In this document: in pieces, positions 1-64,000 of the stretch
Layout: the number at the start of each line of letters is the position of its first letter
Numbering within the stretch: position 1 is the stretch's first letter
Assembly (NCBI RefSeq): GCF_016786325.1
Contig: NZ_JADWYU010000099.1
Location: forward strand, 62,001 to 126,000
DNA length: 64,000 bases
Origin: Frankia nepalensis
GTDB lineage: Bacteria > Actinomycetota > Actinomycetes > Frankiales > Frankiaceae
Direction of reading: 5' to 3'
Program-made: the position numbers and the translations under genes
The notes under the pieces: model-generated
Told to the model about the DNA's origin: nothing
The model's input: the letters and a program-made list of their open reading frames with translations, nothing else
The model's database searches: none

Positions 1-1
1 C

Positions 2-469
2 TACCGCATGGCACCGGACGGCCTCTGCTTCGACGACCTGCAGCACCGGGAGAACTTCCACACGCTCCAGGTCTACGCGGAGTCCAAGACCGCGAACATC
101 TATTTCACGCACATCCTCGCCCGCCAGCTTGCCGGCACCGGGGTGACGGTCAACGCCGTCAACCCGGGCTACGTCGCCACGCAGCTGGGTCAGCCCCGCG
201 AGGCCGACCTCGCCCACGCGGTCGCCGTGCCGCGCGACAACGCGGCGTCGAGCGCCGTGCTCGCGAACCTCCCGGAGCCGATGACCGCGGCGCGGGGCGC
301 GATCCCGTCGATCACGCTGGCCACGGCCGCGGAGCTGGCCACGACGACCGGTGTCTACTTCGACCGGACCAGGCCGGCGACGCTGACCCCCGTCGCCGCT
401 GACCTCGACCTCGCCCAGCGGCTCTGGGACGAGAGCGAACGACTCGTCGCCCTGCACCCCGCCCACTGA
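2..469 (+). CDS. Short-chain dehydrogenase/reductase, C-terminal part (cut by window edge)
   Basis: The reading frame is open from base 2, so the N-terminal NAD(P)-binding half lies outside the window. The visible part has the SDR catalytic YxxxK as YAESK, followed by TANIYFTHILARQL and the NAVNPGYV stretch that follows the active site in retinol-dehydrogenase-like SDRs. It would be an NAD(P)-dependent alcohol/ketone oxidoreductase in the cytosol. The SDR cut by the right edge of the window has the same YAESKTANI signature, so the two are the same subtype. The gene ends just before a strong hairpin. Substrate is unknown. Confidence 0.85.
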   Translation, partial: YRMAPDGLCFDDLQHRENFHTLQVYAESKTANIYFTHILARQLAGTGVTVNAVNPGYVATQLGQPREADLAHAVAVPRDNAASSAVLANLPEPMTAARGAIPSITLATAAELATTTGVYFDRTRPATLTPVAADLDLAQRLWDESERLVALHPAH

Positions 470-483
470 CCCCCGGCGACCAC

Positions 484-513
484 GGCCGCCCGAGGCGCTG
501 GCCTCGGGCGGCC
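484..513 (+). terminator. Perfect 12-bp hairpin after the SDR
   Basis: GGCCGCCCGAGG and CCTCGGGCGGCC form a perfect 12-bp stem around a 6-nt loop, 14 nt after the SDR stop codon. There is no T-run, which is usual for actinomycete terminators. It probably ends the SDR transcript. Confidence 0.6.
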
Positions 514-616
514 GGACCCACCGCGCCGCCCCTGGGCGCGCGGCAGTTCTGATCATCTTTCTTGGCGTCCCAGACAGGCCGACGGCTGGCTCGTCGGCCG
601 CGAGGAGTGATGCAAC

Positions 617-934
617 GTGTCCATCGGTCTCGACGAGGACCACGCCGCGCTGGCGGACGCGGTGCGCGGCTTCGTGTCCCGGCACGCTGGGTCCGAGCGG
701 GTCCGGGCGGGGCTGGATCGGTGGGTCGCGGGCGCGGCTCCCGACTACTGGCGGGCGATCGTCGAGCAGGGCCTGACCTGGCCGCACCTGCCGGAGAACC
801 TCGGCGGCGCCGAGGCGGGCGAAATTCGTCCAGAATCTTTGGCGCCGACGCTGCGGACTCGGCACCGATGCCAAACCCAGCCGTCGGCTCACGGCGGAGT
901 TCCCCGAGTTCGCCTTGGCTGTCTGGCCAGGTAA
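617..934 (+). pseudogene. Acyl-CoA dehydrogenase N-terminal remnant
   Basis: A GTG start at 617 with a GAGGAG ribosome site opens a frame whose first ~68 residues look like the alpha-helical N-terminal domain of acyl-CoA dehydrogenases (LDEDHAALADAVRGFVSRHA, then WPHLPENLGGAEAG). After about base 820 the similarity stops abruptly and the frame continues as arginine-rich, non-homologous sequence to a stop at 934. The catalytic and FAD-binding parts are missing; a full protein would be about 380 residues. This is a truncated relic, probably left by a deletion that joined it to the promoter region of the next gene. Confidence 0.7.
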
Positions 935-988
935 CCAACCCGTCGTGGTCATGCCTCCGGCCTGCTCAACGAGACAGCGCCGGTATTC

Positions 989-1017
989 TTGACACGCCGC
1001 TAGATGCAATGCATAGT
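989..1017 (+). promoter_or_regulatory. Candidate sigma-70-type promoter overlapping operator
   Basis: TTGACA at 989-994 is a perfect -35 box. After exactly 17 bp comes CATAGT at 1012-1017, a 4/6 match to the -10 consensus. The -10 lies inside the inverted repeat at 1013-1026, so a protein bound there would block RNA polymerase. The promoter faces the amidohydrolase gene at 1199. Confidence 0.55.
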
Positions 1018-1026
1018 ATTCGCTAT
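1013..1026 (+). promoter_or_regulatory. RTAGY-N4-RCTAT operator-like element, copy 1
   Basis: ATAGT-ATTC-GCTAT, with flanking C and G extending the inverted repeat. It overlaps the candidate -10 box and lies 172 bp before the amidohydrolase start. It is one of eleven intergenic copies in the window. Confidence 0.65.
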
Positions 1027-1198
1027 GTTGACCCCGCCGTGTGGGTGCCATACCCACAACGAGGCTCGACGTGCCGCGGGCAGTGGATCGACTCGCCGCG
1101 CCGCGTCGCCTGGGGCGGGCACGCGACGGAGCGGCACCGCCCAGTGGCCGGGGTGCTTCCGTTGGTGGGATACCTTCGTCAGATAGGGCAATGACGCT

Positions 1199-2275
1199 GT
1201 GGAGCGACTGATATCCGCCGACTCGCACGTCCAGATGACGCACGAGCAGGTCAAGTACCATCTCCCTTCGCGCCTGCACGAGGCGTATGACAAGGCGTCC
1301 GGTGACTATGAAGCCAGGATGAACCGGGGCGCCGGCGCGGCGAACCGTGCCGGCGCCAAGGGAGGTCAGGCCAGCTCGGCATCCAACGCGGTATTCGGTC
1401 GTAAGGCCTACTACGACCCGGTGGCGCGCCTGGAGGACATGGACACCGATGGCGTCGAGGCCGAGGTGCTCTACAGTGAGGTCAGCGCATTTCGCTACCT
1501 GGCCTCCGTCGAGGGCGGCGTCGACGAGACCGTCCAGGCGTTCAACGATGCGCTGGCTGACTTCGCCAGCACCGACCCCAATCGGTTGATTGTCTCCTAC
1601 CAGATCCCGATCCACGATATCGATCTCGCGGTCCGCGAGGTCCAGCGGGTGGCGGCCAAGGGCGGTAAATCGCTCCAGATGCCGGTTTTCCCGAGCGAGT
1701 TCAAGCTGCCGGAGTACTTCGACGAGCGGTATGCTCCGCTGTTCTCCGCGATCGAGGAGACCGGGCTGCCGATCTGCTTCCACATCGGCCTGAACACGAA
1801 CCTGGCAGACCTGTTCATGCGGGACCCGACCCCGAACAAGGGGATCGCGGTCCCGCTGGTGCCGCTGATGACCGCCGAGGCTCTCGGTATGATCATCATG
1901 GGTGGGGTGCTTGAGCGCCACCCGCGGCTCAAGGTGGTCTTCGTGGAGCCCGGCCTGGCCTGGGTCGCCTGGTGGCTGGAGACGGTGGACGACATGGTCC
2001 GCCGGCAGGGCTACAAGTTCCCGGCGATCAAGGAAATGCCGAGCGAGTACTACTATCGCAATGTCTTCCTGACGTTCATCGACGAGAGCGTCGGCCTCCA
2101 GCGCGTGCGCGACCTGCTGGGCGTCAACAACATCATCTGGTCGACTGACTTTCCGCACCCGGTGACCAGCTGGCCCAACTCCCGGGCCGTGGTCGACAAG
2201 ATTTTCACCGGTATCCCGGCCGAGGAGCGCAAGGCCATGGTCTCCGGCAACGCGGCCCGCGTCTGGAATCTGTAA
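1199..2275 (+). CDS. Amidohydrolase family 2 (ACMSD-like TIM-barrel) metal-dependent hydrolase
   Basis: 358 residues from a GTG start. This is a cytosolic TIM-barrel metalloenzyme of the Amidohydro_2 group, which hydrolyses or decarboxylates cyclic and aromatic acids. Visible ligand motifs are the N-terminal SADSH (D8, H10), H195 in CFHIGLN, and D317 in STDFPHP. PGLAWVAWWLE and the LLGVNNIIWSTDFPHP block are typical of the actinobacterial subgroup found beside acyl-CoA genes. It is closely related to the amidohydrolase at 17482-18534: same start, the shared block MDxDGVxAEVLYSEVSAFR, and the same FPHP motif. Transcription probably starts at the promoter near 1000. The substrate cannot be predicted. 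Confidence 0.88.
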   Translation: MERLISADSHVQMTHEQVKYHLPSRLHEAYDKASGDYEARMNRGAGAANRAGAKGGQASSASNAVFGRKAYYDPVARLEDMDTDGVEAEVLYSEVSAFRYLASVEGGVDETVQAFNDALADFASTDPNRLIVSYQIPIHDIDLAVREVQRVAAKGGKSLQMPVFPSEFKLPEYFDERYAPLFSAIEETGLPICFHIGLNTNLADLFMRDPTPNKGIAVPLVPLMTAEALGMIIMGGVLERHPRLKVVFVEPGLAWVAWWLETVDDMVRRQGYKFPAIKEMPSEYYYRNVFLTFIDESVGLQRVRDLLGVNNIIWSTDFPHPVTSWPNSRAVVDKIFTGIPAEERKAMVSGNAARVWNL

Positions 2276-2728
2276 GCAGGGTCGTAGACGGCGCGGCGCG
2301 ACCTCCGCTCGCCCGGGACCGAAGGCCAGGACGGCGTTTCGGCGTTCTGAGGTCCGTAGAAGCCAGGCATGCTGAGCAGGCCCGCTGGGGCCGGCTCACA
2401 CCGCGCTGGGCCGCGTCGGGAGCGTAAGGCCAGGCGGGGACTACATCGCCATTCCGGTGCCGGGCGCGCCGCCGTCGGCCTGGACGAGTCTCCTGCCTGG
2501 CCGGCCGCGCTCCCCGGTGACCGGGTTGAGGCGTCTGGTCCAGGGCTTCCTGGTCTGGAAGCCAGGACCGGTCACCTGGCCCGCGCAGATCCTGGCGGGT
2601 TCCGCACGTATTCATCGGAACTCGGCCTGGGATGACCGGCGCCGTGTGACAGCCCGCTTCGCGGGGCCCTGGTAATCCCCACCCGAAGAGGTGCGAAGAC
2701 GACGCCGGCCTCAGCATTTCTCGGTGCC
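2276..2728. other. Intergenic region between convergent genes
   Basis: No convincing gene. It holds only short arginine/glycine-rich frames of the kind random high-GC DNA gives. The one structure seen is GGCTTCC-TGGTCT-GGAAGCC at 2544-2563, a 7-bp hairpin that could end transcription between the amidohydrolase and the solute-binding protein, which face each other. Confidence 0.5.
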
Positions 2729-4003
2729 TTAGCCGGTGGTGGTTCCTGTGGTTATGACATCGCCGCACCAGTAGCCGTCTGACCGGGCTGGGTCCGAGAT
2801 GACCTGCCACTGGTCGCCGGACGGGCTCACCTGGACGAAGTTGACACACCTCGCCGGGTCGGCCGGGTGGCGTATGTCATTTGGTGGGATCAGGCCGCCC
2901 GCGGTGTAGTCGGGCACCTGGCGCAGGCCCTCGATGAACTTCTCCCGCGTGGGGCAGTCGCCGGCGAGGCTCAGGCCGAGCAGCATCTCGTCGGCGGCGA
3001 CGTACCCGGCCAGGGCCAGCTGGTCCTGGGGGTTGGTCAGCTCCGGCGCGTAGGTGTCGACGTTGCGCAGGTAGGTGTTCATCGCCTCGGTCCCGAAGGC
3101 CGAGTACGAGACGACGACGGTCATGCCGGCCAGTGCCTGCCCCTGAGAGGCCAGTATGTCCGCGTCGTATCCAGTGGCGTTCATCGCCAGCTTGAGTCGC
3201 AGGGGCCCCAGGAGCGGGTAGAGCTCGTAGAACGGGTCGGCCTGGATCGTCCCGATGACGCCGTTGGCCCCGCTGTCGCGGATCGCGTCGGCGACCCGGG
3301 CGGGGCTGGAGATGCCCTTGGTGATGTCCAGCGTGCCGACCACCTGGACGTTCTGGCTCTGCAGACTCGTGACGACGTGCGCGGCCAGGCTGGCCGACGC
3401 CTGGGCCTGCTGGTCGGTGAGCACGAACACCTTGCTCGCGCCCTGGGCATTGGCGAACTGGCCGTACGTGGTGACCGCCTGGTTCTGGTTGAAGATGTTG
3501 CCGAAATGGAACGCGTTCGGGTAGTTGCTCCACTCGGCGGAGGTGGCGACGCCGACGACGGGTACGCCGGCCTTGGCCAGCCAGTCGAAGGACGCCGGCG
3601 TCAGCGCGATTGTCTGTGCCAGCAGCGCGAGGACGCCCTGCCCGTCGCTGTCGTCGAGCAGGTCATGGGCGGCCAGGGAAAACACGTCCGCGGTGCCCTG
3701 GTCGTCGCGCCAGTCGACGATGACCTTGCGGCCGTTGACACCGCCGGCGGCGTTGGCCGCCTCGATCCGGGCCGCCACGGCACCAGGAGTGGCCTGGAAG
3801 CCACCGACGACGGCGCCGCTGTCCGGGTAGATGAGCCCGATCCTGATCGTGTCCGCCGTGACACCGGGCGAGACACACCCGCCAGCGCCGTCGCCGCTCG
3901 GATCCGACGAACCGTCCGCGCAGCCAGCGAGCACCGCGGCCAGCAGCGCAAACGTGGTCACGACGCTCGCCGTCGTTCCGGGTGCTAATCGCTGACGAAC
4001 CAT
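2729..4003 (-). CDS. Branched-chain-amino-acid-type ABC transporter substrate-binding lipoprotein
   Basis: 424 residues. A signal peptide with lipobox LAGC (Cys28) marks an exported, membrane-anchored lipoprotein. The mature part starts with a type I periplasmic-binding fold of the LivJ/Peripla_BP_6 kind (IRIGLIYPDSG, GVNGRKVIVDWRDDQG). Such proteins capture amino acids or, in actinomycetes, aromatic or lipid-like acids for an ABC permease. No permease or ATPase gene lies nearby, so it must share a transporter encoded elsewhere or act as a sensor. It is divergent from the TetR gene at 4300. GGAGG lies about 10 nt before the ATG. Confidence 0.88.
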   Translation of the reverse strand: MVRQRLAPGTTASVVTTFALLAAVLAGCADGSSDPSGDGAGGCVSPGVTADTIRIGLIYPDSGAVVGGFQATPGAVAARIEAANAAGGVNGRKVIVDWRDDQGTADVFSLAAHDLLDDSDGQGVLALLAQTIALTPASFDWLAKAGVPVVGVATSAEWSNYPNAFHFGNIFNQNQAVTTYGQFANAQGASKVFVLTDQQAQASASLAAHVVTSLQSQNVQVVGTLDITKGISSPARVADAIRDSGANGVIGTIQADPFYELYPLLGPLRLKLAMNATGYDADILASQGQALAGMTVVVSYSAFGTEAMNTYLRNVDTYAPELTNPQDQLALAGYVAADEMLLGLSLAGDCPTREKFIEGLRQVPDYTAGGLIPPNDIRHPADPARCVNFVQVSPSGDQWQVISDPARSDGYWCGDVITTGTTTG

Positions 4004-4299
4004 CGGCTGGATACCTCCAGTGGAGAGTCGATTCAGGCACTGTTACGCCGCGGCGCGCGGCAGGTCCGGGAGCACCACCACCGCGCCGCCGACCCGAGGC
4101 GGTCCGGCTGGACTGCCGGACGGTGCAGGCCGCCGTGGTCCGGCGGACACCTCGGAACCCGATCCGGAGAAGAAGAGCAGGGGCGGCCGGAGCGGGGCCG
4201 CGACCGACACGCTCGGCGTTCTCCGCGGGATGTTGCCGGTGCGCGGTGAGGGTGGTGCGTGGGCGCGGTTGGTGGCTGCTTGTCGGTAGCATTCGGGCG

Positions 4300-4998
4300 G
4301 TGCGAGATCCTCTGACCCCGGCGCGTGTGGTCGCCGCGGCGACGTTGTTGCTGGAGCGGGACGGTTTCCGGCAGTTCTCCATGCGTCGGTTGGCGGCGGA
4401 GCTAGGTGTGGCGCCGACTGCGATCTACTGGCACGTCGGTAACCGGGATGAGCTTCTCGACGTCATCGCCGATGAGGCTCGGGATGTTCTCGGTAGGGTG
4501 AGTACGGTCGGACAGTCGCCGTTGGAGCGGGTCATGTCGACTGCTTCGGCACTGGTGGCGAACATCAACGAGCACCGCGGGTTGGTGGAGTTGGCCCACC
4601 AACGTGGGATCTTGCTGGCGTTGCTCGGGCCGGCTCGACAAGCCCTCGCGGCGGAGTTCGCCGCCGCCGGGCTGGGCGGGCTGGGGATCGTTGACGCGAC
4701 CAACGCGGTCGTCCAACTTGTTGGTGAGCATGTGACGTTCGAGCACTATGCGCGGAGGTGGCCTGAGCAGACGGTGGGTGACGGTTTCGACGCGAGTGCG
4801 GGTGGGGTTCTGGACGAGGCCGCTTCGGCGGCTCTCGCGCGGAGCCCGGATCGTGATCGAACCTTCGTCGTCATGCTGCGGGCCCTGGTCGCCGGGTTGT
4901 TGGCGGAGTCCGACTCCTCGGGTGGTGCCGACGGTCAGGCGGTGACAAGGACCTCGGCGGGTGATGGTCCGATCCGTGCGGCTGCCCAGGGGCGATAG
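4300..4998 (+). CDS. TetR/AcrR-family transcriptional regulator
   Basis: 232 residues from GTG 4300, chosen because the protein then begins directly with the helix-turn-helix domain (LTPARVVAAATLLLERDGF, then FSMRRLAAELGVAPTAIYWHV). The rest is an alpha-helical ligand-binding domain resembling TetR_C. Longer in-frame starts exist upstream but add only low-complexity residues. It is divergent from the solute-binding lipoprotein, so probably controls it and itself. GTAGCATTCG, identical to one half of the element at 28176, lies 4286-4295 just before the start. The last ~20 codons run through a 55-bp repeat shared with position 28316 and overlap the cupin gene on the other strand by 64 bp, so the tail may not be ancestral. 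Confidence 0.82.
   Translation: MRDPLTPARVVAAATLLLERDGFRQFSMRRLAAELGVAPTAIYWHVGNRDELLDVIADEARDVLGRVSTVGQSPLERVMSTASALVANINEHRGLVELAHQRGILLALLGPARQALAAEFAAAGLGGLGIVDATNAVVQLVGEHVTFEHYARRWPEQTVGDGFDASAGGVLDEAASAALARSPDRDRTFVVMLRALVAGLLAESDSSGGADGQAVTRTSAGDGPIRAAAQGR
4930..4984. repeat. 55-bp direct repeat, copy A
   Basis: Matches 28316-28370 in the same orientation at 52 of 55 positions. On the minus strand it encodes the final residues and the TGA stop of the cupin protein; the other copy encodes the end of an amidohydrolase. The translated tails are ARIGPSPAEVLVTA here and ARIGPSPAEVLATA there. Confidence 0.9.
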
Positions 4999-5432
4999 AT
5001 CAGGGCGACAGGCCGGACCGGCGGGGACGGACGGATCAACCGCCTCCCCAGCCCCCCCGCCATCATCTTCTCGAAGTGGTCCATCAGACTGGCGAGCGCG
5101 GCGGCCGGGTTCAGTTCCAGCACCTCGCTGGGCTCATCGTAGATAAGCGAGTGCCCGGCCGGGAAGAAGTACACGTCTCCCGCGGTGGCGACCTCGTCCG
5201 GCCAGTCGGTGCCTGGGTATACAGCACGTAGCCGCCCGCGGAAAACATATCCGTAATGCGGGCAGTTGCATACGCCGCCTGGTAGCCCCTGATATCCTGG
5301 AGTGCAGTCGACGGGGGCGGGGACGACGGTGTAGCCGACCTCCATGTCTCCCCACTGAACGGAGCGGAAGCCTGTGTGCGGCCACCGGCCGTCGCCGTTC
5401 TCGGGTAACTCCTGGGGCTTCATTACCGGCAT
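4935..5432 (-). CDS. Cupin-fold protein with transplanted C-terminal tail
   Basis: 165 residues; start ATG 5432 after TAGGAG. The middle (GYVFRGRLRAVYPGTDWPDEVATAGDVYFFPAGHSLIYDEPSEVLE) is a cupin beta-barrel: GYVF-G-L and GDVYFFPAGH are its two conserved strands, with a single clear metal-type His. Small cupins of this kind are sensors, isomerases or dioxygenases. Function is not predictable here. The last ~16 residues (AARIGPSPAEVLVTA) are the same as the end of the amidohydrolase at 28321, although the two proteins are unrelated, so the natural C-terminus was probably replaced. The gene is expressed from the minus strand, with an operator-like element 135 bp upstream. Confidence 0.75.
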   Translation of the reverse strand: MPVMKPQELPENGDGRWPHTGFRSVQWGDMEVGYTVVPAPVDCTPGYQGLPGGVCNCPHYGYVFRGRLRAVYPGTDWPDEVATAGDVYFFPAGHSLIYDEPSEVLELNPAAALASLMDHFEKMMAGGLGRRLIRPSPPVRPVALIYRPWAAARIGPSPAEVLVTA

Positions 5433-5566
5433 CGGTTTCTCCTATGGGTGGTGAAGGCGTCTTCGCCTTTCCGGTTCCCGGTTGACGTGAGCGTCGCGGT
5501 TGGCGGGTCGATCGACGACTACGTCCTCCGACTCCAACGGCTTCGGGTCCATGCGGCCAGGCCACC

Positions 5567-5580
5567 GTAGCAGCCACTAT
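5567..5580 (-). promoter_or_regulatory. RTAGY-N4-RCTAT operator-like element, copy 2
   Basis: GTAGC-AGCC-ACTAT, read on the minus strand as CATAGTGGCTGCTAC. It lies 135 bp before the cupin start at 5432 and inside decayed, non-coding sequence. Confidence 0.55.
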
Positions 5581-5682
5581 GTTGCGGAGGCAATATGACC
5601 CGGTGGTCACCGGTCTCCGCGGGTGCCGAAGCTGCCCGTCGGCGAGCGGCGCGCGGCTGGCCGTCGCCGCCTCGGGGCGGTC

Positions 5683-5800
5683 GACCCGACGCGAGGACCA
5701 CGCGCGTTCCCCGGCGGGCCGGCAGCTCACCGGTGGCTCGACCGATTCCGGCCGAGCCACCGGTGATCACGGCAGCGCGTTCGGGGAGGGACTGTATGTC
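5683..5800 (-). pseudogene. SDR N-terminal remnant
   Basis: On the minus strand this stretch reads ERAAVITGGSAGIGRATGE followed by RRGTRVVLASGR. That is the nucleotide-binding TGxxxGIG motif and second beta strand of a short-chain dehydrogenase. There is no usable start in frame: the frame is closed upstream by the stop of the SDR at 5849. Beyond the remnant the sequence is arginine-rich noise. Only about 40 of roughly 250 codons survive. Confidence 0.6.
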
Positions 5801-5848
5801 CGCCTTCTCGACTTCCGATCCGTCCGCGGCGTGCGCCGGGCGTGCGGT

Positions 5849-6631
5849 TCAGCTCGCGGTGAGACCATTGTCAATGGCGTAGACGGCGCCAGTCACCGAG
5901 CGGGCCTCGTCGGAGCCGAGGAAGGCGAACAGCGCCGCGACCTCGTCCGGCTCCGTCCTGCCGCGATGACCACCGAGCCTGCCGAGCAACCGCAGGTCGA
6001 CGTCGGCTGGGAACGTGCCCGCCGCCGCCATGGGCGTGTTCGTCGCCGCGGGCGCGATGGCGTTTACCCGCAGCGGCCGCTTGAGATACTCGACGGCAAG
6101 GGAGCGCGTCAGCGCCACCAGCCCACCCTTGCTCATCGAGTAGGCGGCCGCGTACGGCACGCCTTGCAGCCCGGCGTGCGAGCTGACGTTGACGATGTTG
6201 CCCGAGGTCGCGAGCAGGTGCGGGATGGCGGCCTGAGCAAGGAAGAACGGGGCGTCGAGGTTGACCGCCATCACCTGTCGGTAGTGCTCGACCGTGATCT
6301 CGGTGGCGTGTCCCGTCGCGTGGACGCCCGCCACGTTCCCGAGTACGTCGATCCGCCCGTACCGGTCGAGGCAGCTGGCGACGACGTCGGTGGCGGCGCC
6401 TGGATCGGTGAGGTCCGCGCGCAGCGTCGACATTCGCTCACCGGCGCTCGACGCGGTGCCGACAAGGCCGTCGCCGGATATGTCCACGCCGAGCACGGTG
6501 CCGCCCTCCGCGACGACGCGCCGGGCGATCGCCCGCCCGATGCCCGAGCCGGCACCGGTGACGATCGCGACCTTGCCGGAGAAGCGGTTCCCGACAGCGG
6601 CGGCCGCGGTCTGGCCTTTCATGACGTCCAC
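5849..6631 (-). CDS. Short-chain dehydrogenase/reductase
   Basis: 260 residues, a complete classical SDR. TGAGSGIG (25-32) binds NAD(P), GNVAG (98-102) stands where NNAG is usual, Ser151 and YSMSK (Tyr164, Lys168) form the active site. It ends with VTGAVYAIDNGLTAS, the normal family C-terminus. It would oxidise a secondary alcohol or reduce a ketone in the cytosol. It is the last of a minus-strand run (8637 to 5849) with a hypothetical protein, another SDR and a VOC protein; the gap to the VOC gene is 33 bp, so these are probably co-transcribed. Confidence 0.9.
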   Translation of the reverse strand: MDVMKGQTAAAAVGNRFSGKVAIVTGAGSGIGRAIARRVVAEGGTVLGVDISGDGLVGTASSAGERMSTLRADLTDPGAATDVVASCLDRYGRIDVLGNVAGVHATGHATEITVEHYRQVMAVNLDAPFFLAQAAIPHLLATSGNIVNVSSHAGLQGVPYAAAYSMSKGGLVALTRSLAVEYLKRPLRVNAIAPAATNTPMAAAGTFPADVDLRLLGRLGGHRGRTEPDEVAALFAFLGSDEARSVTGAVYAIDNGLTAS

Positions 6632-6664
6632 GGGCAGATCTCCCGGCGGTCCACAGCCTCGCGG

Positions 6665-7090
6665 CTAGTTGTACCGGCGCATCAGGGTCACGTTGAACCC
6701 GAACCACTGTGCCGGGTCGAGGATGAGTTGGTGGACGGCATGGGCCTGCTCGTCGGAGTTGCCCGCGCGGCTGTCGTACTCGAAGACGATGTTGTAGTTG
6801 TGCTCCGCGAGCCAGGCGCGGGCCTCGTCGATGTCGGCGATCTCCCAGACCAGCGGGCCGATCTGACCGGGGCCGCGCTCGAGCTTCGCGGCGAAGCCGC
6901 CCTGCCCGTCCACCGGGGCGACCAGCTCGATGTGCCCGTCGAAGTCGGTGGCCGACAGCACCGGTGCGTTCTGGATGGGGTGCGGCTTCGGCAGCTTGAG
7001 GCCGAAAACCTCGTTGAACTGCTCGACAGCCTTCTCGATCTCGTCTTCGCGGACGACGAGTTCGACCCGGTTGAAGCCCAGAATGTGCAC
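6665..7090 (-). CDS. VOC (glyoxalase/bleomycin-resistance fold) protein
   Basis: 141 residues. It begins MHILGFNRVELVV, the first beta strand of a vicinal-oxygen-chelate module, with HIELVAP and IGPLVWEIADIDEARAWL marking the second half. VOC proteins are metal-dependent isomerases, epimerases (for example methylmalonyl-CoA epimerase) or dioxygenases, and some only bind ligands. A decayed relative starting TWGILGFNRAESIV lies at 32966. It sits between two SDR genes on the same strand, so it probably acts on the same pathway. Confidence 0.8.
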   Translation of the reverse strand: MHILGFNRVELVVREDEIEKAVEQFNEVFGLKLPKPHPIQNAPVLSATDFDGHIELVAPVDGQGGFAAKLERGPGQIGPLVWEIADIDEARAWLAEHNYNIVFEYDSRAGNSDEQAHAVHQLILDPAQWFGFNVTLMRRYN

Positions 7091-7186
7091 TGTTCCTCCT
7101 GTGTGCTTGATGACGGATGGGTACGGGCCGGTCTTCCCAGGACGCGCCGCCGCGGCGAGACGCGCGCCGCCGCCGGACCGACGCGT

Positions 7187-7945
7187 CTACCAGGACGCGC
7201 CGCGCGCGCCGCCGCCGTTGACGGTCAGGACCTGACCGCTGACGTAGCGGGAGTCGTCCGAGGCGAGGAACGCGACCACGTCGGCGACGTCCTCCGGCTG
7301 GCAGACCCGGCCCGCGGCGGACGCGGCGCCGAACCTGCCGATCATCTCGTCGTCGAAGATCTCACGGATGCCTTCGGTGAGGACGAACCCGGGCGCCACC
7401 ACATTGCTGCGGATGCCGGCCTGGCCAAAGTTGGTCGCCGTGTACATCGACAGGGTTTCGAGCGCGGCCTTCGCGGTGCCGTAGGCGACCCGGGTCGCCG
7501 TCGCCGCGTGGGCCGCGCCCGAACTGGTGTTGATGATCGAGCCGCCGCCGGTCTTCGTCATCACCGGAATGGCATGACGGCAGCCGTAGACGGCGGCCAT
7601 CACCACGACGTCGAAGGTCGCCCGCCACATCCAGTCGGGAGTACGGACCGTGTCGGTGTCCTCGGCCGAGGAGCGGACCGCGTTGTTGTGCAGGATGTCG
7701 AGCCGGCCGAAACGCTCGACGGCGGTCTCGACGAGGGCCGCCACGGCGGCCTCGTCGGCGACGTCCGCCTGCCGCGGTACGACCGCGTCGCCGATCTGTT
7801 TGGCCACGGCCGTCACGCCGTCGAGGTCGAGGTCGGCGGCGACCACCGACGCGCCCTCGGCGGCGAGGCGGCGCGCGGTCGCGGCACCGATGCCCCGGCC
7901 GGCGCCGGTCACGATCGCGACCTTGCCCGCGAGACGGCCGCTCAT
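7187..7945 (-). CDS. Short-chain dehydrogenase/reductase
   Basis: 252 residues. TGAGRGIG (13-20), HNNAV (86-90, one change from NNAG), NTSSG with Ser141/142 and YGTAK (Tyr155, Lys159) give a complete active site. The C-terminus VSGQVLTVNGGGARGASW is normal for the family. Its ATG overlaps the stop of the upstream gene by 4 nt (ATGA), so the two are translationally coupled. Reaction: NAD(P)-linked oxidation or reduction of an alcohol/ketone; substrate unknown. Confidence 0.9.
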   Translation of the reverse strand: MSGRLAGKVAIVTGAGRGIGAATARRLAAEGASVVAADLDLDGVTAVAKQIGDAVVPRQADVADEAAVAALVETAVERFGRLDILHNNAVRSSAEDTDTVRTPDWMWRATFDVVVMAAVYGCRHAIPVMTKTGGGSIINTSSGAAHAATATRVAYGTAKAALETLSMYTATNFGQAGIRSNVVAPGFVLTEGIREIFDDEMIGRFGAASAAGRVCQPEDVADVVAFLASDDSRYVSGQVLTVNGGGARGASW

Positions 7946-8637
7946 CGCTGCACGCCGCTGTAGTTCACGATGATCGACTCAGGGTCGGCCGGGTCGGTGA
8001 AGCCGAAGCCGGTCATCCAGAGCTGGCCGTTCTGACGCCAGGTGAGGTCGAAGGCGGCGCCCCGAGCGGTGATGGTCCACTCGAATGGCCCCCAGGTCGT
8101 GCCGCCGTACCCGTCGTAGGTGATGGCGTAGGTCCCGGGGAACCCGTTCCTGGTGTCGCCGATCGCCCGGCCGGGCAGTGCTTCGTCCTGCCCGGACACC
8201 GCCGACATCATCGAGCAGTAGTAGGCGTCGATCGTGTACGGGTCGCGGATGGTGTAGCGCACGATCCCGGTGGGCGCCGCGTCGCCGGTCCAGCCGCTGA
8301 CCAGGACCGTCGAGGGCGAGTCCTCGTCGCGTAGGCCCATGCCGCGCCAGACGGCCTCGCCGCCGATGTTCGCCTCGAGGTCGACCAGCGCCGTGCCTCG
8401 GGTCTTGACGTCGAGTTCGACGCTGAGCTCCGAACCGTCGTCGAGGCGCACCGAGGCCTGGTGATGGCCGGCCGCGTCCAGCGCGCCCTCCGGGAAGTCG
8501 AGGAACGCCGTTCGCGTGCGGCTCTCGTCGGCCGGGTGGCCGGGCACCAGGTAGGTCACGGTGACTCGTTCCGGTGTGTCCGGGTTCCACGCGCATTTCG
8601 CCGCCGCGAGCGTGGCCGGCGCGATGTCGTTGGTCAT
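7942..8637 (-). CDS. Hypothetical protein, coupled to SDR
   Basis: 231 residues; I do not recognise the family. It has no signal peptide or membrane segment. The sequence is rich in beta-strand-type patterns (ASVRLDDGSELSVELDVKT, GTYAITYDGYGGTTWGPFEWTI), with many Gly, Thr and aromatic residues. This suggests an all-beta, possibly lipocalin-like or jelly-roll ligand-binding domain, which is a guess. It overlaps the SDR start by 4 nt and lies 51 bp after the amidohydrolase at 8689-9837 on the same strand, so it is part of that operon. The frame is well supported by codon use and by the coupling. Confidence 0.75.
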   Translation of the reverse strand: MTNDIAPATLAAAKCAWNPDTPERVTVTYLVPGHPADESRTRTAFLDFPEGALDAAGHHQASVRLDDGSELSVELDVKTRGTALVDLEANIGGEAVWRGMGLRDEDSPSTVLVSGWTGDAAPTGIVRYTIRDPYTIDAYYCSMMSAVSGQDEALPGRAIGDTRNGFPGTYAITYDGYGGTTWGPFEWTITARGAAFDLTWRQNGQLWMTGFGFTDPADPESIIVNYSGVQR

Positions 8638-8688
8638 CTGGTTCCGCCTGTCATGAGTAGTGAGCAGCGCTCGGGCCGGCTGTCGGGT

Positions 8689-9837
8689 TCAGCCCACCGG
8701 GTCGCCCATCCGGGCGAACACGTCGGTGATGTTGTCGCCGAGGAATCGTGCCCGGACATCGTCGGGCACCTTTCCGAGCTGGTTCTCGATCAAGGTGATC
8801 GGATCCGCGTTGCCCTCGCCGTGGGGGTAGTCCGACGAGAACACCATCACCTCCGGAAAGGCCGTCAGGAGTTCGGCGACGTCGAGGTCTCCCATACCGA
8901 TCAGTGGCGACGACCGCACGTTGTGCCGAACCATTTCGCCGACGGAGCGTTCGAACGGCCAGCCGACGGTCGTGTGGCTGAGCCGGTCGATCCGGGTGAC
9001 GAAGGACGGGAACCAGGAGTTCTGGATTTCCTCGCAGAGGACCGTGAGGTTCGGGTGGCGGCCGAACACGCCACCGAAGAGCATCGCGGCGAGCATCTTC
9101 TCCGGAGTGTGGTGGCGCATCGAGTTGGCGAAGGAGAAGAACCCGCCGACGCCGGTGCTCGTCGGATCGAGCCAGCCCGCATTGCCCCAACCGCCGTCGA
9201 AGTTGGCGGGGGCGTTGCCGACGTGCAGGATCGCCACCATGCCGAGACTGGTCGCGGCCGACCAGATCTTGTCCCAGTCGGGGTGGGCGGGGCTCACGCC
9301 GCCGGCGGGCTCGGCGCGGATCCAGAACGCCCGGCTCCCTCGCGCGCGCATCCACGTCAGCTCACGGACTGCCCGGTCGAGGTCGCTGAAATCGACCATG
9401 CTCACTGGGAAGAGCCGGTCGGCGCCATCTTCGAGCCGTTCGGCAAGAAAGTCGTTGCACAGCGTCACGGCGAGCGGGCGGTCGTCACCCATGTGCTCGC
9501 AGAGCGCGAAGTAGGACCCCGGGTTGACGAGTGCCTTGTCGATGCCGATCCGGTCCATCCAGCCGAGCCGCTCGGCCACGCTGGACACGACGAATCGCGG
9601 CTCCCGCTCCCCGGGAACCGTCGCCTGCTCGGACGCCGACCGGTTGGCATCCGGAAGAAACGCCTGGACGGCGTAGGCCGGCGGCCGGGAGTCCTCCGGG
9701 GTCGCCCGGTACAACTCTCCGGCGATCGCGTGGGTGATGTCCTCGTCGGTCGAGGGAAAGCGGTCGGCGAATCGCCGTAGCGGATGCTCTTGCGGCGTCA
9801 GGGAGACCTCGAGATGACAGTCCACGTCGAAAATCAT
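8689..9837 (-). CDS. Amidohydrolase family 2 metal-dependent hydrolase
   Basis: 382 residues from ATG 9837, chosen because AGGAGAAG stands just before it and the protein then opens with MIFDVDCH, the metal-binding motif at the expected place. The in-frame extension to 10497 is low-complexity. AILHVGN carries a further ligand His and VFSSDYPHGEG the distal Asp. It resembles the 28321 amidohydrolase (SDYPH form) more than the 1199/17482 pair (STDFPHP form). It heads the minus-strand run that continues into the hypothetical, SDR, VOC and SDR genes. A 19-bp sequence shared with the 28321 gene's upstream region lies 191 bp before the start. Confidence 0.88.
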   Translation of the reverse strand: MIFDVDCHLEVSLTPQEHPLRRFADRFPSTDEDITHAIAGELYRATPEDSRPPAYAVQAFLPDANRSASEQATVPGEREPRFVVSSVAERLGWMDRIGIDKALVNPGSYFALCEHMGDDRPLAVTLCNDFLAERLEDGADRLFPVSMVDFSDLDRAVRELTWMRARGSRAFWIRAEPAGGVSPAHPDWDKIWSAATSLGMVAILHVGNAPANFDGGWGNAGWLDPTSTGVGGFFSFANSMRHHTPEKMLAAMLFGGVFGRHPNLTVLCEEIQNSWFPSFVTRIDRLSHTTVGWPFERSVGEMVRHNVRSSPLIGMGDLDVAELLTAFPEVMVFSSDYPHGEGNADPITLIENQLGKVPDDVRARFLGDNITDVFARMGDPVG

Positions 9838-10027
9838 GATCTTCTCCTGCTCTCGCGAGTCCGACCGGGAATCAAGGTGCCCGCGGTAGCGCGGCCGTGG
9901 GCGGAACGGTGGAACGGCTTGAGGGTGAGGCCGTGCGGTGGCGCGCCACCATGACAGTCCGCCGGGTTGACGGCCATGGCGTCCTGGTCCTCGTGTCGAT
10001 CTCCGAGGGCGCCGGAGCGGTGCTGAG

Positions 10028-10046
10028 ACTGTAACAGGCGTAACAT
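10028..10046 (-). repeat. 19-bp repeat upstream of amidohydrolase, copy A
   Basis: ACTGTAACAGGCGTAACAT here is identical to 29557-29575. Read on the minus strand it contains TGTTAC-GCC-TGTTAC, a direct repeat with a 9-bp period. Both copies lie before minus-strand amidohydrolase genes (191 bp and 43 bp), which suggests a shared regulatory site. Confidence 0.7.
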
Positions 10047-10464
10047 TCCAGGTGAAGATGGTGGTTGCTATGGAGTTGTCCGCTGTCTTGATCCGGGCCG
10101 CATGGTCCGCGCGCCGGTCGACACCGGCGATGACCGGCCTTGGCCGTATCACCTCGGTGGCTGGCGGACCATCGAGTGGCCGCCAGGTTCGAGGGCGACG
10201 GTCCGCCCACTGGCCGGACGCGCGTCGACCCGCGACGCGGCTACGGTGCGCGACTGGCCGATCATCCTGACCTGGGTGGCCAGCCAGTCGTCTTGCGTTC
10301 CCGCCGCCACTGAACCGGTCTCGGTCTCGGTCGCGGCTGGCGGTCACGGTCGCCGAGCTCATCCGCGGCCCGATCATCCGCTGCCTTCGGGCGATGCCGG
10401 GCCGTGCCCGTCGCGGACGCGGGAGACCTTCGTCGACGCGGGGGCGCGGGGTAGCGATGGAAAC

Positions 10465-10478
10465 ATAGTGAATGCTAC
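10465..10478 (+). promoter_or_regulatory. RTAGY-N4-RCTAT operator-like element, copy 3
   Basis: ATAGT-GAAT-GCTAC, preceded by AAAC. It is 265 bp before the solute-binding protein start and 628 bp before the divergent amidohydrolase. The core TAGTGAATGCTA nearly matches copies at 23814 and 28176. Confidence 0.6.
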
Positions 10479-10624
10479 CGTGTCCCAGCTCACACACTTG
10501 ACCCGGGCGGCTGCTTCCTCAGGTGGTCAGCCGTGCCCAGCGCACGGCGAGCGGCGGGCCGCCCTCTTGCTTAGCCGACCCGGAACCGGGCCATCGGCCC
10601 GTCACGACACACCAGGAGTTGATC

Positions 10625-10750
10625 ATGCTTGATCTGCCACGGAGCCCGTGGCCGGACGGGGCGCGTCCGCCGGCCGCGTCCGGAGGGTTGGTGGGCGCCC
10701 GCGCGTACCTCGTGGACGGGGGAGTGGACGGGGGACTGGTCTTATGCTGA
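10625..10750 (+). CDS. Small leader-like ORF (41 residues)
   Basis: AGGAG at 10613-10617 is placed 7 nt before an ATG, a better ribosome site than most genes in the window have. The 41-residue frame (MLDLPRSPWPDGARPP to VDGGVDGGLVLC) ends with a TGA that overlaps the start of the solute-binding lipoprotein at 10744. The product has no recognisable domain. It may be a translated leader that couples ribosomes into the downstream start, or a chance frame in a 5' leader. Confidence 0.35.
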   Translation: MLDLPRSPWPDGARPPAASGGLVGARAYLVDGGVDGGLVLC

Positions 10751-12105
10751 CGGCGACACGAGGTGCCCGGCGGCGCGGGCTGAGCATCGCGGCGGCCGTC
10801 CTGGCCATGGGACTGGCGGCGTGCGGCTCCTCGGACGACGCGGCCCCGCCAGACGACTCGAACGCTACGACGGCTGGCCCGTCGGCCGGACCGTCGTCCG
10901 GCTGGAGCGACGGTGGTTTCAAGGTCAACGCCGCCGACCTGAAGTGCGGGTCCAAGGCCGCCGACCCGACCCGGGGGGTCACGCCGGACAGCATCACCAT
11001 CGGCGGCCTCGCCTATCTGACCAGCCCCAACGGCAGCTCGATGGCCGGTACCGACGCCGGTGCGAAGGCGCGGTTCGAGCGGGCGAACGCCGAGGGCGGA
11101 GTACACGGCCGGAAGATCAATTTCATCGGTGTGCTGGACGACGGCCAGGACGTCGCCCGGAACACGCAGCAGGCCAGCCGGCTCGTCGAGCAGGACAAGG
11201 TCTTCGCGGTCGTGCCGCTGATGACCAGCAACACCGGCTACCTGGACACCTTCTGCGGCAACGTGGTTCCGTTCTTCGGCTGGGGATTCAACCAGGGCTA
11301 CTGCTCCACGGCGATCGGCTTCGGTATCACCGGATGCCAGTTCGCCCCCGGGAACATCGCCAACAACTCCCTGGCGTACTCGGTCAACTCCATGTTCGAG
11401 GGCGAGCCGGCGAGTCGCACCGTGGCGTTCGTCGGCGTGGACAACGATTCCGCCCGGGCTGGCGTCAAGACACTCGCCGCGTACGCGAAGGCGGGCGGCC
11501 TGGACGTGGTCTACGCAGAGAATCCCACCCCAGCCGCCGGACTGACCGACCCGACGCCGGTCGTCCAGGCCATCATGCGTTCGAACAAGGGCGCGCCACC
11601 GGACGTCGTCTATCACGTGACCGACTTCCAGTCGACGCTGAAGCTGACCACCGCGCTGAAGGCGGCCGGGTACCCGGGAAAGCAGCTCAGTCCGACATAT
11701 GACCCGCGGCTGGCTGGGCTCAAGGACCTCGACGGCGCCTACGGCAACGTGCAGTGGCTGCCCGCGATCGACGACTCGAATCCGGTGATCAAGCAGCTGC
11801 TCGCGGACCTTGCCGCGTACGCGCCTGACCAGGCACCGACCCTCTCGACCATGGCGGGCTACTACGCCGCCGACATGTTCCTCACCGCCGCGGAAAAGGT
11901 CGGACCTGACCTGACGGTGGACAAGCTGCTGTCCGTCCTCAACAACAACTACACCTATGAGCTTCCGGGCGCGCTTCCCGAGACCCGGTGGCCGCTCAAC
12001 CACGTCATCTCCGCTCCGTGCAGTTCGGTGGCGCAGATCAAGGATGGCGCCTGGCACGTCGTTGGCCCGCTCAGCTGCGGTTCCGTGATCGTCGCCAAGA
12101 AGTAG
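10744..12105 (+). CDS. ABC transporter substrate-binding lipoprotein (Leu/Ile/Val family)
   Basis: 453 residues. Lipobox LAAC (Cys27) follows a basic n-region and hydrophobic stretch, so the protein is exported and lipid-anchored. The mature domain is Peripla_BP_6-like: GVTPDSITIGGLAYLTSPNG, GGVHGRKINFIGVLDDGQD, and a second lobe with RTVAFVGVDNDSARAGVKTLAAYAKAGGLDVVYAE. No transporter membrane or ATPase gene is near, as with the protein at 2729. Start ATG 10744 was chosen because it gives a proper signal peptide; GGGGGA stands before it. A strong hairpin follows the stop. Confidence 0.88.
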   Translation: MLTATRGARRRGLSIAAAVLAMGLAACGSSDDAAPPDDSNATTAGPSAGPSSGWSDGGFKVNAADLKCGSKAADPTRGVTPDSITIGGLAYLTSPNGSSMAGTDAGAKARFERANAEGGVHGRKINFIGVLDDGQDVARNTQQASRLVEQDKVFAVVPLMTSNTGYLDTFCGNVVPFFGWGFNQGYCSTAIGFGITGCQFAPGNIANNSLAYSVNSMFEGEPASRTVAFVGVDNDSARAGVKTLAAYAKAGGLDVVYAENPTPAAGLTDPTPVVQAIMRSNKGAPPDVVYHVTDFQSTLKLTTALKAAGYPGKQLSPTYDPRLAGLKDLDGAYGNVQWLPAIDDSNPVIKQLLADLAAYAPDQAPTLSTMAGYYAADMFLTAAEKVGPDLTVDKLLSVLNNNYTYELPGALPETRWPLNHVISAPCSSVAQIKDGAWHVVGPLSCGSVIVAKK

Positions 12106-12115
12106 CTGCCAACCC

Positions 12116-12152
12116 GGACGGGCCAGCCGCCAGACGGCGGCCCGGCCCGTCC
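12116..12152 (+). terminator. Strong GC hairpin terminator
   Basis: GGACGGGCC (12116-12124) pairs with GGCCCGTCC (12144-12152), and the inner GCCGCC/GGCGGC extend the stem around an AGAC loop. It begins 10 bp after the stop codon of the solute-binding protein. Confidence 0.7.
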
Positions 12153-12427
12153 GGAGCGTGGCTGTGGATCATTTTCGATCATGCTGATGAACGTGCGGCG
12201 GCCGGGTGCGTAGCCCGGCCGCCTCCGTCCTCGGCGCCCAGTCGAGCATCGCCGTCCACCCCGACAGGCCCGGCGTCAGGGCGGCAGAGAGGAGGCTCCG
12301 GGCCGCGCGGTCCGGTGAACGGCGAGTCGTTCGGCAGCACGGCCGGCCCTCGCCCTGCCCTCGCCCCGTCGTCGGTCACGACGCCGGCGCGGATCGCCGT
12401 CCGGGGTCGTTCCTGTCGCCAGTTCCA

Positions 12428-12445
12428 ACCGAACGATCGTTCGGC
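12428..12445 (+). promoter_or_regulatory. Operator palindrome before TetR gene
   Basis: CCGAACGATCGTTCGG (12429-12444) is a perfect 16-bp palindrome, typical in size and symmetry for TetR-family operators. It is 54 bp before the TetR start at 12499. A second version (14 of 18 positions equal) precedes the kinase gene at 13257, which suggests autoregulation plus control of the operon. Confidence 0.75.
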
Positions 12446-12498
12446 TCGCCGGTAGAGTGCTGACCGGGCGGGACGGCTGACGGCGGGAGCGGGGCCAG

Positions 12499-13167
12499 GT
12501 GGACGACGGCGTTACCAGGGGGAGCGCGGCCGGACGGAGATCACCGGACTCGGCCGAGCCGCCACGGCGTCGCGCCTCGTCGCGCGGCGGGATCGAGGTG
12601 GTCCTGCAATCCGCCATCTCGAACTTCGCGCGCGTCGGCTACCACGGCACGTCGATGCGCGACATCGCGGGCGATGCCGGGATGACGGTGGCGACCATCT
12701 ACCACCACTTCGCCTCGAAGCAGGAGATCCTCCAGGCGATCATGGCCGCGACCCTGCGCGACGTCATCGCCCTGACGCGCCGGGCGCTGGTGCACGCGGG
12801 CGGATCGCCCGCGGAACAGCTGACCGCCCTCGTGAGCGCATGGATTCTCTTCCACACGGACCGTCAGGCCGAGGCACTCATCGGGGCGAGCGAACTGCGC
12901 AGTCTCGACACCGCCGGCCGTCGCCTCATCGTCGCGCTACGCGACGAGCAGGAGGCGATGTTCCGCGATGTGATCGAGCACGGCACGCAGCGCGGTGAGT
13001 TCCTGACGCCGTACCCCGTCGAGGCGGCCCGGGCCATCATCAACATGGGCTACTCGGTCGCCGCCTGGTACCGCGCCGGGGCCGGCGTCACCCCAGCGGA
13101 GATGGCCGCTCGCTACTGCGAACTCGCGCTGGGCGTCGTGCGCGGGCCGCGGACGCCAACCCCCTGA
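12499..13167 (+). CDS. TetR/AcrR-family regulator of the adjacent acyl-CoA operon
   Basis: 222 residues, GTG start. After a basic, disordered ~30-residue lead, the HTH domain is clear: EVVLQSAISNFARVGYHGTSMRDIAGDAGMTVATIYHHFASKQEILQAI. The rest is a helical domain like TetR_C_33/AcrR members that bind acyl-CoAs or fatty acids. It probably represses itself and the genes at 13257-16595, since the same palindrome lies before both. The ligand is likely a CoA thioester intermediate, by analogy with other TetR regulators of acyl-CoA genes (inference). Confidence 0.88.
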   Translation: MDDGVTRGSAAGRRSPDSAEPPRRRASSRGGIEVVLQSAISNFARVGYHGTSMRDIAGDAGMTVATIYHHFASKQEILQAIMAATLRDVIALTRRALVHAGGSPAEQLTALVSAWILFHTDRQAEALIGASELRSLDTAGRRLIVALRDEQEAMFRDVIEHGTQRGEFLTPYPVEAARAIINMGYSVAAWYRAGAGVTPAEMAARYCELALGVVRGPRTPTP

Positions 13168-13218
13168 GCCCTGCCGACTGGGACCGGCCTCGCGACGGTG
13201 AATCGTCTACCATCGAAA

Positions 13219-13236
13219 ACCGAGCGGTTGTTCGGT
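13219..13236 (+). promoter_or_regulatory. Operator palindrome before the kinase-ECH-ACAD operon
   Basis: ACCGAGCGGTTGTTCGGT has ACCGA/TCGGT arms and equals the 12428 site at 14 of 18 positions. It lies 20 bp before the kinase ATG and next to its GAGGAGG ribosome site, so a bound repressor would block the operon's transcription. Confidence 0.7.
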
Positions 13237-13256
13237 AAGTTGAGGAGGTGGCGCCC

Positions 13257-14312
13257 ATGGCCGCCGGGCCGCTGGCCGCCGATCTCGATCTTGTGGGTCT
13301 CGCCGCCTACCTCGGTCCCCGGGTGGACGGCGGGCTCGCCGGCCCCTTGCGGGGTCGTCTGCTGGCGGGCGGACGTTCCAATCCGACGTACGAGGTCGAC
13401 GACGGTGTCCGCCAGTGGATCGTGCGCCGGCCGCCCTACGGCGACGTGATGGCCTCGACGCACGACATGGGGCGCGAGTCGCGGGTGATCCGCGCGTTGC
13501 ACGGCTCATCCGTCCCGGTGCCCGCGGTCGTGGCGCGCTGCGCGGACCCCAGCGTGATCGGGGCCGACTTCTACGTCATGGAAAAGGTCGACGGCCGGAC
13601 CTACCGGACGCGGGAGGACACGCGACTACTCGCGCCTGACCAGCGGGCCGAGCTGTCCCGGTCACTCGTCGACACGCTGGTGGCGCTGCACACCATCGAC
13701 CCGGCGGCCGTCGGGCTGGCCGACTTCGGGCGTCCCGACGGCTACCTGGAACGCCAGCTCTCCCGCTGGCGGCGCCAATGGGAGAAGGTGCGTACCCGCG
13801 ACCTCCCGGCCTTCGACTCTCTCGCCGACTTCCTCACCCGATCCATTCCCGACCGTCGTCTTCCGGGAATCGTCCACGGCGACTACAAGATTGACAACCT
13901 GATGGTCGACCACGCCGACCCGAGCCGGATCGTGGCGGTGCTCGACTGGGAGATGGCGACGCTCGGCGACACCCTCGCCGACGTGGGCATGCTCCTGAGC
14001 TTCTGGGACGAGCCGGCCCTGCCGTACAACCCGATCACCGCCGGCGCCACCGCGCTGCCGGGCTTCCCCGATCGCCGTGGTGTCCTGTCCGCGTATGCCG
14101 AGCGCCGCGGCATCGACCTCGGTGACATCGAGTGGTACGTCATTTTCTCGGACTTCAAGCTCATGGTCATCCTGGAGCAGATTCATGCCCGGCATCTTGA
14201 GGGCGCAACGGTGGGGGAGGGTTTCGCGGACATCGATCCCATGGTGCCGGCGCTGCTGGAACGGGCGCTTGCGCGGAAAGCGGAGTCCGGCGACCCGCCT
14301 TTGCGCGGCTGA
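13257..14312 (+). CDS. APH-fold acyl-CoA kinase (ACAD10/11-type, LvaA-like)
   Basis: 351 residues. ATG 13257 was chosen over GTG 13248 because GAGGAGG (13242-13248) sits at the right distance from it. This is an aminoglycoside-phosphotransferase-fold kinase: GGRSNPTYEV is the nucleotide-binding strand, HGDYKIDN (207-214) the catalytic loop, LDWEM (229-233) the metal-binding Asp. In human ACAD10/ACAD11 and in bacterial LvaA, this type phosphorylates the 4-hydroxy group of 4-hydroxyacyl-CoAs rather than antibiotics. The partner dehydrogenase two genes downstream has ACAD11 features, which supports this role. An antibiotic-resistance role is unlikely. Confidence 0.85.
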   Translation: MAAGPLAADLDLVGLAAYLGPRVDGGLAGPLRGRLLAGGRSNPTYEVDDGVRQWIVRRPPYGDVMASTHDMGRESRVIRALHGSSVPVPAVVARCADPSVIGADFYVMEKVDGRTYRTREDTRLLAPDQRAELSRSLVDTLVALHTIDPAAVGLADFGRPDGYLERQLSRWRRQWEKVRTRDLPAFDSLADFLTRSIPDRRLPGIVHGDYKIDNLMVDHADPSRIVAVLDWEMATLGDTLADVGMLLSFWDEPALPYNPITAGATALPGFPDRRGVLSAYAERRGIDLGDIEWYVIFSDFKLMVILEQIHARHLEGATVGEGFADIDPMVPALLERALARKAESGDPPLRG

Positions 14313-14391
14313 GCCAGCCGCCGATAGGTCCGGCGGCTCACTCTCTCGACGTCTCCCGTCCAGCGGGCACCGGGAACCAGGAGGAACAGGC

Positions 14392-15303
14392 GTGACAGCC
14401 TTCGAGCACATCCGTCTCGAAACGGTGGACGGCATCGCCACGATCACACTGAGCCGGCCCGAGGCACTCAACTCGTTCACGGACACCATGGAGGGCGAGC
14501 TCATCGCCGCCTACGACCTGGTGGACTCCGACGACAGCGTCCGCGCGGTCGTCCTGACCGGCGCCGGGCGCGCGTTCTGCGCCGGCATGGACCTCGGTGA
14601 CGGCGGCGCCGCCTTCGACGTGTGGTCGGCGAGCGGATCGGGGCCCGAGGGCGCGCGGCCGCGCGACGACGCCCTGCGCCGCGACGGCGGCGGCCGGGTC
14701 GCGCTGCGCATGTACGAGGCGCGGAAACCGATCATCGCGGCGATCAACGGGCCCGCGGTCGGCGTGGGCATCACGATGACCCTGGCCGCCGACTTCCGGC
14801 TCGCGGTGCCGGCGGCGAAGATCGGCTTCGTCTTCGCCCGCCGTGGCCTCGTCCCCGAGTCGTGCTCGAGCTGGTTCCTTCCGCGGCTGGTCGGGATGCA
14901 GACGGCGCTCGACTGGATGTACAGCGGGAGGATCTTCACCTCCGAGGAGGCGCTCGCCGCGGGGCTCCTCCGTGGCATCCACGAACCCGCCGACCTCCTG
15001 CCGGCCGCGCGCGTGCTCGCCGACTCCCTCACGAGGGAGTCGGCGCCCGTGTCGGTGGCGCTGACCCGCCAGCTGCTGTGGCGCATGCTCGGCGAGACCC
15101 ACCCGATGCGCGCGCACGAGGCCGAGACCCTCGCCATCAACGTCCGAGGAGTGAGCGCGGACGCGCGTGAAGGCATCAGCGCCTTCCTCGACAAGCGCCC
15201 GGCGGCGTTTCCGCAGCGCGTGTCGACGGACACTCCCGACCTGTCGGCCCAGCTTCCCGCGCCGGCCTATCAGCCGCCTCGCGCACCACGACGAGCCGGG
15301 TAA
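14392..15303 (+). CDS. Enoyl-CoA hydratase/isomerase (crotonase family)
   Basis: 303 residues from GTG 14392, after AGGAGG. Crotonase marks: ITLSRPEALNSFTDTM, the oxyanion loop GRAFCAGMDLGDGG, NGPAVGVGITMTLAADFRLAV, and FARRGLVPES with the conserved catalytic-type Glu. It would hydrate the double bond of an enoyl-CoA in the cytosol. Lying between an APH-type kinase and an ACAD10/11-type dehydrogenase, it probably hydrates the enoyl-CoA formed when the phosphate leaves, giving a 3-hydroxyacyl-CoA ready for beta-oxidation. It is about 40 residues longer than minimal crotonases, with an insert of ~25 residues after the oxyanion loop (DVWSASGSGPEGARPRDD). Confidence 0.88.
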   Translation: MTAFEHIRLETVDGIATITLSRPEALNSFTDTMEGELIAAYDLVDSDDSVRAVVLTGAGRAFCAGMDLGDGGAAFDVWSASGSGPEGARPRDDALRRDGGGRVALRMYEARKPIIAAINGPAVGVGITMTLAADFRLAVPAAKIGFVFARRGLVPESCSSWFLPRLVGMQTALDWMYSGRIFTSEEALAAGLLRGIHEPADLLPAARVLADSLTRESAPVSVALTRQLLWRMLGETHPMRAHEAETLAINVRGVSADAREGISAFLDKRPAAFPQRVSTDTPDLSAQLPAPAYQPPRAPRRAG

Positions 15304-15374
15304 CGGCGCGTCGCTGACGCACCCCACCGGGCGTTCGCCGCGCGCGACCGTCGACGATTCGAGGAGGAACCGCA

Positions 15375-16595
15375 GTGGACTTCGCGCCGAGCCCGAAGGC
15401 CGCCGACTACCTGGCGCGGCTGACCGAGTTCATGGACGAGTACGTCTATCCGGCTGAGCCGGTCTACGAGGCCTACCGACGGGAGCGCGGCGGGGCCGAC
15501 AACACCCTGCCGCCGGTGGTCGAGGAGCTCAAGGTCGAGGCGCGCAAGCGCGGGCTGTGGAACCTGTTCCTGCCCGACGCCGTCGATCCCGCGCACGGCC
15601 TGTCGGTCGTCGACTACGCGCAGCTCGCCGAGATCGCCGGTCGCAGCCCCGAGCTCGGGCCGGAGGCACTCAACTGCTCGGCCCCGGACACCGGCAACAT
15701 GGAAGTACTGCATCTGTTCGGCACCGTCGAGCAGAAGGAACGGTGGCTGGCCCCGCTGCTCGACGGGCGGATCCGCTCGGCGTTCGCCATGACCGAGCCC
15801 GACGTCGCCTCCTCGGACGCGACCAACATCCAGACCTCGATCCGCCGCGACGGCGACGAGTACGTCATCAACGGCCGCAAGTGGTGGATCAGCGGCGTCG
15901 CGGACCCCCGCTGCGAGGTCATGATCGTGATGGGTCGCACCGACCCGGATGCCGCGCCGCACCGGCAGCAGTCACAGGTCCTGGTACCCCTCGACACCCC
16001 GGGGGTGGAGGTGGTGCGGCCGCTGCCCGTGTTCGGGTACTGGGACCAGCATGGGCACTGCGAGATAACGTTCACCGACGTCCGGGTGCCGGTCCGCAAC
16101 CTGATCGCGGGCGAGGGCGACGGCTTCATGATCGCGCAGGCTCGGCTCGGCCCCGGCCGCATCCACCACTGCATGCGGTGCATCGGCGTCGCCGAGCGGG
16201 CACTCGAGATGGCGTGCCGGCGGGCCAGCTCGCGGGTGGCGTTCGGCGGGCCGCTGGCCGAGCAGGGGGTCGTGCAACAGCAGGTGGCCGAGTCCCGGAT
16301 GGAGATCGAACAGGCCAGGTTGCTCACCCTGAAGACGGCCTGGCTGATCGACAACGTCGGGGTGAAGGGTGCTCGGACCGAGATCGCGGCGATCAAGGTG
16401 ATCGCGCCGCGGGTGGCGCTCGCCGTGCTCGACCGCGCGATCCAGATCCACGGTGGCGGCGGCGTCTCCGACGACTTCCCGCTCGCCTCGATGTACGCCC
16501 ACACCAGGACGCTGCGGCTCGCCGACGGCCCCGACGAGGTGCATGTCCGGACCGTCGCCCGCCAGGAGCTGCGCCCCTACCTCAGCCGCGTCTGA
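15375..16595 (+). CDS. Acyl-CoA dehydrogenase, ACAD10/11 type
   Basis: 406 residues, GTG start after GAGGAGG. The features are those of ACAD10/ACAD11 rather than ordinary beta-oxidation enzymes: [59 protein letters not shown] and, near the end, ADGPDEVH (383-390) with the Asp in place of the usual catalytic Glu. In ACAD11 and LvaC this FAD protein helps remove phosphate from a 4-phosphoacyl-CoA and rearrange it to an enoyl-CoA. Its 3' end is overlapped for over 600 bp by the read-through frame of the convergent SDR. Confidence 0.9.
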
Positions 16596-17378
16596 CCAGG
16601 CGAACCAGCGCGGCCTCGCAAGCCGCCGGAACCGGGTGACGGCGCCGGCGTCGATGACGAGTACCTCGCCCGTGATCCAGCTGGCGTGGTCGCTGGCCAG
16701 CCACAGCGCGGCCGACGCGATGTCGCCGGGCTGGCCGATCCGCCGCAGCGGCCACGGCCAGGCCGCGCCGGCCGGGTCGTCGCCGGCGCCCTCCCACAGG
16801 TAACGGGCGAAGGCGGTCTGCACCAGGCCGGGTGCCAGCGCGTTGACCCGCACCTTCGGCCCCAGTTCGGTCGCGAGGTGCTTGGTCTGGTGGATCAGCG
16901 CCGCCTTGGTCATGTCGTAGGCGCCGATCGGCCCGCCGTACTTCATCCCGCCGATCGAGGCGATGTTGAGGACGCTGCCGCCGTGCTCGGACTGCCACTG
17001 GCGCCAGGCCTGCTGGGTCCAGACGAGCGGTCCGCGCAGGTTGACCTCGATCGTCTTGTCGAGGCGCGGCAGGTCGATGTCGATCAGCGGGCCGGCGTAC
17101 GGGTTGGTCGCGGCGTTGTTGACCAGGACGTCCAGGCGGCCGAAGCGGTCGAGCGTCGCGGCGACGGCCCGCTCGGCCGCCTCGGGGCTGCCGGCGTGGG
17201 CCGGATGGACCGCCACCTCGCCGTCGATCTGGGCCGCGGTCTTCTCGAGGCCCTCCTGTTTGCGGGAGCTGAGCATGACCCTGGCGCCGTTCTCGGCGAA
17301 GATCTTCGCGATCGCGGCGCCGATTCCCTGCGAGGCGCCGGTGACGAGCGCGACCTTGCCGTCGAGACCAACCTGCAT
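15972..17378 (-). CDS. SDR with lost stop codon and antisense read-through tail
   Basis: The frame is 468 residues, but only the first ~250 are an [11 protein letters not shown] (13-20), NNAA (87-90), Ser141, YDMTK (Tyr154, Lys158), then [17 protein letters not shown]. SDRs of this kind stop a few residues after that. Here the frame continues past ~16625 into sequence complementary to the acyl-CoA dehydrogenase, giving ~210 residues of non-homologous tail. Either the stop codon was lost, or a small frameshift near 16625 (true or a sequencing error) hides it: another minus frame stops at 16582. The enzyme core (16625-17378) looks intact. Function: NAD(P)-dependent oxidoreductase. Confidence 0.75.
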
Positions 17379-17481
17379 GGTCTGCCCTCCTGAAGGTCAG
17401 GACTTCGTGTGTGGCGGCGCCGTCCGGCCGCCGGCGGCGGCCTTCGGTGACGACGCCGGTGTGCTGACGGTGCCGGTGTGC

Positions 17482-18534
17482 TCAGGCCAGGCCGTAGATG
17501 CGTTCCGCGTTGCGGGCGCAGATCAGGTCGCGCTCGTCGTCGGGGATGTCGGCGAACTGGCGGGCGACGGTGGCCTGGGAGTGGGGCCAGGTGGTGGCCG
17601 GGTGCGGGAAGTCGGTGGACCAGAGGATGTTCTCGATCCCGATCAGATGGCGCAACCCAAGCCCGACCTCGTCGTCCATGAACGTGAGGGCCATGTTGCG
17701 GCGGAAGTACTCGCTCGGCGCCAGCCGCAGGCCGGGCAGGTCGTAGACCTTGGCCTTGCGGTCGAGGCTGGCCAGGAAGCCCGGCACCCAGTACAGGCCA
17801 GGCTCGACCAAGACGATCTTGAGCCTCGGGAACCGTTCGAGGGTGCCCGTGAGGATCCACCAGGCGATCACCTCCGCCAGCGCCAGCGCCGGCATCGACG
17901 TGAAGATCGCTGCCTGCGGCGTGGGGTCCCGCCGCATGATGTCGTAGAGCCAGTGGCGGTTGCCGAGATGGTGGCTGATGGAGATGCCGGTTTCCTGGAG
18001 CACGGCCCACAGCGGGTCGTACACCGGTTCGTGGTAGTCGGGCAGGCCGATCTCGCTCGGGAAGTTGGGTAGGTGCACCGACCGGGCGCCGAGCGCGGCC
18101 AGGCGCTCGACCTCGGCGACGGCGTACTCGATGTCGATGATCGGGACCTGGTAGGAGACCGCGAGCCGGTCCGGGTCGTGGGCGGCGAACTCGGTGAGGT
18201 GGTCGGTGAACGCGCGGCTGATGGGCTTCCAGTCGCCCTTGACGAGCCCGAACGACCGAAAGGCGCTCACCTCGGAGTACAGGACCTCGGCCTGCACGCC
18301 GTCGCGGTCCATGGCGGCCAGCCTGGCCACCGGCTCGCGGTAGCCGGGGTCGCGAAAGGCCTCGAGGTCCCAGTCGTCCAACGAGATCTTCCGCCCGCCG
18401 CGCAGGTCCTCGTCGATCCTCGCCTGCTCGGCGGTGGCGTCGTCGAACGCCTCGCGCAGCGATCGCGGTACCCGGTCCCGGATGGCGTCGAGGCGCACCG
18501 CCACATGCGAGTCGGCCGAGATCAGTTTCGTCAT
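17482..18534 (-). CDS. Amidohydrolase family 2 metal-dependent hydrolase
   Basis: 350 residues from ATG 18534, which follows GGGAGGAACC; an in-frame upstream ATG would add only seven residues. MTKLISADSH gives ligands D8 and H10, SISHHLGN the central His pair, and WSTDFPHP the distal Asp. It is a paralogue of the 1199 gene, sharing the ADSHV start, the LYSEVSAFR block, PGLYWVPGFLASLD and the FPHP end. Members are cytosolic zinc/manganese hydrolases or decarboxylases of unproven substrate. It is divergent from the DUF35 gene, with one operator-like element between them. Confidence 0.88.
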   Translation of the reverse strand: MTKLISADSHVAVRLDAIRDRVPRSLREAFDDATAEQARIDEDLRGGRKISLDDWDLEAFRDPGYREPVARLAAMDRDGVQAEVLYSEVSAFRSFGLVKGDWKPISRAFTDHLTEFAAHDPDRLAVSYQVPIIDIEYAVAEVERLAALGARSVHLPNFPSEIGLPDYHEPVYDPLWAVLQETGISISHHLGNRHWLYDIMRRDPTPQAAIFTSMPALALAEVIAWWILTGTLERFPRLKIVLVEPGLYWVPGFLASLDRKAKVYDLPGLRLAPSEYFRRNMALTFMDDEVGLGLRHLIGIENILWSTDFPHPATTWPHSQATVARQFADIPDDERDLICARNAERIYGLA

Positions 18535-18585
18535 GGTTCCTCCCGAGTCGTTCACTCCGTCCCGAGTTGTTGCGCCGCCGGAACC

Positions 18586-18599
18586 ATAGCACCTACTAT
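18586..18599. promoter_or_regulatory. RTAGY-N4-RCTAT operator-like element, copy 4 (divergent promoter)
   Basis: ATAGC-ACCT-ACTAT. It lies 52 bp before the minus-strand amidohydrolase and overlaps the first codon of the plus-strand DUF35 gene, so one bound protein could shut both directions. TACTAT may serve as a -10 for a leaderless plus-strand message. Confidence 0.65.
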
Positions 18600-19008
18600 G
18601 CGCAATGTGAGGCCTGCCACCGTCATTACGGATGATTCGGCCGTCTTCTGGGACGCCGCCACCAAACTCGAACTGGTCGCGCAGCGGTGCGGAGGATGCG
18701 GGGTGCTACGCCATCCACCCCGCCCGATGTGCCCGCACTGCCAGTCGCTCGACTACGAGGCCGTGCAGTTGTCCGGCCGGGGAACCCTGTACAGCTACGC
18801 CCTGCTGCACCACCCGCGGCACCCCGCCTTCGACTACCCGGTCGTCGCCGCGCTCGTCGACCTCGACGAGGGCGTCCGGGTGGTGTCGAACCTCGTGGAC
18901 GTCGAGCCGGGGGAGATCCGGATCGGCATGCCGCTGGAGGTCACGTTCGAGCCGACGGCTGGCGACGGGTCGGTGCCCGTGTTCCGGCCTGCCCGGGACG
19001 CGGCGTGA
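18598..19008 (+). CDS. DUF35 (OB-fold, zinc-ribbon) thiolase partner
   Basis: 136 residues. CGGC (31-34) and CPHC (45-48) are the two Cys pairs of the rubredoxin-like zinc ribbon; the OB-fold follows (GRGTLYSYALLHHP, FDYPVVAALVDLDEG, IGMPLEVTFEP). DUF35 proteins bind acyl-CoA and partner thiolase-fold enzymes; with Ltp2-type aldolases they form the retro-aldolase that cuts steroid side chains. The thiolase gene starts inside this gene's stop (GTGA, 4-nt overlap). The ATG at 18598 has no ribosome site and sits in the operator; a GTG at 18607 could be the true start of a leaderless message. Confidence 0.85.
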   Translation: MRNVRPATVITDDSAVFWDAATKLELVAQRCGGCGVLRHPPRPMCPHCQSLDYEAVQLSGRGTLYSYALLHHPRHPAFDYPVVAALVDLDEGVRVVSNLVDVEPGEIRIGMPLEVTFEPTAGDGSVPVFRPARDAA

Positions 19009-20174
19009 GCGGGTTCGGCGGCCGGGCCGCGATCGTCGGGGTCGGCGCGACGGAGTTCTCCCGCCAGGCCGGCCGCACCGAGCTGCAGCTGGCATGTGAG
19101 GCGATCCGCGACGCGCTTGGTGACGCGGGGCTGACAGCGACCGACGTCGACGGCATCGTCAGCTATACGGTCGATCCCGTCGAGGAGACCGAGCTCGTGC
19201 GGTCCGTCGGCTTTCAGGAGATCGGCTTCTCCTCCCGGGTGCCGTACGGCGGCGGCGGCTCCATGGGCACCCTGCTGCACGCCGCCGCGGCGATCGCCAG
19301 CGGCGCCGCCGAGGTCGTCGTCGCCTACCGGGCCATCCGGGCCCGGTCCGGCGCTACCCGGTTCGGGGGCGCCAAGACGGCCGCGTCGCCGACGTCCGGC
19401 CATTCGGGAACGACGGCGATGCAGTGGTGCATGCCCTACGGCGTGCTGACGCCGGCGTCGTGGATGGCGCTCAACGCCACCCGGTACATGCACACCTACG
19501 GCGTGACGAGCGCGGACATCGGCCGGGCCGTCGTGCAGCTGCGGGCCTACGCCGAGACGAATCCGGCGGCCTGGGGATACCGGCGGCCGATGACGCTGGA
19601 GGACCATCAGGCGTCGCGCTGGATCGCCGAGCCCTGCATCCGGCTGTTCGACTGCTGCCAGGAGACCGACGGGTCCGTCGCTCTCGTCATCACCTCGCGG
19701 GAGCGGGCCGCCGATCTGCCGAGCCAGCCCGCGTTCATCGCCGTCGCGGCCGGCGCGGGCCTTTTCGGGCAGGAGATCGCGTCCGACCACTACAGCCGCG
19801 ACCTGGCGGTCATGGAGGGGTCGGTGGCGCTGGGCCGGCGGCTGTTCGACCGGACCGGCATCGGTCGCGACGAGATCGACGCCGCGATGATCTATGACGC
19901 GTTCTCGCCGATCCTGCTGATGCAGCTCGAGGGCCTCGGGTTCTGCGGGCTCGGTGAGGCGAAGGACTTCATCGCCGCCGGCAGCCTCGCTCCGGGCGGC
20001 GCGCTGCCCACCAACACCAACGGCGGGCTCATCGGCGAGGGCTACATCCACGGGCTGAACCTGGTGCTCGAAGCGGTCCGCCAGCTGCGGGGAACGGCCG
20101 TGAACCAGGTGGCGGACCCGCGGCAGATCCTGGTGAGCGCGAGCCGCACCGGCGCCATCCTGACCCGGGACTGA
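19005..20174 (+). CDS. Thiolase-fold lipid-transfer-protein-like aldolase (Ltp/SCP-x type)
   Basis: 389 residues, GTG start overlapping the DUF35 stop. It is a thiolase-superfamily protein of the Ltp branch: AAIVGVGATEFSRQAGR, DVDGIVSYTVDP, CIRLFDCCQETDGSVALVI, MIYDAFSPILLMQLEGLGFCGLGEA, GGALPTNTNGGLIGEGYIHG. The Tyr of IYDAF corresponds by position to a catalytic Tyr reported for Ltp2. The normal thiolase nucleophilic-Cys context (CxSG-type loop) is absent; SMGTLLHAAAAI stands there. A retro-aldol cleavage of a branched 3-hydroxyacyl-CoA with the DUF35 partner is therefore more likely than thiolysis (inference). The fused protein at 52882 has the same two parts. Confidence 0.85.
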   Translation: MSGFGGRAAIVGVGATEFSRQAGRTELQLACEAIRDALGDAGLTATDVDGIVSYTVDPVEETELVRSVGFQEIGFSSRVPYGGGGSMGTLLHAAAAIASGAAEVVVAYRAIRARSGATRFGGAKTAASPTSGHSGTTAMQWCMPYGVLTPASWMALNATRYMHTYGVTSADIGRAVVQLRAYAETNPAAWGYRRPMTLEDHQASRWIAEPCIRLFDCCQETDGSVALVITSRERAADLPSQPAFIAVAAGAGLFGQEIASDHYSRDLAVMEGSVALGRRLFDRTGIGRDEIDAAMIYDAFSPILLMQLEGLGFCGLGEAKDFIAAGSLAPGGALPTNTNGGLIGEGYIHGLNLVLEAVRQLRGTAVNQVADPRQILVSASRTGAILTRD

Positions 20175-20183
20175 CTGGCCGAA

Positions 20184-20218
20184 GGACCCGCGCGCCGGCA
20201 CGCCGGCGGCCGGGGTCC
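20184..20218 (+). terminator. GC-rich inverted repeat between aldolase and CoA-transferase genes
   Basis: GGACCC and GGGTCC enclose GCCGGC-type inner repeats in the 63-bp gap after the aldolase stop. It could weaken read-through into the CaiB/BaiF gene, or form an mRNA-stabilising hairpin inside one operon. Confidence 0.35.
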
Positions 20219-20237
20219 CAGTGACGTGAGGTGAACC

Positions 20238-22664
20238 ATGGGAAGCGTTCTCGACGGCGTTCGCGTGCTCGACCTGTCCTGGGGCGTCGCCGGCCCCATC
20301 ACCGGGATGCTCCTGGCCGACCACGGCGCGGACGTGGTCAAGGTCGAGCCGCCCGGCGGCGACCCGTTCCGTGGCAGCCCCGGCTACGACGTCTGGCTGC
20401 GGGGCCGGCGCAGCGTCGTCCTCGATCTCAAGGCGGCCGACGATCGCGACCGGTTCCTGACGCTGGCCGACGACGCCGACGTCGTCCTCGAGGCCTTCTC
20501 GCCGGGCACCATGGCCCGCCTCGGCCTGGCCGCCGACACGCTGTTAGCCCGCAACCCGCGGCTGGTCGTGTGTTCGATCACCGGATACGGGCCGCACGCG
20601 GGCCACCGGGACCGGCCAGCCTACGAGGCGCTCGTCGCCGCCCGGCTCGGGATCCTCGACGTCCAACGCAGTACCGACGGCGGCGCCGTCCCGCACATGC
20701 ACGGCGAGGAGCCGTACCTCCCCGACCTGGAGATTCCCCCCGGCATGGAGCCGGGCGCGCCGCGCGAAGGCCCGATCTTCACCTACACGCCATGGCTCAG
20801 CATGGGGGCCGCCTTCCTCGCGTCCACCGGCATCAACGCGGCGCTGTTCGCCCGTGAGCACACCGGCCGCGGCCAGCACGTCGAGACCTCTCTGCTGCAG
20901 GCCGCGCTGAGCGGGACCGCGTCGAAATGGCAGCGGGTCGGCCGGCCCGACGCGGTCGGCTACCGCTCCTGGGTGTACGACCGCCGGGCCCCGAAGGGCT
21001 TCTTCCAGTGCTCCGACGGGCGCTGGATCCAACAGTGGGTACCGAACCCCGGCTTCGTGCTCAGCAGCGCCGCCGGGGACACCCTGGCCGAGCGCCGCGA
21101 CGTCCGCAACGCCCGCGAGGACCCGGACCGGGTCGGCCCGGACCCCGAGAGCATCGTGATCCTCGCCCACTACTTCCCCCAGCTGGCCGAGGCCGTCGCC
21201 CGTTTCCCCAGTGACGAGTGGGTATCCGTCGCCGCGCAGGCCGGCGTTCCGCTGCAGCCGGTGCGCACCCCGGAGGAAGCCCTGGCGGACCCGGCCCTGC
21301 TCGCCGAGCAGGCCGTCGTCGAGGTCGACCATCCCGAGCACGGGCCGCTGCGGCAGGCCGGGATCCTCTACGGGCTCAGCCGCACCCCGGGGAAGGTGCG
21401 CCGGCCGGTGCCCCGCGTCGGCGAACACACCGGCGGCGTTCTGGCGGACGGCCTGGCCGCCGCCGGATCTCCGGCGCGGGCCGGCGCGGCGCCGAGTCCG
21501 GCGCCGGCCCCGGCGGCGAGCCGGCGGGCCTCGCTCGAGGGGATCACCGTGCTCGACCTCGGCTTCGCGGTCGCCGGCCCGTTCGGCACCCAGCTGCTCG
21601 CCGACCTCGGCGCGAACGTCATCAAGGTCAACGCCTGGCGGGACCCGTGGTGGCACGCCCAGCACATCGCCTACGGCGCCAACCGCGGCAAGCGCAGCGT
21701 CGGCATCGACCTGAAGACCCCGGATGGCCTGGCGGTCCTGCACCGGCTCGTCGCGTCCGCCGACGTCGTGCACTCCAACATGCGCCGGGGCGCGCTGGCG
21801 CGGCTGAAGTGCGACGAGGACTCCCTGCGCGAGGTCAACCCGAACGTCATCTACTGCCACACCCGCGGCTTCGACCGTGGCCCCCGCTCCAACTCGCCCG
21901 GCAACGACCAGACCGGCAGCTCGCTGGCCGGCGTCACCTGGGAGGACGGCGGCTGCTGGGACGGCGGCAGACCGTTCTGGAGCCTGACCTCGCTGGGCGA
22001 CACCGGCAACGGCTTCTTCTCCGCTATCGGCGTCATCCAGGCCCTTTACCACCGGGCCCGCACCGGCGAGGCGCAGTCCGTCGACACCTCCATCCTCAAC
22101 GCCGGCCTGCTGGTCGCGTCGATGGCCGCGGTCAAGGCCGACGGGACGGCGCTGCCCCGCCCGCGCCTCGACCGGATGCAGCTCGGGCTCGGGCCCCTGT
22201 ACCGGCTTTACGAGACCGGTGACGGGTGGGCGTGCGTCGCCGCGCTCACCGGCCCGCACCGCGACGCGCTCGCCGCCGCCACCGGCCTCGACGTCGACCG
22301 GCTCGACGCGGCACGGCTCGAGCCGTGGTTTCGCGCCCGGCCGGGCGCCGAGGTGTTCGCGACCCTGGACAGCGCCGGCGTCCCGATCGAGCTGTGCGAC
22401 GAGGACTTCGGCCGGCGCATCTTCGACGACCCGGAGATGGACGCCCACAAGCTCGTCGTCCACCAGCGGCACCCGAAACTCGGCAGCTTCGAACACTTCG
22501 GCAAGACCATCCACCTGTCCGACACCCCACAGCACATCTGGGGTCCGCCACCCGTCTGCGGCCAGCACACCCGAGAGATCATGCGCGAGCACGGCCTCGA
22601 CGACACCGACATCGACAAGCTCGTCGCCGCCAGGGTGGTGTTCGAGGAGCACTGGGTCGAGTGA
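20238..22664 (+). CDS. Tandem (two-domain) family III CoA-transferase, CaiB/BaiF
   Basis: 808 residues, twice the usual ~400. Two full CaiB/BaiF domains are joined by an Ala/Pro-rich linker (~410-430). Domain 1 begins LDGVRVLDLSWGVAGPITGMLLADHGADVVKVEPP; domain 2 begins LEGITVLDLGFAVAGPFGTQLLADLGANVIKVN. These enzymes move CoA between carboxylic acids through an aspartyl-CoA ester. The catalytic Asp site reads HVETS in domain 1 (Glu216) and SVDTS in domain 2 (Asp616), so only the second half has the standard residue. Such double proteins are known in mycobacteria. It follows the DUF35/Ltp pair on the same strand. Confidence 0.88.
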   Translation: MGSVLDGVRVLDLSWGVAGPITGMLLADHGADVVKVEPPGGDPFRGSPGYDVWLRGRRSVVLDLKAADDRDRFLTLADDADVVLEAFSPGTMARLGLAADTLLARNPRLVVCSITGYGPHAGHRDRPAYEALVAARLGILDVQRSTDGGAVPHMHGEEPYLPDLEIPPGMEPGAPREGPIFTYTPWLSMGAAFLASTGINAALFAREHTGRGQHVETSLLQAALSGTASKWQRVGRPDAVGYRSWVYDRRAPKGFFQCSDGRWIQQWVPNPGFVLSSAAGDTLAERRDVRNAREDPDRVGPDPESIVILAHYFPQLAEAVARFPSDEWVSVAAQAGVPLQPVRTPEEALADPALLAEQAVVEVDHPEHGPLRQAGILYGLSRTPGKVRRPVPRVGEHTGGVLADGLAAAGSPARAGAAPSPAPAPAASRRASLEGITVLDLGFAVAGPFGTQLLADLGANVIKVNAWRDPWWHAQHIAYGANRGKRSVGIDLKTPDGLAVLHRLVASADVVHSNMRRGALARLKCDEDSLREVNPNVIYCHTRGFDRGPRSNSPGNDQTGSSLAGVTWEDGGCWDGGRPFWSLTSLGDTGNGFFSAIGVIQALYHRARTGEAQSVDTSILNAGLLVASMAAVKADGTALPRPRLDRMQLGLGPLYRLYETGDGWACVAALTGPHRDALAAATGLDVDRLDAARLEPWFRARPGAEVFATLDSAGVPIELCDEDFGRRIFDDPEMDAHKLVVHQRHPKLGSFEHFGKTIHLSDTPQHIWGPPPVCGQHTREIMREHGLDDTDIDKLVAARVVFEEHWVE

Positions 22665-22703
22665 GCCGGCGAGCGGTGCCGGGCCGGGCGGGCCGGTGGC
22701 GAG

Positions 22704-22723
22704 CCGGCGGCCACGGCCGCCGG
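22704..22723. terminator. Perfect 9-bp hairpin between convergent genes
   Basis: CCGGCGGCC-AC-GGCCGCCGG is a perfect stem with a 2-nt centre, lying between the CoA-transferase stop (22664) and the TetR stop (22794). Being symmetric, it can end transcription from both sides. Confidence 0.6.
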
Positions 22724-22793
22724 CGTCCCACGCGTGCTCACCCTGAGACCTCGGCGAGCCGGCCGGGCCCGGCGCGCCTGGCGGGCGAGATGC

Positions 22794-23459
22794 TCAGTCG
22801 ATCGCCTGTTCCTGGGCGGCCACGAGTCCCGCGAGGAAGAGCCTTTGGGCGTCCTCTATGTGCAACCGGGGACGGCCGGGAGCGATCGAGTCGACCAGCT
22901 GGGTGCTGATGGCGAAGCCGCGGATCATATGGAACATCGCGGTGCGGCGGGCGTCGTCGATGTCGGGGCCGAGAGCCTCGGCCAGCAGGCGCCGAATCTC
23001 GTCGGCGACCCGCTGCTGCTGGTTGGACAGGGCCTCGTTCGCCGCCGGGGAGGTGTCCGGGTCGTGCTGGAAGTTCAGCAGGATCTGCATGCTCGCCAGG
23101 TAGGACGGCGCACCGTAGTGCTGGTCCAGCAGGTCGTAGAGCGACTCGATCCGTTCCGCGAGCGTCGCGCCCTCGACGTGGCACTGCCCGATCGACGCCA
23201 GGAACCGCCGGTTGATCTCCTCGAGCGCGGCCAGCATGAGGGACTCGCGGGTGCCGAAGTGATATTGGATCGCGCCCCAGCTGAGGTTCGCGCGCCGGGC
23301 GATCTCGTTCGTGCTTGCCCGGTAGAAGCCGAACTCCAGGATGCAGGCGACGGCGGCCTCGACGATCTGCGTCCGTCCGGCAGGGTCCTTCGTGGACCGG
23401 CGTGACCGTGACCGGTCGCGCGGGGCGTGACCGGTCGCGTTCTCGGCCGTCTCCACCAC
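22794..23459 (-). CDS. TetR/AcrR-family transcriptional regulator
   Basis: 221 residues from GTG 23459, preceded by GGGAGG at the right distance; upstream in-frame codons add only low-complexity sequence. HTH: TQIVEAAVACILEFGFYRASTNEIARRANLSWGAIQYHFGTRESLMLAAL. The C-terminal domain is helical (RIESLYDLLDQHYGAPSYLASMQILLNF), similar to regulators of lipid and steroid genes. It lies between the two giant CoA-transferase genes and could control either. It is a candidate, with the regulator at 4300, for binding the repeated RTAGY-N4-RCTAT element, although the nearest copy (23814) is 355 bp before its start. Confidence 0.85.
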   Translation of the reverse strand: MVETAENATGHAPRDRSRSRRSTKDPAGRTQIVEAAVACILEFGFYRASTNEIARRANLSWGAIQYHFGTRESLMLAALEEINRRFLASIGQCHVEGATLAERIESLYDLLDQHYGAPSYLASMQILLNFQHDPDTSPAANEALSNQQQRVADEIRRLLAEALGPDIDDARRTAMFHMIRGFAISTQLVDSIAPGRPRLHIEDAQRLFLAGLVAAQEQAID

Positions 23460-23988
23460 AGTGTTCCTCCCAGTCAGCCTGCCTACCTCTAAATCCTCGC
23501 ACGGGCGGAAGCGCCGTACCGGAGATGACCGGTGACTAGGGCGCCACAGGCTGGCCAGCCCGATGCCGGCGCGACTGGCGCCGACGGGGACAGATCGAGG
23601 TGGTCGAGCCGGTTGGCGGCGGTCACCGCGGAACGGGCGAACGGTGTCGGTGGCGAGGTGTGGCCCGTGAATATAGCTTCCGCCGATCAGCCCGCCGCGG
23701 CGCCGCGCTGCCAGCCGGCCCTGCCTGGCGGCCATCGGGAGGAACTCGTTGTCCTCGGTTGTCGCGGACGCGGGATGTACGTCGGTTCCGACAGCAGATA
23801 TGGTGACCACAACATAGCGAATGCTATTGTCTGTTGTGATGGACCGCAATCAGTGCGGCCGCCCCGTCCGCTGACTGGTTCCAGCCGGTCGAGAGATCGC
23901 GGCGCGGAACCGGATCAGGTCGTCGCGCGGGCGACGGGGCTGACCGCGTCGCACGGACCAGACCCTGAACCAATCCGGGAGGACCTTG
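23460..23988. other. Divergent intergenic region
   Basis: About 530 bp between the TetR gene and the second CoA-transferase gene. Apart from the operator-like element at 23814 I see no gene; the frames present are short and arginine-rich. Confidence 0.5.
23814..23827 (+). promoter_or_regulatory. RTAGY-N4-RCTAT operator-like element, copy 5
   Basis: ATAGC-GAAT-GCTAT, a perfect 5-bp inverted repeat, the best-formed copy; the flanks extend it to ACATAGC/GCTATTGT. It lies 162 bp before the tandem CoA-transferase start. CCGACA at 23788 could be a -35 box, with 19-bp spacing. Confidence 0.7.
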
Positions 23989-26490
23989 ATGGTCGACTCG
24001 CCTGGGCCGCGCCGCGGTCCGCTCGCCGGCCTCGCCGTGCTCGACCTGTCCTGGGGTGCCGCCGGGCCGATGACGACGATGCTGCTGGCCGACTCCGGCG
24101 CGGACGTCCTGAGAATCGAGTCCCCGCACGGCGACCGGGTGCGCGACGAGGTCGCCTACACGGTCTGGCACCGGGGCAAGCGCGGCGCCGTCCTCGACCT
24201 GCGCGACGCCGAAGGACGTGCGGCGTTCCTGCGGCTGGCCGAACGTGCCGACGTGCTGGTCGAGTCGTTCGAACCCGGCGTGACCACCCGGCTGGGCATC
24301 GACGAGCCGACGCTGCGCGCCGCGAACCCACAGCTGGTGTATTGCTCGATCACCGGCTACGGCCCCGACGGCCCGGACGCGCACCGCCCCGGGATCGACG
24401 CCCTCGTCGCGGCGCGTACCGGGCTGCAGTGGGAGTCACGCGGGTTCGCCGGCACCGTGCTCAACCGGATCAGCGGCGCCGGGATCCCGCTTCCCGACAT
24501 CGAGGTGCCGGACCTGCCGGCGAGCAGGTTCGATCAGGACGGCCCGGTGTTCCCGCGATCCACGTGGCCGAGCCTCGGCGCCGCCTACCTCGCCACCGCC
24601 GGCATCAGCGCCGCGCTGCGCGCCCGGGAGGTCACCGGGCTCGGTGAGCATGTGCGTACGTCGTTGCTGCAGGGCGCGATGGCCGCCGCCGGCCCGAACT
24701 GGCAGCGCGTCGACGACGCCGGCGCGCCCGGCTACTGGATGTGGGTGACCGACCGTCGGGCGCCGGAGGGACTGTTCGAGTGCGCGGACGGCAGGTGGGT
24801 GCACTTCTGGACCATGCGGCCCACGCTCGTCCTGGACGCCGCCGAGGCCGATGAACTGGCGATCGAGGGCCCACGGGACGACATGCGGGCCGGTATTCGG
24901 ATCGGGATGGACGCCGACGAACTGCCGATCCTGTACCTCTTTCACGGGCAGCTCGCCGAGGCGTTCCGCAAGTTCCCCAGCGACCAGTGGGTCGCCTTCG
25001 GCGCGGCGCGCAACCTGGGGATCGCCCTGGTGCGCTCGCCGGAGGAGGCGTTCGCCGACCAGGCGCTGCTGGACCACGGCTGTGTCGTCGAGGTCGCCGA
25101 CCCCGACGCCGGGCCGATCCGGCACGCCGGCGTCCTGCTGGAGTTCACCGCCACCCCGGGCGCGGTGACGGGGCCGGCGCCCCGCCGCGGCGAGCACACC
25201 AGCGCGGCGCTGGCCGCCGCCGCCGCGGCCGCAACGCCCGCCGGCGAGCAGGCGCCCCAGCGACCCGCCGGCCAGGCGGCCGCGTCGCGGCGGCTCGATC
25301 GCGGCCCGCTGGACGGCGTGCGGGTGCTCGACCTCGGGCTCGGTGTCGCCGGTCCCTGGGGCGGGCGGGTGCTGGCGGACCTCGGCGCTGACGTGATCAA
25401 GGTGCACGCGCTGCACGACGGCTACTGGACCGGGACGCACCTGGGCCTGGGCACCAACTGGGGCAAGCGCAGCATCGCCCTGAACCTCAAGGACCCGGCC
25501 GCCAGGGAGGTGCTCGACCGCCTGCTCGCCACCGCGGACGTCCTCGCGCACAACATGCGCCCGGGCGCGGCCGAGCGGCTCGGCATCGGCTACGAGCAGC
25601 TGCGGGAGCGGTTCCCCCGGCTTGTCTACTGCCACACCCGCGGCTTCGAGGACGGCCCGCGCTCCCTGCAGCCCGGCACCGACCAGACCGCCAACGCGCT
25701 CGCCGGGACCGAGTACGAGGACGGCGCCTGCCGTTTCGGCACCCCGCCGCTGTGGAGCCGGATCAACATGGGCGACACCGGCAACGGCTACCTGTGGGCG
25801 ACCGCCGTCATCCAGGCCCTCTACCACCGTGAGTGCACCGGTCAGGGGCAGCGGGTCGGTACCGCGATCATCAACGCGACGCTGCTGGCGACCTCGTACG
25901 CCTACAGCCTGGCGGACGGGACGCCGGTCGACCGGCCGCGGATCGACGCCCAGCAGCGAGGCCTGTCCGCGCTCTACGGCCTGTACCAGCTGGCCGGCGA
26001 CGACTGGCTGACCATCGCGGTGCTCGACGACGCGGCCTGGCCCGACCTGTGTGACGCCCTGGACGCGCCGGCCGAGCTGCGTGACGACGCACGGTTCGCC
26101 GACCAGGCCGGCCGACGGGCGCACGACGCCGACCTGCGCGCCGCGCTCGAGCCGCTGTTCGCCCGGCGCACCGCGGACGACGTGGTGGCCGCGTTCGAGA
26201 AGCGGAACCTGCCCTGCGAGCTGTCCTCCACCACCTACTCCACCAGGCTGTTCGACGACCCCGAGATCCGCGCCCGCGGCTGGATCGCCACCGCGCGCCG
26301 ACCCGGGGTCGGCCGGATCGAGCAGCCCGGGGTCCTCGTCGACCTCGCCACCCACCCCGGCCGGGTGGCCGGGCCGCCGTGCCTCGCCGGCGAGCACACC
26401 CGGCCGATCCTCACCGAGCTCGGCTACGACGAAGCCTCGATCGCCGCGCTCCTCGATTCCCGCGCGGCCCTCGACGCCCCGGTCGCCTGA
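23989..26490 (+). CDS. Tandem CaiB/BaiF protein lacking both catalytic Asp residues
   Basis: 833 residues from ATG 23989, with GGGAGGA before it. Two CaiB/BaiF domains as in the 20238 gene: LAGLAVLDLSWGAAGPMTTMLLADSGADVLRIE, and after an Ala-rich linker LDGVRVLDLGLGVAGPWGGRVLADLGADVIKVH. The site that carries the acyl-accepting Asp in family III enzymes reads HVRTS in domain 1 (Arg223) and RVGTA in domain 2 (Gly624). Neither can form the aspartyl thioester, so a standard CoA-transfer mechanism is doubtful. It may be a pseudoenzyme, a partner of the 20238 protein, or use other chemistry such as CoA-ester isomerisation. Folding motifs are otherwise intact. Confidence 0.85.
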   Translation: MVDSPGPRRGPLAGLAVLDLSWGAAGPMTTMLLADSGADVLRIESPHGDRVRDEVAYTVWHRGKRGAVLDLRDAEGRAAFLRLAERADVLVESFEPGVTTRLGIDEPTLRAANPQLVYCSITGYGPDGPDAHRPGIDALVAARTGLQWESRGFAGTVLNRISGAGIPLPDIEVPDLPASRFDQDGPVFPRSTWPSLGAAYLATAGISAALRAREVTGLGEHVRTSLLQGAMAAAGPNWQRVDDAGAPGYWMWVTDRRAPEGLFECADGRWVHFWTMRPTLVLDAAEADELAIEGPRDDMRAGIRIGMDADELPILYLFHGQLAEAFRKFPSDQWVAFGAARNLGIALVRSPEEAFADQALLDHGCVVEVADPDAGPIRHAGVLLEFTATPGAVTGPAPRRGEHTSAALAAAAAAATPAGEQAPQRPAGQAAASRRLDRGPLDGVRVLDLGLGVAGPWGGRVLADLGADVIKVHALHDGYWTGTHLGLGTNWGKRSIALNLKDPAAREVLDRLLATADVLAHNMRPGAAERLGIGYEQLRERFPRLVYCHTRGFEDGPRSLQPGTDQTANALAGTEYEDGACRFGTPPLWSRINMGDTGNGYLWATAVIQALYHRECTGQGQRVGTAIINATLLATSYAYSLADGTPVDRPRIDAQQRGLSALYGLYQLAGDDWLTIAVLDDAAWPDLCDALDAPAELRDDARFADQAGRRAHDADLRAALEPLFARRTADDVVAAFEKRNLPCELSSTTYSTRLFDDPEIRARGWIATARRPGVGRIEQPGVLVDLATHPGRVAGPPCLAGEHTRPILTELGYDEASIAALLDSRAALDAPVA

Positions 26491-26508
26491 ACCGCCCCGA
26501 CCTCGACG

Positions 26509-26525
26509 GCCCTCCGCGGGAGGGC
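26509..26525 (+). terminator. Small hairpin after CoA-transferase
   Basis: GCCCTCC-GCG-GGAGGGC, a 7-bp stem, lies 19 bp after the stop and 29 bp before the next gene on the same strand. It may be a weak terminator or mRNA end stabiliser. Confidence 0.35.
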
Positions 26526-26553
26526 GACAGCGAAAAAACGGAAGGGAACAAGG

Positions 26554-26880
26554 ATGGGATCGCAGACGCTGCGCCCCGGCGCCCGGCTGAGCAGCCAGGT
26601 GTGCCAGACCCAGGTGATCGTCGTGCGCGGTGGCGGCGGCGCGCCCGAACTGGGCTGCGGCGGCGCGCCGCTGGTCGGTCAGTCCGGCGCGGCCACCGAG
26701 CCCGCTCTGCCGGCGGACGCCGCGCTGCTGGGCGGCAGCCCGCTCGGCAAGCGGTTCGTCGTCCCCGGCGCCCCGTCGGTCGTCGAGCTCCTGGTGACCC
26801 GGGCGGGGGAGGGGACACTGACCGCCGACGGCGTCGCGATGGTGGAGAAGGAGGCCGCGAAACTACCGTCGAGTGACTGA
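26554..26880 (+). CDS. Small conserved-looking hypothetical protein
   Basis: 108 residues, ATG start after GGAAGGGAACAAGG. It reads as a small beta-rich protein (RLSSQVCQTQVIVVRGGGG, LGCGGAPLV, LGKRFVVPGAPSVVELLVTRAGEGTLTADGV) with two Cys at 17 and 35 that could be a metal or disulfide pair. I have an impression of similar small proteins beside actinobacterial acyl-CoA genes but cannot name a family. It follows the tandem CoA-transferase by 63 bp and is convergent with an acyl-CoA dehydrogenase. No signal peptide is seen. Confidence 0.65.
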   Translation: MGSQTLRPGARLSSQVCQTQVIVVRGGGGAPELGCGGAPLVGQSGAATEPALPADAALLGGSPLGKRFVVPGAPSVVELLVTRAGEGTLTADGVAMVEKEAAKLPSSD

Positions 26881-26930
26881 CTGACTGACCGCCCGCCCGG
26901 CTCGCCGCCGCCCGCCGCCCGGAGTCTGAC

Positions 26931-28106
26931 TCAGACGTTCCTGCCGCCGGCGGTGGCCTGCCGGGCGATGTCGCGGCCGATGATCTCTTTCATGATCTCG
27001 TTGGTGCCGCCGAAGATCGGCTGGATGCGGGCGTCGGCGTAGGCGCGGGTGATGGGGTACTCCCACATGAATCCGTAGCCGCCGTGGAGCTGCACGCACC
27101 GGTCGACGACCCGGTTCTGCAGGTCGGTCAGCCACCACTTGGCCTTGGCCGCGTCGACCGCCGACAGGGACCCGTCGCCCAGGGCGAGGATGGCGCGGTC
27201 CAGGTAGATCTCCGCGACGTCCAGTTCGGTGGCGAGCTCGGCGAGGGTGAACCGGGTGTTCTGGAAGTCGCCGATCGGCTTGCCGAAGGCGCGGCGCCCG
27301 AAGCAGTAGTCGACGGTCCAGGTGTACGCGGCGCGGGCGAAGGCGTAGGACGTGGCGGCGATCGACAGCCGCTCCAGCGGCAGCCGTTCCATCAGGTGGA
27401 TCAGTCCTCGGCCCTCGGTGCCGAGCAGGGCGGTCGCGGGTAGCGCGATGTCGTCGAAGAACAGTTCGGCGGTGTCGTTGCCGCGTAGGCCGAGCTTCTC
27501 GAGCTTGCGGCCGTGCCGGAAGCCGGGCGCGGCGCTTTCGACCAGGAAGAGGCTGAACCCGCGGGAGCCGGCGTCGGGGTCGGTGCGGGCGAACACGATG
27601 ACGACGTCCGCCAGGATGCCGTTGGTGATGAACGTCTTGCCGCCGGACAGCCGCCAGCCGTCGCCGTCGCGGACCGCGCTGGTGCGGATGCCCTGCAGGT
27701 CGCTGCCCGCGTCCGGCTCGGTCATGGCGAGCGCGCCGATCGCCTCGCCAGCACACAGCCGTGGCAGCCAGCTCGCCTTCTGCTCGGGCGTGCCCAGGTC
27801 TCGCAGGTAGGGAACGACCAGATCGTCCTGCGCGGACGTGCCGGCGTTGAAGGACGCCGCGCCGACCCGGGCCAGCTCCTCGATGAGGACCATCCGGTAC
27901 CGGTAGTCCTCCTCGCCGGCGCCGCCGTACTCGGCGGGCGCGGCGATGCCGAGCAGCCCCTGGGCGCCGGCCGCGAGCCAGGCCGACCGGTCCACGAGCC
28001 CCTTCTCCAGCCAGGCGTCCTGGTGCGGGATCACCTCGCGTTCGACGAAGGTGCGGGCGGTCTGCCGCAGGGCCTCGTGGTCGGGCCCGAAGAGTTCTCG
28101 CCGCAC
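26931..28106 (-). CDS. Acyl-CoA dehydrogenase
   Basis: 391 residues, GTG start after GAGGAG. Full ACAD layout: helical N-domain (LFGPDHEALRQTARTFVEREVIPHQ), beta domain with FAD/substrate strand GALAMTEPDAGSDLQGIRT and TFITNG, and helical C-domain (RVVDRCVQLHGGYGFMWEYPITRAYADARIQPIFGGTNEI). The Glu of the usual YEGT motif is Gly366 here, so the base must lie elsewhere, as in isovaleryl- and long-chain-type enzymes, which use a Glu from another helix. It introduces a 2,3-double bond into an acyl-CoA. An operator-like element lies 70 bp upstream. Confidence 0.92.
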   Translation of the reverse strand: MRRELFGPDHEALRQTARTFVEREVIPHQDAWLEKGLVDRSAWLAAGAQGLLGIAAPAEYGGAGEEDYRYRMVLIEELARVGAASFNAGTSAQDDLVVPYLRDLGTPEQKASWLPRLCAGEAIGALAMTEPDAGSDLQGIRTSAVRDGDGWRLSGGKTFITNGILADVVIVFARTDPDAGSRGFSLFLVESAAPGFRHGRKLEKLGLRGNDTAELFFDDIALPATALLGTEGRGLIHLMERLPLERLSIAATSYAFARAAYTWTVDYCFGRRAFGKPIGDFQNTRFTLAELATELDVAEIYLDRAILALGDGSLSAVDAAKAKWWLTDLQNRVVDRCVQLHGGYGFMWEYPITRAYADARIQPIFGGTNEIMKEIIGRDIARQATAGGRNV

Positions 28107-28175
28107 GTCGCGCGCTCCTCACTCGCAGTGGTTCGGATCATTCGAAGTCGTTCTGGGATCCGGGGTGAATGGAAC

Positions 28176-28189
28176 GTAGCATTCGCTAT
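28176..28189 (-). promoter_or_regulatory. RTAGY-N4-RCTAT operator-like element, copy 6
   Basis: GTAGC-ATTC-GCTAT; on the minus strand CATAGCGAATGCTAC, almost equal to copy 5. It is 70 bp before the acyl-CoA dehydrogenase. TCGACG, 17 bp further upstream on the same strand, is a 4/6 match to a -35 box, so the element again covers a likely -10. Confidence 0.65.
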
Positions 28190-28315
28190 GTTGCTGAGAC
28201 AATTGAGCGTCGAGGTGAGTGCCGGCGGGCGTCGAGTCTCCGATACGGAGGAGCGCGTCGCCACCGCGGCCCGCCCGCGCCTCGTCGGGCCGGTTGCCTG
28301 GACCTCCAGGCTGTA

Positions 28316-28370
28316 GATGGTCAGGCGGTGGCAAGGACCTCGGCGGGTGATGGTCCGATCCGGGCGGCTG
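28316..28370. repeat. 55-bp direct repeat, copy B
   Basis: Same orientation as 4930-4984, three mismatches. It encodes the last residues and stop of the amidohydrolase on the minus strand. Here the reading frame looks native, since the family sequence runs on into it without a break. Confidence 0.9.
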
Positions 28371-29514
28371 TGGCGGCCAGCAGGTCCGCGTCGAAGCCGT
28401 AGAAGTCGATCGCGTTCAGGCCGAGGATCTGCCGTGCCTCGGTGGCCGGGACGCCCGCGACCGCGGCGGCGATGGACTTCCTGCTCTCCGGCCAGGTGCT
28501 TTCCGTGTGGGGGTAGTCGCTGCCCCACATCATGCGGCCGACGCCGGCCTCGTGGCGGCGGCCCGCCTCGGCGGCGCCCATGAAGCTCACGCCGTACCAG
28601 ATGTTCTGCCGCAGGTAGTCGCTCGGCCGGCGGCGCAGCGACCGGATGAAGTCCGGTCCGACGAGTTCCCGCATGGCGCCCGCGGAACTGTGCTCGGCCG
28701 CGCCGCTGAGGACCGCGTGCAGGCCGTCGTGGGTCGCGGCGTCGTTGAGCACGCCGTCGAAGCTCTGCTCGGTGACGACGTAGCGCAGCGTGGGGTGCCG
28801 CTCGAAGATGCCGGCCCAGATGAGCAGCCAGAGGTTGCGGTGCGAGTAGAAGGTGAACTCCTGCAGGTAGACGAGGCGGGCCATGCCAGGGTGGCCGCCG
28901 TAGTCCGGTGACCCGCTGCCGCCATGGTGGTTGACCGGGACGTCGAGGTCGGCGCAGGCGGCCCAGATCCGGTCGTAGCTGTCGTCCCAGATCGGCGGGA
29001 TCGGCGCGCCCGGCGGGATCGACGGCAGCAGGATCCCGCCGGTCAGCCCGTTCTCCCGGGCCCACGTGATCTCTCTGACCGCCGCGTCCGGGTCGTTGAA
29101 GAGGACCTGCGCGATCCCGGCCCGCCGGCCTGGCACCTCGCGGCAGAACTCGGCCAGCCAGCGGTTGTGCGCCTGCAGGCCCGCCCACCGGCGCTGGTAG
29201 TCCGCGGCCGACGGCGGGCCGGCGACGAGGCTGGTCTGCGGGCAGAACGGCGGCGCGGTGTTCGGGAAGATGACCTCCGCGGCGATGCTGTCCTCCTCCA
29301 GGTGGCGTAACCGTTTGGCGCTGTCCCAGTTCCGGTCCGCGTACACCTCGTCGAGGTCACGCCACGGATTGACGAACTCGCGCGCCCACCGGTCGAAATC
29401 GTCATGCCACTCGCTGGCGAGATAGTCCCGGTATCCGAGCGTCGGCGCACCGGCGTGACAGTCCGCCGACACGATCACCACTGGTTCGCCGGCCGTCGGC
29501 GCTTCGCGTTCCAC
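28321..29514 (-). CDS. Amidohydrolase family 2 metal-dependent hydrolase
   Basis: 397 residues from GTG 29514, preceded by GGAGG. The metal site is VSADCHAG at the N-terminus, PVNHHGGSG in the middle, and MWGSDYPHTESTWP near the end, as in COG2159 amidohydrolases. It has the longer form with a DSAKRLRHLEEDSIAAEVIFPN segment. The end, LLAATAARIGPSPAEVLATA, is encoded by the 55-bp repeat also found in the cupin gene at 4935. The 19-bp repeat and a split operator-like element lie directly upstream. The substrate is unknown; genome context (acyl-CoA dehydrogenase downstream, lactonase divergent) suggests ring-derived carboxylic acids. Confidence 0.9.
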   Translation of the reverse strand: MEREAPTAGEPVVIVSADCHAGAPTLGYRDYLASEWHDDFDRWAREFVNPWRDLDEVYADRNWDSAKRLRHLEEDSIAAEVIFPNTAPPFCPQTSLVAGPPSAADYQRRWAGLQAHNRWLAEFCREVPGRRAGIAQVLFNDPDAAVREITWARENGLTGGILLPSIPPGAPIPPIWDDSYDRIWAACADLDVPVNHHGGSGSPDYGGHPGMARLVYLQEFTFYSHRNLWLLIWAGIFERHPTLRYVVTEQSFDGVLNDAATHDGLHAVLSGAAEHSSAGAMRELVGPDFIRSLRRRPSDYLRQNIWYGVSFMGAAEAGRRHEAGVGRMMWGSDYPHTESTWPESRKSIAAAVAGVPATEARQILGLNAIDFYGFDADLLAATAARIGPSPAEVLATA

Positions 29515-29556
29515 AACACCCTCCAGGAGCCTGTTGAGCCGCTATCGACCAGCGGC

Positions 29557-29575
29557 ACTGTAACAGGCGTAACAT
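29557..29575 (-). repeat. 19-bp repeat upstream of amidohydrolase, copy B
   Basis: Identical to 10028-10046 over 19 bp. It lies 43 bp before the amidohydrolase start and its last bases (ACAT) form the beginning of the next element. Confidence 0.7.
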
Positions 29576-29600
29576 AGTGAGTAAAGATCGCACTCGCTAT
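29574..29600. promoter_or_regulatory. Split version of the repeated operator element, copy 7
   Basis: CATAGTGAGT and ACTCGCTATG are inverted repeats (9 of 10 pairs) separated by 9 bp instead of being fused. The outer halves are those of the other copies (ATAGT, GCTAT). It lies between the divergent amidohydrolase (29514) and SMP-30 lactonase (29893) genes. Confidence 0.5.
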
Positions 29601-29892
29601 GGTCGGTGGCCACGTGTCAATCCGAGGTGGCGAGCACGGCTGGCGGGCTGGCCGACCGCGGGAAGCGCGTGCCTACACCGCGCTCGCCGTGCCACGGCGG
29701 AGTCGCTCGTATGCCGTGGGCCTGGCTCGTGTCGAGGACAGTGACGCCAAGGCTCGGGGTGGGCCGGTCCACGTACTTCTGGTGTTTCAACTTCGAAGAG
29801 GGCACCCTCGTCGCCGGAGTTGACCAGGGACGCACGGAGCGCCGGCGAACCGGTGGCGCCGGAGGTTGTCGTCAAATGGAGGGAACAACGCG

Positions 29893-30798
29893 ATGGGTAG
29901 CCGCGCAGCCACGGTGTTACGCGACGGGTTCACCTTTCCGGAGGGCCTGCGCTGGCATGACGACCGCCTCTGGGTCTCCGACCAGACCACCGGCACCGTG
30001 TGGACAGTGGCCGACGACGGCATGGCCGAACCCGTCGTCGAGGTTCCCGGCGGCGCGTCCGGCCTCGGGTGGCTCGCGGATGGTGACCTGCTCGTCGTGT
30101 CGATGACGAACCGCCAACTGCTGCGCGTCGACACGGCCACCGGCGGGACGGCGGTGCACGCGAGCCTCGCCGACCTCCCGGGCTACCGGCTCAACGACAT
30201 GGTGGTCGACGAGGAGGGGCGGGCCTATGTCGGCGACTTCGGCTTCGACCCGCGGGCCTTCGCCGCGCGGTTCGGGGGCGCCGCGTTGATGGGCGGCGAG
30301 GCCCCCACGTCGATTCTCGCCAGGGTCGATCCGGACGGATCGGTGCGTGTGGCCGCGGACGGGCTGCGTTTTCCCAACGGCTGCGTGATCACCACGGATG
30401 GCGGGACCCTGATCGTCGCCGAGACGTTCGGCCGACGGCTGACCGCCTTCGACCGATCCGAGACCGGTGACCTGTTCGGGCGGCGAGTATGGGCGACGCT
30501 CGACGCGCGCCCCGACGGCATCTGCCTGGACGCGGAGGGAGCCGTCTGGGTCGCGAACGCCGGAGCGACCGAGTGCCTGCGCGTGGCGGCGCCACGGGCC
30601 GGACAACCTGCGTCGGTGGTCGACCGGGTGGTGACGGGGGCCCCGGTCTACTCGTGCGCACTCGGCGGCGCGGACGGGCGCACGCTGTTCCTCGCGACCG
30701 CCCCACCGGCCGCGGCCAGCCAGACCGTCTCCGGAGCCCTGGCCGAGGGCCGCATCGAGACCGCGCGCATTGACGTGCCCGCGGCGGGTTCGCCCTGA
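29893..30798 (+). CDS. SMP-30/gluconolactonase-family lactonase
   Basis: 301 residues; ATG 29893 follows GGAGGG, so the longer TTG start was not used. Six-bladed beta-propeller of the SMP-30 type. Visible metal ligands are Glu in FTFPEGLRW, Asn in RFPNGCVI and Asp in RPDGICLDAEG. These calcium- or zinc-dependent enzymes open lactones such as gluconolactone; in catabolic clusters they often open lactone products of ring cleavage or Baeyer-Villiger oxidation. No signal peptide, so cytosolic. Divergent from the amidohydrolase. Confidence 0.88.
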   Translation: MGSRAATVLRDGFTFPEGLRWHDDRLWVSDQTTGTVWTVADDGMAEPVVEVPGGASGLGWLADGDLLVVSMTNRQLLRVDTATGGTAVHASLADLPGYRLNDMVVDEEGRAYVGDFGFDPRAFAARFGGAALMGGEAPTSILARVDPDGSVRVAADGLRFPNGCVITTDGGTLIVAETFGRRLTAFDRSETGDLFGRRVWATLDARPDGICLDAEGAVWVANAGATECLRVAAPRAGQPASVVDRVVTGAPVYSCALGGADGRTLFLATAPPAAASQTVSGALAEGRIETARIDVPAAGSP

Positions 30799-30929
30799 GC
30801 GGCCGCCCGGGGCGGCTGCCCGGCGGTGTGACGCCGTTTCGCGGCAGTTCCGCCTGCCTGTGGCGGCCCGCGGCCGCCTCCCGCTGGCAGTCGGGCCGAC
30901 GGTGACCAGGCCGCTGTGGTTATTGCCAC

Positions 30930-30943
30930 ATAGTGTTTGCTAT
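30930..30943 (+). promoter_or_regulatory. RTAGY-N4-RCTAT operator-like element, copy 8
   Basis: ATAGT-GTTT-GCTAT, followed by ATTGT; GCTATATT also reads as a -10 box. It lies 46 bp before the oxidoreductase ATG. A half copy (CATAGC) follows at 30974. Confidence 0.65.
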
Positions 30944-30988
30944 ATTGTCTGTGGCGTCCGAGACCGGAACGGCCATAGCTTGCGGGCC

Positions 30989-31963
30989 ATGCTTGCTGCC
31001 GCCGCCGTCGCCACGCACCCTGACGATCCGCTCGCCGGCCTGGCGGTCGGAGAACAGCCGGAACGGCCCGTCCCCGATGGCTGGATGACGGTCTCGGTCC
31101 GCGCCGCGGCACTGAACCACCACGACCTCTTCAGCCTTCGAGGGGTCGGCCTGCCCGCGGAACGGCTGCCGATGATCCTTGGCTGCGACGCCGCCGGCGT
31201 GACCGAGGACGGGCGGGAAGTGATCGTCCACGCGGTCATCGGCGACCCGGCCGTCGCGGGTGGCGACGAGACGCTCGACCCGAAGCGGACCCTGCTTTCC
31301 GAGCTGCATCCCGGCACGCTGGCCGAGCGGGTCGCCGTGCCGGCTCGGAACCTGGTGCCCAAGCCCGCGTCGCTCACCTGGGAGGAGGCGGCCTGTCTGC
31401 CCACCGCCTGGCTGACCGCCTACCGGATGGTGATCAACCGGGCTGGGCTGCCCGCGGACGGCGGCGGCACCCTGCTCGTCCAGGGGGCGGGCGGGGGCCT
31501 GGCGACCGCGGCGATCCTCCTCGCGAAGGCCGCCGGGCACACGGTGTTCGTCACCTCGCGGGACGAGGGCAAGCGCAAGCGCGCGCTCGATCTGGGCGCC
31601 GACGTGGCCCTCGAGACCGGGGCCCGGCTGCCCCGCCGGGTGGACGCGGTGATCGAGACCGTCGGCGCGGCTACCTGGCGGCACTCGGTGGGGTCGCTGC
31701 GCCCCGGCGGGCGGATCGTCTGCTCGGGTGCCACCAGTGGTGACGGTCCGCCGGCCGAGTTGACGCGCATCTTCTTTCTTCAGCTTTCGGTGGTCGGCTC
31801 CACGATGGGAACCCGCGAAGAGCTCGTCGACCTGGTGGCCTTCCTCGACCGCACCGGCATCCGGCCCGTCATCGACGAAATCCGCCCACTCGCCGCTGCC
31901 CGTACCTCCTTCGAGCGGCTTGCCCGGGGTGACGCCTACGGCAAGCTCGTGCTGACCGTCTAG
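30989..31963 (+). CDS. MDR-family (zinc-type/quinone) oxidoreductase
   Basis: 324 residues from ATG 30989; a TTG three codons upstream (LRAMLAAA) may be the real start, as many relatives begin MRA. There is no ribosome site, so the message may be nearly leaderless from the promoter at 30930. GroES-like N-domain (VRAAALNHHDLFSLRGVG, ILGCDAAGVTEDG) and Rossmann domain (LLVQGAGGGLATAAILLAKAAGHTVFVTS). The GHE zinc motif is replaced by GCDAAG and the four structural Cys are absent, so it is probably a zinc-free NADPH quinone/enoyl reductase-like member. Confidence 0.85.
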   Translation: MLAAAAVATHPDDPLAGLAVGEQPERPVPDGWMTVSVRAAALNHHDLFSLRGVGLPAERLPMILGCDAAGVTEDGREVIVHAVIGDPAVAGGDETLDPKRTLLSELHPGTLAERVAVPARNLVPKPASLTWEEAACLPTAWLTAYRMVINRAGLPADGGGTLLVQGAGGGLATAAILLAKAAGHTVFVTSRDEGKRKRALDLGADVALETGARLPRRVDAVIETVGAATWRHSVGSLRPGGRIVCSGATSGDGPPAELTRIFFLQLSVVGSTMGTREELVDLVAFLDRTGIRPVIDEIRPLAAARTSFERLARGDAYGKLVLTV

Positions 31964-32080
31964 GGGAATCGCTGCCCCATGAGGAGCCGGGCGGTCGCGG
32001 ACTGCCACGACGCCGCGGTCGGCCGGCGTAGGTGCGTTCGGTGAACGAGCTCGGGACGCACGGCTTACCAAAGGAGACCA

Positions 32081-32699
32081 ATGAAGATCGACGCCAGCCT
32101 GTCCGTCGATATTGAGGGGACACAGTCGGAGGCCGCGGACATGGAGAGCACCGGCTATGCGGGCGCCTGGACCTCCGAGACCAAGCACGACCCCTTCCTG
32201 CAGTGCCTGCAGGCGGTCATGGCGACCGAGACTCTCACCGTCGGGACCGCCATCACCGTCGCGTTCGGCCGGTCACCGATGACGCTCGCCAACGCCGGCC
32301 AAGGTGGGTAAGGACAGCCTCGACGGCTTCGTCATCAACGGCCCGTCCTTCGTCACCATCGGCCGCACGGAGGAGGAGTTGGCGAGCGCGATCCGCGGGA
32401 CGAAGGCGCGGATCGCGTTCTACGGCTCCACGCCCGCCTACCGTCAGGTGCTCGAGATGCATGGCTGGGGCGAGGCGCAGGACGAGCTCAACAGGCTGTC
32501 CAAGCAGGGGCGCTGGGACGACATGGCCGATGTGATCACTGACGAGATGCTGCACGAGTTCTCGGTCGTCGGCACCCCGGCCGAGGTCGGGCCCAAGCTG
32601 GTCGCCAAGGTCGGCCAGGTCTACGAGCGCATCACGTTCTACAGCGGCTACGACGCCGAGCCGTCCCTGTGGGCCGAGCTCCTCGCCGCCACGAAGTAG
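32081..32699 (+). pseudogene. LLM-class (F420-type) oxidoreductase with internal deletion and frameshift
   Basis: Two pieces remain. The first (32081-~32300) is the N-terminus of a luciferase-like oxidoreductase: MKIDASLSVDIEGTQSEAADMESTGYAGAWTSETKHDPF to AFGRSPMTLANA. The second (~32304-32699, another frame) is the C-terminus: DGFVINGPSFVTIGRTEEELASAIRGTKARIAFYGSTPAYRQVLEMHGW to LWAELLAATK. About 130 codons of the middle are missing at ~32300, and the frames no longer match. AAGGAGACC still precedes the ATG, and the flanking gene order is intact, so the loss is probably recent. It would have been an F420-dependent dehydrogenase. Confidence 0.8.
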
Positions 32700-32965
32700 C
32701 GGCCCTCATCGGGGGTTCGGCAGGAGTGGGCTCTGCCGAGCAGGCCTTCACTCGAGAAGCCCGCCAGCGAGTAATCGGCCCTTCGAAGATGGGCGCATGA
32801 TTCTGCCTCTCCTGCGAGCGTCGCTCGCATTGTCTGCCGGTGAACCTGGAGGTGTACGAATGCCGCGCACGCGTCTCGGTCGCCGTGGTATCCGAGCGGC
32901 GCTCGCGCACGGTCATGGTGTGCGGCTCAGTCGGGTGAAGACGAACACGCCAAACTGCCAGGAGA

Positions 32966-33168
32966 ATGACGTGGGGGATTCTAGGATTCAACCGGGCGGA
33001 ATCGATCGTCGGGCCCGCTGACATCCCGGCGGCCGTCGCATATTTCAGCGAGATTCTCGGCCTCGGGCCCGCCCGATCGAGGAGACGCCCGTTCTCTGCG
33101 CCGCGAACATGACGGTCGGAAGTCGCCACCCTGGTCGGATGCCCATGGCGACCCAGGGGGGATGTGGG
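32966..33168 (+). pseudogene. VOC-protein remnant with frameshift
   Basis: MTWGILGFNRAESIVGPAD then IPAAVAYFSEILGLGPA resembles the start of the VOC protein at 6665 (MHILGFNRVELVV..FNEVFGLKLP). After GLGPA the frame runs into a stop at 33110. The continuation, PIEETPVLCAANMTVGSRHP, lies in the next frame and aligns with PIQNAPVLSATD of the intact copy. So one frameshift near 33070 splits it, and the rest of the gene is gone. Confidence 0.6.
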
Positions 33169-33314
33169 CAGGAGCGGCACGGCGCCGTCGAAATGCCGTG
33201 CCCCTCCGTTACGCGCCCTGTGGATCCTGTCGTGCGAGTTGGTGCCGCTCCGACCCGCCCAGCCCGTCGCACGGGGCGGGCGAAGCCGGGTGTCACCGTG
33301 CCAGCCTTGCTACG

Positions 33315-34193
33315 TCACATTCCCCACAGGTAGGGATCGGGGTCGGACCGGTCGATGATGGCCGTCGCCCGCCGGCGAATCATCTCGTCCTGCCAGTCGA
33401 TGTCGGCGGCGAACCGGCCGTCATAGAGCCGCTTGTCGGCCTCGTGGTCGTGGTGGGCCCAGAAGTTCCCGCTGCGGACGGTCTCCAGAATCGTCGTCGC
33501 GACCTCCTCCGGTTCCGCGAGCACGACCGCCACGCCGCCTGCCTCGAGGCCCTGCTGCACGAAGGTCATGATGTCGCGGTCGCCCGCCAGGTTCGTCTTC
33601 GTCAGGGGAGGGAGCGCGACATGGGCCTTGATCAGCGACTGCTTGTCGCGGAGCTGGCCGTGCAGGCACTCCATCAGCGTGCAGACAGCCTGCTTGGAGG
33701 TCGAGTAGGCCGGCGTCTGGTACATGACGCCGACGGCTCCGGATCCGGACGACGCGGCCAGGATGTGGCCGGGAGTTCCCTGGGCGATCATTCGCGGCGC
33801 GAAGGCCTTGATGCCGTGCAGGATCCCGAAGAGGTTGATGTCGTAGACGCGGCGCCAGTCGGAGGTCTCGTCGTCGAACAGGCCGCCGCCTCCGGCGACG
33901 CCGGCGTTGAGGTACAGGATGTCGACCTGCCCGTACCGCTCGTAGGCGGCGTCGGCCAGCTGCCTGACCGAGTCGAAGTCCGCGACGTTGGTCGGCACGC
34001 CGAGCACGTCGTGACCTAGAGCGCGCAGCTCCTCGACGGCGTCCGCCAGCGCCGTGGCGTCGATGTCGGACAGCACGACCTTGCACCCCTGCCCGGCGAA
34101 GGCCCTGGCCGTGGCCCGGCCGATGCCGTGCGGCCCACCGCTCCCGGTAATGACGGCAACCTTGCCTTCGAGGTCCTGCACGCTTGTCTCCAT
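33315..34193 (-). CDS. Short-chain dehydrogenase/reductase
   Basis: 292 residues. TGSGGPHGIG (16-25, with a three-residue insert in the usual TGxxxGIG), LNAG (95-98), AASSG with Ser149, and YSTSK (Tyr163, Lys167) form a complete site. It has a longer C-terminal region (KRLYDGRFAADIDWQDEMIRRRATAIIDRSDPDPYLWGM) than minimal SDRs, typical of the actinobacterial cluster acting on larger substrates. It lies 138 bp downstream of the aldehyde dehydrogenase on the same strand, so the two could form an alcohol to aldehyde to acid pair. Confidence 0.9.
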   Translation of the reverse strand: METSVQDLEGKVAVITGSGGPHGIGRATARAFAGQGCKVVLSDIDATALADAVEELRALGHDVLGVPTNVADFDSVRQLADAAYERYGQVDILYLNAGVAGGGGLFDDETSDWRRVYDINLFGILHGIKAFAPRMIAQGTPGHILAASSGSGAVGVMYQTPAYSTSKQAVCTLMECLHGQLRDKQSLIKAHVALPPLTKTNLAGDRDIMTFVQQGLEAGGVAVVLAEPEEVATTILETVRSGNFWAHHDHEADKRLYDGRFAADIDWQDEMIRRRATAIIDRSDPDPYLWGM

Positions 34194-34331
34194 TCCAGTC
34201 TGTGATGACGACCCAGCCGCTCGCGGCTCGGCGGCGGCGGCCTTTCACCGGCGGCGCGGGATCCGTGCTGGCCGCCGCGGCTGGTGCGTCGGGAGGGGCC
34301 TTCTCACCCGCCGATGCGGATGACCGACCGG

Positions 34332-35762
34332 TCAGACCCGCTCTCGGTCCTTGTAGACGATGACGGTCTTGAGCTCGGCGTAGGCGTCCAGGCCGACCTG
34401 GCCGTTGTTCCGGCCGATGCCGCTGGACTTCACGCCCCCGAACGGGATTTTGGGATCGATCTCGGTGTGCTGGTTCACCCACGCGGTGCCGCACTCGAGG
34501 CGCGCGGCGATCTGCTCACCGTGGGCGATGTCGGAGGTCCAGACGGAACCGCACAGTCCGTACTCGGTCGCGTTGGCCTGCTCGATGGCCCACTCGACGT
34601 CGCTGAACGGGATGACCGGCAGGACCGGCCCGAACTGCTCCTCGTCCACGACCCGCACCCCGGGGCCCACACCTGTCATGATCGTCGGGGGGTAGAAGTA
34701 GCCGGACCCCTCCGCCGGGGCGCCGCCGGCGACAGCCTTCCCGCCGTGATCGAGGGCATCGGTGACGAGTTCGCTGACGCGGTCGAACTGGGGCTTGGTC
34801 GTGACCGGAATCATCGTCGCGGCCCGTTCATGGGCGATCACCGCGAGCTCGTCGACGAGTCCCTGGTAGACCGACTCGTGGGCGTACACCCGCTTGATCG
34901 CGGCACAGACCTGGCCGTGGCCGGTGAACGCGGAATCGAAGATCCGTTGCGCGACCTTCTTCGGGTCCACGTCGTCGAGCACGATCGCGGCGTCGTTGCC
35001 GCCCAGTTCGAGCAGCACGTTCTTCAGGCCCGGCGCGGCGGCGGCGGCGATCGCGCGCCCCGCCGCGATGCTGCCCGTAAAGCTGATCAACCGCGTGGTC
35101 GGGTGCGCGACCATCGCCTTTCCGACCTCGTCGTCGCCGGCCAGGATGTTGACCACGCCCGGGGGAACGAGGTCCTTCCAGATCTTCGCTACGAACAGCG
35201 TCGCCAGCGGCGTGAACGGGGAGGGCTTCGCGACGATCGTGTTCCCGACCAGCAGGGCGCTGAAGACCTTCTCGGCGAGAATGAGGATCGGCGCGTTCCA
35301 TGGGATGATCGCCGCGACGACGCCGAAGGGGGCACGAACCACCTTGACGGTGCGCTCGGCGGAGTCCTCGATGATGTCGACTCGCAGTTCCTGCTCGGCG
35401 ATGTGGTTGCCGAACCACGGCGCGGCCAACGCCTCGAGCGCGATGGACGAGGCACCCTTCTCGAGCGCGGTGATCTCCTCGATCGTCGCGTAGTTCGCCC
35501 CGATCGCGTCGGCCATCGCCTTGATCACCGCTCGACGTTCTGCCTCCGGCCGGGCCGACCAGGCCGGGAGGGCCGCGGCCGCCGCCGCCATCGCGGTGTC
35601 CACCATCTCGACCGTAGCCGCCGGGCAGCGCGCGAACTCCTCGCCGCTGGAGGGGTTGACCACCGGTATGGACTGACCACTCGTCACCAGCGTGCCGTTG
35701 ATCAGTTGGCCGAGCTCACTCACCGTTGCCTGCACGCCCATCAGGAGGTTCGCCTCATCCAT
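34332..35762 (-). CDS. NAD(P)-dependent aldehyde dehydrogenase
   Basis: 476 residues from ATG 35762; the longer frame upstream is low-complexity. Catalytic set: PWNAP (Asn156), LELGGNDA (Glu252), and Cys286 in GHGQVCAAIKR; the FTGS NAD-binding loop is present at 228-231. The usual GQxC context is intact, so it should oxidise an aldehyde to its acid. It resembles the 6-oxolauric acid/vanillin-type ALDHs of catabolic clusters. An operator-like element lies 46 bp upstream, and an SDR follows on the same strand. Confidence 0.92.
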   Translation of the reverse strand: MDEANLLMGVQATVSELGQLINGTLVTSGQSIPVVNPSSGEEFARCPAATVEMVDTAMAAAAAALPAWSARPEAERRAVIKAMADAIGANYATIEEITALEKGASSIALEALAAPWFGNHIAEQELRVDIIEDSAERTVKVVRAPFGVVAAIIPWNAPILILAEKVFSALLVGNTIVAKPSPFTPLATLFVAKIWKDLVPPGVVNILAGDDEVGKAMVAHPTTRLISFTGSIAAGRAIAAAAAPGLKNVLLELGGNDAAIVLDDVDPKKVAQRIFDSAFTGHGQVCAAIKRVYAHESVYQGLVDELAVIAHERAATMIPVTTKPQFDRVSELVTDALDHGGKAVAGGAPAEGSGYFYPPTIMTGVGPGVRVVDEEQFGPVLPVIPFSDVEWAIEQANATEYGLCGSVWTSDIAHGEQIAARLECGTAWVNQHTEIDPKIPFGGVKSSGIGRNNGQVGLDAYAELKTVIVYKDRERV

Positions 35763-35807
35763 TGGTCCTGCGCATCGCGCGCTCCTGTCCCTGTGACCAT
35801 GCGCACG

Positions 35808-35821
35808 ATAGTTGCCGCTAT
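35808..35821 (-). promoter_or_regulatory. RTAGY-N4-RCTAT operator-like element, copy 9
   Basis: ATAGT-TGCC-GCTAT; on the minus strand CATAGCGGCAACTAT. It is 46 bp before the aldehyde dehydrogenase start. Confidence 0.65.
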
Positions 35822-36140
35822 GTAGTGATGCAACTGCCCGGATGGTCGCTCGAGCCCTCGCGAGATCGAGAACCTTCGAGCCCCGACCACGGCGCGGCTG
35901 CGCCGTCCGGCGCGAACGGTCTACCCGCCAGGGCTCGTGGACGACCTGCCAACCGGGTCGATCCGACGAGCTCCGGCCGGCTCGGCGACAGTCTCGGCCA
36001 CCGGAGCGGGCCACGGACTCGGCCCATGTAGCCGCGCCCGGCGGCCCGAGGGAATGGCGCGCTGGCCCGGCGGGGTGGTGGCCTGCATCGAGCCGACCTG
36101 CCTGGTGCGCGGCCTCGCGACCTCATGGCGGCGATTTTCA

Positions 36141-36159
36141 GCTAACGGTCCGCTAACGG
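36141..36159 (+). promoter_or_regulatory. Direct repeat with 11-bp period, possible OmpR-type site
   Basis: GCTAACGG occurs at 36141-36148 and 36152-36159, an 11-bp period, which is the spacing of PhoB/OmpR-family response-regulator boxes. It lies about 200 bp before the SGNH protein gene, which is followed by an OmpR-family response regulator and its kinase. Confidence 0.4.
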
Positions 36160-36360
36160 GCCCATCGCTACGCTTTCGCCTGGTTCCGCCCGGGGCCGTG
36201 ACCAGCGTATTTGAAGGGAACTCGTGGCTCGCCGTCGCGGTCGCAGTCTCAGGCGGCGTCCAGGCCGGGACCTTCAATGGTGGGCGTCTCGACGGCTCGT
36301 GGCTGGCCCCGGCGTGGCCCCGGCGGACGATGACTCCGTCGGCTCGGGCGCGAAGCGGCG

Positions 36361-37344
36361 ATGAGCCACCTGGACTCGACCAGCCGGCCGAGCACGCCGG
36401 CGGCCGGGAGGCCGACCACCGGCACGCTTGGCCAGCCGCGGGCGGCTGACCGGCGTCCACCGCGGTTTCTCGCTCTCGCCGCCGGCGCGTTCGCGGTGGT
36501 CGTCGGCTGTCGCCTGGTAGGCCTCGACCTCGCCCACCTGCCGGGCGCGACCGCCGGATTGGGCTGGCAGTCGGGTGACGGCCGGGAATCCGGCCGTCAG
36601 CGGGTGGTGCTCTGGGGCGACTCGATGGCCGCGGAAGCGGCTGGCCCTTTCACCGAGGCGCTCCAGGCCAACGGCGCCGACGTCCTGGTCCGGACCTTCG
36701 GCGGCACCGCCATCTGCGACTGGCTCACCGACATCGACGGCCAACTCCGTGACTGGGCACCGACGACGGCAGTACTGGCGTTCTCCGGCAACGTCCTGTC
36801 GTCCTGCATGCAGGGACGCGACATGGTGGACGCGTACTCGCGTGACGCTTCGGTCGCGGCTGACCGATTGGCTGCCGCCGGTGTCGATGTCGTGTTCGCC
36901 GTCGCGCCGCCGCGGTGGGATCAGCCGGTCGCGGCCGACGGTACTACCGACCTCGAACAGATCTGGAGATCGGTGGTAGCCACGGTCTTGGCGCGCCTGA
37001 CGGCGCGTGCTCCCGCTGGCGGCGCCACCGGAGAGGCACCTGGGAGGATCGAGGTCTTCCGCGCCGGGCTCGCGGTGACCGACGCCGGCCGTTGGGCCGA
37101 GCGGCTACCGTGCCGCCTGGGAGAGCGGTGTGGGCCCGACGGCACCGTCGTCGTCCGCGGGCCGGACGGCACGCACTTCTGCCCGGTCGCCGTCCCGGCG
37201 ATGACGGCCTGCCCGGTCGATTCGCCGGGCGCTACCCGGTACGGCCAGGCGCTTGCCCAGGCCGCGGCCGCGTTCCGGAATGACGACGCCACTGACGAGG
37301 CCGGATTCGAGGCGAGCGAGCCAGCCGCGGATTCCGAGAACTGA
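36361..37344 (+). CDS. Membrane-anchored SGNH-hydrolase-like protein
   Basis: 327 residues. One transmembrane segment (about 36-56, FLALAAGAFAVVVGCRLVGL) is followed by an extracytoplasmic SGNH domain: VLWGDSMAAEA (Ser88 of the GDS motif), a Gly (TFGGTA), FSGN as the Asn block, and DGTHFCP near the end with the Asp/His pair. It matches the SGNH domain that follows acyltransferase-3 domains in OafA-type proteins, which move or remove acetyl groups on cell-surface glycans. The acyltransferase part is absent. It lies 312 bp before a two-component system on the same strand, which suggests an envelope-related function rather than catabolism. ATG at 36361 lacks a strong ribosome site. Confidence 0.75.
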   Translation: MSHLDSTSRPSTPAAGRPTTGTLGQPRAADRRPPRFLALAAGAFAVVVGCRLVGLDLAHLPGATAGLGWQSGDGRESGRQRVVLWGDSMAAEAAGPFTEALQANGADVLVRTFGGTAICDWLTDIDGQLRDWAPTTAVLAFSGNVLSSCMQGRDMVDAYSRDASVAADRLAAAGVDVVFAVAPPRWDQPVAADGTTDLEQIWRSVVATVLARLTARAPAGGATGEAPGRIEVFRAGLAVTDAGRWAERLPCRLGERCGPDGTVVVRGPDGTHFCPVAVPAMTACPVDSPGATRYGQALAQAAAAFRNDDATDEAGFEASEPAADSEN

Positions 37345-37656
37345 CTATGGGCGGAGGCCGTTCTTGCTGGCCGGACGCCGGCCAGCAAGGTGGCCATCGC
37401 GGGATCTCGATCGCGCGCGGCCGCCTGTGGCGGTCGCGGTGGCGTCCCGCTGGCCGATCGCCTCGGGTCGGTGTTTTCGTGGCCGCCCGCGACGACACCG
37501 GCACCGAGCCCGGGTTCGCGAGGCGGTCTACACGGCGTCGCCGCCCTGCCGCGTTCCTTTCGACCCTTCGACGAGGTAGTGAAGGATGTTCCGCCTGACA
37601 GCGCTACGTACCGGTGTGCGTGGATGTGGGGTGCTGACCAGGAGGAGGAGAAGATC
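37345..37656. other. Leader region of the two-component operon
   Basis: About 310 bp with no recognisable gene. The last 15 bp hold a strong GGAGGAGGAG ribosome site for the response regulator. Confidence 0.45.
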
Positions 37657-38313
37657 ATGCGCGTGCTGCTCGTGGAGGATGACGAGCCGCTGGCCGACGC
37701 GGTCGCCCGCGGGCTGCGCCGCGAACGGTTCGCCGTGGACGTGGTGCACGACGGCGAGACGGCGCTCGACAAGATCGGAACCGTCGACTACGAGATCGTC
37801 GTCCTTGACCGCAACCTGCCTGGTATCCGCGGAGACGCCGTGTGTGAGCAGATCGTGGACGGCGGGCGGGCCGCCCGCATCCTGATGCTCACCGCGTCGG
37901 CCGACGTCTCGAAACGAGTCGAGGGCCTGATGCTCGGCGCGGACGACTACCTCCCCAAGCCGTTCGACATGCGCGAGTTGGTCGCGCGGCTTCGGGCGCT
38001 CGGCCGGCGCAGCCACCGCGTGTCGTCCCCGGTGCTGCGGTGGGACGACATCTGCCTCGATGCGGCGCGCAGGATCGCTCGGCGTGGTGACCGGGAACTC
38101 GGGCTGACGAACCGCGAGTTCGCCCTACTCGAGACGTTCATGCTCGCCGACGGCGCGGTTCTCAGCGCGGAACAGCTGATGGAAAGCGTGTGGGACGACC
38201 GGCTCGACCCGTTCAGTAACGCGGTCCGCGTCACTGTTCTCACCCTCCGGCGCAAGCTCGGGGACCCACCCGTCATCGTGACCGTACCGTCCGTGGGGTA
38301 TCGCCTGGTATGA
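37657..38313 (+). CDS. OmpR/PhoB-family response regulator
   Basis: 218 residues, ATG after GGAGGAGGAG. Receiver domain: acidic pair D8/D9, phosphoacceptor Asp51 (VVLDRNLPG), Thr79, Lys101 (YLPKPFD). The winged-helix output domain covers 125-218 (RELGLTNREFALLETFM..LSAEQLMESVWDD..NAVRVTVLTLRRKLG), so it binds DNA. Its stop overlaps the kinase start by 4 nt. It may control the SGNH gene through the 11-bp-period repeat at 36141 (inference). Confidence 0.92.
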   Translation: MRVLLVEDDEPLADAVARGLRRERFAVDVVHDGETALDKIGTVDYEIVVLDRNLPGIRGDAVCEQIVDGGRAARILMLTASADVSKRVEGLMLGADDYLPKPFDMRELVARLRALGRRSHRVSSPVLRWDDICLDAARRIARRGDRELGLTNREFALLETFMLADGAVLSAEQLMESVWDDRLDPFSNAVRVTVLTLRRKLGDPPVIVTVPSVGYRLV

Positions 38314-39566
38314 AGATCCGCACCCGTATCACGGTAATCCTCGCCGTCAGCCTGATGGCCGCCGGTTCATTCACGCTCATGGTCAACGCGATCGTGCTCA
38401 GAAACGTGCCATTCCAATCGCAGAGCTCGTTCCAGGGCGACCTTTTCGCCAGGCTGGGCATCTCGCGTGACGCGGTGGCCCGACACCTCCAGGCACATCC
38501 GGAGGACCTGTTCAGTTCGAAGTTCGATGACAAGCCCCTACCGAACGGCCAGACGGTCAACGGCGCGAGGCGAGCGCTGCAGCAGCAGCCGCTCACCGAC
38601 GCCCTCGCGGAAGCGCGCCGGTGGTCGTTGATCGGGATCCTTGTGTTTCTCGTCGGCGCGCTCGCCGCCGCATGGGGGTTGTCAGGGAGCATCCTGCGGC
38701 CCATCCGGAAGGTAACCGCCCGCGCCCGCTCGGTTTCCGCTTCGAACCTCGGGGAGCGAGTGGCGATCGGCGGCCCGAACGACGAGGTGAAGGAGCTGGC
38801 GGACACGTTCGACTCCATGCTCGACCGCATCTCCGCGTCCTTCGACGCCCAGCGTCGCTACGCCGCCCAGGTCGCTCACGAGCTGCGCACCCCGTTGGCC
38901 ACCACCCGCGCCGAGATCGGGATGCTGATCGACGACACGTCCGATGCCGAGACGCAAAAGCGGCTGCGGACCGTCCGCGACGCCGTCGACCGGGGCGAGC
39001 GCCTCGTGTCCCAGCTCCTCATTCTCTCCCGCACCGACCTGCGCGACCTGGAGACCTCGAGATTCCCGCTCGACGAACTGGTCGGCAACGTACTCGGCCG
39101 TGTCGTCGAGGGGCCGTCGTTCGCGCGGCTCCAGGTCGACGTGGACCTGCGGACCGTGGAGGTGGAGTGCGACCGCGCGCTGCTGGAGAGCCTGGTACGC
39201 AACCTGATCGACAACAGCGCACGACACAACCGGCGGGACGGCTGGGTGAACGTCACCGTCGCGCCGGGCGACGGCGACCAGGCCGCGCACCTGCGCGTCT
39301 CCAACTCGGTCGCCGACCCGGCCAACGACACGACTCCCGCCCCTGGCCGACCAGGAATCGGCCTGTCCATCGTCAACGCGGTCATCCAGGCGCACGGCGG
39401 CACCATCCACTGGAGCCGCCGACCCGGCGAAGTCACGGCCCACGTCCAGATCCCCACCCAGGCATCCGAACTCCTCCACGCCGCGACCGGGCGACCTGGC
39501 GCCGTGGCACTGCCGGTCGATGGCGAAGGACGGCGAACTCGACGCCCTTCCGGCATTGGGCTATGA
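38310..39566 (+). CDS. Sensor histidine kinase
   Basis: 418 residues. Two transmembrane segments (about 8-30 and 104-127) flank a ~70-residue extracytoplasmic sensor. HAMP region follows (LRPIRKVTARARSVSASNLGERV), then the HisKA domain with His190 (QVAHELRTPLA) and the ATPase domain with NLIDNSARHN (N box) and PGIGLSIVNAVIQAHGG (G box). It phosphorylates the response regulator that overlaps its start. The signal is unknown; the extracytoplasmic domain has no familiar motif. Its last codons overlap the convergent SDR by 6 bp. Confidence 0.92.
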   Translation: MKIRTRITVILAVSLMAAGSFTLMVNAIVLRNVPFQSQSSFQGDLFARLGISRDAVARHLQAHPEDLFSSKFDDKPLPNGQTVNGARRALQQQPLTDALAEARRWSLIGILVFLVGALAAAWGLSGSILRPIRKVTARARSVSASNLGERVAIGGPNDEVKELADTFDSMLDRISASFDAQRRYAAQVAHELRTPLATTRAEIGMLIDDTSDAETQKRLRTVRDAVDRGERLVSQLLILSRTDLRDLETSRFPLDELVGNVLGRVVEGPSFARLQVDVDLRTVEVECDRALLESLVRNLIDNSARHNRRDGWVNVTVAPGDGDQAAHLRVSNSVADPANDTTPAPGRPGIGLSIVNAVIQAHGGTIHWSRRPGEVTAHVQIPTQASELLHAATGRPGAVALPVDGEGRRTRRPSGIGL

Positions 39567-40382
39567 GCCGTTGCCGGCCATCGCGTCGGCGCTGGCCTGC
39601 GCCATGAACCGGACCAGGTCGTTCCGGGGCAGGGAGCCCATCATCGAGACGGCCTCGCGCAGCTTCTCGCCCACGACCCAGGTGGGCCCGTTGGAGAGAT
39701 TGTCGAAGGCTTCGGAGATGACGTCGCTGACGGCGTCGGCGTCGGCCGGCGGGGTGTCGAGCGCGGGGAGTCGGCCGCGGGCGTGTTCCAGCCGGCGCAG
39801 GGTCGGGGTGTCGGTCTTGCCGAGGATCAGGCCCAGGACGTCGACGCCCTTGTCGTGCAACTCGGTCCACAGCGCCTCGGCGAAGACCATGCCGAAGGAC
39901 TTCGTGGCGGCGTACGCCACCATGTTCGGGGCGCCGGCGAAACCTGCGGCGGAGCCGAGCAGGACGACGCCGCCGCGGCCGCGCGCGACCATTTCCTGTG
40001 TGTAGTGGTGGCATAGCTGCATCGGTACGGTGCAGTTGCGCTGCACCATTGCCTCGGCGGTCTCGATCGGGTTGACGAGGAAGTGCTCGAAGTTCGGGTC
40101 GGCGCCCGCGCAGTAGACCAGGAAGCCGATCTCCAGTTCCGCGGTGGCGGCGGCGATCGTAGCCGCCGCGCTCGGGGCGGCGAGGTCCACGGCGATGGCG
40201 CGGGTCTGGACGCCGCTGCGGGCACCGATGCCGGCGGCGACCTCGTCGAGGAGGGCCTGTCGCCGGGCGAGCAGCGCGACGTTGACGCCGCGTTCGGCGA
40301 GCGCCTCGGCGAACGCCGCTCCGACGCCGTCGGAGGCGCCCGCCACCAGCCCCCACGGTCCGTAACGGTCGGCGAATGTCAT
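39561..40382 (-). CDS. Short-chain dehydrogenase/reductase (DltE/YqjQ-like subgroup)
   Basis: 273 residues. AGASDGVG (14-21) is the nucleotide-binding motif, YCAGADPN (90-97) replaces NNAG, Ser144 (LLGSAAGF) and YAATK (Tyr157, Lys161) form the active site. The group with GPWGLVAGASDGVGAAFAEALAERGVNVALLARR is common beside lipid genes. The C-terminal part lacks the usual VDGG end and is longer (LSNGPTWVVGEKLREAVSMM), as in that subgroup. Operator-like element 188 bp upstream. Confidence 0.88.
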   Translation of the reverse strand: MTFADRYGPWGLVAGASDGVGAAFAEALAERGVNVALLARRQALLDEVAAGIGARSGVQTRAIAVDLAAPSAAATIAAATAELEIGFLVYCAGADPNFEHFLVNPIETAEAMVQRNCTVPMQLCHHYTQEMVARGRGGVVLLGSAAGFAGAPNMVAYAATKSFGMVFAEALWTELHDKGVDVLGLILGKTDTPTLRRLEHARGRLPALDTPPADADAVSDVISEAFDNLSNGPTWVVGEKLREAVSMMGSLPRNDLVRFMAQASADAMAGNGS

Positions 40383-40569
40383 GAGCTGGCTCCTGTCAGA
40401 TCGACCGAGACGTCGACCGCGATGAGGGGGACCGTCGTGGGGCTTCGCTGGGCAGCGGGTCGAGCCGGTCGGACGCGACCGCGTCCAGGGCGCCGTACCA
40501 GGTCAGCGGCTGCGCGCCGCTGACCTGGGCGGTGACGCCCTGATGCTCCAGTTGCGGCGAGGCACGATA

Positions 40570-40583
40570 GTAGTAGCTGCTAT
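40570..40583 (-). promoter_or_regulatory. RTAGY-N4-RCTAT operator-like element, copy 10
   Basis: GTAGT-AGCT-GCTAT; the minus strand reads CATAGCAGCTACTAC. It is 188 bp before the SDR start at 40382 and 6 bp from the 20-bp palindrome. Confidence 0.6.
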
Positions 40584-40589
40584 GTTGCA

Positions 40590-40609
40590 CCCACCTTGAT
40601 CAAGGTGGG
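40590..40609. promoter_or_regulatory. Perfect 20-bp palindrome
   Basis: CCCACCTTGA followed at once by its complement TCAAGGTGGG, with no spacer. Without a loop it is a poor terminator but a good binding site for a dimeric regulator. It lies next to operator-like element copy 10. Confidence 0.55.
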
Positions 40610-40884
40610 ATGCTGGGCGCGCCAGGGTCGAGGTCTCCGGCGTCTGCCAGGCACCCCTGCCCAGCCTCGACCCGAAGGCCCTCTCGTCCTCCCGGCGCTG
40701 CCCTCGTGGCATTTTGTAGAAAGTATTCAATATTCAGGCTAGGCTTGGCGCCTCCCGGCGCAGTGCGCGGCCGCGTCGAGGCCTTGACGGCCACGCCGCC
40801 GATGGGCGATACGCCACCCGCGCCCCCGGTGCGCACGGAGATCCAGGCGCGAGCAAAAGGAGCATGCGGTAGATCACTGAGACC

Positions 40885-41337
40885 TTGGCGGCGTACTGCC
40901 GGGGCGTCGACCGGATCGACCCGGAACTCGGCCGGTCCGTCTTCCATCCGGACGCCGTAGCCGACTACGGGGACATGTTCCAGGGCACCGGCTTCGAGTT
41001 CATTGACTTCGTGTGCGAAGCGCACCGCGGATTCCTGACGCACACACACCAGATCGGCAGCATCTCGATCGCCGTCGACGGCGACACCGCGGCCAGCGAA
41101 TGCTACGTGACCGCGCGCCTGCGCGCGGAGAACCCCGGCGGGGGCTTCGTCGACATCCTCAGCTACGGCCGCTACGTCGACCGGTGGGCGCGGCGGGACG
41201 ACGTCTGGCGGATAGCGCACCGGCGTTACCTCCACGAGATGGACGAGACGCGGACCATCGAGGCTGGCGGCTTCGCCGTGGCAGGTCGCCGCGACCGCAC
41301 CGATCCCAGCTACGAGGTTCTCGGCGCCACCCGCTGA
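40885..41337 (+). CDS. SnoaL-like (NTF2-fold) protein with amber codon at the N-terminus
   Basis: The NTF2-fold domain is clear: LAAYCRGVDRIDPELGRSVFHPDAVADYG, then YGRYVDRWARRDDVWRIAHRRYLHEMD. Relatives begin about five residues earlier, with xITETLAAYCRG. Here that stretch is present in frame (ITETL), but a TAG at 40870-40872 lies between it and the ATG at 40864 (ATG-CGG-TAG-ATC). So the natural start is cut off by a nonsense codon, unless translation begins at TTG 40885 (given here) or at a non-standard codon. Such proteins are small-molecule isomerases, hydrolases or ligand binders. It precedes the VOC gene by 30 bp and is probably co-transcribed. Confidence 0.65.
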   Translation: MAAYCRGVDRIDPELGRSVFHPDAVADYGDMFQGTGFEFIDFVCEAHRGFLTHTHQIGSISIAVDGDTAASECYVTARLRAENPGGGFVDILSYGRYVDRWARRDDVWRIAHRRYLHEMDETRTIEAGGFAVAGRRDRTDPSYEVLGATR

Positions 41338-41367
41338 CGAGAAGTCAGGAAGACAGGAAGATAGGAC

Positions 41368-42150
41368 GTGACCGTGACGGCCTGGATCGGGCAGTACTGT
41401 CTCAATGTCGCCGACCTGGAGCGGTCGGTCGCCTGGTGGACCGCGCTCGGCCTGCGGAACACCAGCCAAACGGAGATCCCGGACGCCCATGAGGCGATCG
41501 TGGAGAACCCGAGCGCCGGCGGGAAGTTCCAGATCGCCCAGCAGAAGAACCAGCAGGGACCGGTCGACCTCGGCGACGCGCTGTGGAAGTTGTACGTGAA
41601 CACGCCGGACATCGCGGCGACGTTCAAGAACGCGGTGACGGCCGGCGCGGAGGTCGTCGCCGAGCCGGCGCGGTACGACCGCTGGCCCGTCTCGGTCGCC
41701 TTCGTCCGGGATCCGGACGGTCGGCTCGTCGAGTTCGTCGAGCGTCATCCGTGGCCGGCGGACGCGCCGGCGGACGCGCCGTGGCTCGGTCAGTACTGCG
41801 TCAACGTGGCCGACCTCGACGCGTCCGTGGCGTTCTACGAGAAGCTCGGGCTCACCTGCACGAGCCGCACGGATGTCTCGGAGGCGCTGGAGGCGATCGT
41901 CGAGACGCCGGGCCGGGGTGGCTCGGTGCAGCTCGCTCAGCAGAAGAACGGCGGGCCGATCGCCCACGGCGCCGGCGTGTGGAAGCTGTACGTGCACACC
42001 GACGACTGCGCGGGCCTGTACGAGGCCGCTCTGGCCGCGGGTGGAAAGCCCGTCACCGAGCCGACCCGGCTCGAGCGCTGGCCCGTTGTCGTCGCGTTCT
42101 TCACCGACCGCGACGGCTATCTCATCGAAATCGTCCAGCGACTGGGCTGA
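41368..42150 (+). CDS. Two-domain VOC (glyoxalase-fold) protein
   Basis: 260 residues, GTG start. Two homologous VOC domains: residues ~5-130 (WIGQYCLNVADLERSVAWWTALGL..FVRDPDGRLVEFVERHP) and ~138-260 (WLGQYCVNVADLDASVAFYEKLGL..FFTDRDGYLIEIVQRLG). The halves share GQYCxNVADL and IAQQKN, so they come from duplication. The paired layout is that of extradiol dioxygenases and some lactoylglutathione lyases; the E/H metal set is not clear enough to choose. It follows the SnoaL-like gene. Confidence 0.85.
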   Translation: MTVTAWIGQYCLNVADLERSVAWWTALGLRNTSQTEIPDAHEAIVENPSAGGKFQIAQQKNQQGPVDLGDALWKLYVNTPDIAATFKNAVTAGAEVVAEPARYDRWPVSVAFVRDPDGRLVEFVERHPWPADAPADAPWLGQYCVNVADLDASVAFYEKLGLTCTSRTDVSEALEAIVETPGRGGSVQLAQQKNGGPIAHGAGVWKLYVHTDDCAGLYEAALAAGGKPVTEPTRLERWPVVVAFFTDRDGYLIEIVQRLG

Positions 42151-42213
42151 CCCGGCCGCCCGCCGCCGGTCAGCCCCAGATGAATCCGTTGCTGGTGGGC
42201 ACGCTGGTCATGG

Positions 42214-43395
42214 CTACGCCGCACGGCCAGCGAACGGCAGATGGGCGACGCCGCGGACGTTCGTCGAGACGTGCCGCACGGCGCGGTCGATGTCGACCTG
42301 GAAGTCGGCGTAGCGCCGAAAGATCTCCTCGAACGCCACCTTGATCTCCACGCGGGCGAGATGGGCGCCGAGGCAGCGGTGAATGCCGAAACCGAAGAAC
42401 AGGGTGGACAGGTGCTCGGCACGGCGCATGTCGAACACGTCCGGGCTCTCATAGACACGTTCGTCACGCAGCGCCGAGCCCGTCACCAGCATGACCCGGT
42501 CGCCGGCCGGGATGGTCACGTCGTGCAGGGTGACGTCCTTGGTGGTCTGGCGGCCCTGCAGATGTGACGGCGGGTCGAAGCGCAGCGTCTCCTCGACCGC
42601 CTTGGTCACCAGACCAGGATCGGCGCGCAGCAGCGCGGCCTGGTCCGGGAACCGGGTCATCGCCATGATCCCGTTCGGGATGCCCTTGGCGACCGTCTCA
42701 TGGCCGGCGAAACCCATCTCGAGGAACCGGAAGGCGATTTCGTCGTCCTCCATGCGGCGGGTGCCGCCGTCCTCGTCGTCGGTGACCTCGGTGCTCATGA
42801 TCATGCTAATGATGTCGTCCCGCGGGTTCGCCCGCCGTTCGGCCACCAGCTGCAGGTACAGCTCCAGCAGTCCGGCCCCGGCGAGCGCCACGTCCTCCGG
42901 GTCGGCGTCGGGACCGCGCGCGGCGAGTCGGTCGGAGAGGTCGGACACCGTGGACCGGTGCTCGGCGGGGATACCGAGCAGCTCGCTGATCACGTCGAGC
43001 GGCAGCTTGATGGAGAAGTCGCCGACCAGGTCGAACTCGTCGCGGTCGCGCTGGGCGTCGAGCAGTTCCCGCGTCCGTTCGCGGATGAACGGCTCCAGTT
43101 CCATGATCCGCCGGGGCGTGAACACCTTGCTGATGATTTTGCGGTGCCAGCGGTGCGACGGCGGGTCCTTCACGATGAGCATCGCGAAGTCCTTCTCGGT
43201 GCCCTCGATCGTGACCCCGCCGGTGCTGGAGTAGGTGCCCCAGTCGTTGTGCGCGGCCAGTACGTCGGCGTGCCGCGTCAGCGCCCAGAACCGCAGTTCC
43301 TCGTTGCGGTAGACCGGCGCCTCCTCCCGCATCCGTGCGTAGACCGGGTACGGATCCGCGTAGGTCGCCGGACTGTACGGGTTGAACTCGATCAT
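42214..43395 (-). CDS. Cytochrome P450 monooxygenase
   Basis: 393 residues, a soluble bacterial P450. The heme-binding loop FFGFGIHRCLGAHLA has the axial ligand Cys341. The I-helix carries GHET (231-234) in place of the common AGxxT, and VEETLRFDPP is the K-helix ExxR. CYP family cannot be named safely, but the sequence style (SSTGGVTIEGTEKDFAMLIVKDPPSHRWHRKIISKVFTPRRI) is that of actinobacterial CYPs near steroid and terpenoid genes. It needs a ferredoxin and reductase, neither of which lies in the window. Operator-like element 111 bp upstream. Confidence 0.92.
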   Translation of the reverse strand: MIEFNPYSPATYADPYPVYARMREEAPVYRNEELRFWALTRHADVLAAHNDWGTYSSTGGVTIEGTEKDFAMLIVKDPPSHRWHRKIISKVFTPRRIMELEPFIRERTRELLDAQRDRDEFDLVGDFSIKLPLDVISELLGIPAEHRSTVSDLSDRLAARGPDADPEDVALAGAGLLELYLQLVAERRANPRDDIISMIMSTEVTDDEDGGTRRMEDDEIAFRFLEMGFAGHETVAKGIPNGIMAMTRFPDQAALLRADPGLVTKAVEETLRFDPPSHLQGRQTTKDVTLHDVTIPAGDRVMLVTGSALRDERVYESPDVFDMRRAEHLSTLFFGFGIHRCLGAHLARVEIKVAFEEIFRRYADFQVDIDRAVRHVSTNVRGVAHLPFAGRAA

Positions 43396-43505
43396 CTAGT
43401 CCTCCGCTTCGGTGCGCGCCGGCGCCGGCGCCGGGGCCGGGCTCACGGCGAGCCCGCCCTCCCCATGAGCTCGGCGGGCACCGAGTCCGGTATGGCATCA
43501 ACCAC

Positions 43506-43519
43506 ATAGCAGACGCTAT
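43506..43519 (-). promoter_or_regulatory. RTAGY-N4-RCTAT operator-like element, copy 11
   Basis: ATAGC-AGAC-GCTAT, a perfect 5-bp inverted repeat, 111 bp before the P450 start. It is the last copy seen; none was found between 43.6 and 64 kb. Confidence 0.65.
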
Positions 43520-43712
43520 CGTGCCTGATGGCGCGTCGCAATTGGTGTGCATCGGCTCCAGGCGGCTGGGCTGGCCCGGCCAGCCGGGGCTGGCCGGGTT
43601 TCGTGTCACCTCGTCAGACGGCCGTTCACGCCGCGTCTCGCGGTGGGCCGGCGGACGTGCTGGCGGTTCCGGGTGGCGCAACGAGCACGGCCAACTCCCT
43701 GGGATGGCTGGC

Positions 43713-45233
43713 TCAGGCTGGCTGTGTCCACGCGGCGGTCGCGTCGTCGTCCGGGGGTTCGGTCACCATGTCCGCGTTGCCGCCGAACTGCCGGGTGTTG
43801 GGGCGGGCGGTTGGTTCGTATGGCGGCCAGCCCGGATCACCGGTGGCGGCGAAGCGCGCCCACGCGCCGGTCAGGTCGTCCCGGATCTCGAGGAGGTGTG
43901 GTGTGGCGGCCCCGAGGCGTTCGAGCGAGTCGAACAGCGTCAGGAGGTCGGCGGCGTGGAAGGCGCCGAGTTCAGCTCCGAAGGGTTCCGCGGCGAACAG
44001 GTAGGCGTGGGCCCGGCCCCCGGCGGCGGCCTGGGCCGCGGCCAGCCTGCTGGCGGGCAGCCGGTAGACGGCGTCGGTCAGGAAACTGGCGCGAAGATCG
44101 GCCAGGCCGGCGTCCGGGGCTCGGCGCCGGTAGCCGGCAAGAAGCCGTTCGGGGACGGTGACACCGGCCTGGCGGATCTCGGCGAGCAGGGCGGCCTCGT
44201 CGGCGGGGATGAAGGCGGCCTTCTGCATGACCTGGAAGAGCCGGACCTCGTCGCGGTTGGCTCCGATGAGCAGGCCGATGCCGGTGGCGACGCCGTCGGC
44301 GATCGCCTGTTCGGGACGCCGGGGCAGCACGGCGCCGTCGTGCACGGCGCCCCACGAGCGTCCGCCGGGCAGGTTGCGGCGGCCGATGTCACTGTCGATG
44401 ACCGTGCTCTGCGTCTCCAGGATCCGTTCGACCGGCACGTCGAGGAGGTCGTCGACCTCGCGGAGGTCGAGCGCGGTCAACAGGTCGGTGGCGATCGCCG
44501 TGCCGGTGTCGGCGTCGAAGATCCGCGCGGCGCTCCCGCTGCTCAGGATCGCCTTGTGAAAGGTGCCCGCGGCGGCGGGCATCGTGAGCAGCGCGCCGAC
44601 GGAGAACGCCCCGGCGGACTCTCCGGCGGCGGTGATGTTGCCGGGGTCGCCGCCAAAGGCGCCGATGGTGTCGCGGACCCATCGCAGCGCGGCGGCCTGG
44701 TCCTGCAGGCCGAGGTTGCTGCTGCCCTCCCAGCCGGGGCCGCCGAGATCGGCCAGGTGGAGGAAGCCGAGCGCGCCCAGCCGGTAGTTGGCCGCGACGA
44801 CCACCGTGCCGGTCAGGCGGGCCAGGGCCGCGCCGTCGGTCATGGGCGGGGCGGCGGAGCCCACGTCGAAACCCCCGCCGTAGAACCAGACGATCACCGG
44901 GAGGTGACCGGTGGGATCCGGGGTCCAGACGTTGAGATAGAGGCAGTCCTCGGCGCTGTCGACCGTCATCGACAGGGCCCCGCCACCGAACGGGGACGAG
45001 GCGGCGGCCGAATCCGCGCCCATCAGGGCGGGCGCGCGCTGCGGGGGCGCGGCGCGGAAGTGGGTGGCGTCCCGGATGCCCGGCCATGGGCGCGGTGGCC
45101 GCGTCGGGCGCAGTCGCCGTGGCCCGAGCGGCGGAGCGGCGAACGGGATGCCGGCGAACAACGCCCCGCCGTCGGGCAACGGGGTGCCGCGCAGCGTGCC
45201 CGCGGGCGTGTCGACCAGGTAGGGATCGGTCAT
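43713..45233 (-). CDS. Type B carboxylesterase/lipase
   Basis: 506 residues, alpha/beta hydrolase. The nucleophile elbow is GESAG (Ser206), inside FGGDPGNITAAGESAG. EDCLYLNVWTP and the oxyanion-hole WFYGGGF are classic for the family, and GAFHAADLL near 440 carries the catalytic-type His. No signal peptide, so it cleaves esters inside the cell. It is 6 bp downstream of an AtuA-like remnant on the same strand, which suggests the two were an operon. Confidence 0.9.
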   Translation of the reverse strand: MTDPYLVDTPAGTLRGTPLPDGGALFAGIPFAAPPLGPRRLRPTRPPRPWPGIRDATHFRAAPPQRAPALMGADSAAASSPFGGGALSMTVDSAEDCLYLNVWTPDPTGHLPVIVWFYGGGFDVGSAAPPMTDGAALARLTGTVVVAANYRLGALGFLHLADLGGPGWEGSSNLGLQDQAAALRWVRDTIGAFGGDPGNITAAGESAGAFSVGALLTMPAAAGTFHKAILSSGSAARIFDADTGTAIATDLLTALDLREVDDLLDVPVERILETQSTVIDSDIGRRNLPGGRSWGAVHDGAVLPRRPEQAIADGVATGIGLLIGANRDEVRLFQVMQKAAFIPADEAALLAEIRQAGVTVPERLLAGYRRRAPDAGLADLRASFLTDAVYRLPASRLAAAQAAAGGRAHAYLFAAEPFGAELGAFHAADLLTLFDSLERLGAATPHLLEIRDDLTGAWARFAATGDPGWPPYEPTARPNTRQFGGNADMVTEPPDDDATAAWTQPA

Positions 45234-45239
45234 GTTCGA

Positions 45240-45401
45240 TCACGCCTCCGCGCGGTCGGGTAGGTCCATCTCCAGGAGTGACGAGGCCAGGGTCTTGCCG
45301 TGCGCGTCCAGGTTGAGGCCACGGGTGACGCCGCCGCCGAGTGCGTGGTGGAGGACGAACTTCAGCGCGTGCAGCCGGGGCAGCTCGTAGCGGTCGACGT
45401 A
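45240..45401 (-). pseudogene. AtuA-like (acyclic terpene utilisation) C-terminal remnant
   Basis: About 53 codons survive: YVDRYELPRLHALKFVLHHALGGGVTRGLNLDAHGKTLASSLLEMDL. This is the end of the ferredoxin-fold C-terminal domain of AtuA/DUF1446 proteins, which begin acyclic terpene (citronellol, geraniol) catabolism and related acyl-CoA pathways. Upstream the frame turns into low-complexity sequence, with no start. The fragment sits directly before the carboxylesterase gene. Confidence 0.6.
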
Positions 45402-46113
45402 TGTGCGAGGCCGAGGCGGCCAGCATTGACCCTGTACCGTGCCAGAACTCGGTTTCGGGCGTTGACGTGCGGTCGATGCGTCTGATCGGGCTGTTCGGAT
45501 CGGCGGCTGAGGTTGGCCGGTCGGGGGTGTTCCCGTGCCCCAGCCGCAGCGGCGAACACCATGCAACCGGGCGTCGGCGACGCGAAGAAGCCCCTACTAG
45601 AAGGTGTACTGGCAGGGCATCCCTCCCCGGACGGGTCCCGCCTAACCTAGGGCTGTGGACAACCGCGCCGAGGTCAAGGCCTTCCTCAGCTCCCGCGGGG
45701 CCAGTGCCGTCGAGACGTGACGCGGTGGCCCTGTTAGGTGCAACTTGGCGGAAAGGTGCCCTGGCCGGCGAAATCGTGTAGTTGCGCCTTTTGGGCCTCT
45801 CGGCGCGGCGCGGCCAGCGGGTGGCGTGGACGTCGATCTCGACGCGCTACTCGCTGCGGACCGCACGGCCTCCACCCGGTGCGATGATCATCGGCTGGCC
45901 GCGCTCCGCGGCACACGCCGTGGCGAGCTGGCGGTGATCGTGACGGCTGAGCTGGGGAGCGATCCCCTCCGCTACCCGACCACACCGTCTCCCGGCGAGG
46001 GTGTCCAGGCGTCCGAGGCCGGCCATGCCGATCTCAAGATCCGTGATAGCGTCGTTTGAGCCAAGAAGCTCTGTGCTCGGTACGATCACCGGTCCCGATA
46101 AGGATCACCCGCT
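45402..46113. other. Gene-poor region with remnants
   Basis: About 700 bp with only the 22-codon XRE remnant at 45655 and an imperfect inverted repeat (GGTGCAACT at 45737-45745 with AGTTGCGCC at 45780-45788). I see no intact gene. Confidence 0.4.
45655..45720 (+). pseudogene. XRE-type regulator N-terminal remnant
   Basis: A GTG opens VDNRAEVKAFLSSRGASAVET and then a stop. The opening (DNRAEVxxFLSSR) is the characteristic start of a large actinobacterial XRE-like regulator family, whose next residues, including the HTH, are missing. Twenty-one residues remain. Confidence 0.5.
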
Positions 46114-46785
46114 GTGGCGCCCCGTCCTGTCCCTCGAAACAAGACGAGCGCTGCCGTTGTGGACTACATCCTGGAGCAGATCTTCGAGGGGCGCTTCAGG
46201 TCGGGCGATCGGATCGACCTTGGCGAGGTGTGCGAGGACCTCGACGTGAGCCGTCTCCCGGTTCGCGAAGCCATCGTGATGTTGGAGCGGGACGGCATCG
46301 TCACCTCGACGTATCACCGAGGGGTCTTCGTCGAGCCGTTCGACGCCAAGTCGATCATCGACGATTTTGAGATCATCGGTCTGCTCAGCGGGGTTGCCGT
46401 CCGGCGGTTGGCCGAGGAGCAGGACCGTGAGGTGATCACCCGGCTCGAAGGCCTGGTCGACGAGCTTCGGGCCGGGCCGCCGAACGATCGGGACCGTGTG
46501 GTCGAGCTGGTGCGCACGATCCTCACCACCGAGCACCGTGCCGGTGGTTCGCGCCGCCTCCGCGCCGAGTTGCGCGCCTTCACCGGGTACCTGCCGCTGG
46601 TGTTCCGCATCAGCAGCAACCGCAGCCATGCCGACACCGTCGACGCGCACGCCCGCGTCGTGCGCGCCATCGCCGCCGGCGACGGGGAGAAGGCGGCCCG
46701 CTACCGGGTCGACGACTTCCGCGACGCTGGCCGCCGCGTCGTGGAGGAGCTCGAGCGACGCGGCGTGCTCAGCGATGAGGCTTGA
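46114..46785 (+). CDS. GntR-family (FadR subgroup) transcriptional regulator
   Basis: 223 residues, GTG start. Winged HTH at 10-75: VVDYILEQIFEGRFRSGDRIDLGEVCEDLDVSRLPVREAIVMLERDGIV, then a FadR-type helical FCD domain (RRLAEEQDREVITRLEGLVDEL..HARVVRAIAAGDGEKAARY). The FCD domain usually binds an organic acid through a metal. It is convergent with the VOC/TesB pair. No binding site could be identified near its own start. Confidence 0.88.
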   Translation: MAPRPVPRNKTSAAVVDYILEQIFEGRFRSGDRIDLGEVCEDLDVSRLPVREAIVMLERDGIVTSTYHRGVFVEPFDAKSIIDDFEIIGLLSGVAVRRLAEEQDREVITRLEGLVDELRAGPPNDRDRVVELVRTILTTEHRAGGSRRLRAELRAFTGYLPLVFRISSNRSHADTVDAHARVVRAIAAGDGEKAARYRVDDFRDAGRRVVEELERRGVLSDEA

Positions 46786-46983
46786 TCGTAAATCCGTTCC
46801 GGCCATACATATCTCGATCCAAGGCTGTCATGGCCATCGCGGCGTAGGCGACAGCCTCGAACTGACAGGTCGGGCCGCGGCCTCGAGCGGCGTCCACAGG
46901 ATCCCGTTGCGTGCCGCCCGACTGTCCAGCGGCGACCGATCCGCATCAGGCCGACCGCGAGCTTGACCCGCTGGGGCGCGAGA

Positions 46984-47556
46984 TCACCGCGCCCTTCCGT
47001 CGGGGCCGAGCAGGCGAAGGGGGTCGGTGCCGTCCCAGGCCGCGGACGCCTGGGCCATCCTGCCGAGGTTGGCCAGGAACCCGGGCGTGCTCTCGACGAC
47101 CTCCGTGTAGAACCCGAAGTCCGCGACCGTGTCGACGAAGGCGACGCGGAACCTGCCGGACAGGCTTTCGGCGACGGTCGGGTAGCCCAGCTCCTCGTAA
47201 CCGGCCTTCGTCCCGTCGTAGTCGGGTGTCACCGTGGCCAGCTGATGGAACGCGCAGGTCCCGCCGCGGCTCCACTCGCGGTACACGCTGGGGCGGTCGC
47301 AGAGCTGTTGGATCAGCTCGATCTGTACCGGGCCGGCCTGTGCGACGGCGACCCGCATCGTGATCGCGGCCGGCGTGCCGCGGTAGGTCGAGCGCTGCTC
47401 GATGACGGGCATGACGTGAAACGGGCCGACGCCGAAGACCCGGGCCCACCTGGCCGCCGCGGCGAGCACGTCGTCGACGAGGAAGCCCAGCTGGAAGAAC
47501 CGGTACTCGCCGTCGGGCCACGGCTGCTGGAACAGGCGGTGCTCGATCGGGCTCAT
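46984..47556 (-). CDS. VOC-fold protein
   Basis: 190 residues from ATG 47556, which overlaps the thioesterase stop by 4 nt, so the two are coupled. FFQLGFLVDDVLAAAARWARVFGVGPFHVMP is the first VOC strand and helix; VQIELIQQLCDRPSVYREWSRGGTCAFHQLATVTPDYDGTKAGYEELGY the second module. It belongs to the Glyoxalase_4 style seen in methylmalonyl-CoA-epimerase-like and ring-modifying proteins. The catalytic metal set (Q/E/H) is partly visible: IELIQ and FHQLA. Confidence 0.82.
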   Translation of the reverse strand: MSPIEHRLFQQPWPDGEYRFFQLGFLVDDVLAAAARWARVFGVGPFHVMPVIEQRSTYRGTPAAITMRVAVAQAGPVQIELIQQLCDRPSVYREWSRGGTCAFHQLATVTPDYDGTKAGYEELGYPTVAESLSGRFRVAFVDTVADFGFYTEVVESTPGFLANLGRMAQASAAWDGTDPLRLLGPDGRAR

Positions 47557-48470
47557 GACGCGCTCACCGGGAGCACAAGTACCTCCTGCATGACGGTGGC
47601 GACGAGACGGCCGCCGGTGTCGTGGATCGCCCCGCGCACGAGGCCCCGGTTGCCGACGACGGCGAGGGCTTCCTGGGTGTGCAGGTGCCACCGGTCGAAC
47701 CGTGCCGGCCGGTGAAACCAGATGGCGTGATCCAGGCTCAGGCCGTTCGACCTGCCCGGCCCCGCCGCTGCCGGGTGGGCCCGGAAGACCACGTCCATCA
47801 GGAGGAAGTCGCTGGCGTAGGCGAGAAGCGCCGTGTGCAGCAACGGGTCATCGCCTACCCCGCGCGGGAGGCGCATCCAGTGCGACCTGGGCGCGCTCGC
47901 GGATGTGCGCGCCCGCGGCCCACCGAGGAACGAGGGCGCCTCGCCAATACGTATCTCGACTGGAGGAGGCTGCTCGATCCAGTGACGTCCGTGCTGTTGC
48001 TGGTCGGCTGGGAGTTCACGAGCCCACTGCTGCAGGAGCGGCACGTCATCCGGTGGTGGTGCCGGAGGGGCGGAGGCAGGGGCGGTCGCGCCGGACTCGG
48101 CGCCGCCGCCGTGGAACGAGACGGTGGCGACGAGCAGTGGCTTGCCCTCTTCGAGCACGGTGACCTGCCGGGTGGACATCGAGCGTCCGTCACGGACGCG
48201 GTCGACCGCCAGGTCCAGCGGGCGGCCGGGCGTTCCTGCCCGGACGAAGGCGGCGTGCAGGGAGTGCGGGGCCTTTCCGGTCACCGAGCTGCCAGCGGCG
48301 ACGAGTGCCTGTGCGAGGAGCTGGCCGCCGTAGACCCGCCCGGGCGCGCGGACGGCGTCGGACGGCATTCGGAAACGATCGCCGGCGATCCGCTCCGGTC
48401 TGAGGGCCCCGAGGACGGCGTCGAGCGCGTCGAGCTGCGCTGCTTCGAGGGGATGCGCGGGCGGGTGCAT
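47553..48470 (-). CDS. tesB: Acyl-CoA thioesterase II (TesB family)
   Basis: 305 residues, double hot-dog fold. Domain 1: GRVYGGQLLAQALVAAGSSV, SLHAAFVRAGTPGRPLDLAVDRVRDGRSMSTRQVTVLEEGKPLLVATVSF; domain 2: ALLAYASDFLLMDVVFRAHP, SLDHAIWFHRPARFDRWHLH. The SLDHAIWFH block holds the catalytic Asp and the Q/T of the TesB site lie in the usual places. It releases free acids from acyl-CoAs. Its last codons overlap the VOC gene. It is divergent from the epimerase operon, with 60 bp between. Confidence 0.88.
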   Translation of the reverse strand: MHPPAHPLEAAQLDALDAVLGALRPERIAGDRFRMPSDAVRAPGRVYGGQLLAQALVAAGSSVTGKAPHSLHAAFVRAGTPGRPLDLAVDRVRDGRSMSTRQVTVLEEGKPLLVATVSFHGGGAESGATAPASAPPAPPPDDVPLLQQWARELPADQQQHGRHWIEQPPPVEIRIGEAPSFLGGPRARTSASAPRSHWMRLPRGVGDDPLLHTALLAYASDFLLMDVVFRAHPAAAGPGRSNGLSLDHAIWFHRPARFDRWHLHTQEALAVVGNRGLVRGAIHDTGGRLVATVMQEVLVLPVSAS

Positions 48471-48490
48471 GCGGCTAGCCTATTGCATCA

Positions 48491-48513
48491 TTGATCAAAG
48501 ATCAGAGATCCTT
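48491..48513. promoter_or_regulatory. Triple GATC heptad repeat in a divergent promoter
   Basis: GATCAAA-GATCAGA-GATCCTT (48493-48513) is a 7-bp tandem, beginning in the palindrome TTGATCAA. It lies in the 60 bp between the TesB thioesterase and the epimerase/sulfotransferase operon, so it is placed to control both. Confidence 0.4.
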
Positions 48514-48530
48514 GAGGCGAGGGGCGCGGG

Positions 48531-49448
48531 ATGCTGAGCGGCGAGAAGATCCTCATCACCGGGCCGGCGGGCCGCATCGCCTTCGGGCTCGCCCGGACGC
48601 TGGCGGCCGACAACGAGGTGTGGGGCGTCTCGCGGTTCAGCGACCCCGCGGCGCGTGCCGAGGTCGAGGCGCTGGGGGTGACGACCCGCGCCCTGGACAT
48701 CGGCGACGGCGACTTCGGCGACCTGCCGGCCGACTTCACCTATCTGTTACACATCGCCGCGGACTTCGGGAACGACTACGAGCGCGCCCTGCGGGTCAAC
48801 GGCGAGGGCACGGGCTTCCTGCTGGCGCACTGCCGCGCGGCGAAGGCGGCGCTGGTGATGTCGACGCTGACCGTCTACAAGCCGCACCCCGACCCGTGGC
48901 ATGCCTTCCGGGAGGACGACCCCCTGGGCGACGCCGGTCTGCCCGAACCGAAGCCTTACTCCATCGGCAAGATCGCCGAGGAGGCGGTGGCCCGCTACTG
49001 TGCCCGGGCGTTCGACCTTCCCGTCACCATCGCCCGGATGGGCAGTGCCTACGGCGACCGCGGCGGCCTTCCCGCGTACCACCTGCACGCCGTGGCCGCC
49101 GGCCAGCCGGTGGTGGCCCGCTGGGACCCCCTGCCGTACAGCCCGATCCACTACGACGACATCGACGCCCAGCTCGAGCCGCTCCTCGACGCCGCCGGCG
49201 TGCCGGCGAGGATCGTGAACTGGGCGGGCGACGAGCCGGTGACCGTGCAGCAGTGGTCCGCGTACTTCGGCGAGCTGCTCGGCGTCGACGCCGCCGTGGT
49301 CGTCGACCCTGTCCCCGGCGCGTCGCTCGGCTCCGTCGGTGACCACAGCGCGCGGTCCGCCCTCACCGGCCCCTGCCGGGTGAGCTGGCGTGACGGCTTG
49401 CGGCGCATGGCCGCGCACCTGTATCCCGACCGCGTGAAGGTGGGCTGA
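48531..49448 (+). CDS. NAD-dependent epimerase/dehydratase (extended SDR)
   Basis: 305 residues. GPAGRIAFGLA is a variant of the GxxGxxG dinucleotide motif; LLHIAADF, STLTVYKPH and YSIGK (the YxxxK) form the extended-SDR site; YSPIHYDDIDAQ follows. It is probably a 3-beta-hydroxysteroid-dehydrogenase-like or nucleotide-sugar-like oxidoreductase. It heads an operon (5 nt to the sulfotransferase) of sulfotransferase, DUF1214-like, LLM and DUF35-thiolase genes, so it is likely to make or use the alcohol that gets sulfated. Confidence 0.85.
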   Translation: MLSGEKILITGPAGRIAFGLARTLAADNEVWGVSRFSDPAARAEVEALGVTTRALDIGDGDFGDLPADFTYLLHIAADFGNDYERALRVNGEGTGFLLAHCRAAKAALVMSTLTVYKPHPDPWHAFREDDPLGDAGLPEPKPYSIGKIAEEAVARYCARAFDLPVTIARMGSAYGDRGGLPAYHLHAVAAGQPVVARWDPLPYSPIHYDDIDAQLEPLLDAAGVPARIVNWAGDEPVTVQQWSAYFGELLGVDAAVVVDPVPGASLGSVGDHSARSALTGPCRVSWRDGLRRMAAHLYPDRVKVG

Positions 49449-49452
49449 GGCG

Positions 49453-50595
49453 ATGGCACGCTATCCCGCCGTCGACCAGCTGCTCGGCGAGGCCGCCGAG
49501 CAGACCGGGCTGTCGGACTTCGGCCCCGGCGACTTTCGCGACGGGCTCGCGGTGCTGCTCGAGAGCCTGGAGCACGACGGCGACCTGAGCCCGGACGCCG
49601 ACGCGGCCGTGCTCGGTGACTTCCGCCGGCGCCTCGTCAACCGCCTTCAGGTCGAGGCGTGGTACGCCGAGCATCCCGAGGTCGACGACGTCTCCGTGCG
49701 TGGGCCTGTCGACATCCACGGCCTGCCCCGCACGGGCACGACGGCTCTGGCCGACATGCTGTCGCTCGACCCGCAGTTCCGCTGCCTGCGCGGCTGGGAG
49801 CAGGGCAGACCGGTTCCGCCGCCGACGCGCGGCAACGAGGCCGACGACCCCAGGCGGCTCGAGTTCATCGCCGCCCAAGAACGCCGGTCGCCGGACCACC
49901 GCGCGATGCACATCGTCGAGGTCGACGCGACGATGGAGGACACCGACCTGCTCGGGATGGCCTTCCACGGCCAGCAGATGATGCTGCCGACGCCCGGCTA
50001 CCGCGACTGGTGGCGGGAGGCCGACCTGACCTCGACCTACCAGTACCACCGCCGCGTGGTGAAGCTGCTCGGGTCGCGGCGTCCGCCGGACCTGTGGCTG
50101 TTCAAGGCACCGCACCACAAGTTCCACCTCGACGGGCTGGCGGCGGCGTATCCCGACATCCGCTTCGTCATGACCCACCGCGACCCGGCCAAGGTCGTCC
50201 CCTCGTACACGAGCCTCGTGTCGTCGATCATGCCGCCGGCCGACGGCGAGCGCGACCTGCATGGGCTCGGCCGGGAGATCTGCGACCACCTGCGCGTTGG
50301 CATGGAGCACGCCATCGAGGCCCGGAGGCGGATCGGCGAGGACCGGTTCCTCGACGTCCACCACCGCGACCTCGTCTCCGACCCGAAGGGCACCATCCAG
50401 CGGATCTACGCCTGGCTCGGCTTCGACCTCACGCCGGCGGTCGAGCAGACGATCCTCGACTGGCAGCAGGCCAACCGGATGGGCGCCGCCGGCGCGCACC
50501 GCTACACCGCGGAGCAGTTCGGGCTGAGCGCCGCCCAGATCCGATCCGACTACGACTTCTACATCCGACACTTCGACGTGACGTTGGAAGGCTGA
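49453..50595 (+). CDS. PAPS-dependent sulfotransferase
   Basis: 380 residues. The PAPS 5'-phosphosulfate loop is HGLPRTGTTAL (89-99). FKAPHHKFHLDGL contains the conserved Lys218, and FVMTHRDPAKVVPS (238-251) the 3'-phosphate-binding Arg and Ser. These soluble enzymes move a sulfonyl group from PAPS to a hydroxyl, giving PAP. A second sulfotransferase (57640) and the PAPS machinery (58913-62455) lie downstream. It is 4 nt from both neighbours, so the operon is tight. Confidence 0.9.
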   Translation: MARYPAVDQLLGEAAEQTGLSDFGPGDFRDGLAVLLESLEHDGDLSPDADAAVLGDFRRRLVNRLQVEAWYAEHPEVDDVSVRGPVDIHGLPRTGTTALADMLSLDPQFRCLRGWEQGRPVPPPTRGNEADDPRRLEFIAAQERRSPDHRAMHIVEVDATMEDTDLLGMAFHGQQMMLPTPGYRDWWREADLTSTYQYHRRVVKLLGSRRPPDLWLFKAPHHKFHLDGLAAAYPDIRFVMTHRDPAKVVPSYTSLVSSIMPPADGERDLHGLGREICDHLRVGMEHAIEARRRIGEDRFLDVHHRDLVSDPKGTIQRIYAWLGFDLTPAVEQTILDWQQANRMGAAGAHRYTAEQFGLSAAQIRSDYDFYIRHFDVTLEG

Positions 50596-50599
50596 GGCG

Positions 50600-51793
50600 A
50601 TGACCGCGCTCCCCACGTGGACCGACCAGATCCGGGCGCTCGAAGGCGTGGCCGAGAACCTCATCGAAGCGTGGCGGCCGGATGGCGCGACCGAGGCCGA
50701 GACGCAGGACATGAACAAGCTCGCCCTGTCGATCCTCGCCTGCGGCTACCTGTGCCGGGTCTACACCGACGCCCGTCGGCCGGTGTTCATGCCGCTGTGG
50801 AACTACGCCTGCAACCAGGGCGGGCCCAACCCCGACTACGTGTACCTCACGACCGAGGTCGACTCGGCCGGCGTCTACGAGATCTCCGGCTTCCGCGGTA
50901 CGACCCGGTTCGTCGAGATCACGCAGCAGGAATCGGAGATGACCAGCCCGAAGCACTTCGAGCGCCGGGAGGGGCCGCCGCTGAGGCTGACCAATGACCT
51001 CGACGAGCTCACGATCGGCGAGGACGGCTCCTTCCGGGTGATCCTCGCCGCCGAACGCCCTGACGGCCACGACGGCGACTGGTGGCACCTCGACCCCCGC
51101 GCCCGCAAGCTGCTCATGCGCAAGTGCGCCTGCGACTGGACGAACGAGGTCGACGCCCGGGTGGCCATCAACCGCCTCGACGACCCCGGCGAGGACATGA
51201 CCCCAGCCGACATCGCCCGACGCTTCTCCGACATGCCGGCCTGGATCGACGGAATGATCCAGTTCGACATGCAGCTCGTCCGCTACTACCGGGAACACCA
51301 CGGCATCAACGTCCTACTACGCTCTCAGTGGATCGAGAACGCCGGCGGTCTGGCGAAACAGGCCTACTACGACGGCATCCACCAGATCGCCGACGACGAA
51401 GCCCTCATCGTCGAATTCCCCGTCCCGACCGAGTGCCACTACTGGCAGATCCTCGTCGCCGACGACCGCTTCTCCACCGTCGACTGGGTCAACCGCCAGT
51501 CCAGCCTCAACGACGTCCAGGCCCGCGTCGACAGCGACGGCTGGTTCCGAGGTGTCGTCTCCACACAAGACCCCGGCGTGCACAACTGGCTCGACAAGGC
51601 CGACTTCCCGTGGGGGATTCTCCAGGCCCGCTTCTACCGGGCCAACGAGTACCCCGACGCCACAGTGACCAAGGTGCCCGTCGCCGACGTCCTCAAGCAC
51701 CTACCCGCCGACACCACGCTCGTCACCCCGGCCGAACGGGCCCGGCAGCTACGGATCCGGCGCGAGGGCGCGCAGCTCCGGCGGGTCTGGTGA
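50600..51793 (+). CDS. DUF1214-like hypothetical protein
   Basis: 397 residues. The C-terminal region GWFRGVVSTQDPGVHNWLDKADFPWGILQARFYRANEYPDATVTKVPVADV resembles the DUF1214/DUF1254 end found in proteins of unknown reaction beside actinobacterial sulfotransferases. The rest is unrecognised. No signal peptide or membrane segment; so it acts in the cytosol. It lies 4 nt after the sulfotransferase, so it probably acts on the sulfated product or its precursor (inference). I cannot name a reaction. Confidence 0.7.
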   Translation: MTALPTWTDQIRALEGVAENLIEAWRPDGATEAETQDMNKLALSILACGYLCRVYTDARRPVFMPLWNYACNQGGPNPDYVYLTTEVDSAGVYEISGFRGTTRFVEITQQESEMTSPKHFERREGPPLRLTNDLDELTIGEDGSFRVILAAERPDGHDGDWWHLDPRARKLLMRKCACDWTNEVDARVAINRLDDPGEDMTPADIARRFSDMPAWIDGMIQFDMQLVRYYREHHGINVLLRSQWIENAGGLAKQAYYDGIHQIADDEALIVEFPVPTECHYWQILVADDRFSTVDWVNRQSSLNDVQARVDSDGWFRGVVSTQDPGVHNWLDKADFPWGILQARFYRANEYPDATVTKVPVADVLKHLPADTTLVTPAERARQLRIRREGAQLRRVW

Positions 51794-51872
51794 ACGCTGC
51801 CGTACAGATCCACCGCTGGCCGCTGGGGGACAGGAGCATCGAGCGGGGTCGACGCCGAGGGAGTCAGGGGCG

Positions 51873-52847
51873 ATGGGCGTGAGACCGATCCGGTTCGGGA
51901 CGGGACCCGGGCGGGTGTCCGACCGCGCGACGCTCCTCGAGGCCGGGCGGAGCATCGAACGGCTTGGCTACGCGACGTTCGCCATGGCCGACCACTTCAT
52001 GCTGCCATTCGCCCCACTGCTCGCGTTGCAGGCGGTCGCCGACGTGACGAGCACGGTGCGGCTCACCCAGACCGTCCTCAACCAGGACTTCCGCCATCCC
52101 GCCGTGCTCGCCAAGGAACTGGCCACCCTGGATGTGCTGTCGGGTGGCCGGCTCGAGGTGGGCATCGGCGCCGGGTGGATGCGGGCCGAGTACGCCGAGG
52201 CCGGCCTGCGCTTCGACGACGCGCCGGTCCGCATCGACCGCCTCGAGGAGGTGGTCGTCATCCTCAAGGGCCTGTTCGCCGGCGGGCCGTTCAGCTTCGC
52301 GGGCCGGCACTTCACCCTCGACGGTCTGGAGGGGTCGCCGGCCCCGGCGCAGCGCCCCCGCCCGCCGATCATGATCGGCGGCGGTGGTCGCCGGCTGCTG
52401 TCGGTCGCCGGCCGTCAGGCCGACATCGTCCAGATCATGCCGCGCATCTCCGGTGGGACCTCGTCAGCCGAGTCCCAGCCCTTCACCGCCGAGACGTACG
52501 ACGAGAAGGTCGGGTGGATCCGGGCGGCCGCCGGAGACCGTTTCGGCGAGATCGAGCTGGGCGCGCAGCTGCTGACCGTCACGATCACCGACGACCCGGA
52601 CGAGGGGTTCGACGCCTTCTTCGCCCGCTTCACCCGGCTGATGCAATCGCGGGGGTCCGCCGTCCCCTCGAAGGACGAGCTCCGTTCCTCGCCGCTGGTC
52701 GCCGTCGGCCCGCTCGACGAGGTCTGCGCGAAGCTCCTCGACACCCGGGACCGCTTCGGGATCAGCTATTTCTCCGCGCCGCTCGGGGCGACCCCCGAGT
52801 CGCTGGCACCTGTCATCGAGCGGCTGTCGGGACGGGAGCGGCAGTGA
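51873..52847 (+). CDS. LLM-class F420-dependent oxidoreductase
   Basis: 324 residues, TIM-barrel luciferase-like. RFGTGPGR, YATFAMADHFMLPFAPLLALQAVADVTSTVRLTQTVLNQDFRHPAVLAKELATLDVLSGGRLEVGIGAGWMRAEYAEAGL and IMIGGGGRRLLSVAGRQADIVQIMP are all diagnostic. It belongs to the TIGR03621-like group. Uses reduced F420 to reduce or oxidise a carbonyl/alcohol. ATG 51873 lies 79 bp after the DUF1214-like gene, with a weak ribosome site. It is the intact counterpart of the broken LLM gene at 32081. Confidence 0.88.
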   Translation: MGVRPIRFGTGPGRVSDRATLLEAGRSIERLGYATFAMADHFMLPFAPLLALQAVADVTSTVRLTQTVLNQDFRHPAVLAKELATLDVLSGGRLEVGIGAGWMRAEYAEAGLRFDDAPVRIDRLEEVVVILKGLFAGGPFSFAGRHFTLDGLEGSPAPAQRPRPPIMIGGGGRRLLSVAGRQADIVQIMPRISGGTSSAESQPFTAETYDEKVGWIRAAAGDRFGEIELGAQLLTVTITDDPDEGFDAFFARFTRLMQSRGSAVPSKDELRSSPLVAVGPLDEVCAKLLDTRDRFGISYFSAPLGATPESLAPVIERLSGRERQ

Positions 52848-52881
52848 CCTGCCCAGTGTCTGGGACAGCGAAGGGAACTCG

Positions 52882-54573
52882 ATGAGCGAACGACTGACCA
52901 TGGAAGACGTCGAGCGTCAGTTACCGCTGCTCGACGCGGAAAGCCGGCCCTTCTGGGAGGCGGGCCGCGACGGGGTGCTCTCGTTCGTGTGCTGCCATAC
53001 CTGTGAGGCGCTGCTGCATCCGCCGCAGCCGGTGTGCCGCTACTGCCGGTCCAGCGACCTGGGACGCAGGGAGGTTCCGGGGGACGGGGTCGTCGCCGGT
53101 GTCACCGTGAACCACCAGGTATGGGACCCCCGGCTGCCACCGCCCTACGCGGTGGCGACGGTGGTTCTCGACGCGGATCCGCGCGTCCGACTGACGACCA
53201 ACCTCGTCGACGTCGATGCCGCCGAGCTCAGGGTTGGCATGCGCGTTGTTCCCAGGTTCGAGCACCGCGGTGACGTCTGGATCCCGCTCTACGTTCCCAG
53301 CGGTGCGCCCGACGCCGAGCTGCCGGCTGACGAGATCGCCCCCGAGGACCACGGCCCGCGCATCCGGCGGATGGCGCGCCCGGACCGGTTCGAGGAGCGA
53401 GTGGCCATCACCGGCGTTGGCAGGTCGCAGATCGGCAGGCGGCTGATGCGACCTCCACTCTCGCTCACGGTGGAGGCGGTGACGGCCGCGGTGGCCGACG
53501 CCGGGTTGGACCTGGACGACATCGACGGGCTGTCCACCTACCCGGGGGGACCGACACCCGGCGGGATCGGCGAAGGCGGAATCAGCGCGCTGGAGGACGC
53601 CCTCGGCCTGCGGCCGACCTGGTACAACGGCGGCGGCGAGACCTTCGGCCCCGCCGGCTCGGTGATCGCCGCGATGCTCGCCGTGGCGGCTGGCCTGGCG
53701 CGCCACGTCGTCTGCTTCCGCACCGTCTGGCAGGCCACGTTCGCCGCCCAGCAACGGGCGGCGGGTCTGGGTGGCGCCAGCCCGTACGGGATGGGAAAAC
53801 ACGAGGGCCGGGTTCCCGGGTACAGCGGGCCCTACGGGGTGGGGTCGGCGGCGATCACGCTGGCGCTGCGCGCGTCGCACCATTTCGCCCGGTATGGCAC
53901 GACCCGCGCGGCGCTCGGCCAGATCGCCGTCACGCAGCGTGCGAACGCCGCGCTGAATCCTTCGGCGATCTACCGGGACCCGTTGACGATGGACGACTAC
54001 CTGGCGGCCCGCGTCATCAGCACCCCGTTCGGTCTCTATGACTGCGACGTGCCCGCCGACGGGTGCGTGGCGGTCGTCGTGTCCGCGATCGAGACCGCCC
54101 GCGACCTCGCGCGGCCCCCGGTGCTGGTCGAGGCGGTCGGCACCCAGATGACCGAACGGATCGCCTGGGACCAGGCGACACTCACCCACGAGCCGCACAC
54201 CCTCGGTCCGGCAGCACACCTGTGGACGCGCACGTCTCTCGGGCCCGACGACGTCGACGTCGCCCTGCTCTACGACGGGTTCACCTTCAACTGCCTGTCG
54301 TGGCTCGAGGCCCTCGGCTTCTGCAAGATCGGGGAGGCGGGGGACTTCCTCGCCGAGGGACGCAACATCGCCCGCGAGGGCGGCATCATCGCGCTCAACC
54401 CGCATGGCGGCCAGCTCTCCGCCGGCCGTACCCACGGCATGGGATTCGTCCACGAGGCGGTCGTCCAGCTGCGGGGCGACGGGGGAGCGCGCCAGGTGCC
54501 CGGGGCGCGGGTCGCCGTCGCCACCAGCGGGGGACTCACCCCGGCGGGGGTGATCCTGCTCCGACGGGACTGA
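52882..54573 (+). CDS. DUF35-thiolase fusion (retro-aldolase-type, Ltp-like)
   Basis: 563 residues. Residues 1-150 are a DUF35 domain: zinc-ribbon pairs CCHTC (38, 41) and CRYC (52, 55), then OB-fold (VVAGVTVNHQVW, YAVATVVLDADPRVRL). Residues ~165-563 are an Ltp/thiolase domain: ERVAITGVGRSQIGRRLMR, DDIDGLSTYPGGPTPGG, LLYDGFTFNCLSWLEALGFCKIGEAGDFL, LNPHGGQLSAGRTHGMG. The same two parts are separate genes at 18598 and 19005. The partner gene being fused is direct evidence that DUF35 and Ltp subunits work together. A retro-aldol cleavage of a hydroxyacyl-CoA is the best guess. It ends the operon. Confidence 0.88.
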   Translation: MSERLTMEDVERQLPLLDAESRPFWEAGRDGVLSFVCCHTCEALLHPPQPVCRYCRSSDLGRREVPGDGVVAGVTVNHQVWDPRLPPPYAVATVVLDADPRVRLTTNLVDVDAAELRVGMRVVPRFEHRGDVWIPLYVPSGAPDAELPADEIAPEDHGPRIRRMARPDRFEERVAITGVGRSQIGRRLMRPPLSLTVEAVTAAVADAGLDLDDIDGLSTYPGGPTPGGIGEGGISALEDALGLRPTWYNGGGETFGPAGSVIAAMLAVAAGLARHVVCFRTVWQATFAAQQRAAGLGGASPYGMGKHEGRVPGYSGPYGVGSAAITLALRASHHFARYGTTRAALGQIAVTQRANAALNPSAIYRDPLTMDDYLAARVISTPFGLYDCDVPADGCVAVVVSAIETARDLARPPVLVEAVGTQMTERIAWDQATLTHEPHTLGPAAHLWTRTSLGPDDVDVALLYDGFTFNCLSWLEALGFCKIGEAGDFLAEGRNIAREGGIIALNPHGGQLSAGRTHGMGFVHEAVVQLRGDGGARQVPGARVAVATSGGLTPAGVILLRRD

Positions 54574-54636
54574 GCGCAGAGGGATGGCCATGCCGCGGGC
54601 GGCTCGCTATCGACGGGGAGCCGGCCGAGTGGATCG

Positions 54637-55605
54637 CTATTCGTCACCAGGATGCGGCGGAGCGAGCCGCGCGGCCCACGCGCCAGATTTGACCAGTCGG
54701 GCGACCTCGTCGCCTATTATCTCGGTGAGCTTGGTAGCGAATCCGCGTGGTAGGGCGAGCTGCGAGGTGACGGCGGTTCCCAGCTGCTGGGTGAGCGTCG
54801 GTTCGCGCAGCGGTGCGTAGCGCAGCCCACCTCGCTGAATTTCGTCGTCGCAGGCCGACAATGGTAGAACGCCGTAGTCCTGGCCCGCTGTGATGAGGTC
54901 TCGCGCCACCTGAAGCGAATCGGTTGCGTACCGGGACGAAAGCTTGATCTTGAGTCGCAGCGCGGTGTTCTCGACGGTGGTCCGGATACCGGTTTCCGAG
55001 CCTGGCAGCACGAGTGGGAGGTCCGCGAGTTCGGCGAATCTGATCGGCCGGTTCGGCCGGAGGTCCGACCTCGGTCCGCCGACGACGACGAGGTCTTCCT
55101 CCAGGAGGTTGCCGTAGAAGATCCTGCCGTCCGGAACAGGATTGATCAGCGCGACGTCCACCTCGCCGTTCAGGATGCGTTCGACGAGTTGGTCGGTGTC
55201 GGCGACGCTCACGTGAAAGTTCACTTTCGGAAAAGCGCTGGCGAGGCTGCCGAGCAGCGGTGCCGCCAGGACGCGGGCAGCGGTCGCTGGCACCCCGAGG
55301 CGCAACTCTCGCTCGAGGCGCGCCAACGGTGACCCCGCGTACTTCATGGCGAGCTCGAGTTGGCGTAGCGGCCCGGCGGCGGTCGCCCGTAGCTGCTCAC
55401 CCTCTTCGGTCAGGCGCACCCCCTTGGACGTCCGCCGGAACAACGTGACGCCCAGGTCCTCCTCCAGGATGCGGACGTGGCGGCTCAGCGCGGGTTGCGC
55501 GATGCCGAGCACCCGCGCCGCCCGGGACATCGAGCCCTCTTCGGCGATCAACAGGAAGTACCTGAGGCGGTGCGTGTCCACGCGCCCACGATACACCTCA
55601 GCCAT
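54637..55605 (-). CDS. LysR-family transcriptional regulator
   Basis: 322 residues. N-terminal HTH: RLRYFLLIAEEGSMSRAARVLGIAQPALSRHVRILEEDLGVTLFRRTSKGVRLTEEG. C-terminal LysR substrate-binding domain. ATG 55605 overlaps a T-N11-A palindrome; GTG 55581 gives the more usual MDTxRLRYF opening and may be the real start. It is divergent from the SDR gene at 55743, the classic LysR layout, so it probably controls the SDR/sulfotransferase/cys genes downstream in response to an intermediate. Confidence 0.88.
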   Translation of the reverse strand: MAEVYRGRVDTHRLRYFLLIAEEGSMSRAARVLGIAQPALSRHVRILEEDLGVTLFRRTSKGVRLTEEGEQLRATAAGPLRQLELAMKYAGSPLARLERELRLGVPATAARVLAAPLLGSLASAFPKVNFHVSVADTDQLVERILNGEVDVALINPVPDGRIFYGNLLEEDLVVVGGPRSDLRPNRPIRFAELADLPLVLPGSETGIRTTVENTALRLKIKLSSRYATDSLQVARDLITAGQDYGVLPLSACDDEIQRGGLRYAPLREPTLTQQLGTAVTSQLALPRGFATKLTEIIGDEVARLVKSGAWAARLAPPHPGDE

Positions 55606-55618
55606 AACCTGAGGTTAT
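55604..55618. promoter_or_regulatory. LysR-type T-N11-A palindrome
   Basis: ATAACCTGAGGTTAT is a perfect palindrome around a central G, with TAACCTGAGGTTA as the T-N11-A core. It lies between the LysR gene and the divergent SDR gene, overlapping the LysR ATG. Confidence 0.6.
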
Positions 55619-55742
55619 CGCCAGGCGCCGAAACTTGTATTGGTCCTCGATGCCGATGCCGGCTTAGCATCGCCGCACAGAGCTCGACGGTGTCCGCCGG
55701 ATCAGCGGGGCGTTCGTCGGCGACGTAGTGAGAGGAGTCCCC

Positions 55743-56615
55743 GTGAGCGAGGACGAGCAGGACTGGGCAGCGCTGATGGGCTTCGACAAGCTGCCCACGC
55801 ACATCATCGACAAGCGCGTGACCGACCTGATGGACCTCAGTGGCCAGAAGGTAGCGGTCACCGGTGCGGGTGGCGACGGCCTGGGCCACGCCATCGCCAA
55901 CCGCCTCGCCGGGCTCGGTGCCGACATCGCGCTGATCGGCCGGACGCTGGAGAAGGTGGAGCGCCGCGCGGGGGAGATCGAGAAGCGCTGGGGCGTGAAG
56001 ACGGTCGCCATCCACGCGGACATGTCCGACTGGGATCAGGTGCACCGGGCGGTGAAGGAAAGCCGCGACGCGCTGGGTGGTTTCGACATCATGGTCAACA
56101 ATCCGGTCATGGTCGTCGGCGGCCCCTTCGAGCGGCACACGAAGGAAGAAATCGACAAGACCGTCCTCGGCAGCCTGACCATGCTGATGTACGGCGCGCA
56201 CGCGGCGTTGGAACTCCTGCTGCCGCAAGGTTCGGGACGAATCATCAACATCGGGGCCGTCGGTGGGCGGGTACAGCAGCGTGGCCTGACGGTCTACTGC
56301 TCGTGCAAGGCCGGTGTCATCGGGTTCACCAGGAACCTCGCGAGCGAGGTGGCTTCGCGCGGCGTCAACGTCCTGGGCGTGGCACCCGGCATCATGATCA
56401 AAGAAGACATGCGGCAGATGATCCTCAATCCGCAGAACGATCAGCAGCGAGCGGGCCGCGCCGTCATCGTCGAAGCGGTCAAGACCCAGGTGCAACTCGG
56501 CCGTATCTGCCTTCCCGAGGAAGTCGCGAACATGGTCGCCTACCTCGCCTCGGATGCCGCCAACTACATGTGCGGCCAGACCATCGACGTCGCCGGCGGC
56601 CAGTGGATGAACTGA
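55743..56615 (+). CDS. SDR-fold protein with Ser-to-Ala change at the catalytic site
   Basis: 290 residues from GTG 55743, which follows AGGAG. TGAGGDGLG (40-48) and YCSCK (Tyr185, Lys189) are present. But the residue 13 before the Tyr, where the catalytic Ser stands, is Ala172 (NIGAVGG), and NNAG reads NNPV (119-122). So the usual Ser-Tyr-Lys relay lacks its Ser. Possible consequences are low activity, substrate-assisted chemistry, or a shift to binding only. A 35-residue N-terminal lead (DWAALMGFDKLPTHIIDKRVTDLM) precedes the Rossmann fold. First gene of the LysR-divergent run. Confidence 0.82.
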   Translation: MSEDEQDWAALMGFDKLPTHIIDKRVTDLMDLSGQKVAVTGAGGDGLGHAIANRLAGLGADIALIGRTLEKVERRAGEIEKRWGVKTVAIHADMSDWDQVHRAVKESRDALGGFDIMVNNPVMVVGGPFERHTKEEIDKTVLGSLTMLMYGAHAALELLLPQGSGRIINIGAVGGRVQQRGLTVYCSCKAGVIGFTRNLASEVASRGVNVLGVAPGIMIKEDMRQMILNPQNDQQRAGRAVIVEAVKTQVQLGRICLPEEVANMVAYLASDAANYMCGQTIDVAGGQWMN

Positions 56616-56709
56616 TCCACCCGCCGACCAGACCGACCTCCCGAGCGCCGGAAGCCGGCCGCACGGCCTGATACGCGTGACAGGGACCTTGACCGATAGG
56701 AGCGCATTG

Positions 56710-57486
56710 ATGCGCGGACTCGCTGGAAAGGCGTTCGTCGTCGCCGGCGGCGCGACCGGTATCGGCGCGGGCGCCGCGATACGCCTCGCCGAGGAGGGTG
56801 CCGACGTCGTCGTCGGTGACGTCAACCTCCCAGGAGCGGAAGCCACCGTCGCCCAGATCACCAAGACCGGCGGCACCGCGGTCGCGGTGCGGTTCGATCT
56901 CGCCGACGAGGCCTCCGTCGAGGAACTGGTGGGCCGGGCGATCGAGGAGTTCGGTGCCGTCCACGGCCTGTTCAACGTCGGCGCGGACCTGTCGGCCGGC
57001 AATCTCGGGCGAGATCGCACGCTGCTCGACACCGACCTCGACGTGTGGCAGCGCACGCTGGACGTCAACCTGGTCGGCTTCGTCCGGACCGTGCGGGCCG
57101 TCCTGCCGCACCTGCTGGCGAACGGTGGCGGCGGCATCGTCAACACCTCGTCTGGCGCCGCGGTGAGCAGTGGCAGCGACGGCCGTCGGCCCGCGTACGC
57201 GGCGTCGAAGTCCGCGGTCAACGCGTTGACCCGCCACGTCGCTCGCAGCTACGGACCGCGGGGCGTGCGCTGCAACGGAGTGATGCCCGGTCTCGTGATG
57301 GGGGAGACCCAGCTCGAGCAGAACGACCTCGCGATGCAGAAGATGTTCCTGAGCCAGGTTCCGACGACCCGCCTGGGTCGCCCGAGTGACCTGGCGGCGG
57401 TCGTCGCCTTCCTGCTCTCCGACGACGCCGAATGGATCAACGGCCAGGTCTGGGCTGTCGACGGCGGCGCCAACATGCGCGCCTGA
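56710..57486 (+). CDS. Short-chain dehydrogenase/reductase
   Basis: 258 residues from ATG 56710 (AGGAG before it; the longer GTG start adds 11 residues). AGGATGIG (12-19), NVGA (89-92) in place of NNAG, NTSSG (Ser147/148), and YAASK (Tyr163, Lys167) are present, so unlike its neighbour it has the whole relay. C-terminus WINGQVWAVDGGANMRA is normal. It lies 94 bp after the Ser-less SDR; the two may act as a pair. Confidence 0.88.
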   Translation: MRGLAGKAFVVAGGATGIGAGAAIRLAEEGADVVVGDVNLPGAEATVAQITKTGGTAVAVRFDLADEASVEELVGRAIEEFGAVHGLFNVGADLSAGNLGRDRTLLDTDLDVWQRTLDVNLVGFVRTVRAVLPHLLANGGGGIVNTSSGAAVSSGSDGRRPAYAASKSAVNALTRHVARSYGPRGVRCNGVMPGLVMGETQLEQNDLAMQKMFLSQVPTTRLGRPSDLAAVVAFLLSDDAEWINGQVWAVDGGANMRA

Positions 57487-57639
57487 CCTGATACCAGGCA
57501 CTTCGAGCTTTTCCCGCGATTTTCACGTCATCGCCTGGCCGGCGTCGTCGGCGGCAGCAATGGCGCACCGATCATTTCTGGGCGTGCGCCCGCATCTTTC
57601 CGGCGACCATAACCCGGCGGGACCGTTGAATGGAGCAAC

Positions 57640-58788
57640 ATGGGATTACAGAAAGAGCTGCTGGACGCTGCCCGCGCCGAAACAGGGCTTGAGGATTTCG
57701 GCGACGACAGCTTCCGGGAAGGCCTGGAACGGCTCACCCGCTCGTTGGAGACAGAAGCCCGCCCCAATGCCGCCGGCCGCTCCGCGCTGCGCAAGCTGCT
57801 GGTCGGTCTGCTCTCCCAACGGCTGCAGATCGAGGACTGGTACCGGCGCCACCCCGAGATCGACGACGAGCGGATCGTTGCGCCGCTCATCGGCCTGGGC
57901 TTGCCCCGTACTGGGTCGACGGCGTTGTCTTTTCTCCTGGCGGAGGACCCGCAGGCCCGGTCGCTACGGATGTGGGAGGCGAGCGCGCCGTGCCCGCCCC
58001 CGTCCACCGGCGAGGGTCAGGACGCCAGGCTCGAGAGCAGTCGTGCGGAGGTCGAGGGGCGGACGAAGACCTCACCGCGCCGGGCGGCGCTCGTCCCGGC
58101 CAGCGCGACCGGGCCGACCGAGTGCCAGAGCCTGATGGCGCTCGACTTCAAAGCCCACTATTTCCAGGCCTTCGCCCATGTCCCGTCCTACTCGAAGTGG
58201 CTGCTCGAGACCGCCGACCTGACTACGACCTACCGGTACGAACTGCGCACGCTCAAGCTGCTGCAGTGGGGTTTCCCGGCGCGGCCGTGGCGGCTCAAGT
58301 GCCCGGCCCACCTGCTTTTCCTCGACCAGCTCGACCAGGTCTTCCCCGACGCGCGGTTCGTGATGACCCACCGCGACCCGGCCGAGGTCATGGTCTCGGC
58401 CGCCGACCTGTACGCCGCGGTCGCGCACTCCTTTTCCGACGACGTCGACCTCCGGTACCTTGGCGCTCTCAACGTGGAGCACTGGTCGGTAGGAATGGAA
58501 CGGGCACTGGCCTTCCGCGACGCGGGCCGGGACGACCGGTTCTACGACATCGACTTCCGCGCGATGCAGAGCCAACCGGTCGACGAGGTCCGCAAGCTGT
58601 ACGCGTGGCTCGGCGAACCCGTCACCGACGCGTTCGAGGCCGGTATGCGCCGCTGGTGGCAGGAGAACGCCGAAAAAAGGGAAAAGAACGTACACCCTGA
58701 CCCGGCCACCTTCGGGATCGACGTCGACGAGATCCGACCGCTTTTCGCCGACTACACGGCACGCGCGGCGCGCTGGACAGCGCACTAG
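57640..58788 (+). CDS. PAPS-dependent sulfotransferase
   Basis: 382 residues. 5'-phosphosulfate loop GLGLPRTGSTALS (85-97), Lys220 in WRLKCPAHLL, and FVMTHRDPAEVMVS (240-253) for the 3'-phosphate. It shares the layout of the 49453 enzyme, including the N-terminal GLEDFGDDSFREGLERL/GLSDFGPGDFRDGLAVL helix, so they are paralogues. It stands directly before cysD-cysNC-cysQ, 124 bp away. It likely sulfates a hydroxylated lipid or terpenoid. Confidence 0.9.
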   Translation: MGLQKELLDAARAETGLEDFGDDSFREGLERLTRSLETEARPNAAGRSALRKLLVGLLSQRLQIEDWYRRHPEIDDERIVAPLIGLGLPRTGSTALSFLLAEDPQARSLRMWEASAPCPPPSTGEGQDARLESSRAEVEGRTKTSPRRAALVPASATGPTECQSLMALDFKAHYFQAFAHVPSYSKWLLETADLTTTYRYELRTLKLLQWGFPARPWRLKCPAHLLFLDQLDQVFPDARFVMTHRDPAEVMVSAADLYAAVAHSFSDDVDLRYLGALNVEHWSVGMERALAFRDAGRDDRFYDIDFRAMQSQPVDEVRKLYAWLGEPVTDAFEAGMRRWWQENAEKREKNVHPDPATFGIDVDEIRPLFADYTARAARWTAH

Positions 58789-58912
58789 CGGTCCTCCGCG
58801 GGCGCGGCGCATCCGTTCTGTATACGAAAGGACCCTCGGCCCGTGATGCGATGACCTGCGGGGTTCGACAGCGGGCAGTACGCCGACCGGGCCGAAGAGG
58901 AGTGAGCCAACC

Positions 58913-59815
58913 ATGGCGCGACTGACGCATCTGCAACGCCTGGAGGCGGAGAGTATCCAGATCTTCCGGGAGGCGGTGTCCGAAAGCGAACGGCCGGTGA
59001 TGCTGTACTCGGTCGGGAAAGACAGCTCGGTGATGCTGCATCTGGCGACGAAGGCGTTCTACCCGTCGAAGCCGCCGTTCCCGCTGCTGCATGTGGACAC
59101 GACGTGGAAGTTCCGGGCCATGTACGAGTTCCGGGACAAGCTCGTGGCGGACCTGGGACTGGACCTGCTGGTCTACCAGAACCCGGAGTGCGTCGAGCGG
59201 GGGATCAATCCGTTCGACCACGGGTCGGCGACGCACACCGACATGTGGAAGACCGAGGGACTGAAACAGGCCCTGGACCTGCACCGGTTCGACCTCGCGT
59301 TCGGCGGTGCCCGGCGCGATGAGGAGAAGTCGCGGGCGAAGGAGCGGGTGTTCTCGATCCGCTCCGCCCAACACCGGTGGGACCCGAAGCAGCAGCGTCC
59401 CGAGCTGTGGCGCCTCTACAACGCGCGCACCCGGGCAGGCGAAAGCGTGCGGGTGTTCCCGCTGTCGAACTGGACCGAGCTCGACGTCTGGCAGTACATC
59501 CACAAGGAGGACATCCCGATCGTGCCGCTCTACCTGGCCACACGGCGGCCGGTCGTCGAACGTGACGGAACACTGATCATGGTCGATGACGAGCGGATGC
59601 CGTTGCGGCCGGGCGAGGTGCCGCGGCAGCGCAGCGTGCGGTTCCGGACGTTGGGCTGCTACCCGCTGACCGGTGCGGTGGAGAGCTCGGCGGCGACGTT
59701 GCCGGAGGTCATCCAGGAGATGCTCCTGACGACGAGCTCGGAGCGTCAGGGCCGGGTCATCGACCACGACTCGGCCGGGTCGATGGAGAAGAAGAAGCAG
59801 GAGGGGTACTTCTGA
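58913..59815 (+). CDS. cysD: Sulfate adenylyltransferase subunit 2
   Basis: 300 residues. PP-loop SVGKDSSVM (33-41) binds [35 protein letters not shown] and [12 protein letters not shown] are classic CysD blocks. With CysN it makes adenosine 5'-phosphosulfate (APS) from sulfate and ATP in the cytosol. Its TGA overlaps the cysNC ATG by one base. In this place it serves the two sulfotransferases rather than general assimilation, since no cysH or sulfite reductase lies in the window (inference). Confidence 0.96.
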
Positions 59816-61737
59816 TGGCGCACGCGACAAGCGACCTCCTGGCGAGCGACGTCGAAGCCTACCTGGCGCTGCACGAACAGAAGTCGATGCTGCGGTTCAT
59901 CACCTGCGGCAGCGTCGACGACGGCAAGTCCACGCTGATCGGCCGGCTGCTCTACGACTCGAAACTGGTGTTCTCCGACCACCTCGCCGCGTTGGAGAGC
60001 GACTCGAAGCAGGTCGGCACCCAGGGCGGGGAACTCGACTTCGCGCTGCTCGTCGACGGTCTCGCCGCGGAGCGGGAACAGGGCATCACGATCGACGTGG
60101 CCTACCGGTTCTTCTCCACGGAGAAGCGGAAGTTCATCGTCGCCGACACCCCAGGCCACGAGCAGTACACCCGGAACATGGTCACCGGCGGATCCACGGC
60201 CGACCTGGCGGTGATCCTCGTGGATGCCCGCAAGGGCGTGCTCACCCAGACCCGGCGGCACAGCTTCCTGGTGTCGCTGCTCGGCATCCGGCATGTCGTG
60301 CTCGCCGTGAACAAACTCGACCTCGTCGACTACTCACAGTCGGTGTTCGATGCCATCGAGGCCGACTACCGCGCCTTCGCCGCCCAGATCGGGCTCTCCG
60401 ACATTCTCGCCGTCCCGATGTCCGCGCTGCGCGGCGACAACATCACCGAACCCAGCCCGAACACCCCCTGGTACACCGGGCCAACGCTGATCGGCCACCT
60501 GGAGGCGGTCGAGGTCGCCGACGAGGCGCACACCGGTCCGTTCCGTTTCCCGGTGCAGTGGGTCAACCGGCCGAACCTCGACTTCCGGGGTTTCGCCGGC
60601 CAGGTCGCCGGGGGCAGTGTCCGCCCAGGGGACGCCATCCGGGTGCTGCCATCCGGCCAGGAAAGCACGGTCGCCCGTGTCGTCACCGCCGCCGGCGACC
60701 TCGACGAGGCGACCGCCGGCCAGTCCGTGACGCTCACGCTGACCGACGAGGTCGACGTCAGCCGCGGCGACGTCCTCGCCACCGCCGCCGACCCGCCTGG
60801 CGTCGCCGACCAGTTCGAGTGCCACCTCGTCTGGATGGACACCCAGCCGATGCTCCCCGGCCGGCCCTACCTGCTCAAGCTCGGCACCCGCACCGTCGGC
60901 GCGACCGTCGCCCAGCCGAAATACAAGGTCAACGTCAACACCCTCGAGCACACCGCCGCCCGCACCCTCGAACTCAACGAGATCGGCGTGTGCAACCTCA
61001 ACCTCGACCGCCAGGTCCCCTTCGACCCCTACACCGCCAACCGGGACACCGGCGGGTTCATCCTCATCGACCGGTTCACCAACGCCACCGTCGCCGCCGG
61101 CATGCTCCACTTCGCGCTACGCCGGGCCGACAACATCCACTGGCAGGCCGTCGAGGTCGACAAGCAGGCACGCGCCCGCCTCAAGGGCCAACGCCCGGCG
61201 GTCGTCTGGTTCACCGGCCTGTCCGGCGCCGGCAAATCGACCATCGCCAACCTCGTCGAGAAGCGGCTGTACGACCAGGGGTTCCACACCTACCTCCTCG
61301 ACGGCGACAACGTCCGCCACGGGCTGAACAAGGACCTCGGCTTCACCGAGGCCGACCGCGTCGAGAACATCCGCCGCATCGCCGAGGTCGCCAGGCTCAT
61401 GGCCGACGCCGGCCTCATCGTCCTGACCTCGTTCATCTCCCCGTTCCGCGCCGAACGCCAACTCGCCCGCGACCTGCTCGACGACGGCGAGTTCATCGAG
61501 GTCCACGTCGACACCCCCCTCGACGTCGCCGAAACCCGCGACCGCAAGGGCCTCTACGCCAAGGCCCGCCGCGGCGAACTGGCCAACTTCACCGGCATCG
61601 ACTCCCCCTACGAGGCGCCCGAGGCCCCGGAGATCCGGCTCGACGCGAGTGGCACCGTTCCCGCCGAAGCCTCCGCGGAACTCGTCGTCGACTACCTGCG
61701 CCACATCGGCATCCTCGCCCCACCCGAAGGGCCGTGA
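59815..61737 (+). CDS. cysNC: Bifunctional sulfate adenylyltransferase subunit 1/APS kinase
   Basis: 640 residues. CysN part: GTPase P-loop GSVDDGKST (32-40), DTPGHEQY (switch II), NKLDLVD (base recognition), which power APS synthesis with CysD. CysC part starts about residue 455; its P-loop GLSGAGKST is at 468-476, followed by [28 protein letters not shown]. It phosphorylates APS to PAPS. The fused form is common in actinomycetes. It gives PAPS, the donor for both sulfotransferases. Confidence 0.96.
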
Positions 61738-61741
61738 CGGC

Positions 61742-62455
61742 ATGGACGACCACATCCTCGCCGCCCAGCTCGCCGCGCAGGCAGGCGATCTGCTGCTCCG
61801 CATCCGCGACCAGGGCGGCAAGGAAGGCGACCGGCAGTCCAACGACCTGCTGCTGCGCCTCATAGCCGAGACCCGCCCCGACGACGCGGTCCTGTCCGAA
61901 GAGAGCGTCGACGACCCGGTCCGCCTCCGGCGCGACCGAGTCTGGATCATCGACCCGCTCGACGGCACCCGAGAGTACGGCGAACCTCCCCGCGACGACT
62001 GGGCCGTCCACGTCGCGCTCACCGTCGACGGTCACCCTGTAGCCGGCGCCGTCGGCCTGCCCGCCGCCGGACTGGTCCTGCACACCGGTGCACCACCGCC
62101 GCTCGCCGCACCAGCACCTGGCCCGCCTCGGCTCGCCGTATCGCGCACCCGGCCACCTGCCTGCGTCGACCAGCTCGTCACCAGTCTCTCCGCCACGCTC
62201 GTACCGATGGGGTCGGCCGGCGCGAAGGCCATGGCCGTCGTCCGGGGACAGGTCGACGTCTACGCCCACTCCGGCGGCCAGTACGAGTGGGACTCCTGCG
62301 CTCCCGTCGCCGTCGCCGCCGCAACCGGCCTGCACGTCTCCCGCCTCGACGGCACACCCCTGCGCTACAACCAGCCCGACCCCTACCTCCCAGACCTCCT
62401 CATCTGCCGCCCCGAACTAGCCGACGCCGTCCTGGACGCACTCCGCAAGGAATGA
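61742..62455 (+). CDS. cysQ: 3'(2'),5'-bisphosphate nucleotidase, CysQ-like
   Basis: 237 residues, 4 nt after cysNC. Inositol-monophosphatase fold: LSEES (Glu), [13 protein letters not shown] (DPLDGT metal site) and [12 protein letters not shown] (WDxxAP). CysQ removes the 3'-phosphate from PAP (and PAPS). PAP is the by-product of sulfotransferases and inhibits them, so this gene completes a making/using/clearing set. ATG 61742. Confidence 0.93.
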
Positions 62456-62791
62456 CGAATCCAGCTGCCGGCTCGTCAGCTACGTCGATACCTGCCACCT
62501 CCCCGAGCACCGGCGCGATCGACTCGGCGGCCCTGACACGCAGCCCCGCCGATCAGGCGAGGTCCTGACCAACCAGGCGGAGGACGCCGAAGTGCGCGTT
62601 CCCATGTCGGTAACGTGCGCCCACGGCCTAACTTTTTCGATTGATATGAGCGAGATTGATGCGCCGCGCCCGGCTCAGCGTCGCCTCCGCCGCACACCGG
62701 GAGCGGTGTGTCCGCTCCTGGCGCGTGCGGCAGGGCGGGAGGTTCGGATGAGCGGCTTGCCAACAGGGGCCGGCGTCGTACCCATGGTCCG
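62456..62791. other. Intergenic region after cysQ
   Basis: No gene seen. An AT-rich patch near 62630-62660 contains a direct repeat GATTGAT with a 16-bp period, unlike the surroundings; it may be promoter or relic sequence. Confidence 0.4.
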
Positions 62792-63118
62792 GTGGTCCGT
62801 GCCGCCGAGGAGCTGCTGTGCTGGGCCGCCGGCCGGCTGCACGAGGTCGGGCGGTCTCCGGGGGACGCGCGGCAGGCCGCTGAAGGTTCGCTCGCCGTGG
62901 CTCAGGCCAAGGCGTTCGGCAGTGAGGTCGCCGCCGAGGTCGCTGGTGACCTGTTCGCGCTGTCCGGTGCCAGCGCCGCCGACGAACGGCACGACCTCAG
63001 CCGGCACTGGCGCAACGCCCGCACCCACGCCAGCCACGACCCCGTGGACTGGAAGTACCACCACGTCGGCAACTTCCTGCTCAACGACGTGCTTCCACCC
63101 AACCACGGCCAACTGTGA
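62792..63118 (+). pseudogene. SfnB/DszC-like monooxygenase C-terminal remnant
   Basis: About 108 codons: AAEELLCWAAGRLHEVG then RQAAEGSLAVAQAKAFGSEVAAEVAGDLFALSGASAAD then SRHWRNARTHASHDPVDWKYHHVGNFLLND. This is the last quarter of an acyl-CoA-dehydrogenase-fold flavin monooxygenase of the SfnB/DszC type, which take part in sulfur acquisition from dimethyl sulfone or dibenzothiophene. The N-terminal ~290 residues are missing; upstream the frame has no family sequence. GTG 62792 could start the fragment but the product would have no active site. Confidence 0.7.
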
Positions 63119-63149
63119 ACGGCGACGACCTTCCACCAGGAGGAACGCC

Positions 63150-63314
63150 ATGACTATCGACCTGACCGGCGGTCTGGATGACGACCGCGAGTACGTGTTC
63201 GACGCGCAGCCCGACGACCCGAACCTGCAACAGGCCCTCGCCCGCCCTACCTGGGACGGCGAGACCGCCAACGGGATGTTGGAACGGTCCAGCGTCACCG
63301 GCGGCGCGTCGTGA
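63150..63314 (+). CDS. Small ORF (54 residues), probably a truncated DUF7064/7065-like start
   Basis: ATG after AGGAGG at the right distance. MTIDLTGGLDDDREYVFDAQPDDPNLQQ is what I recall as the opening of a ~350-residue actinobacterial protein seen next to alcohol-oxidising genes; here the frame ends after 54 residues. The stop overlaps the next start (GTGA), so translation passes directly to the SDR. Either a genuine small protein or the stub left when the rest was lost. Confidence 0.45.
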   Translation: MTIDLTGGLDDDREYVFDAQPDDPNLQQALARPTWDGETANGMLERSSVTGGAS

Positions 63315-64000
63315 CCGGTCTCGGCCGGGAGTCGACGGCACTGGACGTGGTCCGCGGCGTCGACCTGCGCGGGCGCCTCGCGGTGCTGACCGGAGCGTCC
63401 TCCGGCATCGGCGCCGAGACCGCGCGGGCCCTCGCGCTCACCGGTGCCGACGTCGTGCTGGCCGTCCGGGACGTGGCCGCCGGCGAGGCGCTGGCGCGCG
63501 AGGTGCGGGTCGGGGCCACCGGCGACGTCCGGGTGCGGCGGCTCGACCTGCGCGACCTCGGCTCGGTGACCGCTTTCGCCGACCAGGTCACCGGCCCCGT
63601 CGACCTGCTGGTCGCCAACGCTGGCGTGTCCCGGACACCGGACTCCCACCTGCCCAACGGGCTCGACGTGCGGTTTGCGACGAACCACCTGGGCCACTTC
63701 CTGCTTGCGCTGTGCCTACGGGACCAGCTGGCCGAGCGCGGCGCGCGGATCGTGGTGGTGAGCTCGGGCGCACACAAGAACGCTCCCGTCCGCCTCGACG
63801 ACCTGCAGTGGACGGCACGACAGCACAACATGCTGCTGGCCTACGCCGAGTCGAAGACCGCGAACATCCTGTTCGCGCAGGAGGCGACCCGCAGGTGGGG
63901 ACCCGACGGGATCTTCGCGAACGCCGTGCTCCCCGGCTCGGCGCTGACCGGCCTGCAGCGTTTCCACGGCGACGAACTGAAACGCCGGATCGGATTCCTC
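63311..64000 (+). CDS. Short-chain dehydrogenase/reductase, N-terminal part (cut by window edge)
   Basis: GTG 63311 overlaps the preceding stop by 4 nt; the frame runs off the window after 230 codons. TGASSGIG, ANAGV, VVVSSGAH and YAESKTANIL are the SDR motifs in order, of the retinol-dehydrogenase-like group (LDLRDLGSV, DVRFATNHLGHF). The YAESKTANI signature matches the SDR fragment at the left edge. NAD(P)-linked alcohol/ketone oxidoreductase. Confidence 0.88.
   Translation, partial: MTGLGRESTALDVVRGVDLRGRLAVLTGASSGIGAETARALALTGADVVLAVRDVAAGEALAREVRVGATGDVRVRRLDLRDLGSVTAFADQVTGPVDLLVANAGVSRTPDSHLPNGLDVRFATNHLGHFLLALCLRDQLAERGARIVVVSSGAHKNAPVRLDDLQWTARQHNMLLAYAESKTANILFAQEATRRWGPDGIFANAVLPGSALTGLQRFHGDELKRRIGFL

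Follow-up and report, generated by a model that had tools for sequence, protein, structure and literature searches.

The actinobacterial steroid regulons of KstR and KstR2 are large catabolic TetR regulons, each read through one palindrome, and include DUF35/lipid-transfer genes among their targets. Their operators, TNNAACNNGTTNNA and ANCAAGNNCTTGNT, differ from the palindrome described here, RTAGY-N4-RCTAT. DarR of mycobacteria and Rhodococcus is reported to recognise a 14-bp palindrome, ATACT-N4-AGTAT, of 5-N4-5 architecture, and to form a dimer of dimers on DNA (PMC10636190). BkaR (Rv2506), a mycobacterial TetR protein of branched-chain keto-acid genes, is described as autoregulated, with palindromes in several promoters; it controls an operon starting with accD1, and its regulon is given as 10 genes in M. 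smegmatis, with a prediction of 12 or more for M. tuberculosis (PMC3920632). In the acyclic terpene utilisation system of Pseudomonas, the TetR repressor AtuR controls the atu cluster, which carries AtuA and carboxylase genes (PMC9973270).

The window analysed here, 64,000 nucleotides of Frankia nepalensis DNA, resembles each of these in part. Its palindrome has the 14-bp length and 5-N4-5 architecture given for DarR, but the DarR half-site is ATACT whereas here it is ATAGY, all ten intact copies reading RTAGY-N4-RCTAT, and the targets named for DarR are darR, Ms5347 and cspA rather than catabolic genes (PMC10636190). BkaR, as described, represses catabolic genes through palindromes in several promoters, as predicted here for the protein encoded at 22794 (TetR 22794), but its operator core, GTTA(N)T(N4)A(N)TAAC, is unlike ours, and its regulon of 10 to at least 12 genes compares with an island-wide set of sites (PMC3920632). 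Structures of both are Foldseek matches of the TetR 22794 model, at only 17–18% identity for DarR and 24% for BkaR. AtuR is alike in its AtuA and carboxylase genes and in having two repeats per promoter, but the repeats given, AGCAAGCGCTTGG and CCAAGCGCTTGCT with a 40-bp spacer, are unlike RTAGY-N4-RCTAT (PMC9973270). Because the operator sequences published in these three sources differ from ours, identity of motif was rejected for all three; a shared architecture was retained for DarR and BkaR. Neither the operator string nor degenerate versions of it gave a match in the literature searched, and no such regulon was among the matches listed for Frankia, terpene and TetR regulation.

Distribution of the palindrome

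The preliminary description had listed ten intact copies, all intergenic, preceding catabolic or transport genes. All ten were recovered at their positions, as 16 strand matches making up 10 distinct sites, six of them symmetric, and all ten lie outside called genes (Table 1). Dinucleotide shuffling of the window (100 shuffles) gave a mean of 0.09 strand matches, and no shuffle reached 16. The gene types following the sites also agreed: amidohydrolase, solute-binding protein, DUF35/OB_ChsH2, CoA-transferase, acyl-CoA dehydrogenase, MDR, SDR, aldehyde dehydrogenase and P450. For the cupin named near copy 2, the ORF has no Pfam match but its translation reads cupin-like. A site is present at the supposedly split copy at 29574, but is better read as a full-length copy with one mismatch, ATCGCACTCGCTAT, which scores 15.3 bits; an isolated ATAG half lies 13 bp upstream of it. 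A further degenerate copy, ATGGTGGTTGCTAT, was absent from the earlier list.

Table 1. Proposed operator copies, second palindromes and proposed regulator in the window
Feature	Position	Strand	Context
Operator copy 1	1013..1026		Upstream of amidohydrolase 1235-2275(+); overlapped by TTGACA-N17-CATAGT
Operator copy 2	5567..5580		135 bp upstream of cupin-like ORF 4935-5432(-); TTGCCT-N18-TACGGT on - strand
Degenerate operator ATGGTGGTTGCTAT	10058..10071		17.7 bits; upstream of amidohydrolase 8689-9837(-)
Operator copy 3	10465..10478		Upstream of solute-binding protein 10744-12105(+)
Operator copy 4	18586..18599		Between amidohydrolase 17482-18534(-) and DUF35 gene 18727-19008(+)
TetR-family regulator, proposed operator-binding protein	22794..23459	-	TetR_N; motif neighbourhoods of 8/8 genomes
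Second palindrome TGGTGACCACAA	23801..23812		7/8 positions; centre 14 bp from copy 5
Operator copy 5	23814..23827		Between TetR gene (-) and CoA-transferase 23989-26490(+)
Operator copy 6	28176..28189		Upstream of acyl-CoA dehydrogenase 26931-28106(-)
Degenerate operator ATCGCACTCGCTAT (earlier split copy)	29587..29600		Upstream of amidohydrolase 28321-29481(-)
Second palindrome TGGTTATTGCCA	30917..30928		8/8 positions; centre 14 bp from 30930 copy
Operator copy	30930..30943		Upstream of MDR-type dehydrogenase 31085-31963(+)
Operator copy	35808..35821		Upstream of aldehyde dehydrogenase 34332-35762(-); TTGCAT-N17-TATCGT on - strand
Operator copy	40570..40583		Upstream of short-chain dehydrogenase 39561-40382(-)
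Second palindrome TGGCATCAACCA	43493..43504		8/8 positions; centre 14 bp from 43506 copy
Operator copy	43506..43519		Upstream of cytochrome P450 42214-43395(-)

Over the whole genome RTAGY-N4-RCTAT showed only a modest rise, with 41 strand matches against 29 for the reversed pattern. Fully symmetric ATAGY-N4-RCTAT sites number 14 in 10.7 Mb, all on contigs C327, C31, C386 and C340. The signal is one of clustering, full palindromy and promoter position, rather than of genome-wide totals.

Coding versus intergenic frequency had been named beforehand as one refuting test, and its outcome favoured the operator reading. A matrix scan at 12 bits or more gave 56 intergenic sites, 1 coding site and 1 site in the reversed control, across 448 kb of site-bearing regions in which coding DNA makes up 79% of the sequence. 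None of 46 classifiable sites lies between convergent genes; the orientation set comprised 47 sites, one of which (G005 20324) falls inside the terminal part of a called ORF and was classed by its outer neighbours. The one-way class of copy 2 depends on the cupin-like ORF being a real gene. Near-copy genomes (G003 of G001, and G028 of G019) were excluded from both counts, and genes were called with a simple caller, whose omissions include TetR 4300 and the cupin-like ORF. Weaker sites outside the matrix training were intergenic in 10 of 10 cases, two of which overlap.

A second, weaker palindrome, TGGY-N4-RCCA, is present in perfect form exactly 14 bp from the main site at 9 of 44 sites, about a fifth, a set from which G003 was excluded and in which some of the nine composite sites are orthologous to each other. 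The pattern was picked after viewing the site alignment, with an offset scan as sole control; in that scan offset 14 was the strongest outlier (z 7.2), followed by offset 7 (z 4.9), where the match partly overlaps the main site. The 14-bp offset suggests that the composite site may seat two dimers.

TetR 22794 and its relatives

TetR 22794 matches TetR_N (PF00440) with an E value of 1.5e-10 and 41.1 bits against a cut-off of 24, which places it in the TetR family. Its predicted model (pLDDT 84.6) has nine helices in an all-helical TetR-like fold. The best 50 PDB matches listed by Foldseek have E values of 3e-6 to 1e-4 and TM-scores of 0.44–0.62 by query length; they are described as, or taken by us to be, TetR-type regulators.

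The motif neighbourhoods of 8 genomes, taken as 10 kb on each side of a site, were searched by tblastn for five regulators of the window. TetR 22794 was the only one present in all eight, a comparison that is partly circular in that the regions of G019, G026 and G028 were chosen for holding it; a motif search blind to the TetR had earlier matched sites beside it in these three non-genus genomes. The nearest site lies 67–1836 bp from the gene in each genome (one copy each, three in G000, the genome of the window). Copy 5 is 355 bp upstream of tetR 22794 and common to the divergent CoA-transferase gene, and in EI5c a site precedes a two-gene operon whose last gene is the homologue. The nearest site in G001, G003, G019 and G028 is 1.6–1.8 kb away, outside the promoter of tetR itself. 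TetR 4300 and 22794 had been put forward as the nearest candidates; only the latter kept its place, the former occurring in 3 of the 8 neighbourhoods. These results support the reading of the palindrome as the operator of a catabolic regulon and narrow the TetR candidate to 22794.

Clusters of sites recur in the relatives G001, G003 and G005, and three genomes of the same genus that lack site clusters also lack a TetR 22794 homologue. Such homologues occur in 8 of 35 Frankiaceae genomes. Among nine genomes with a stricter motif, none was found in G021 or G025, nor in G045 or G050, which lay outside the 35-genome search. In 27 family genomes outside the genus, the relaxed pattern gave 0–12 matches per strand, below the reversed control in each (totals only). 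For one close TetR copy in G005, on contig C220, the surrounding 10 kb on either side gave no match to the pattern, only a degenerate site of 12.4 bits.

A distant relative of TetR 22794 in nine genomes of another family has ATAG-N6-CTAT (seven genomes) or ATAG-N6-TTAT (two) before its start, and the centre of the palindrome varies among these nine promoters; in one of the searches behind this result, 7 candidates per genome were scored. The extended pattern has a single match in the genome, at the tetR promoter, in seven of the nine, and none in the other two. In G094 the distant TetR is present and no site was found. A Mycolicibacterium locus with 34% identity over part of the protein has one pattern match 6 kb away and was not taken as support. 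Control loci gave no pattern match in 10 of 11 cases, and the eleventh, from Hyella (GC 39%), has three.

Taken whole, we consider it highly likely that a small clade of TetR repressors, represented here by TetR 22794, has RTAGY-N4-RCTAT as its operator and controls catabolic promoters through it. One repressor, encoded among the breakdown genes, very probably docks at this palindrome. The sequence itself shows the sites, where they lie relative to promoters, that they are conserved and that they co-occur with this TetR; binding, repression, effector and substrate are predictions from it. The paralogues of this repressor could divide the sites between them, so that several sub-regulons would use one operator code, with crosstalk, in place of a single regulon, a reading that we hold at somewhat below an even chance and that would refine the single-operator explanation, with no contradiction. 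Three TetR copies are found both in the window's own genome (C327, C386 and C31) and in G005, and each own copy lies within 0.36 kb of a site. The copy on C31 is the most divergent (38% to the window protein), and the four sites on that contig have other flanks, with neither the AC flank nor the second palindrome. Set against this, the WGAIQ stretch of the recognition helix does not vary among the ten aligned copies (preceded by S in nine and T in one), and a single copy serves the sites in each of G001, G003 and G007. More tentatively than the operator assignment itself, and with slightly less than even confidence, we propose that an undescribed TetR clade reads ATAG-N6-CTAT in Frankiaceae and a second actinobacterial family, that the island-wide regulon grew from a local switch beside tetR, that tandem palindromes 14 bp apart seat two dimers, and that up to three paralogues share the code. 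Paralogues with one operator code would offer a usable case of a local TetR switch turning global.

Promoter position and predicted regulon

A TTGACA-N17 promoter had been described at copy 1, with the site over its -10 box. The sequence is there, but its register does not carry over to other sites: 23 one-way sites aligned in gene direction show no fixed -35 or -10 besides the operator itself. A general register (-35 at -13/-12, -10 at +11) fits single cases, and is not claimed as general because the alignment contains no -35. The loose register, together with the 200–500 bp that separate some sites from the called start codon, would suit an activator working at all or some sites. Against such a role, the site overlaps a good -10 in several promoters, within TCGACA-N17-TATAAT at C340 61764 of the same genome and at G005 20324, and within TTGCAT-N17-TANNNT at 35808, G005 41630 and G001 5107841. 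The distant tetR promoters likewise have a -10-like stretch at the palindrome, and repression is given as the mode of most studied TetR proteins (PMC3511530). We therefore regard activation by TetR 22794 as unlikely.

As a repressor, a TetR 22794 dimer would block transcription by occupying the 14-bp palindrome of catabolic promoters; where the arrangement is clearest, it would cover the -10 box or the spacer between -35 and -10. The weaker palindrome, which has the same architecture, may hold a second dimer. The block would be released once a pathway intermediate is bound, the effector probably being an acyl-CoA or a free acid, and scattered degradation and uptake genes would be switched on and off together. 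Judged from gene content, the predicted regulon would comprise uptake (branched-chain-type binding proteins), oxidation (P450, aldehyde dehydrogenase and SDR), CoA activation (family III CoA-transferases) and beta-oxidation-like steps (acyl-CoA dehydrogenase and a DUF35/lipid-transfer thiolase).

Such a regulon would serve CoA-dependent catabolism, perhaps of isoprenoid-like acids. In relatives the sites touch or adjoin an operon for AtuA and a biotin-dependent carboxylase, which suggests isoprenoid-like or other methyl-branched acids. This operon is headed by a site only in G001; the matrix scan found no site of 8 bits or more at it in the window's own genome or in G005. The TetR adjoining AtuA on C386 is a different protein; its match to TetR_C_24 is weak and falls short of the cut-off. 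When ten linked enzymes were searched against NCBIfam profiles (E 1e-20), AtuA and the carboxylesterase gave no match, and the only scores above cut-off among the remaining eight were those of the thiolase (TIGR01930) and of the class II aldolase (PRK06208), so no firm substrate is named. The sites link genes as yet unassigned to a pathway, namely those for fused CoA-transferases, amidohydrolases, the DUF35-thiolase and possibly the AtuA carboxylase, as members of a single candidate pathway, and this should help in identifying the substrate. They also provide a testable regulator-operator pair with a target list, in a large catabolic island of non-model, plant-associated actinobacteria.

Other regulators of the island

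TetR 12499, TetR 4300, GntR 46114 and the response regulator 37390 are all encoded in the same island as the sites, and G001 has close orthologues of the first two, so that TetR 22794 could be a mere neighbour of an operator belonging to one of them. Their occurrence argues against this. TetR 12499 is close in 2 of the 8 motif neighbourhoods (G000 and G001), with a partial 35% match in G005, and was rejected as the regulator since its close orthologue among other genomes is only in G001. GntR 46114 is found in two of the eight, with 36% identity in the second case, and the response regulator in 1 of 8. The same palindrome also stands at the own promoter of the distant TetR 22794 relative in another family, and we judge ownership by another regulator very improbable. 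The NCBIfam KstR model gave TetR 22794 only 22.4 bits against a cut-off of 280, and it was rejected as a KstR.

That the copies have no regulatory role and are left over from a mobile element or a dispersed repeat is hardly credible: although GTAGCCGCAACTAT is common to three outlying matches, the N4 centre and flanks vary among copies while both arms are preserved, and the sites lie upstream of genes and never between convergent ones. Among the points against the operator assignment, eight asymmetric GTAG-type matches elsewhere in the genome, where genes were called in 7–20 kb pieces, are also located outside genes.

Operator copies, their placement and their promoters

The preliminary description had proposed that the palindrome RTAGY-N4-RCTAT marks the operators of a catabolic regulon, and the ten coordinates it listed for intact copies were exact. 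The window contains 10 distinct sites, six of them fully symmetric and so counted on both strands (16 strand hits); dinucleotide-preserving shuffles gave 0.09 strand hits on average. Chance occurrence of this AT-rich arm pair is unlikely because the GC content of the window is 70%. Intergenic placement was borne out for 10 of 10 copies with our own retrained gene caller. A further, split copy at 29574, in which ATAG and CTAT lie 13 bases too far apart, did not stand as such, but a better, degenerate copy was found at 29587-29600. Judged from sequence, the operator and its regulon appear real and the candidate regulator discussed below is well supported.

In the whole genome (10.7 Mb in 398 contigs, the window being C327:62001-126000), the plain pattern gave 41 strand hits versus 29 for the reversed control, a modest excess. 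All 14 fully symmetric ATAGY-N4-RCTAT sites sit on contigs C327, C31, C386 and C340. The distinctive signal of the operator is its clustering and symmetry, not its genome-wide total. Eight asymmetric GTAG-type hits occur elsewhere, all eight outside called genes (stretches of 7-20 kb). An identical 14-mer, GTAGCCGCAACTAT, was seen three times outside the islands (C133:19984, C352:24503 and C352:41307), and is perhaps a small dispersed repeat.

Equal frequency in coding sequence, which the preliminary description held would count against a regulon, was not found. A matrix of 18 columns, used at a cut-off of at least 12 bits on 448 kb of DNA (79% coding), detected 56 intergenic sites and one coding site, and one site in the reversed sequence; this DNA was chosen for its sites, so that the fair measure is the intergenic to coding ratio and not the density. 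Of the 57 sites, ten had no part in training, two of which overlap; every one of the ten was intergenic. When 47 sites were classified by flanking genes, leaving out the near-duplicate genomes G003 and G028, 23 lay between divergent genes, 23 lay between two genes on the same strand, in front of one and behind the other, none of the 47 lay between convergent genes, and one was at a contig end.

The TTGACA promoter with 17-bp spacing reported at the first copy (1013) is present, and the operator overlaps it (TTGACA-N17-CATAGT). Similar overlaps are TCGACA-N17-TATAAT, at 61764 on C340 and at 20324 in G005, and TTGCAT-N17-TATCGT at the copy at 35808. A promoter register common to all sites could not be demonstrated with the sites aligned in gene direction. 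Most studied TetR proteins are repressors. Since some sites fall in core promoters, the regulator is likely to act by repression.

A TetR-family candidate regulator

TetR 22794, encoded at 22794-23459(-), and TetR 4300 had both been put forward as regulators; the former was found in the motif neighbourhoods of 8 of 8 genomes and remains the candidate, but the latter was found in only 3 of 8. The three other window regulators compared were near sites in two genomes plus one partial match (TetR 12499), two (GntR) and one (response regulator). Relatives of TetR 22794 at E ≤ 1e-30 are present in 8 of 35 Frankiaceae genomes, with three copies each in G000 (this genome) and G005, and others in G001, G003, G007, G019, G026 and G028. 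Among the same-genus genomes of this set, sites are clustered in G001 (6), G003 (5) and G005 (10), and G007 has four over three contigs, one pair being 23 bp apart. The same protein search gave no relatives in G002, G004 and G006, where only scattered hits occur (2, 4 and 4 sites respectively).

For co-occurrence, 175 proteins encoded in our own regions or in the G019 and G026 regions were compared by tblastn (40% identity, 60% length) with the DNA lying up to 10 kb from a site in the eight genomes. Four of the 175 were present in 8/8 genomes, all four from the TetR 22794 family, a result that is partly circular, as the G019, G026 and G028 regions were chosen because of the TetR. A divergent family member on C31 reached 7/8, and the best non-family proteins 5/8. 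The sites of G019, G026 and G028 had been matched earlier by a motif search made without knowledge of the TetR; that search matched nine genomes, of which five carry the family. The TetR search, which did not extend to G045 and G050, found no member in G021 or G025. In each of the eight genomes, a copy of tetR has its nearest site at a distance of 67 to 1836 bp. At the EI5c locus the site precedes a two-gene operon with tetR as second gene, the first encoding a thioesterase-like protein with a 45% match in G007. Near the tetR copy on C220 of G005, no site better than a degenerate one of 12.4 bits was found.

In a class-wide search (393 genomes, seven candidates scored per genome), close relatives were limited to the eight Frankiaceae genomes. 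Distant relatives (E 1e-25 to 1e-29) were found in ten others, nine of them of genus g10, taken for mycobacteria by gene order. Directly before the g10 tetR start lies ATAG-N6-CTAT in seven of nine genomes and ATAG-N6-TTAT in two; the six central bases vary, and ATAG and TATGTTATAAAGTCAA are conserved. Whole-genome scans with the extended pattern ATAGNNNNNNCTATGTTA gave a single match, just before the tetR start, in seven of the nine, and none in the other two. No such palindrome was found at the locus of the tenth genome, G094. The g10 promoters provide independent evidence that regulators of the TetR 22794 type may read the ATAG-N6-CTAT palindrome. In one g10 genome, G112, the neighbour of tetR in divergent orientation is an ORF of 407 residues.

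Two further TetR sequences were observed. A partial, degraded paralogue lies at C305:19870-20253 (profile 37-165), with two TGA stops within the match. Another TetR, at 4018423-4019040 in G001, is about 2.9 kb from the site at 4015518 and has the recognition helix TWGVIQYHFGDR in common with the TetR relative of G112.

A second palindrome and comparison with known systems

Alignment of the sites showed weak conservation on one flank, which resolves into TGGY-N4-RCCA, of the same 4-N4-4 design as the main TAGY-N4-RCTA. When centres 4 to 56 bp from the main site were scanned at 44 sites, the strongest offset was 14 bp (mean 5.27/8 versus 3.71, SD 0.22, at offsets 24-56; z 7.2), with perfect palindromes at nine of the 44. 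The runner-up, offset 7, partially overlaps the main site (z 4.9) and gave no site above 6/8. The natural reading is that two dimers would sit side by side on a composite operator. DarR, also a TetR protein with a 5-N4-5 operator, binds DNA as a dimer of dimers, the second occupying a pseudo-palindromic site; there, both dimers lie within 20 bp, unlike the 14-bp-offset pair proposed here (PMC10636190). The composite operator and an operator code common to the TetR paralogues are the parts most worth testing.

The operators of AtuR, DarR and BkaR all differ from RTAGY-N4-RCTAT and were ruled out as its identity, and the KstR model ruled out KstR as that of TetR 22794. Literature searches with the operator string and six variants gave no match, and no such regulon was found among the titles listed for TetR, operator, regulon or terpene work in Frankia or Pseudofrankia. 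A mycobacterial survey of TetR operators gives its motifs as logos (PMC4482099). The regulon and its candidate TetR belong to an already known kind of system.

Linked genes and a possible substrate

Features of the window associated with the operator
Feature	Position	Basis or detail
Degenerate operator ATCGCACTCGCTAT	29587-29600	1 mismatch to pattern; 15.3 bits, matrix from intact sites
Degenerate operator ATGGTGGTTGCTAT	10058	17.7 bits, matrix scan; upstream of amidohydrolase gene 8689-9837(-)
Second palindrome, perfect	30917, 43493	Offset scan
Second palindrome, 7/8	23801	Offset scan
Amidohydro_2	1235, 8689, 17482, 28321	Pfam
Peripla_BP_6	2729, 10744	Pfam
ORF beside copy 2	4935-5432(-)	Missed by own gene caller
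OB_ChsH2_C (DUF35)	18727	Pfam
Lipid-transfer-type thiolase	19005	Pfam
CoA_transf_3, ~800 residues each	20265-22664, 23989-26490	Pfam
ACAD	26931	Pfam
MDR	31085	Pfam
SDR	33315, 39561	Pfam
ALDH	34332	Pfam
P450	42214	Pfam

Pfam agreed with the catabolic and transport neighbours named in the preliminary description. The cupin beside copy 2 was upheld in part: the translation reads as cupin-like, but Pfam recognised no family in it. Each CoA-transferase matches the family III model in two stretches, indicating a fused form, and the two are 46% identical. Genes downstream of sites encode enoyl-CoA hydratase, class II aldolase, thiolase, a beta-ketoacyl synthase III-like protein, acyl-CoA thioesterase and a branched-chain-type ABC ATPase.

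On C386 and in relatives, linked genes encode AtuA, a biotin carboxylase/carboxyltransferase pair and a mycothiol-isomerase-like protein. An operon at C386:22185-29766 combines genes for AtuA and the biotin carboxylase/carboxyltransferase pair with one for a separate TetR, and is conserved near motif sites in G001 and G005. It is headed by a site in G001 (4008157); the matrix scan found none of at least 8 bits at its head in our genome or G005. The operon suggests isoprenoid-type catabolism in Frankiaceae. The site-linked genes could together serve to take up a methyl-branched or isoprenoid acid, activate it and break it down by beta-oxidation-like steps; we consider this substrate class possible rather than probable. 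NCBIfam gave no firm identity for the linked enzymes.

A 794-residue open frame at 5579-7963(+), with no match in a Pfam search, is antisense to an SDR and glyoxalase operon (5849-8637(-)). It is probably not a gene but a shadow ORF of the kind seen in GC-rich DNA.
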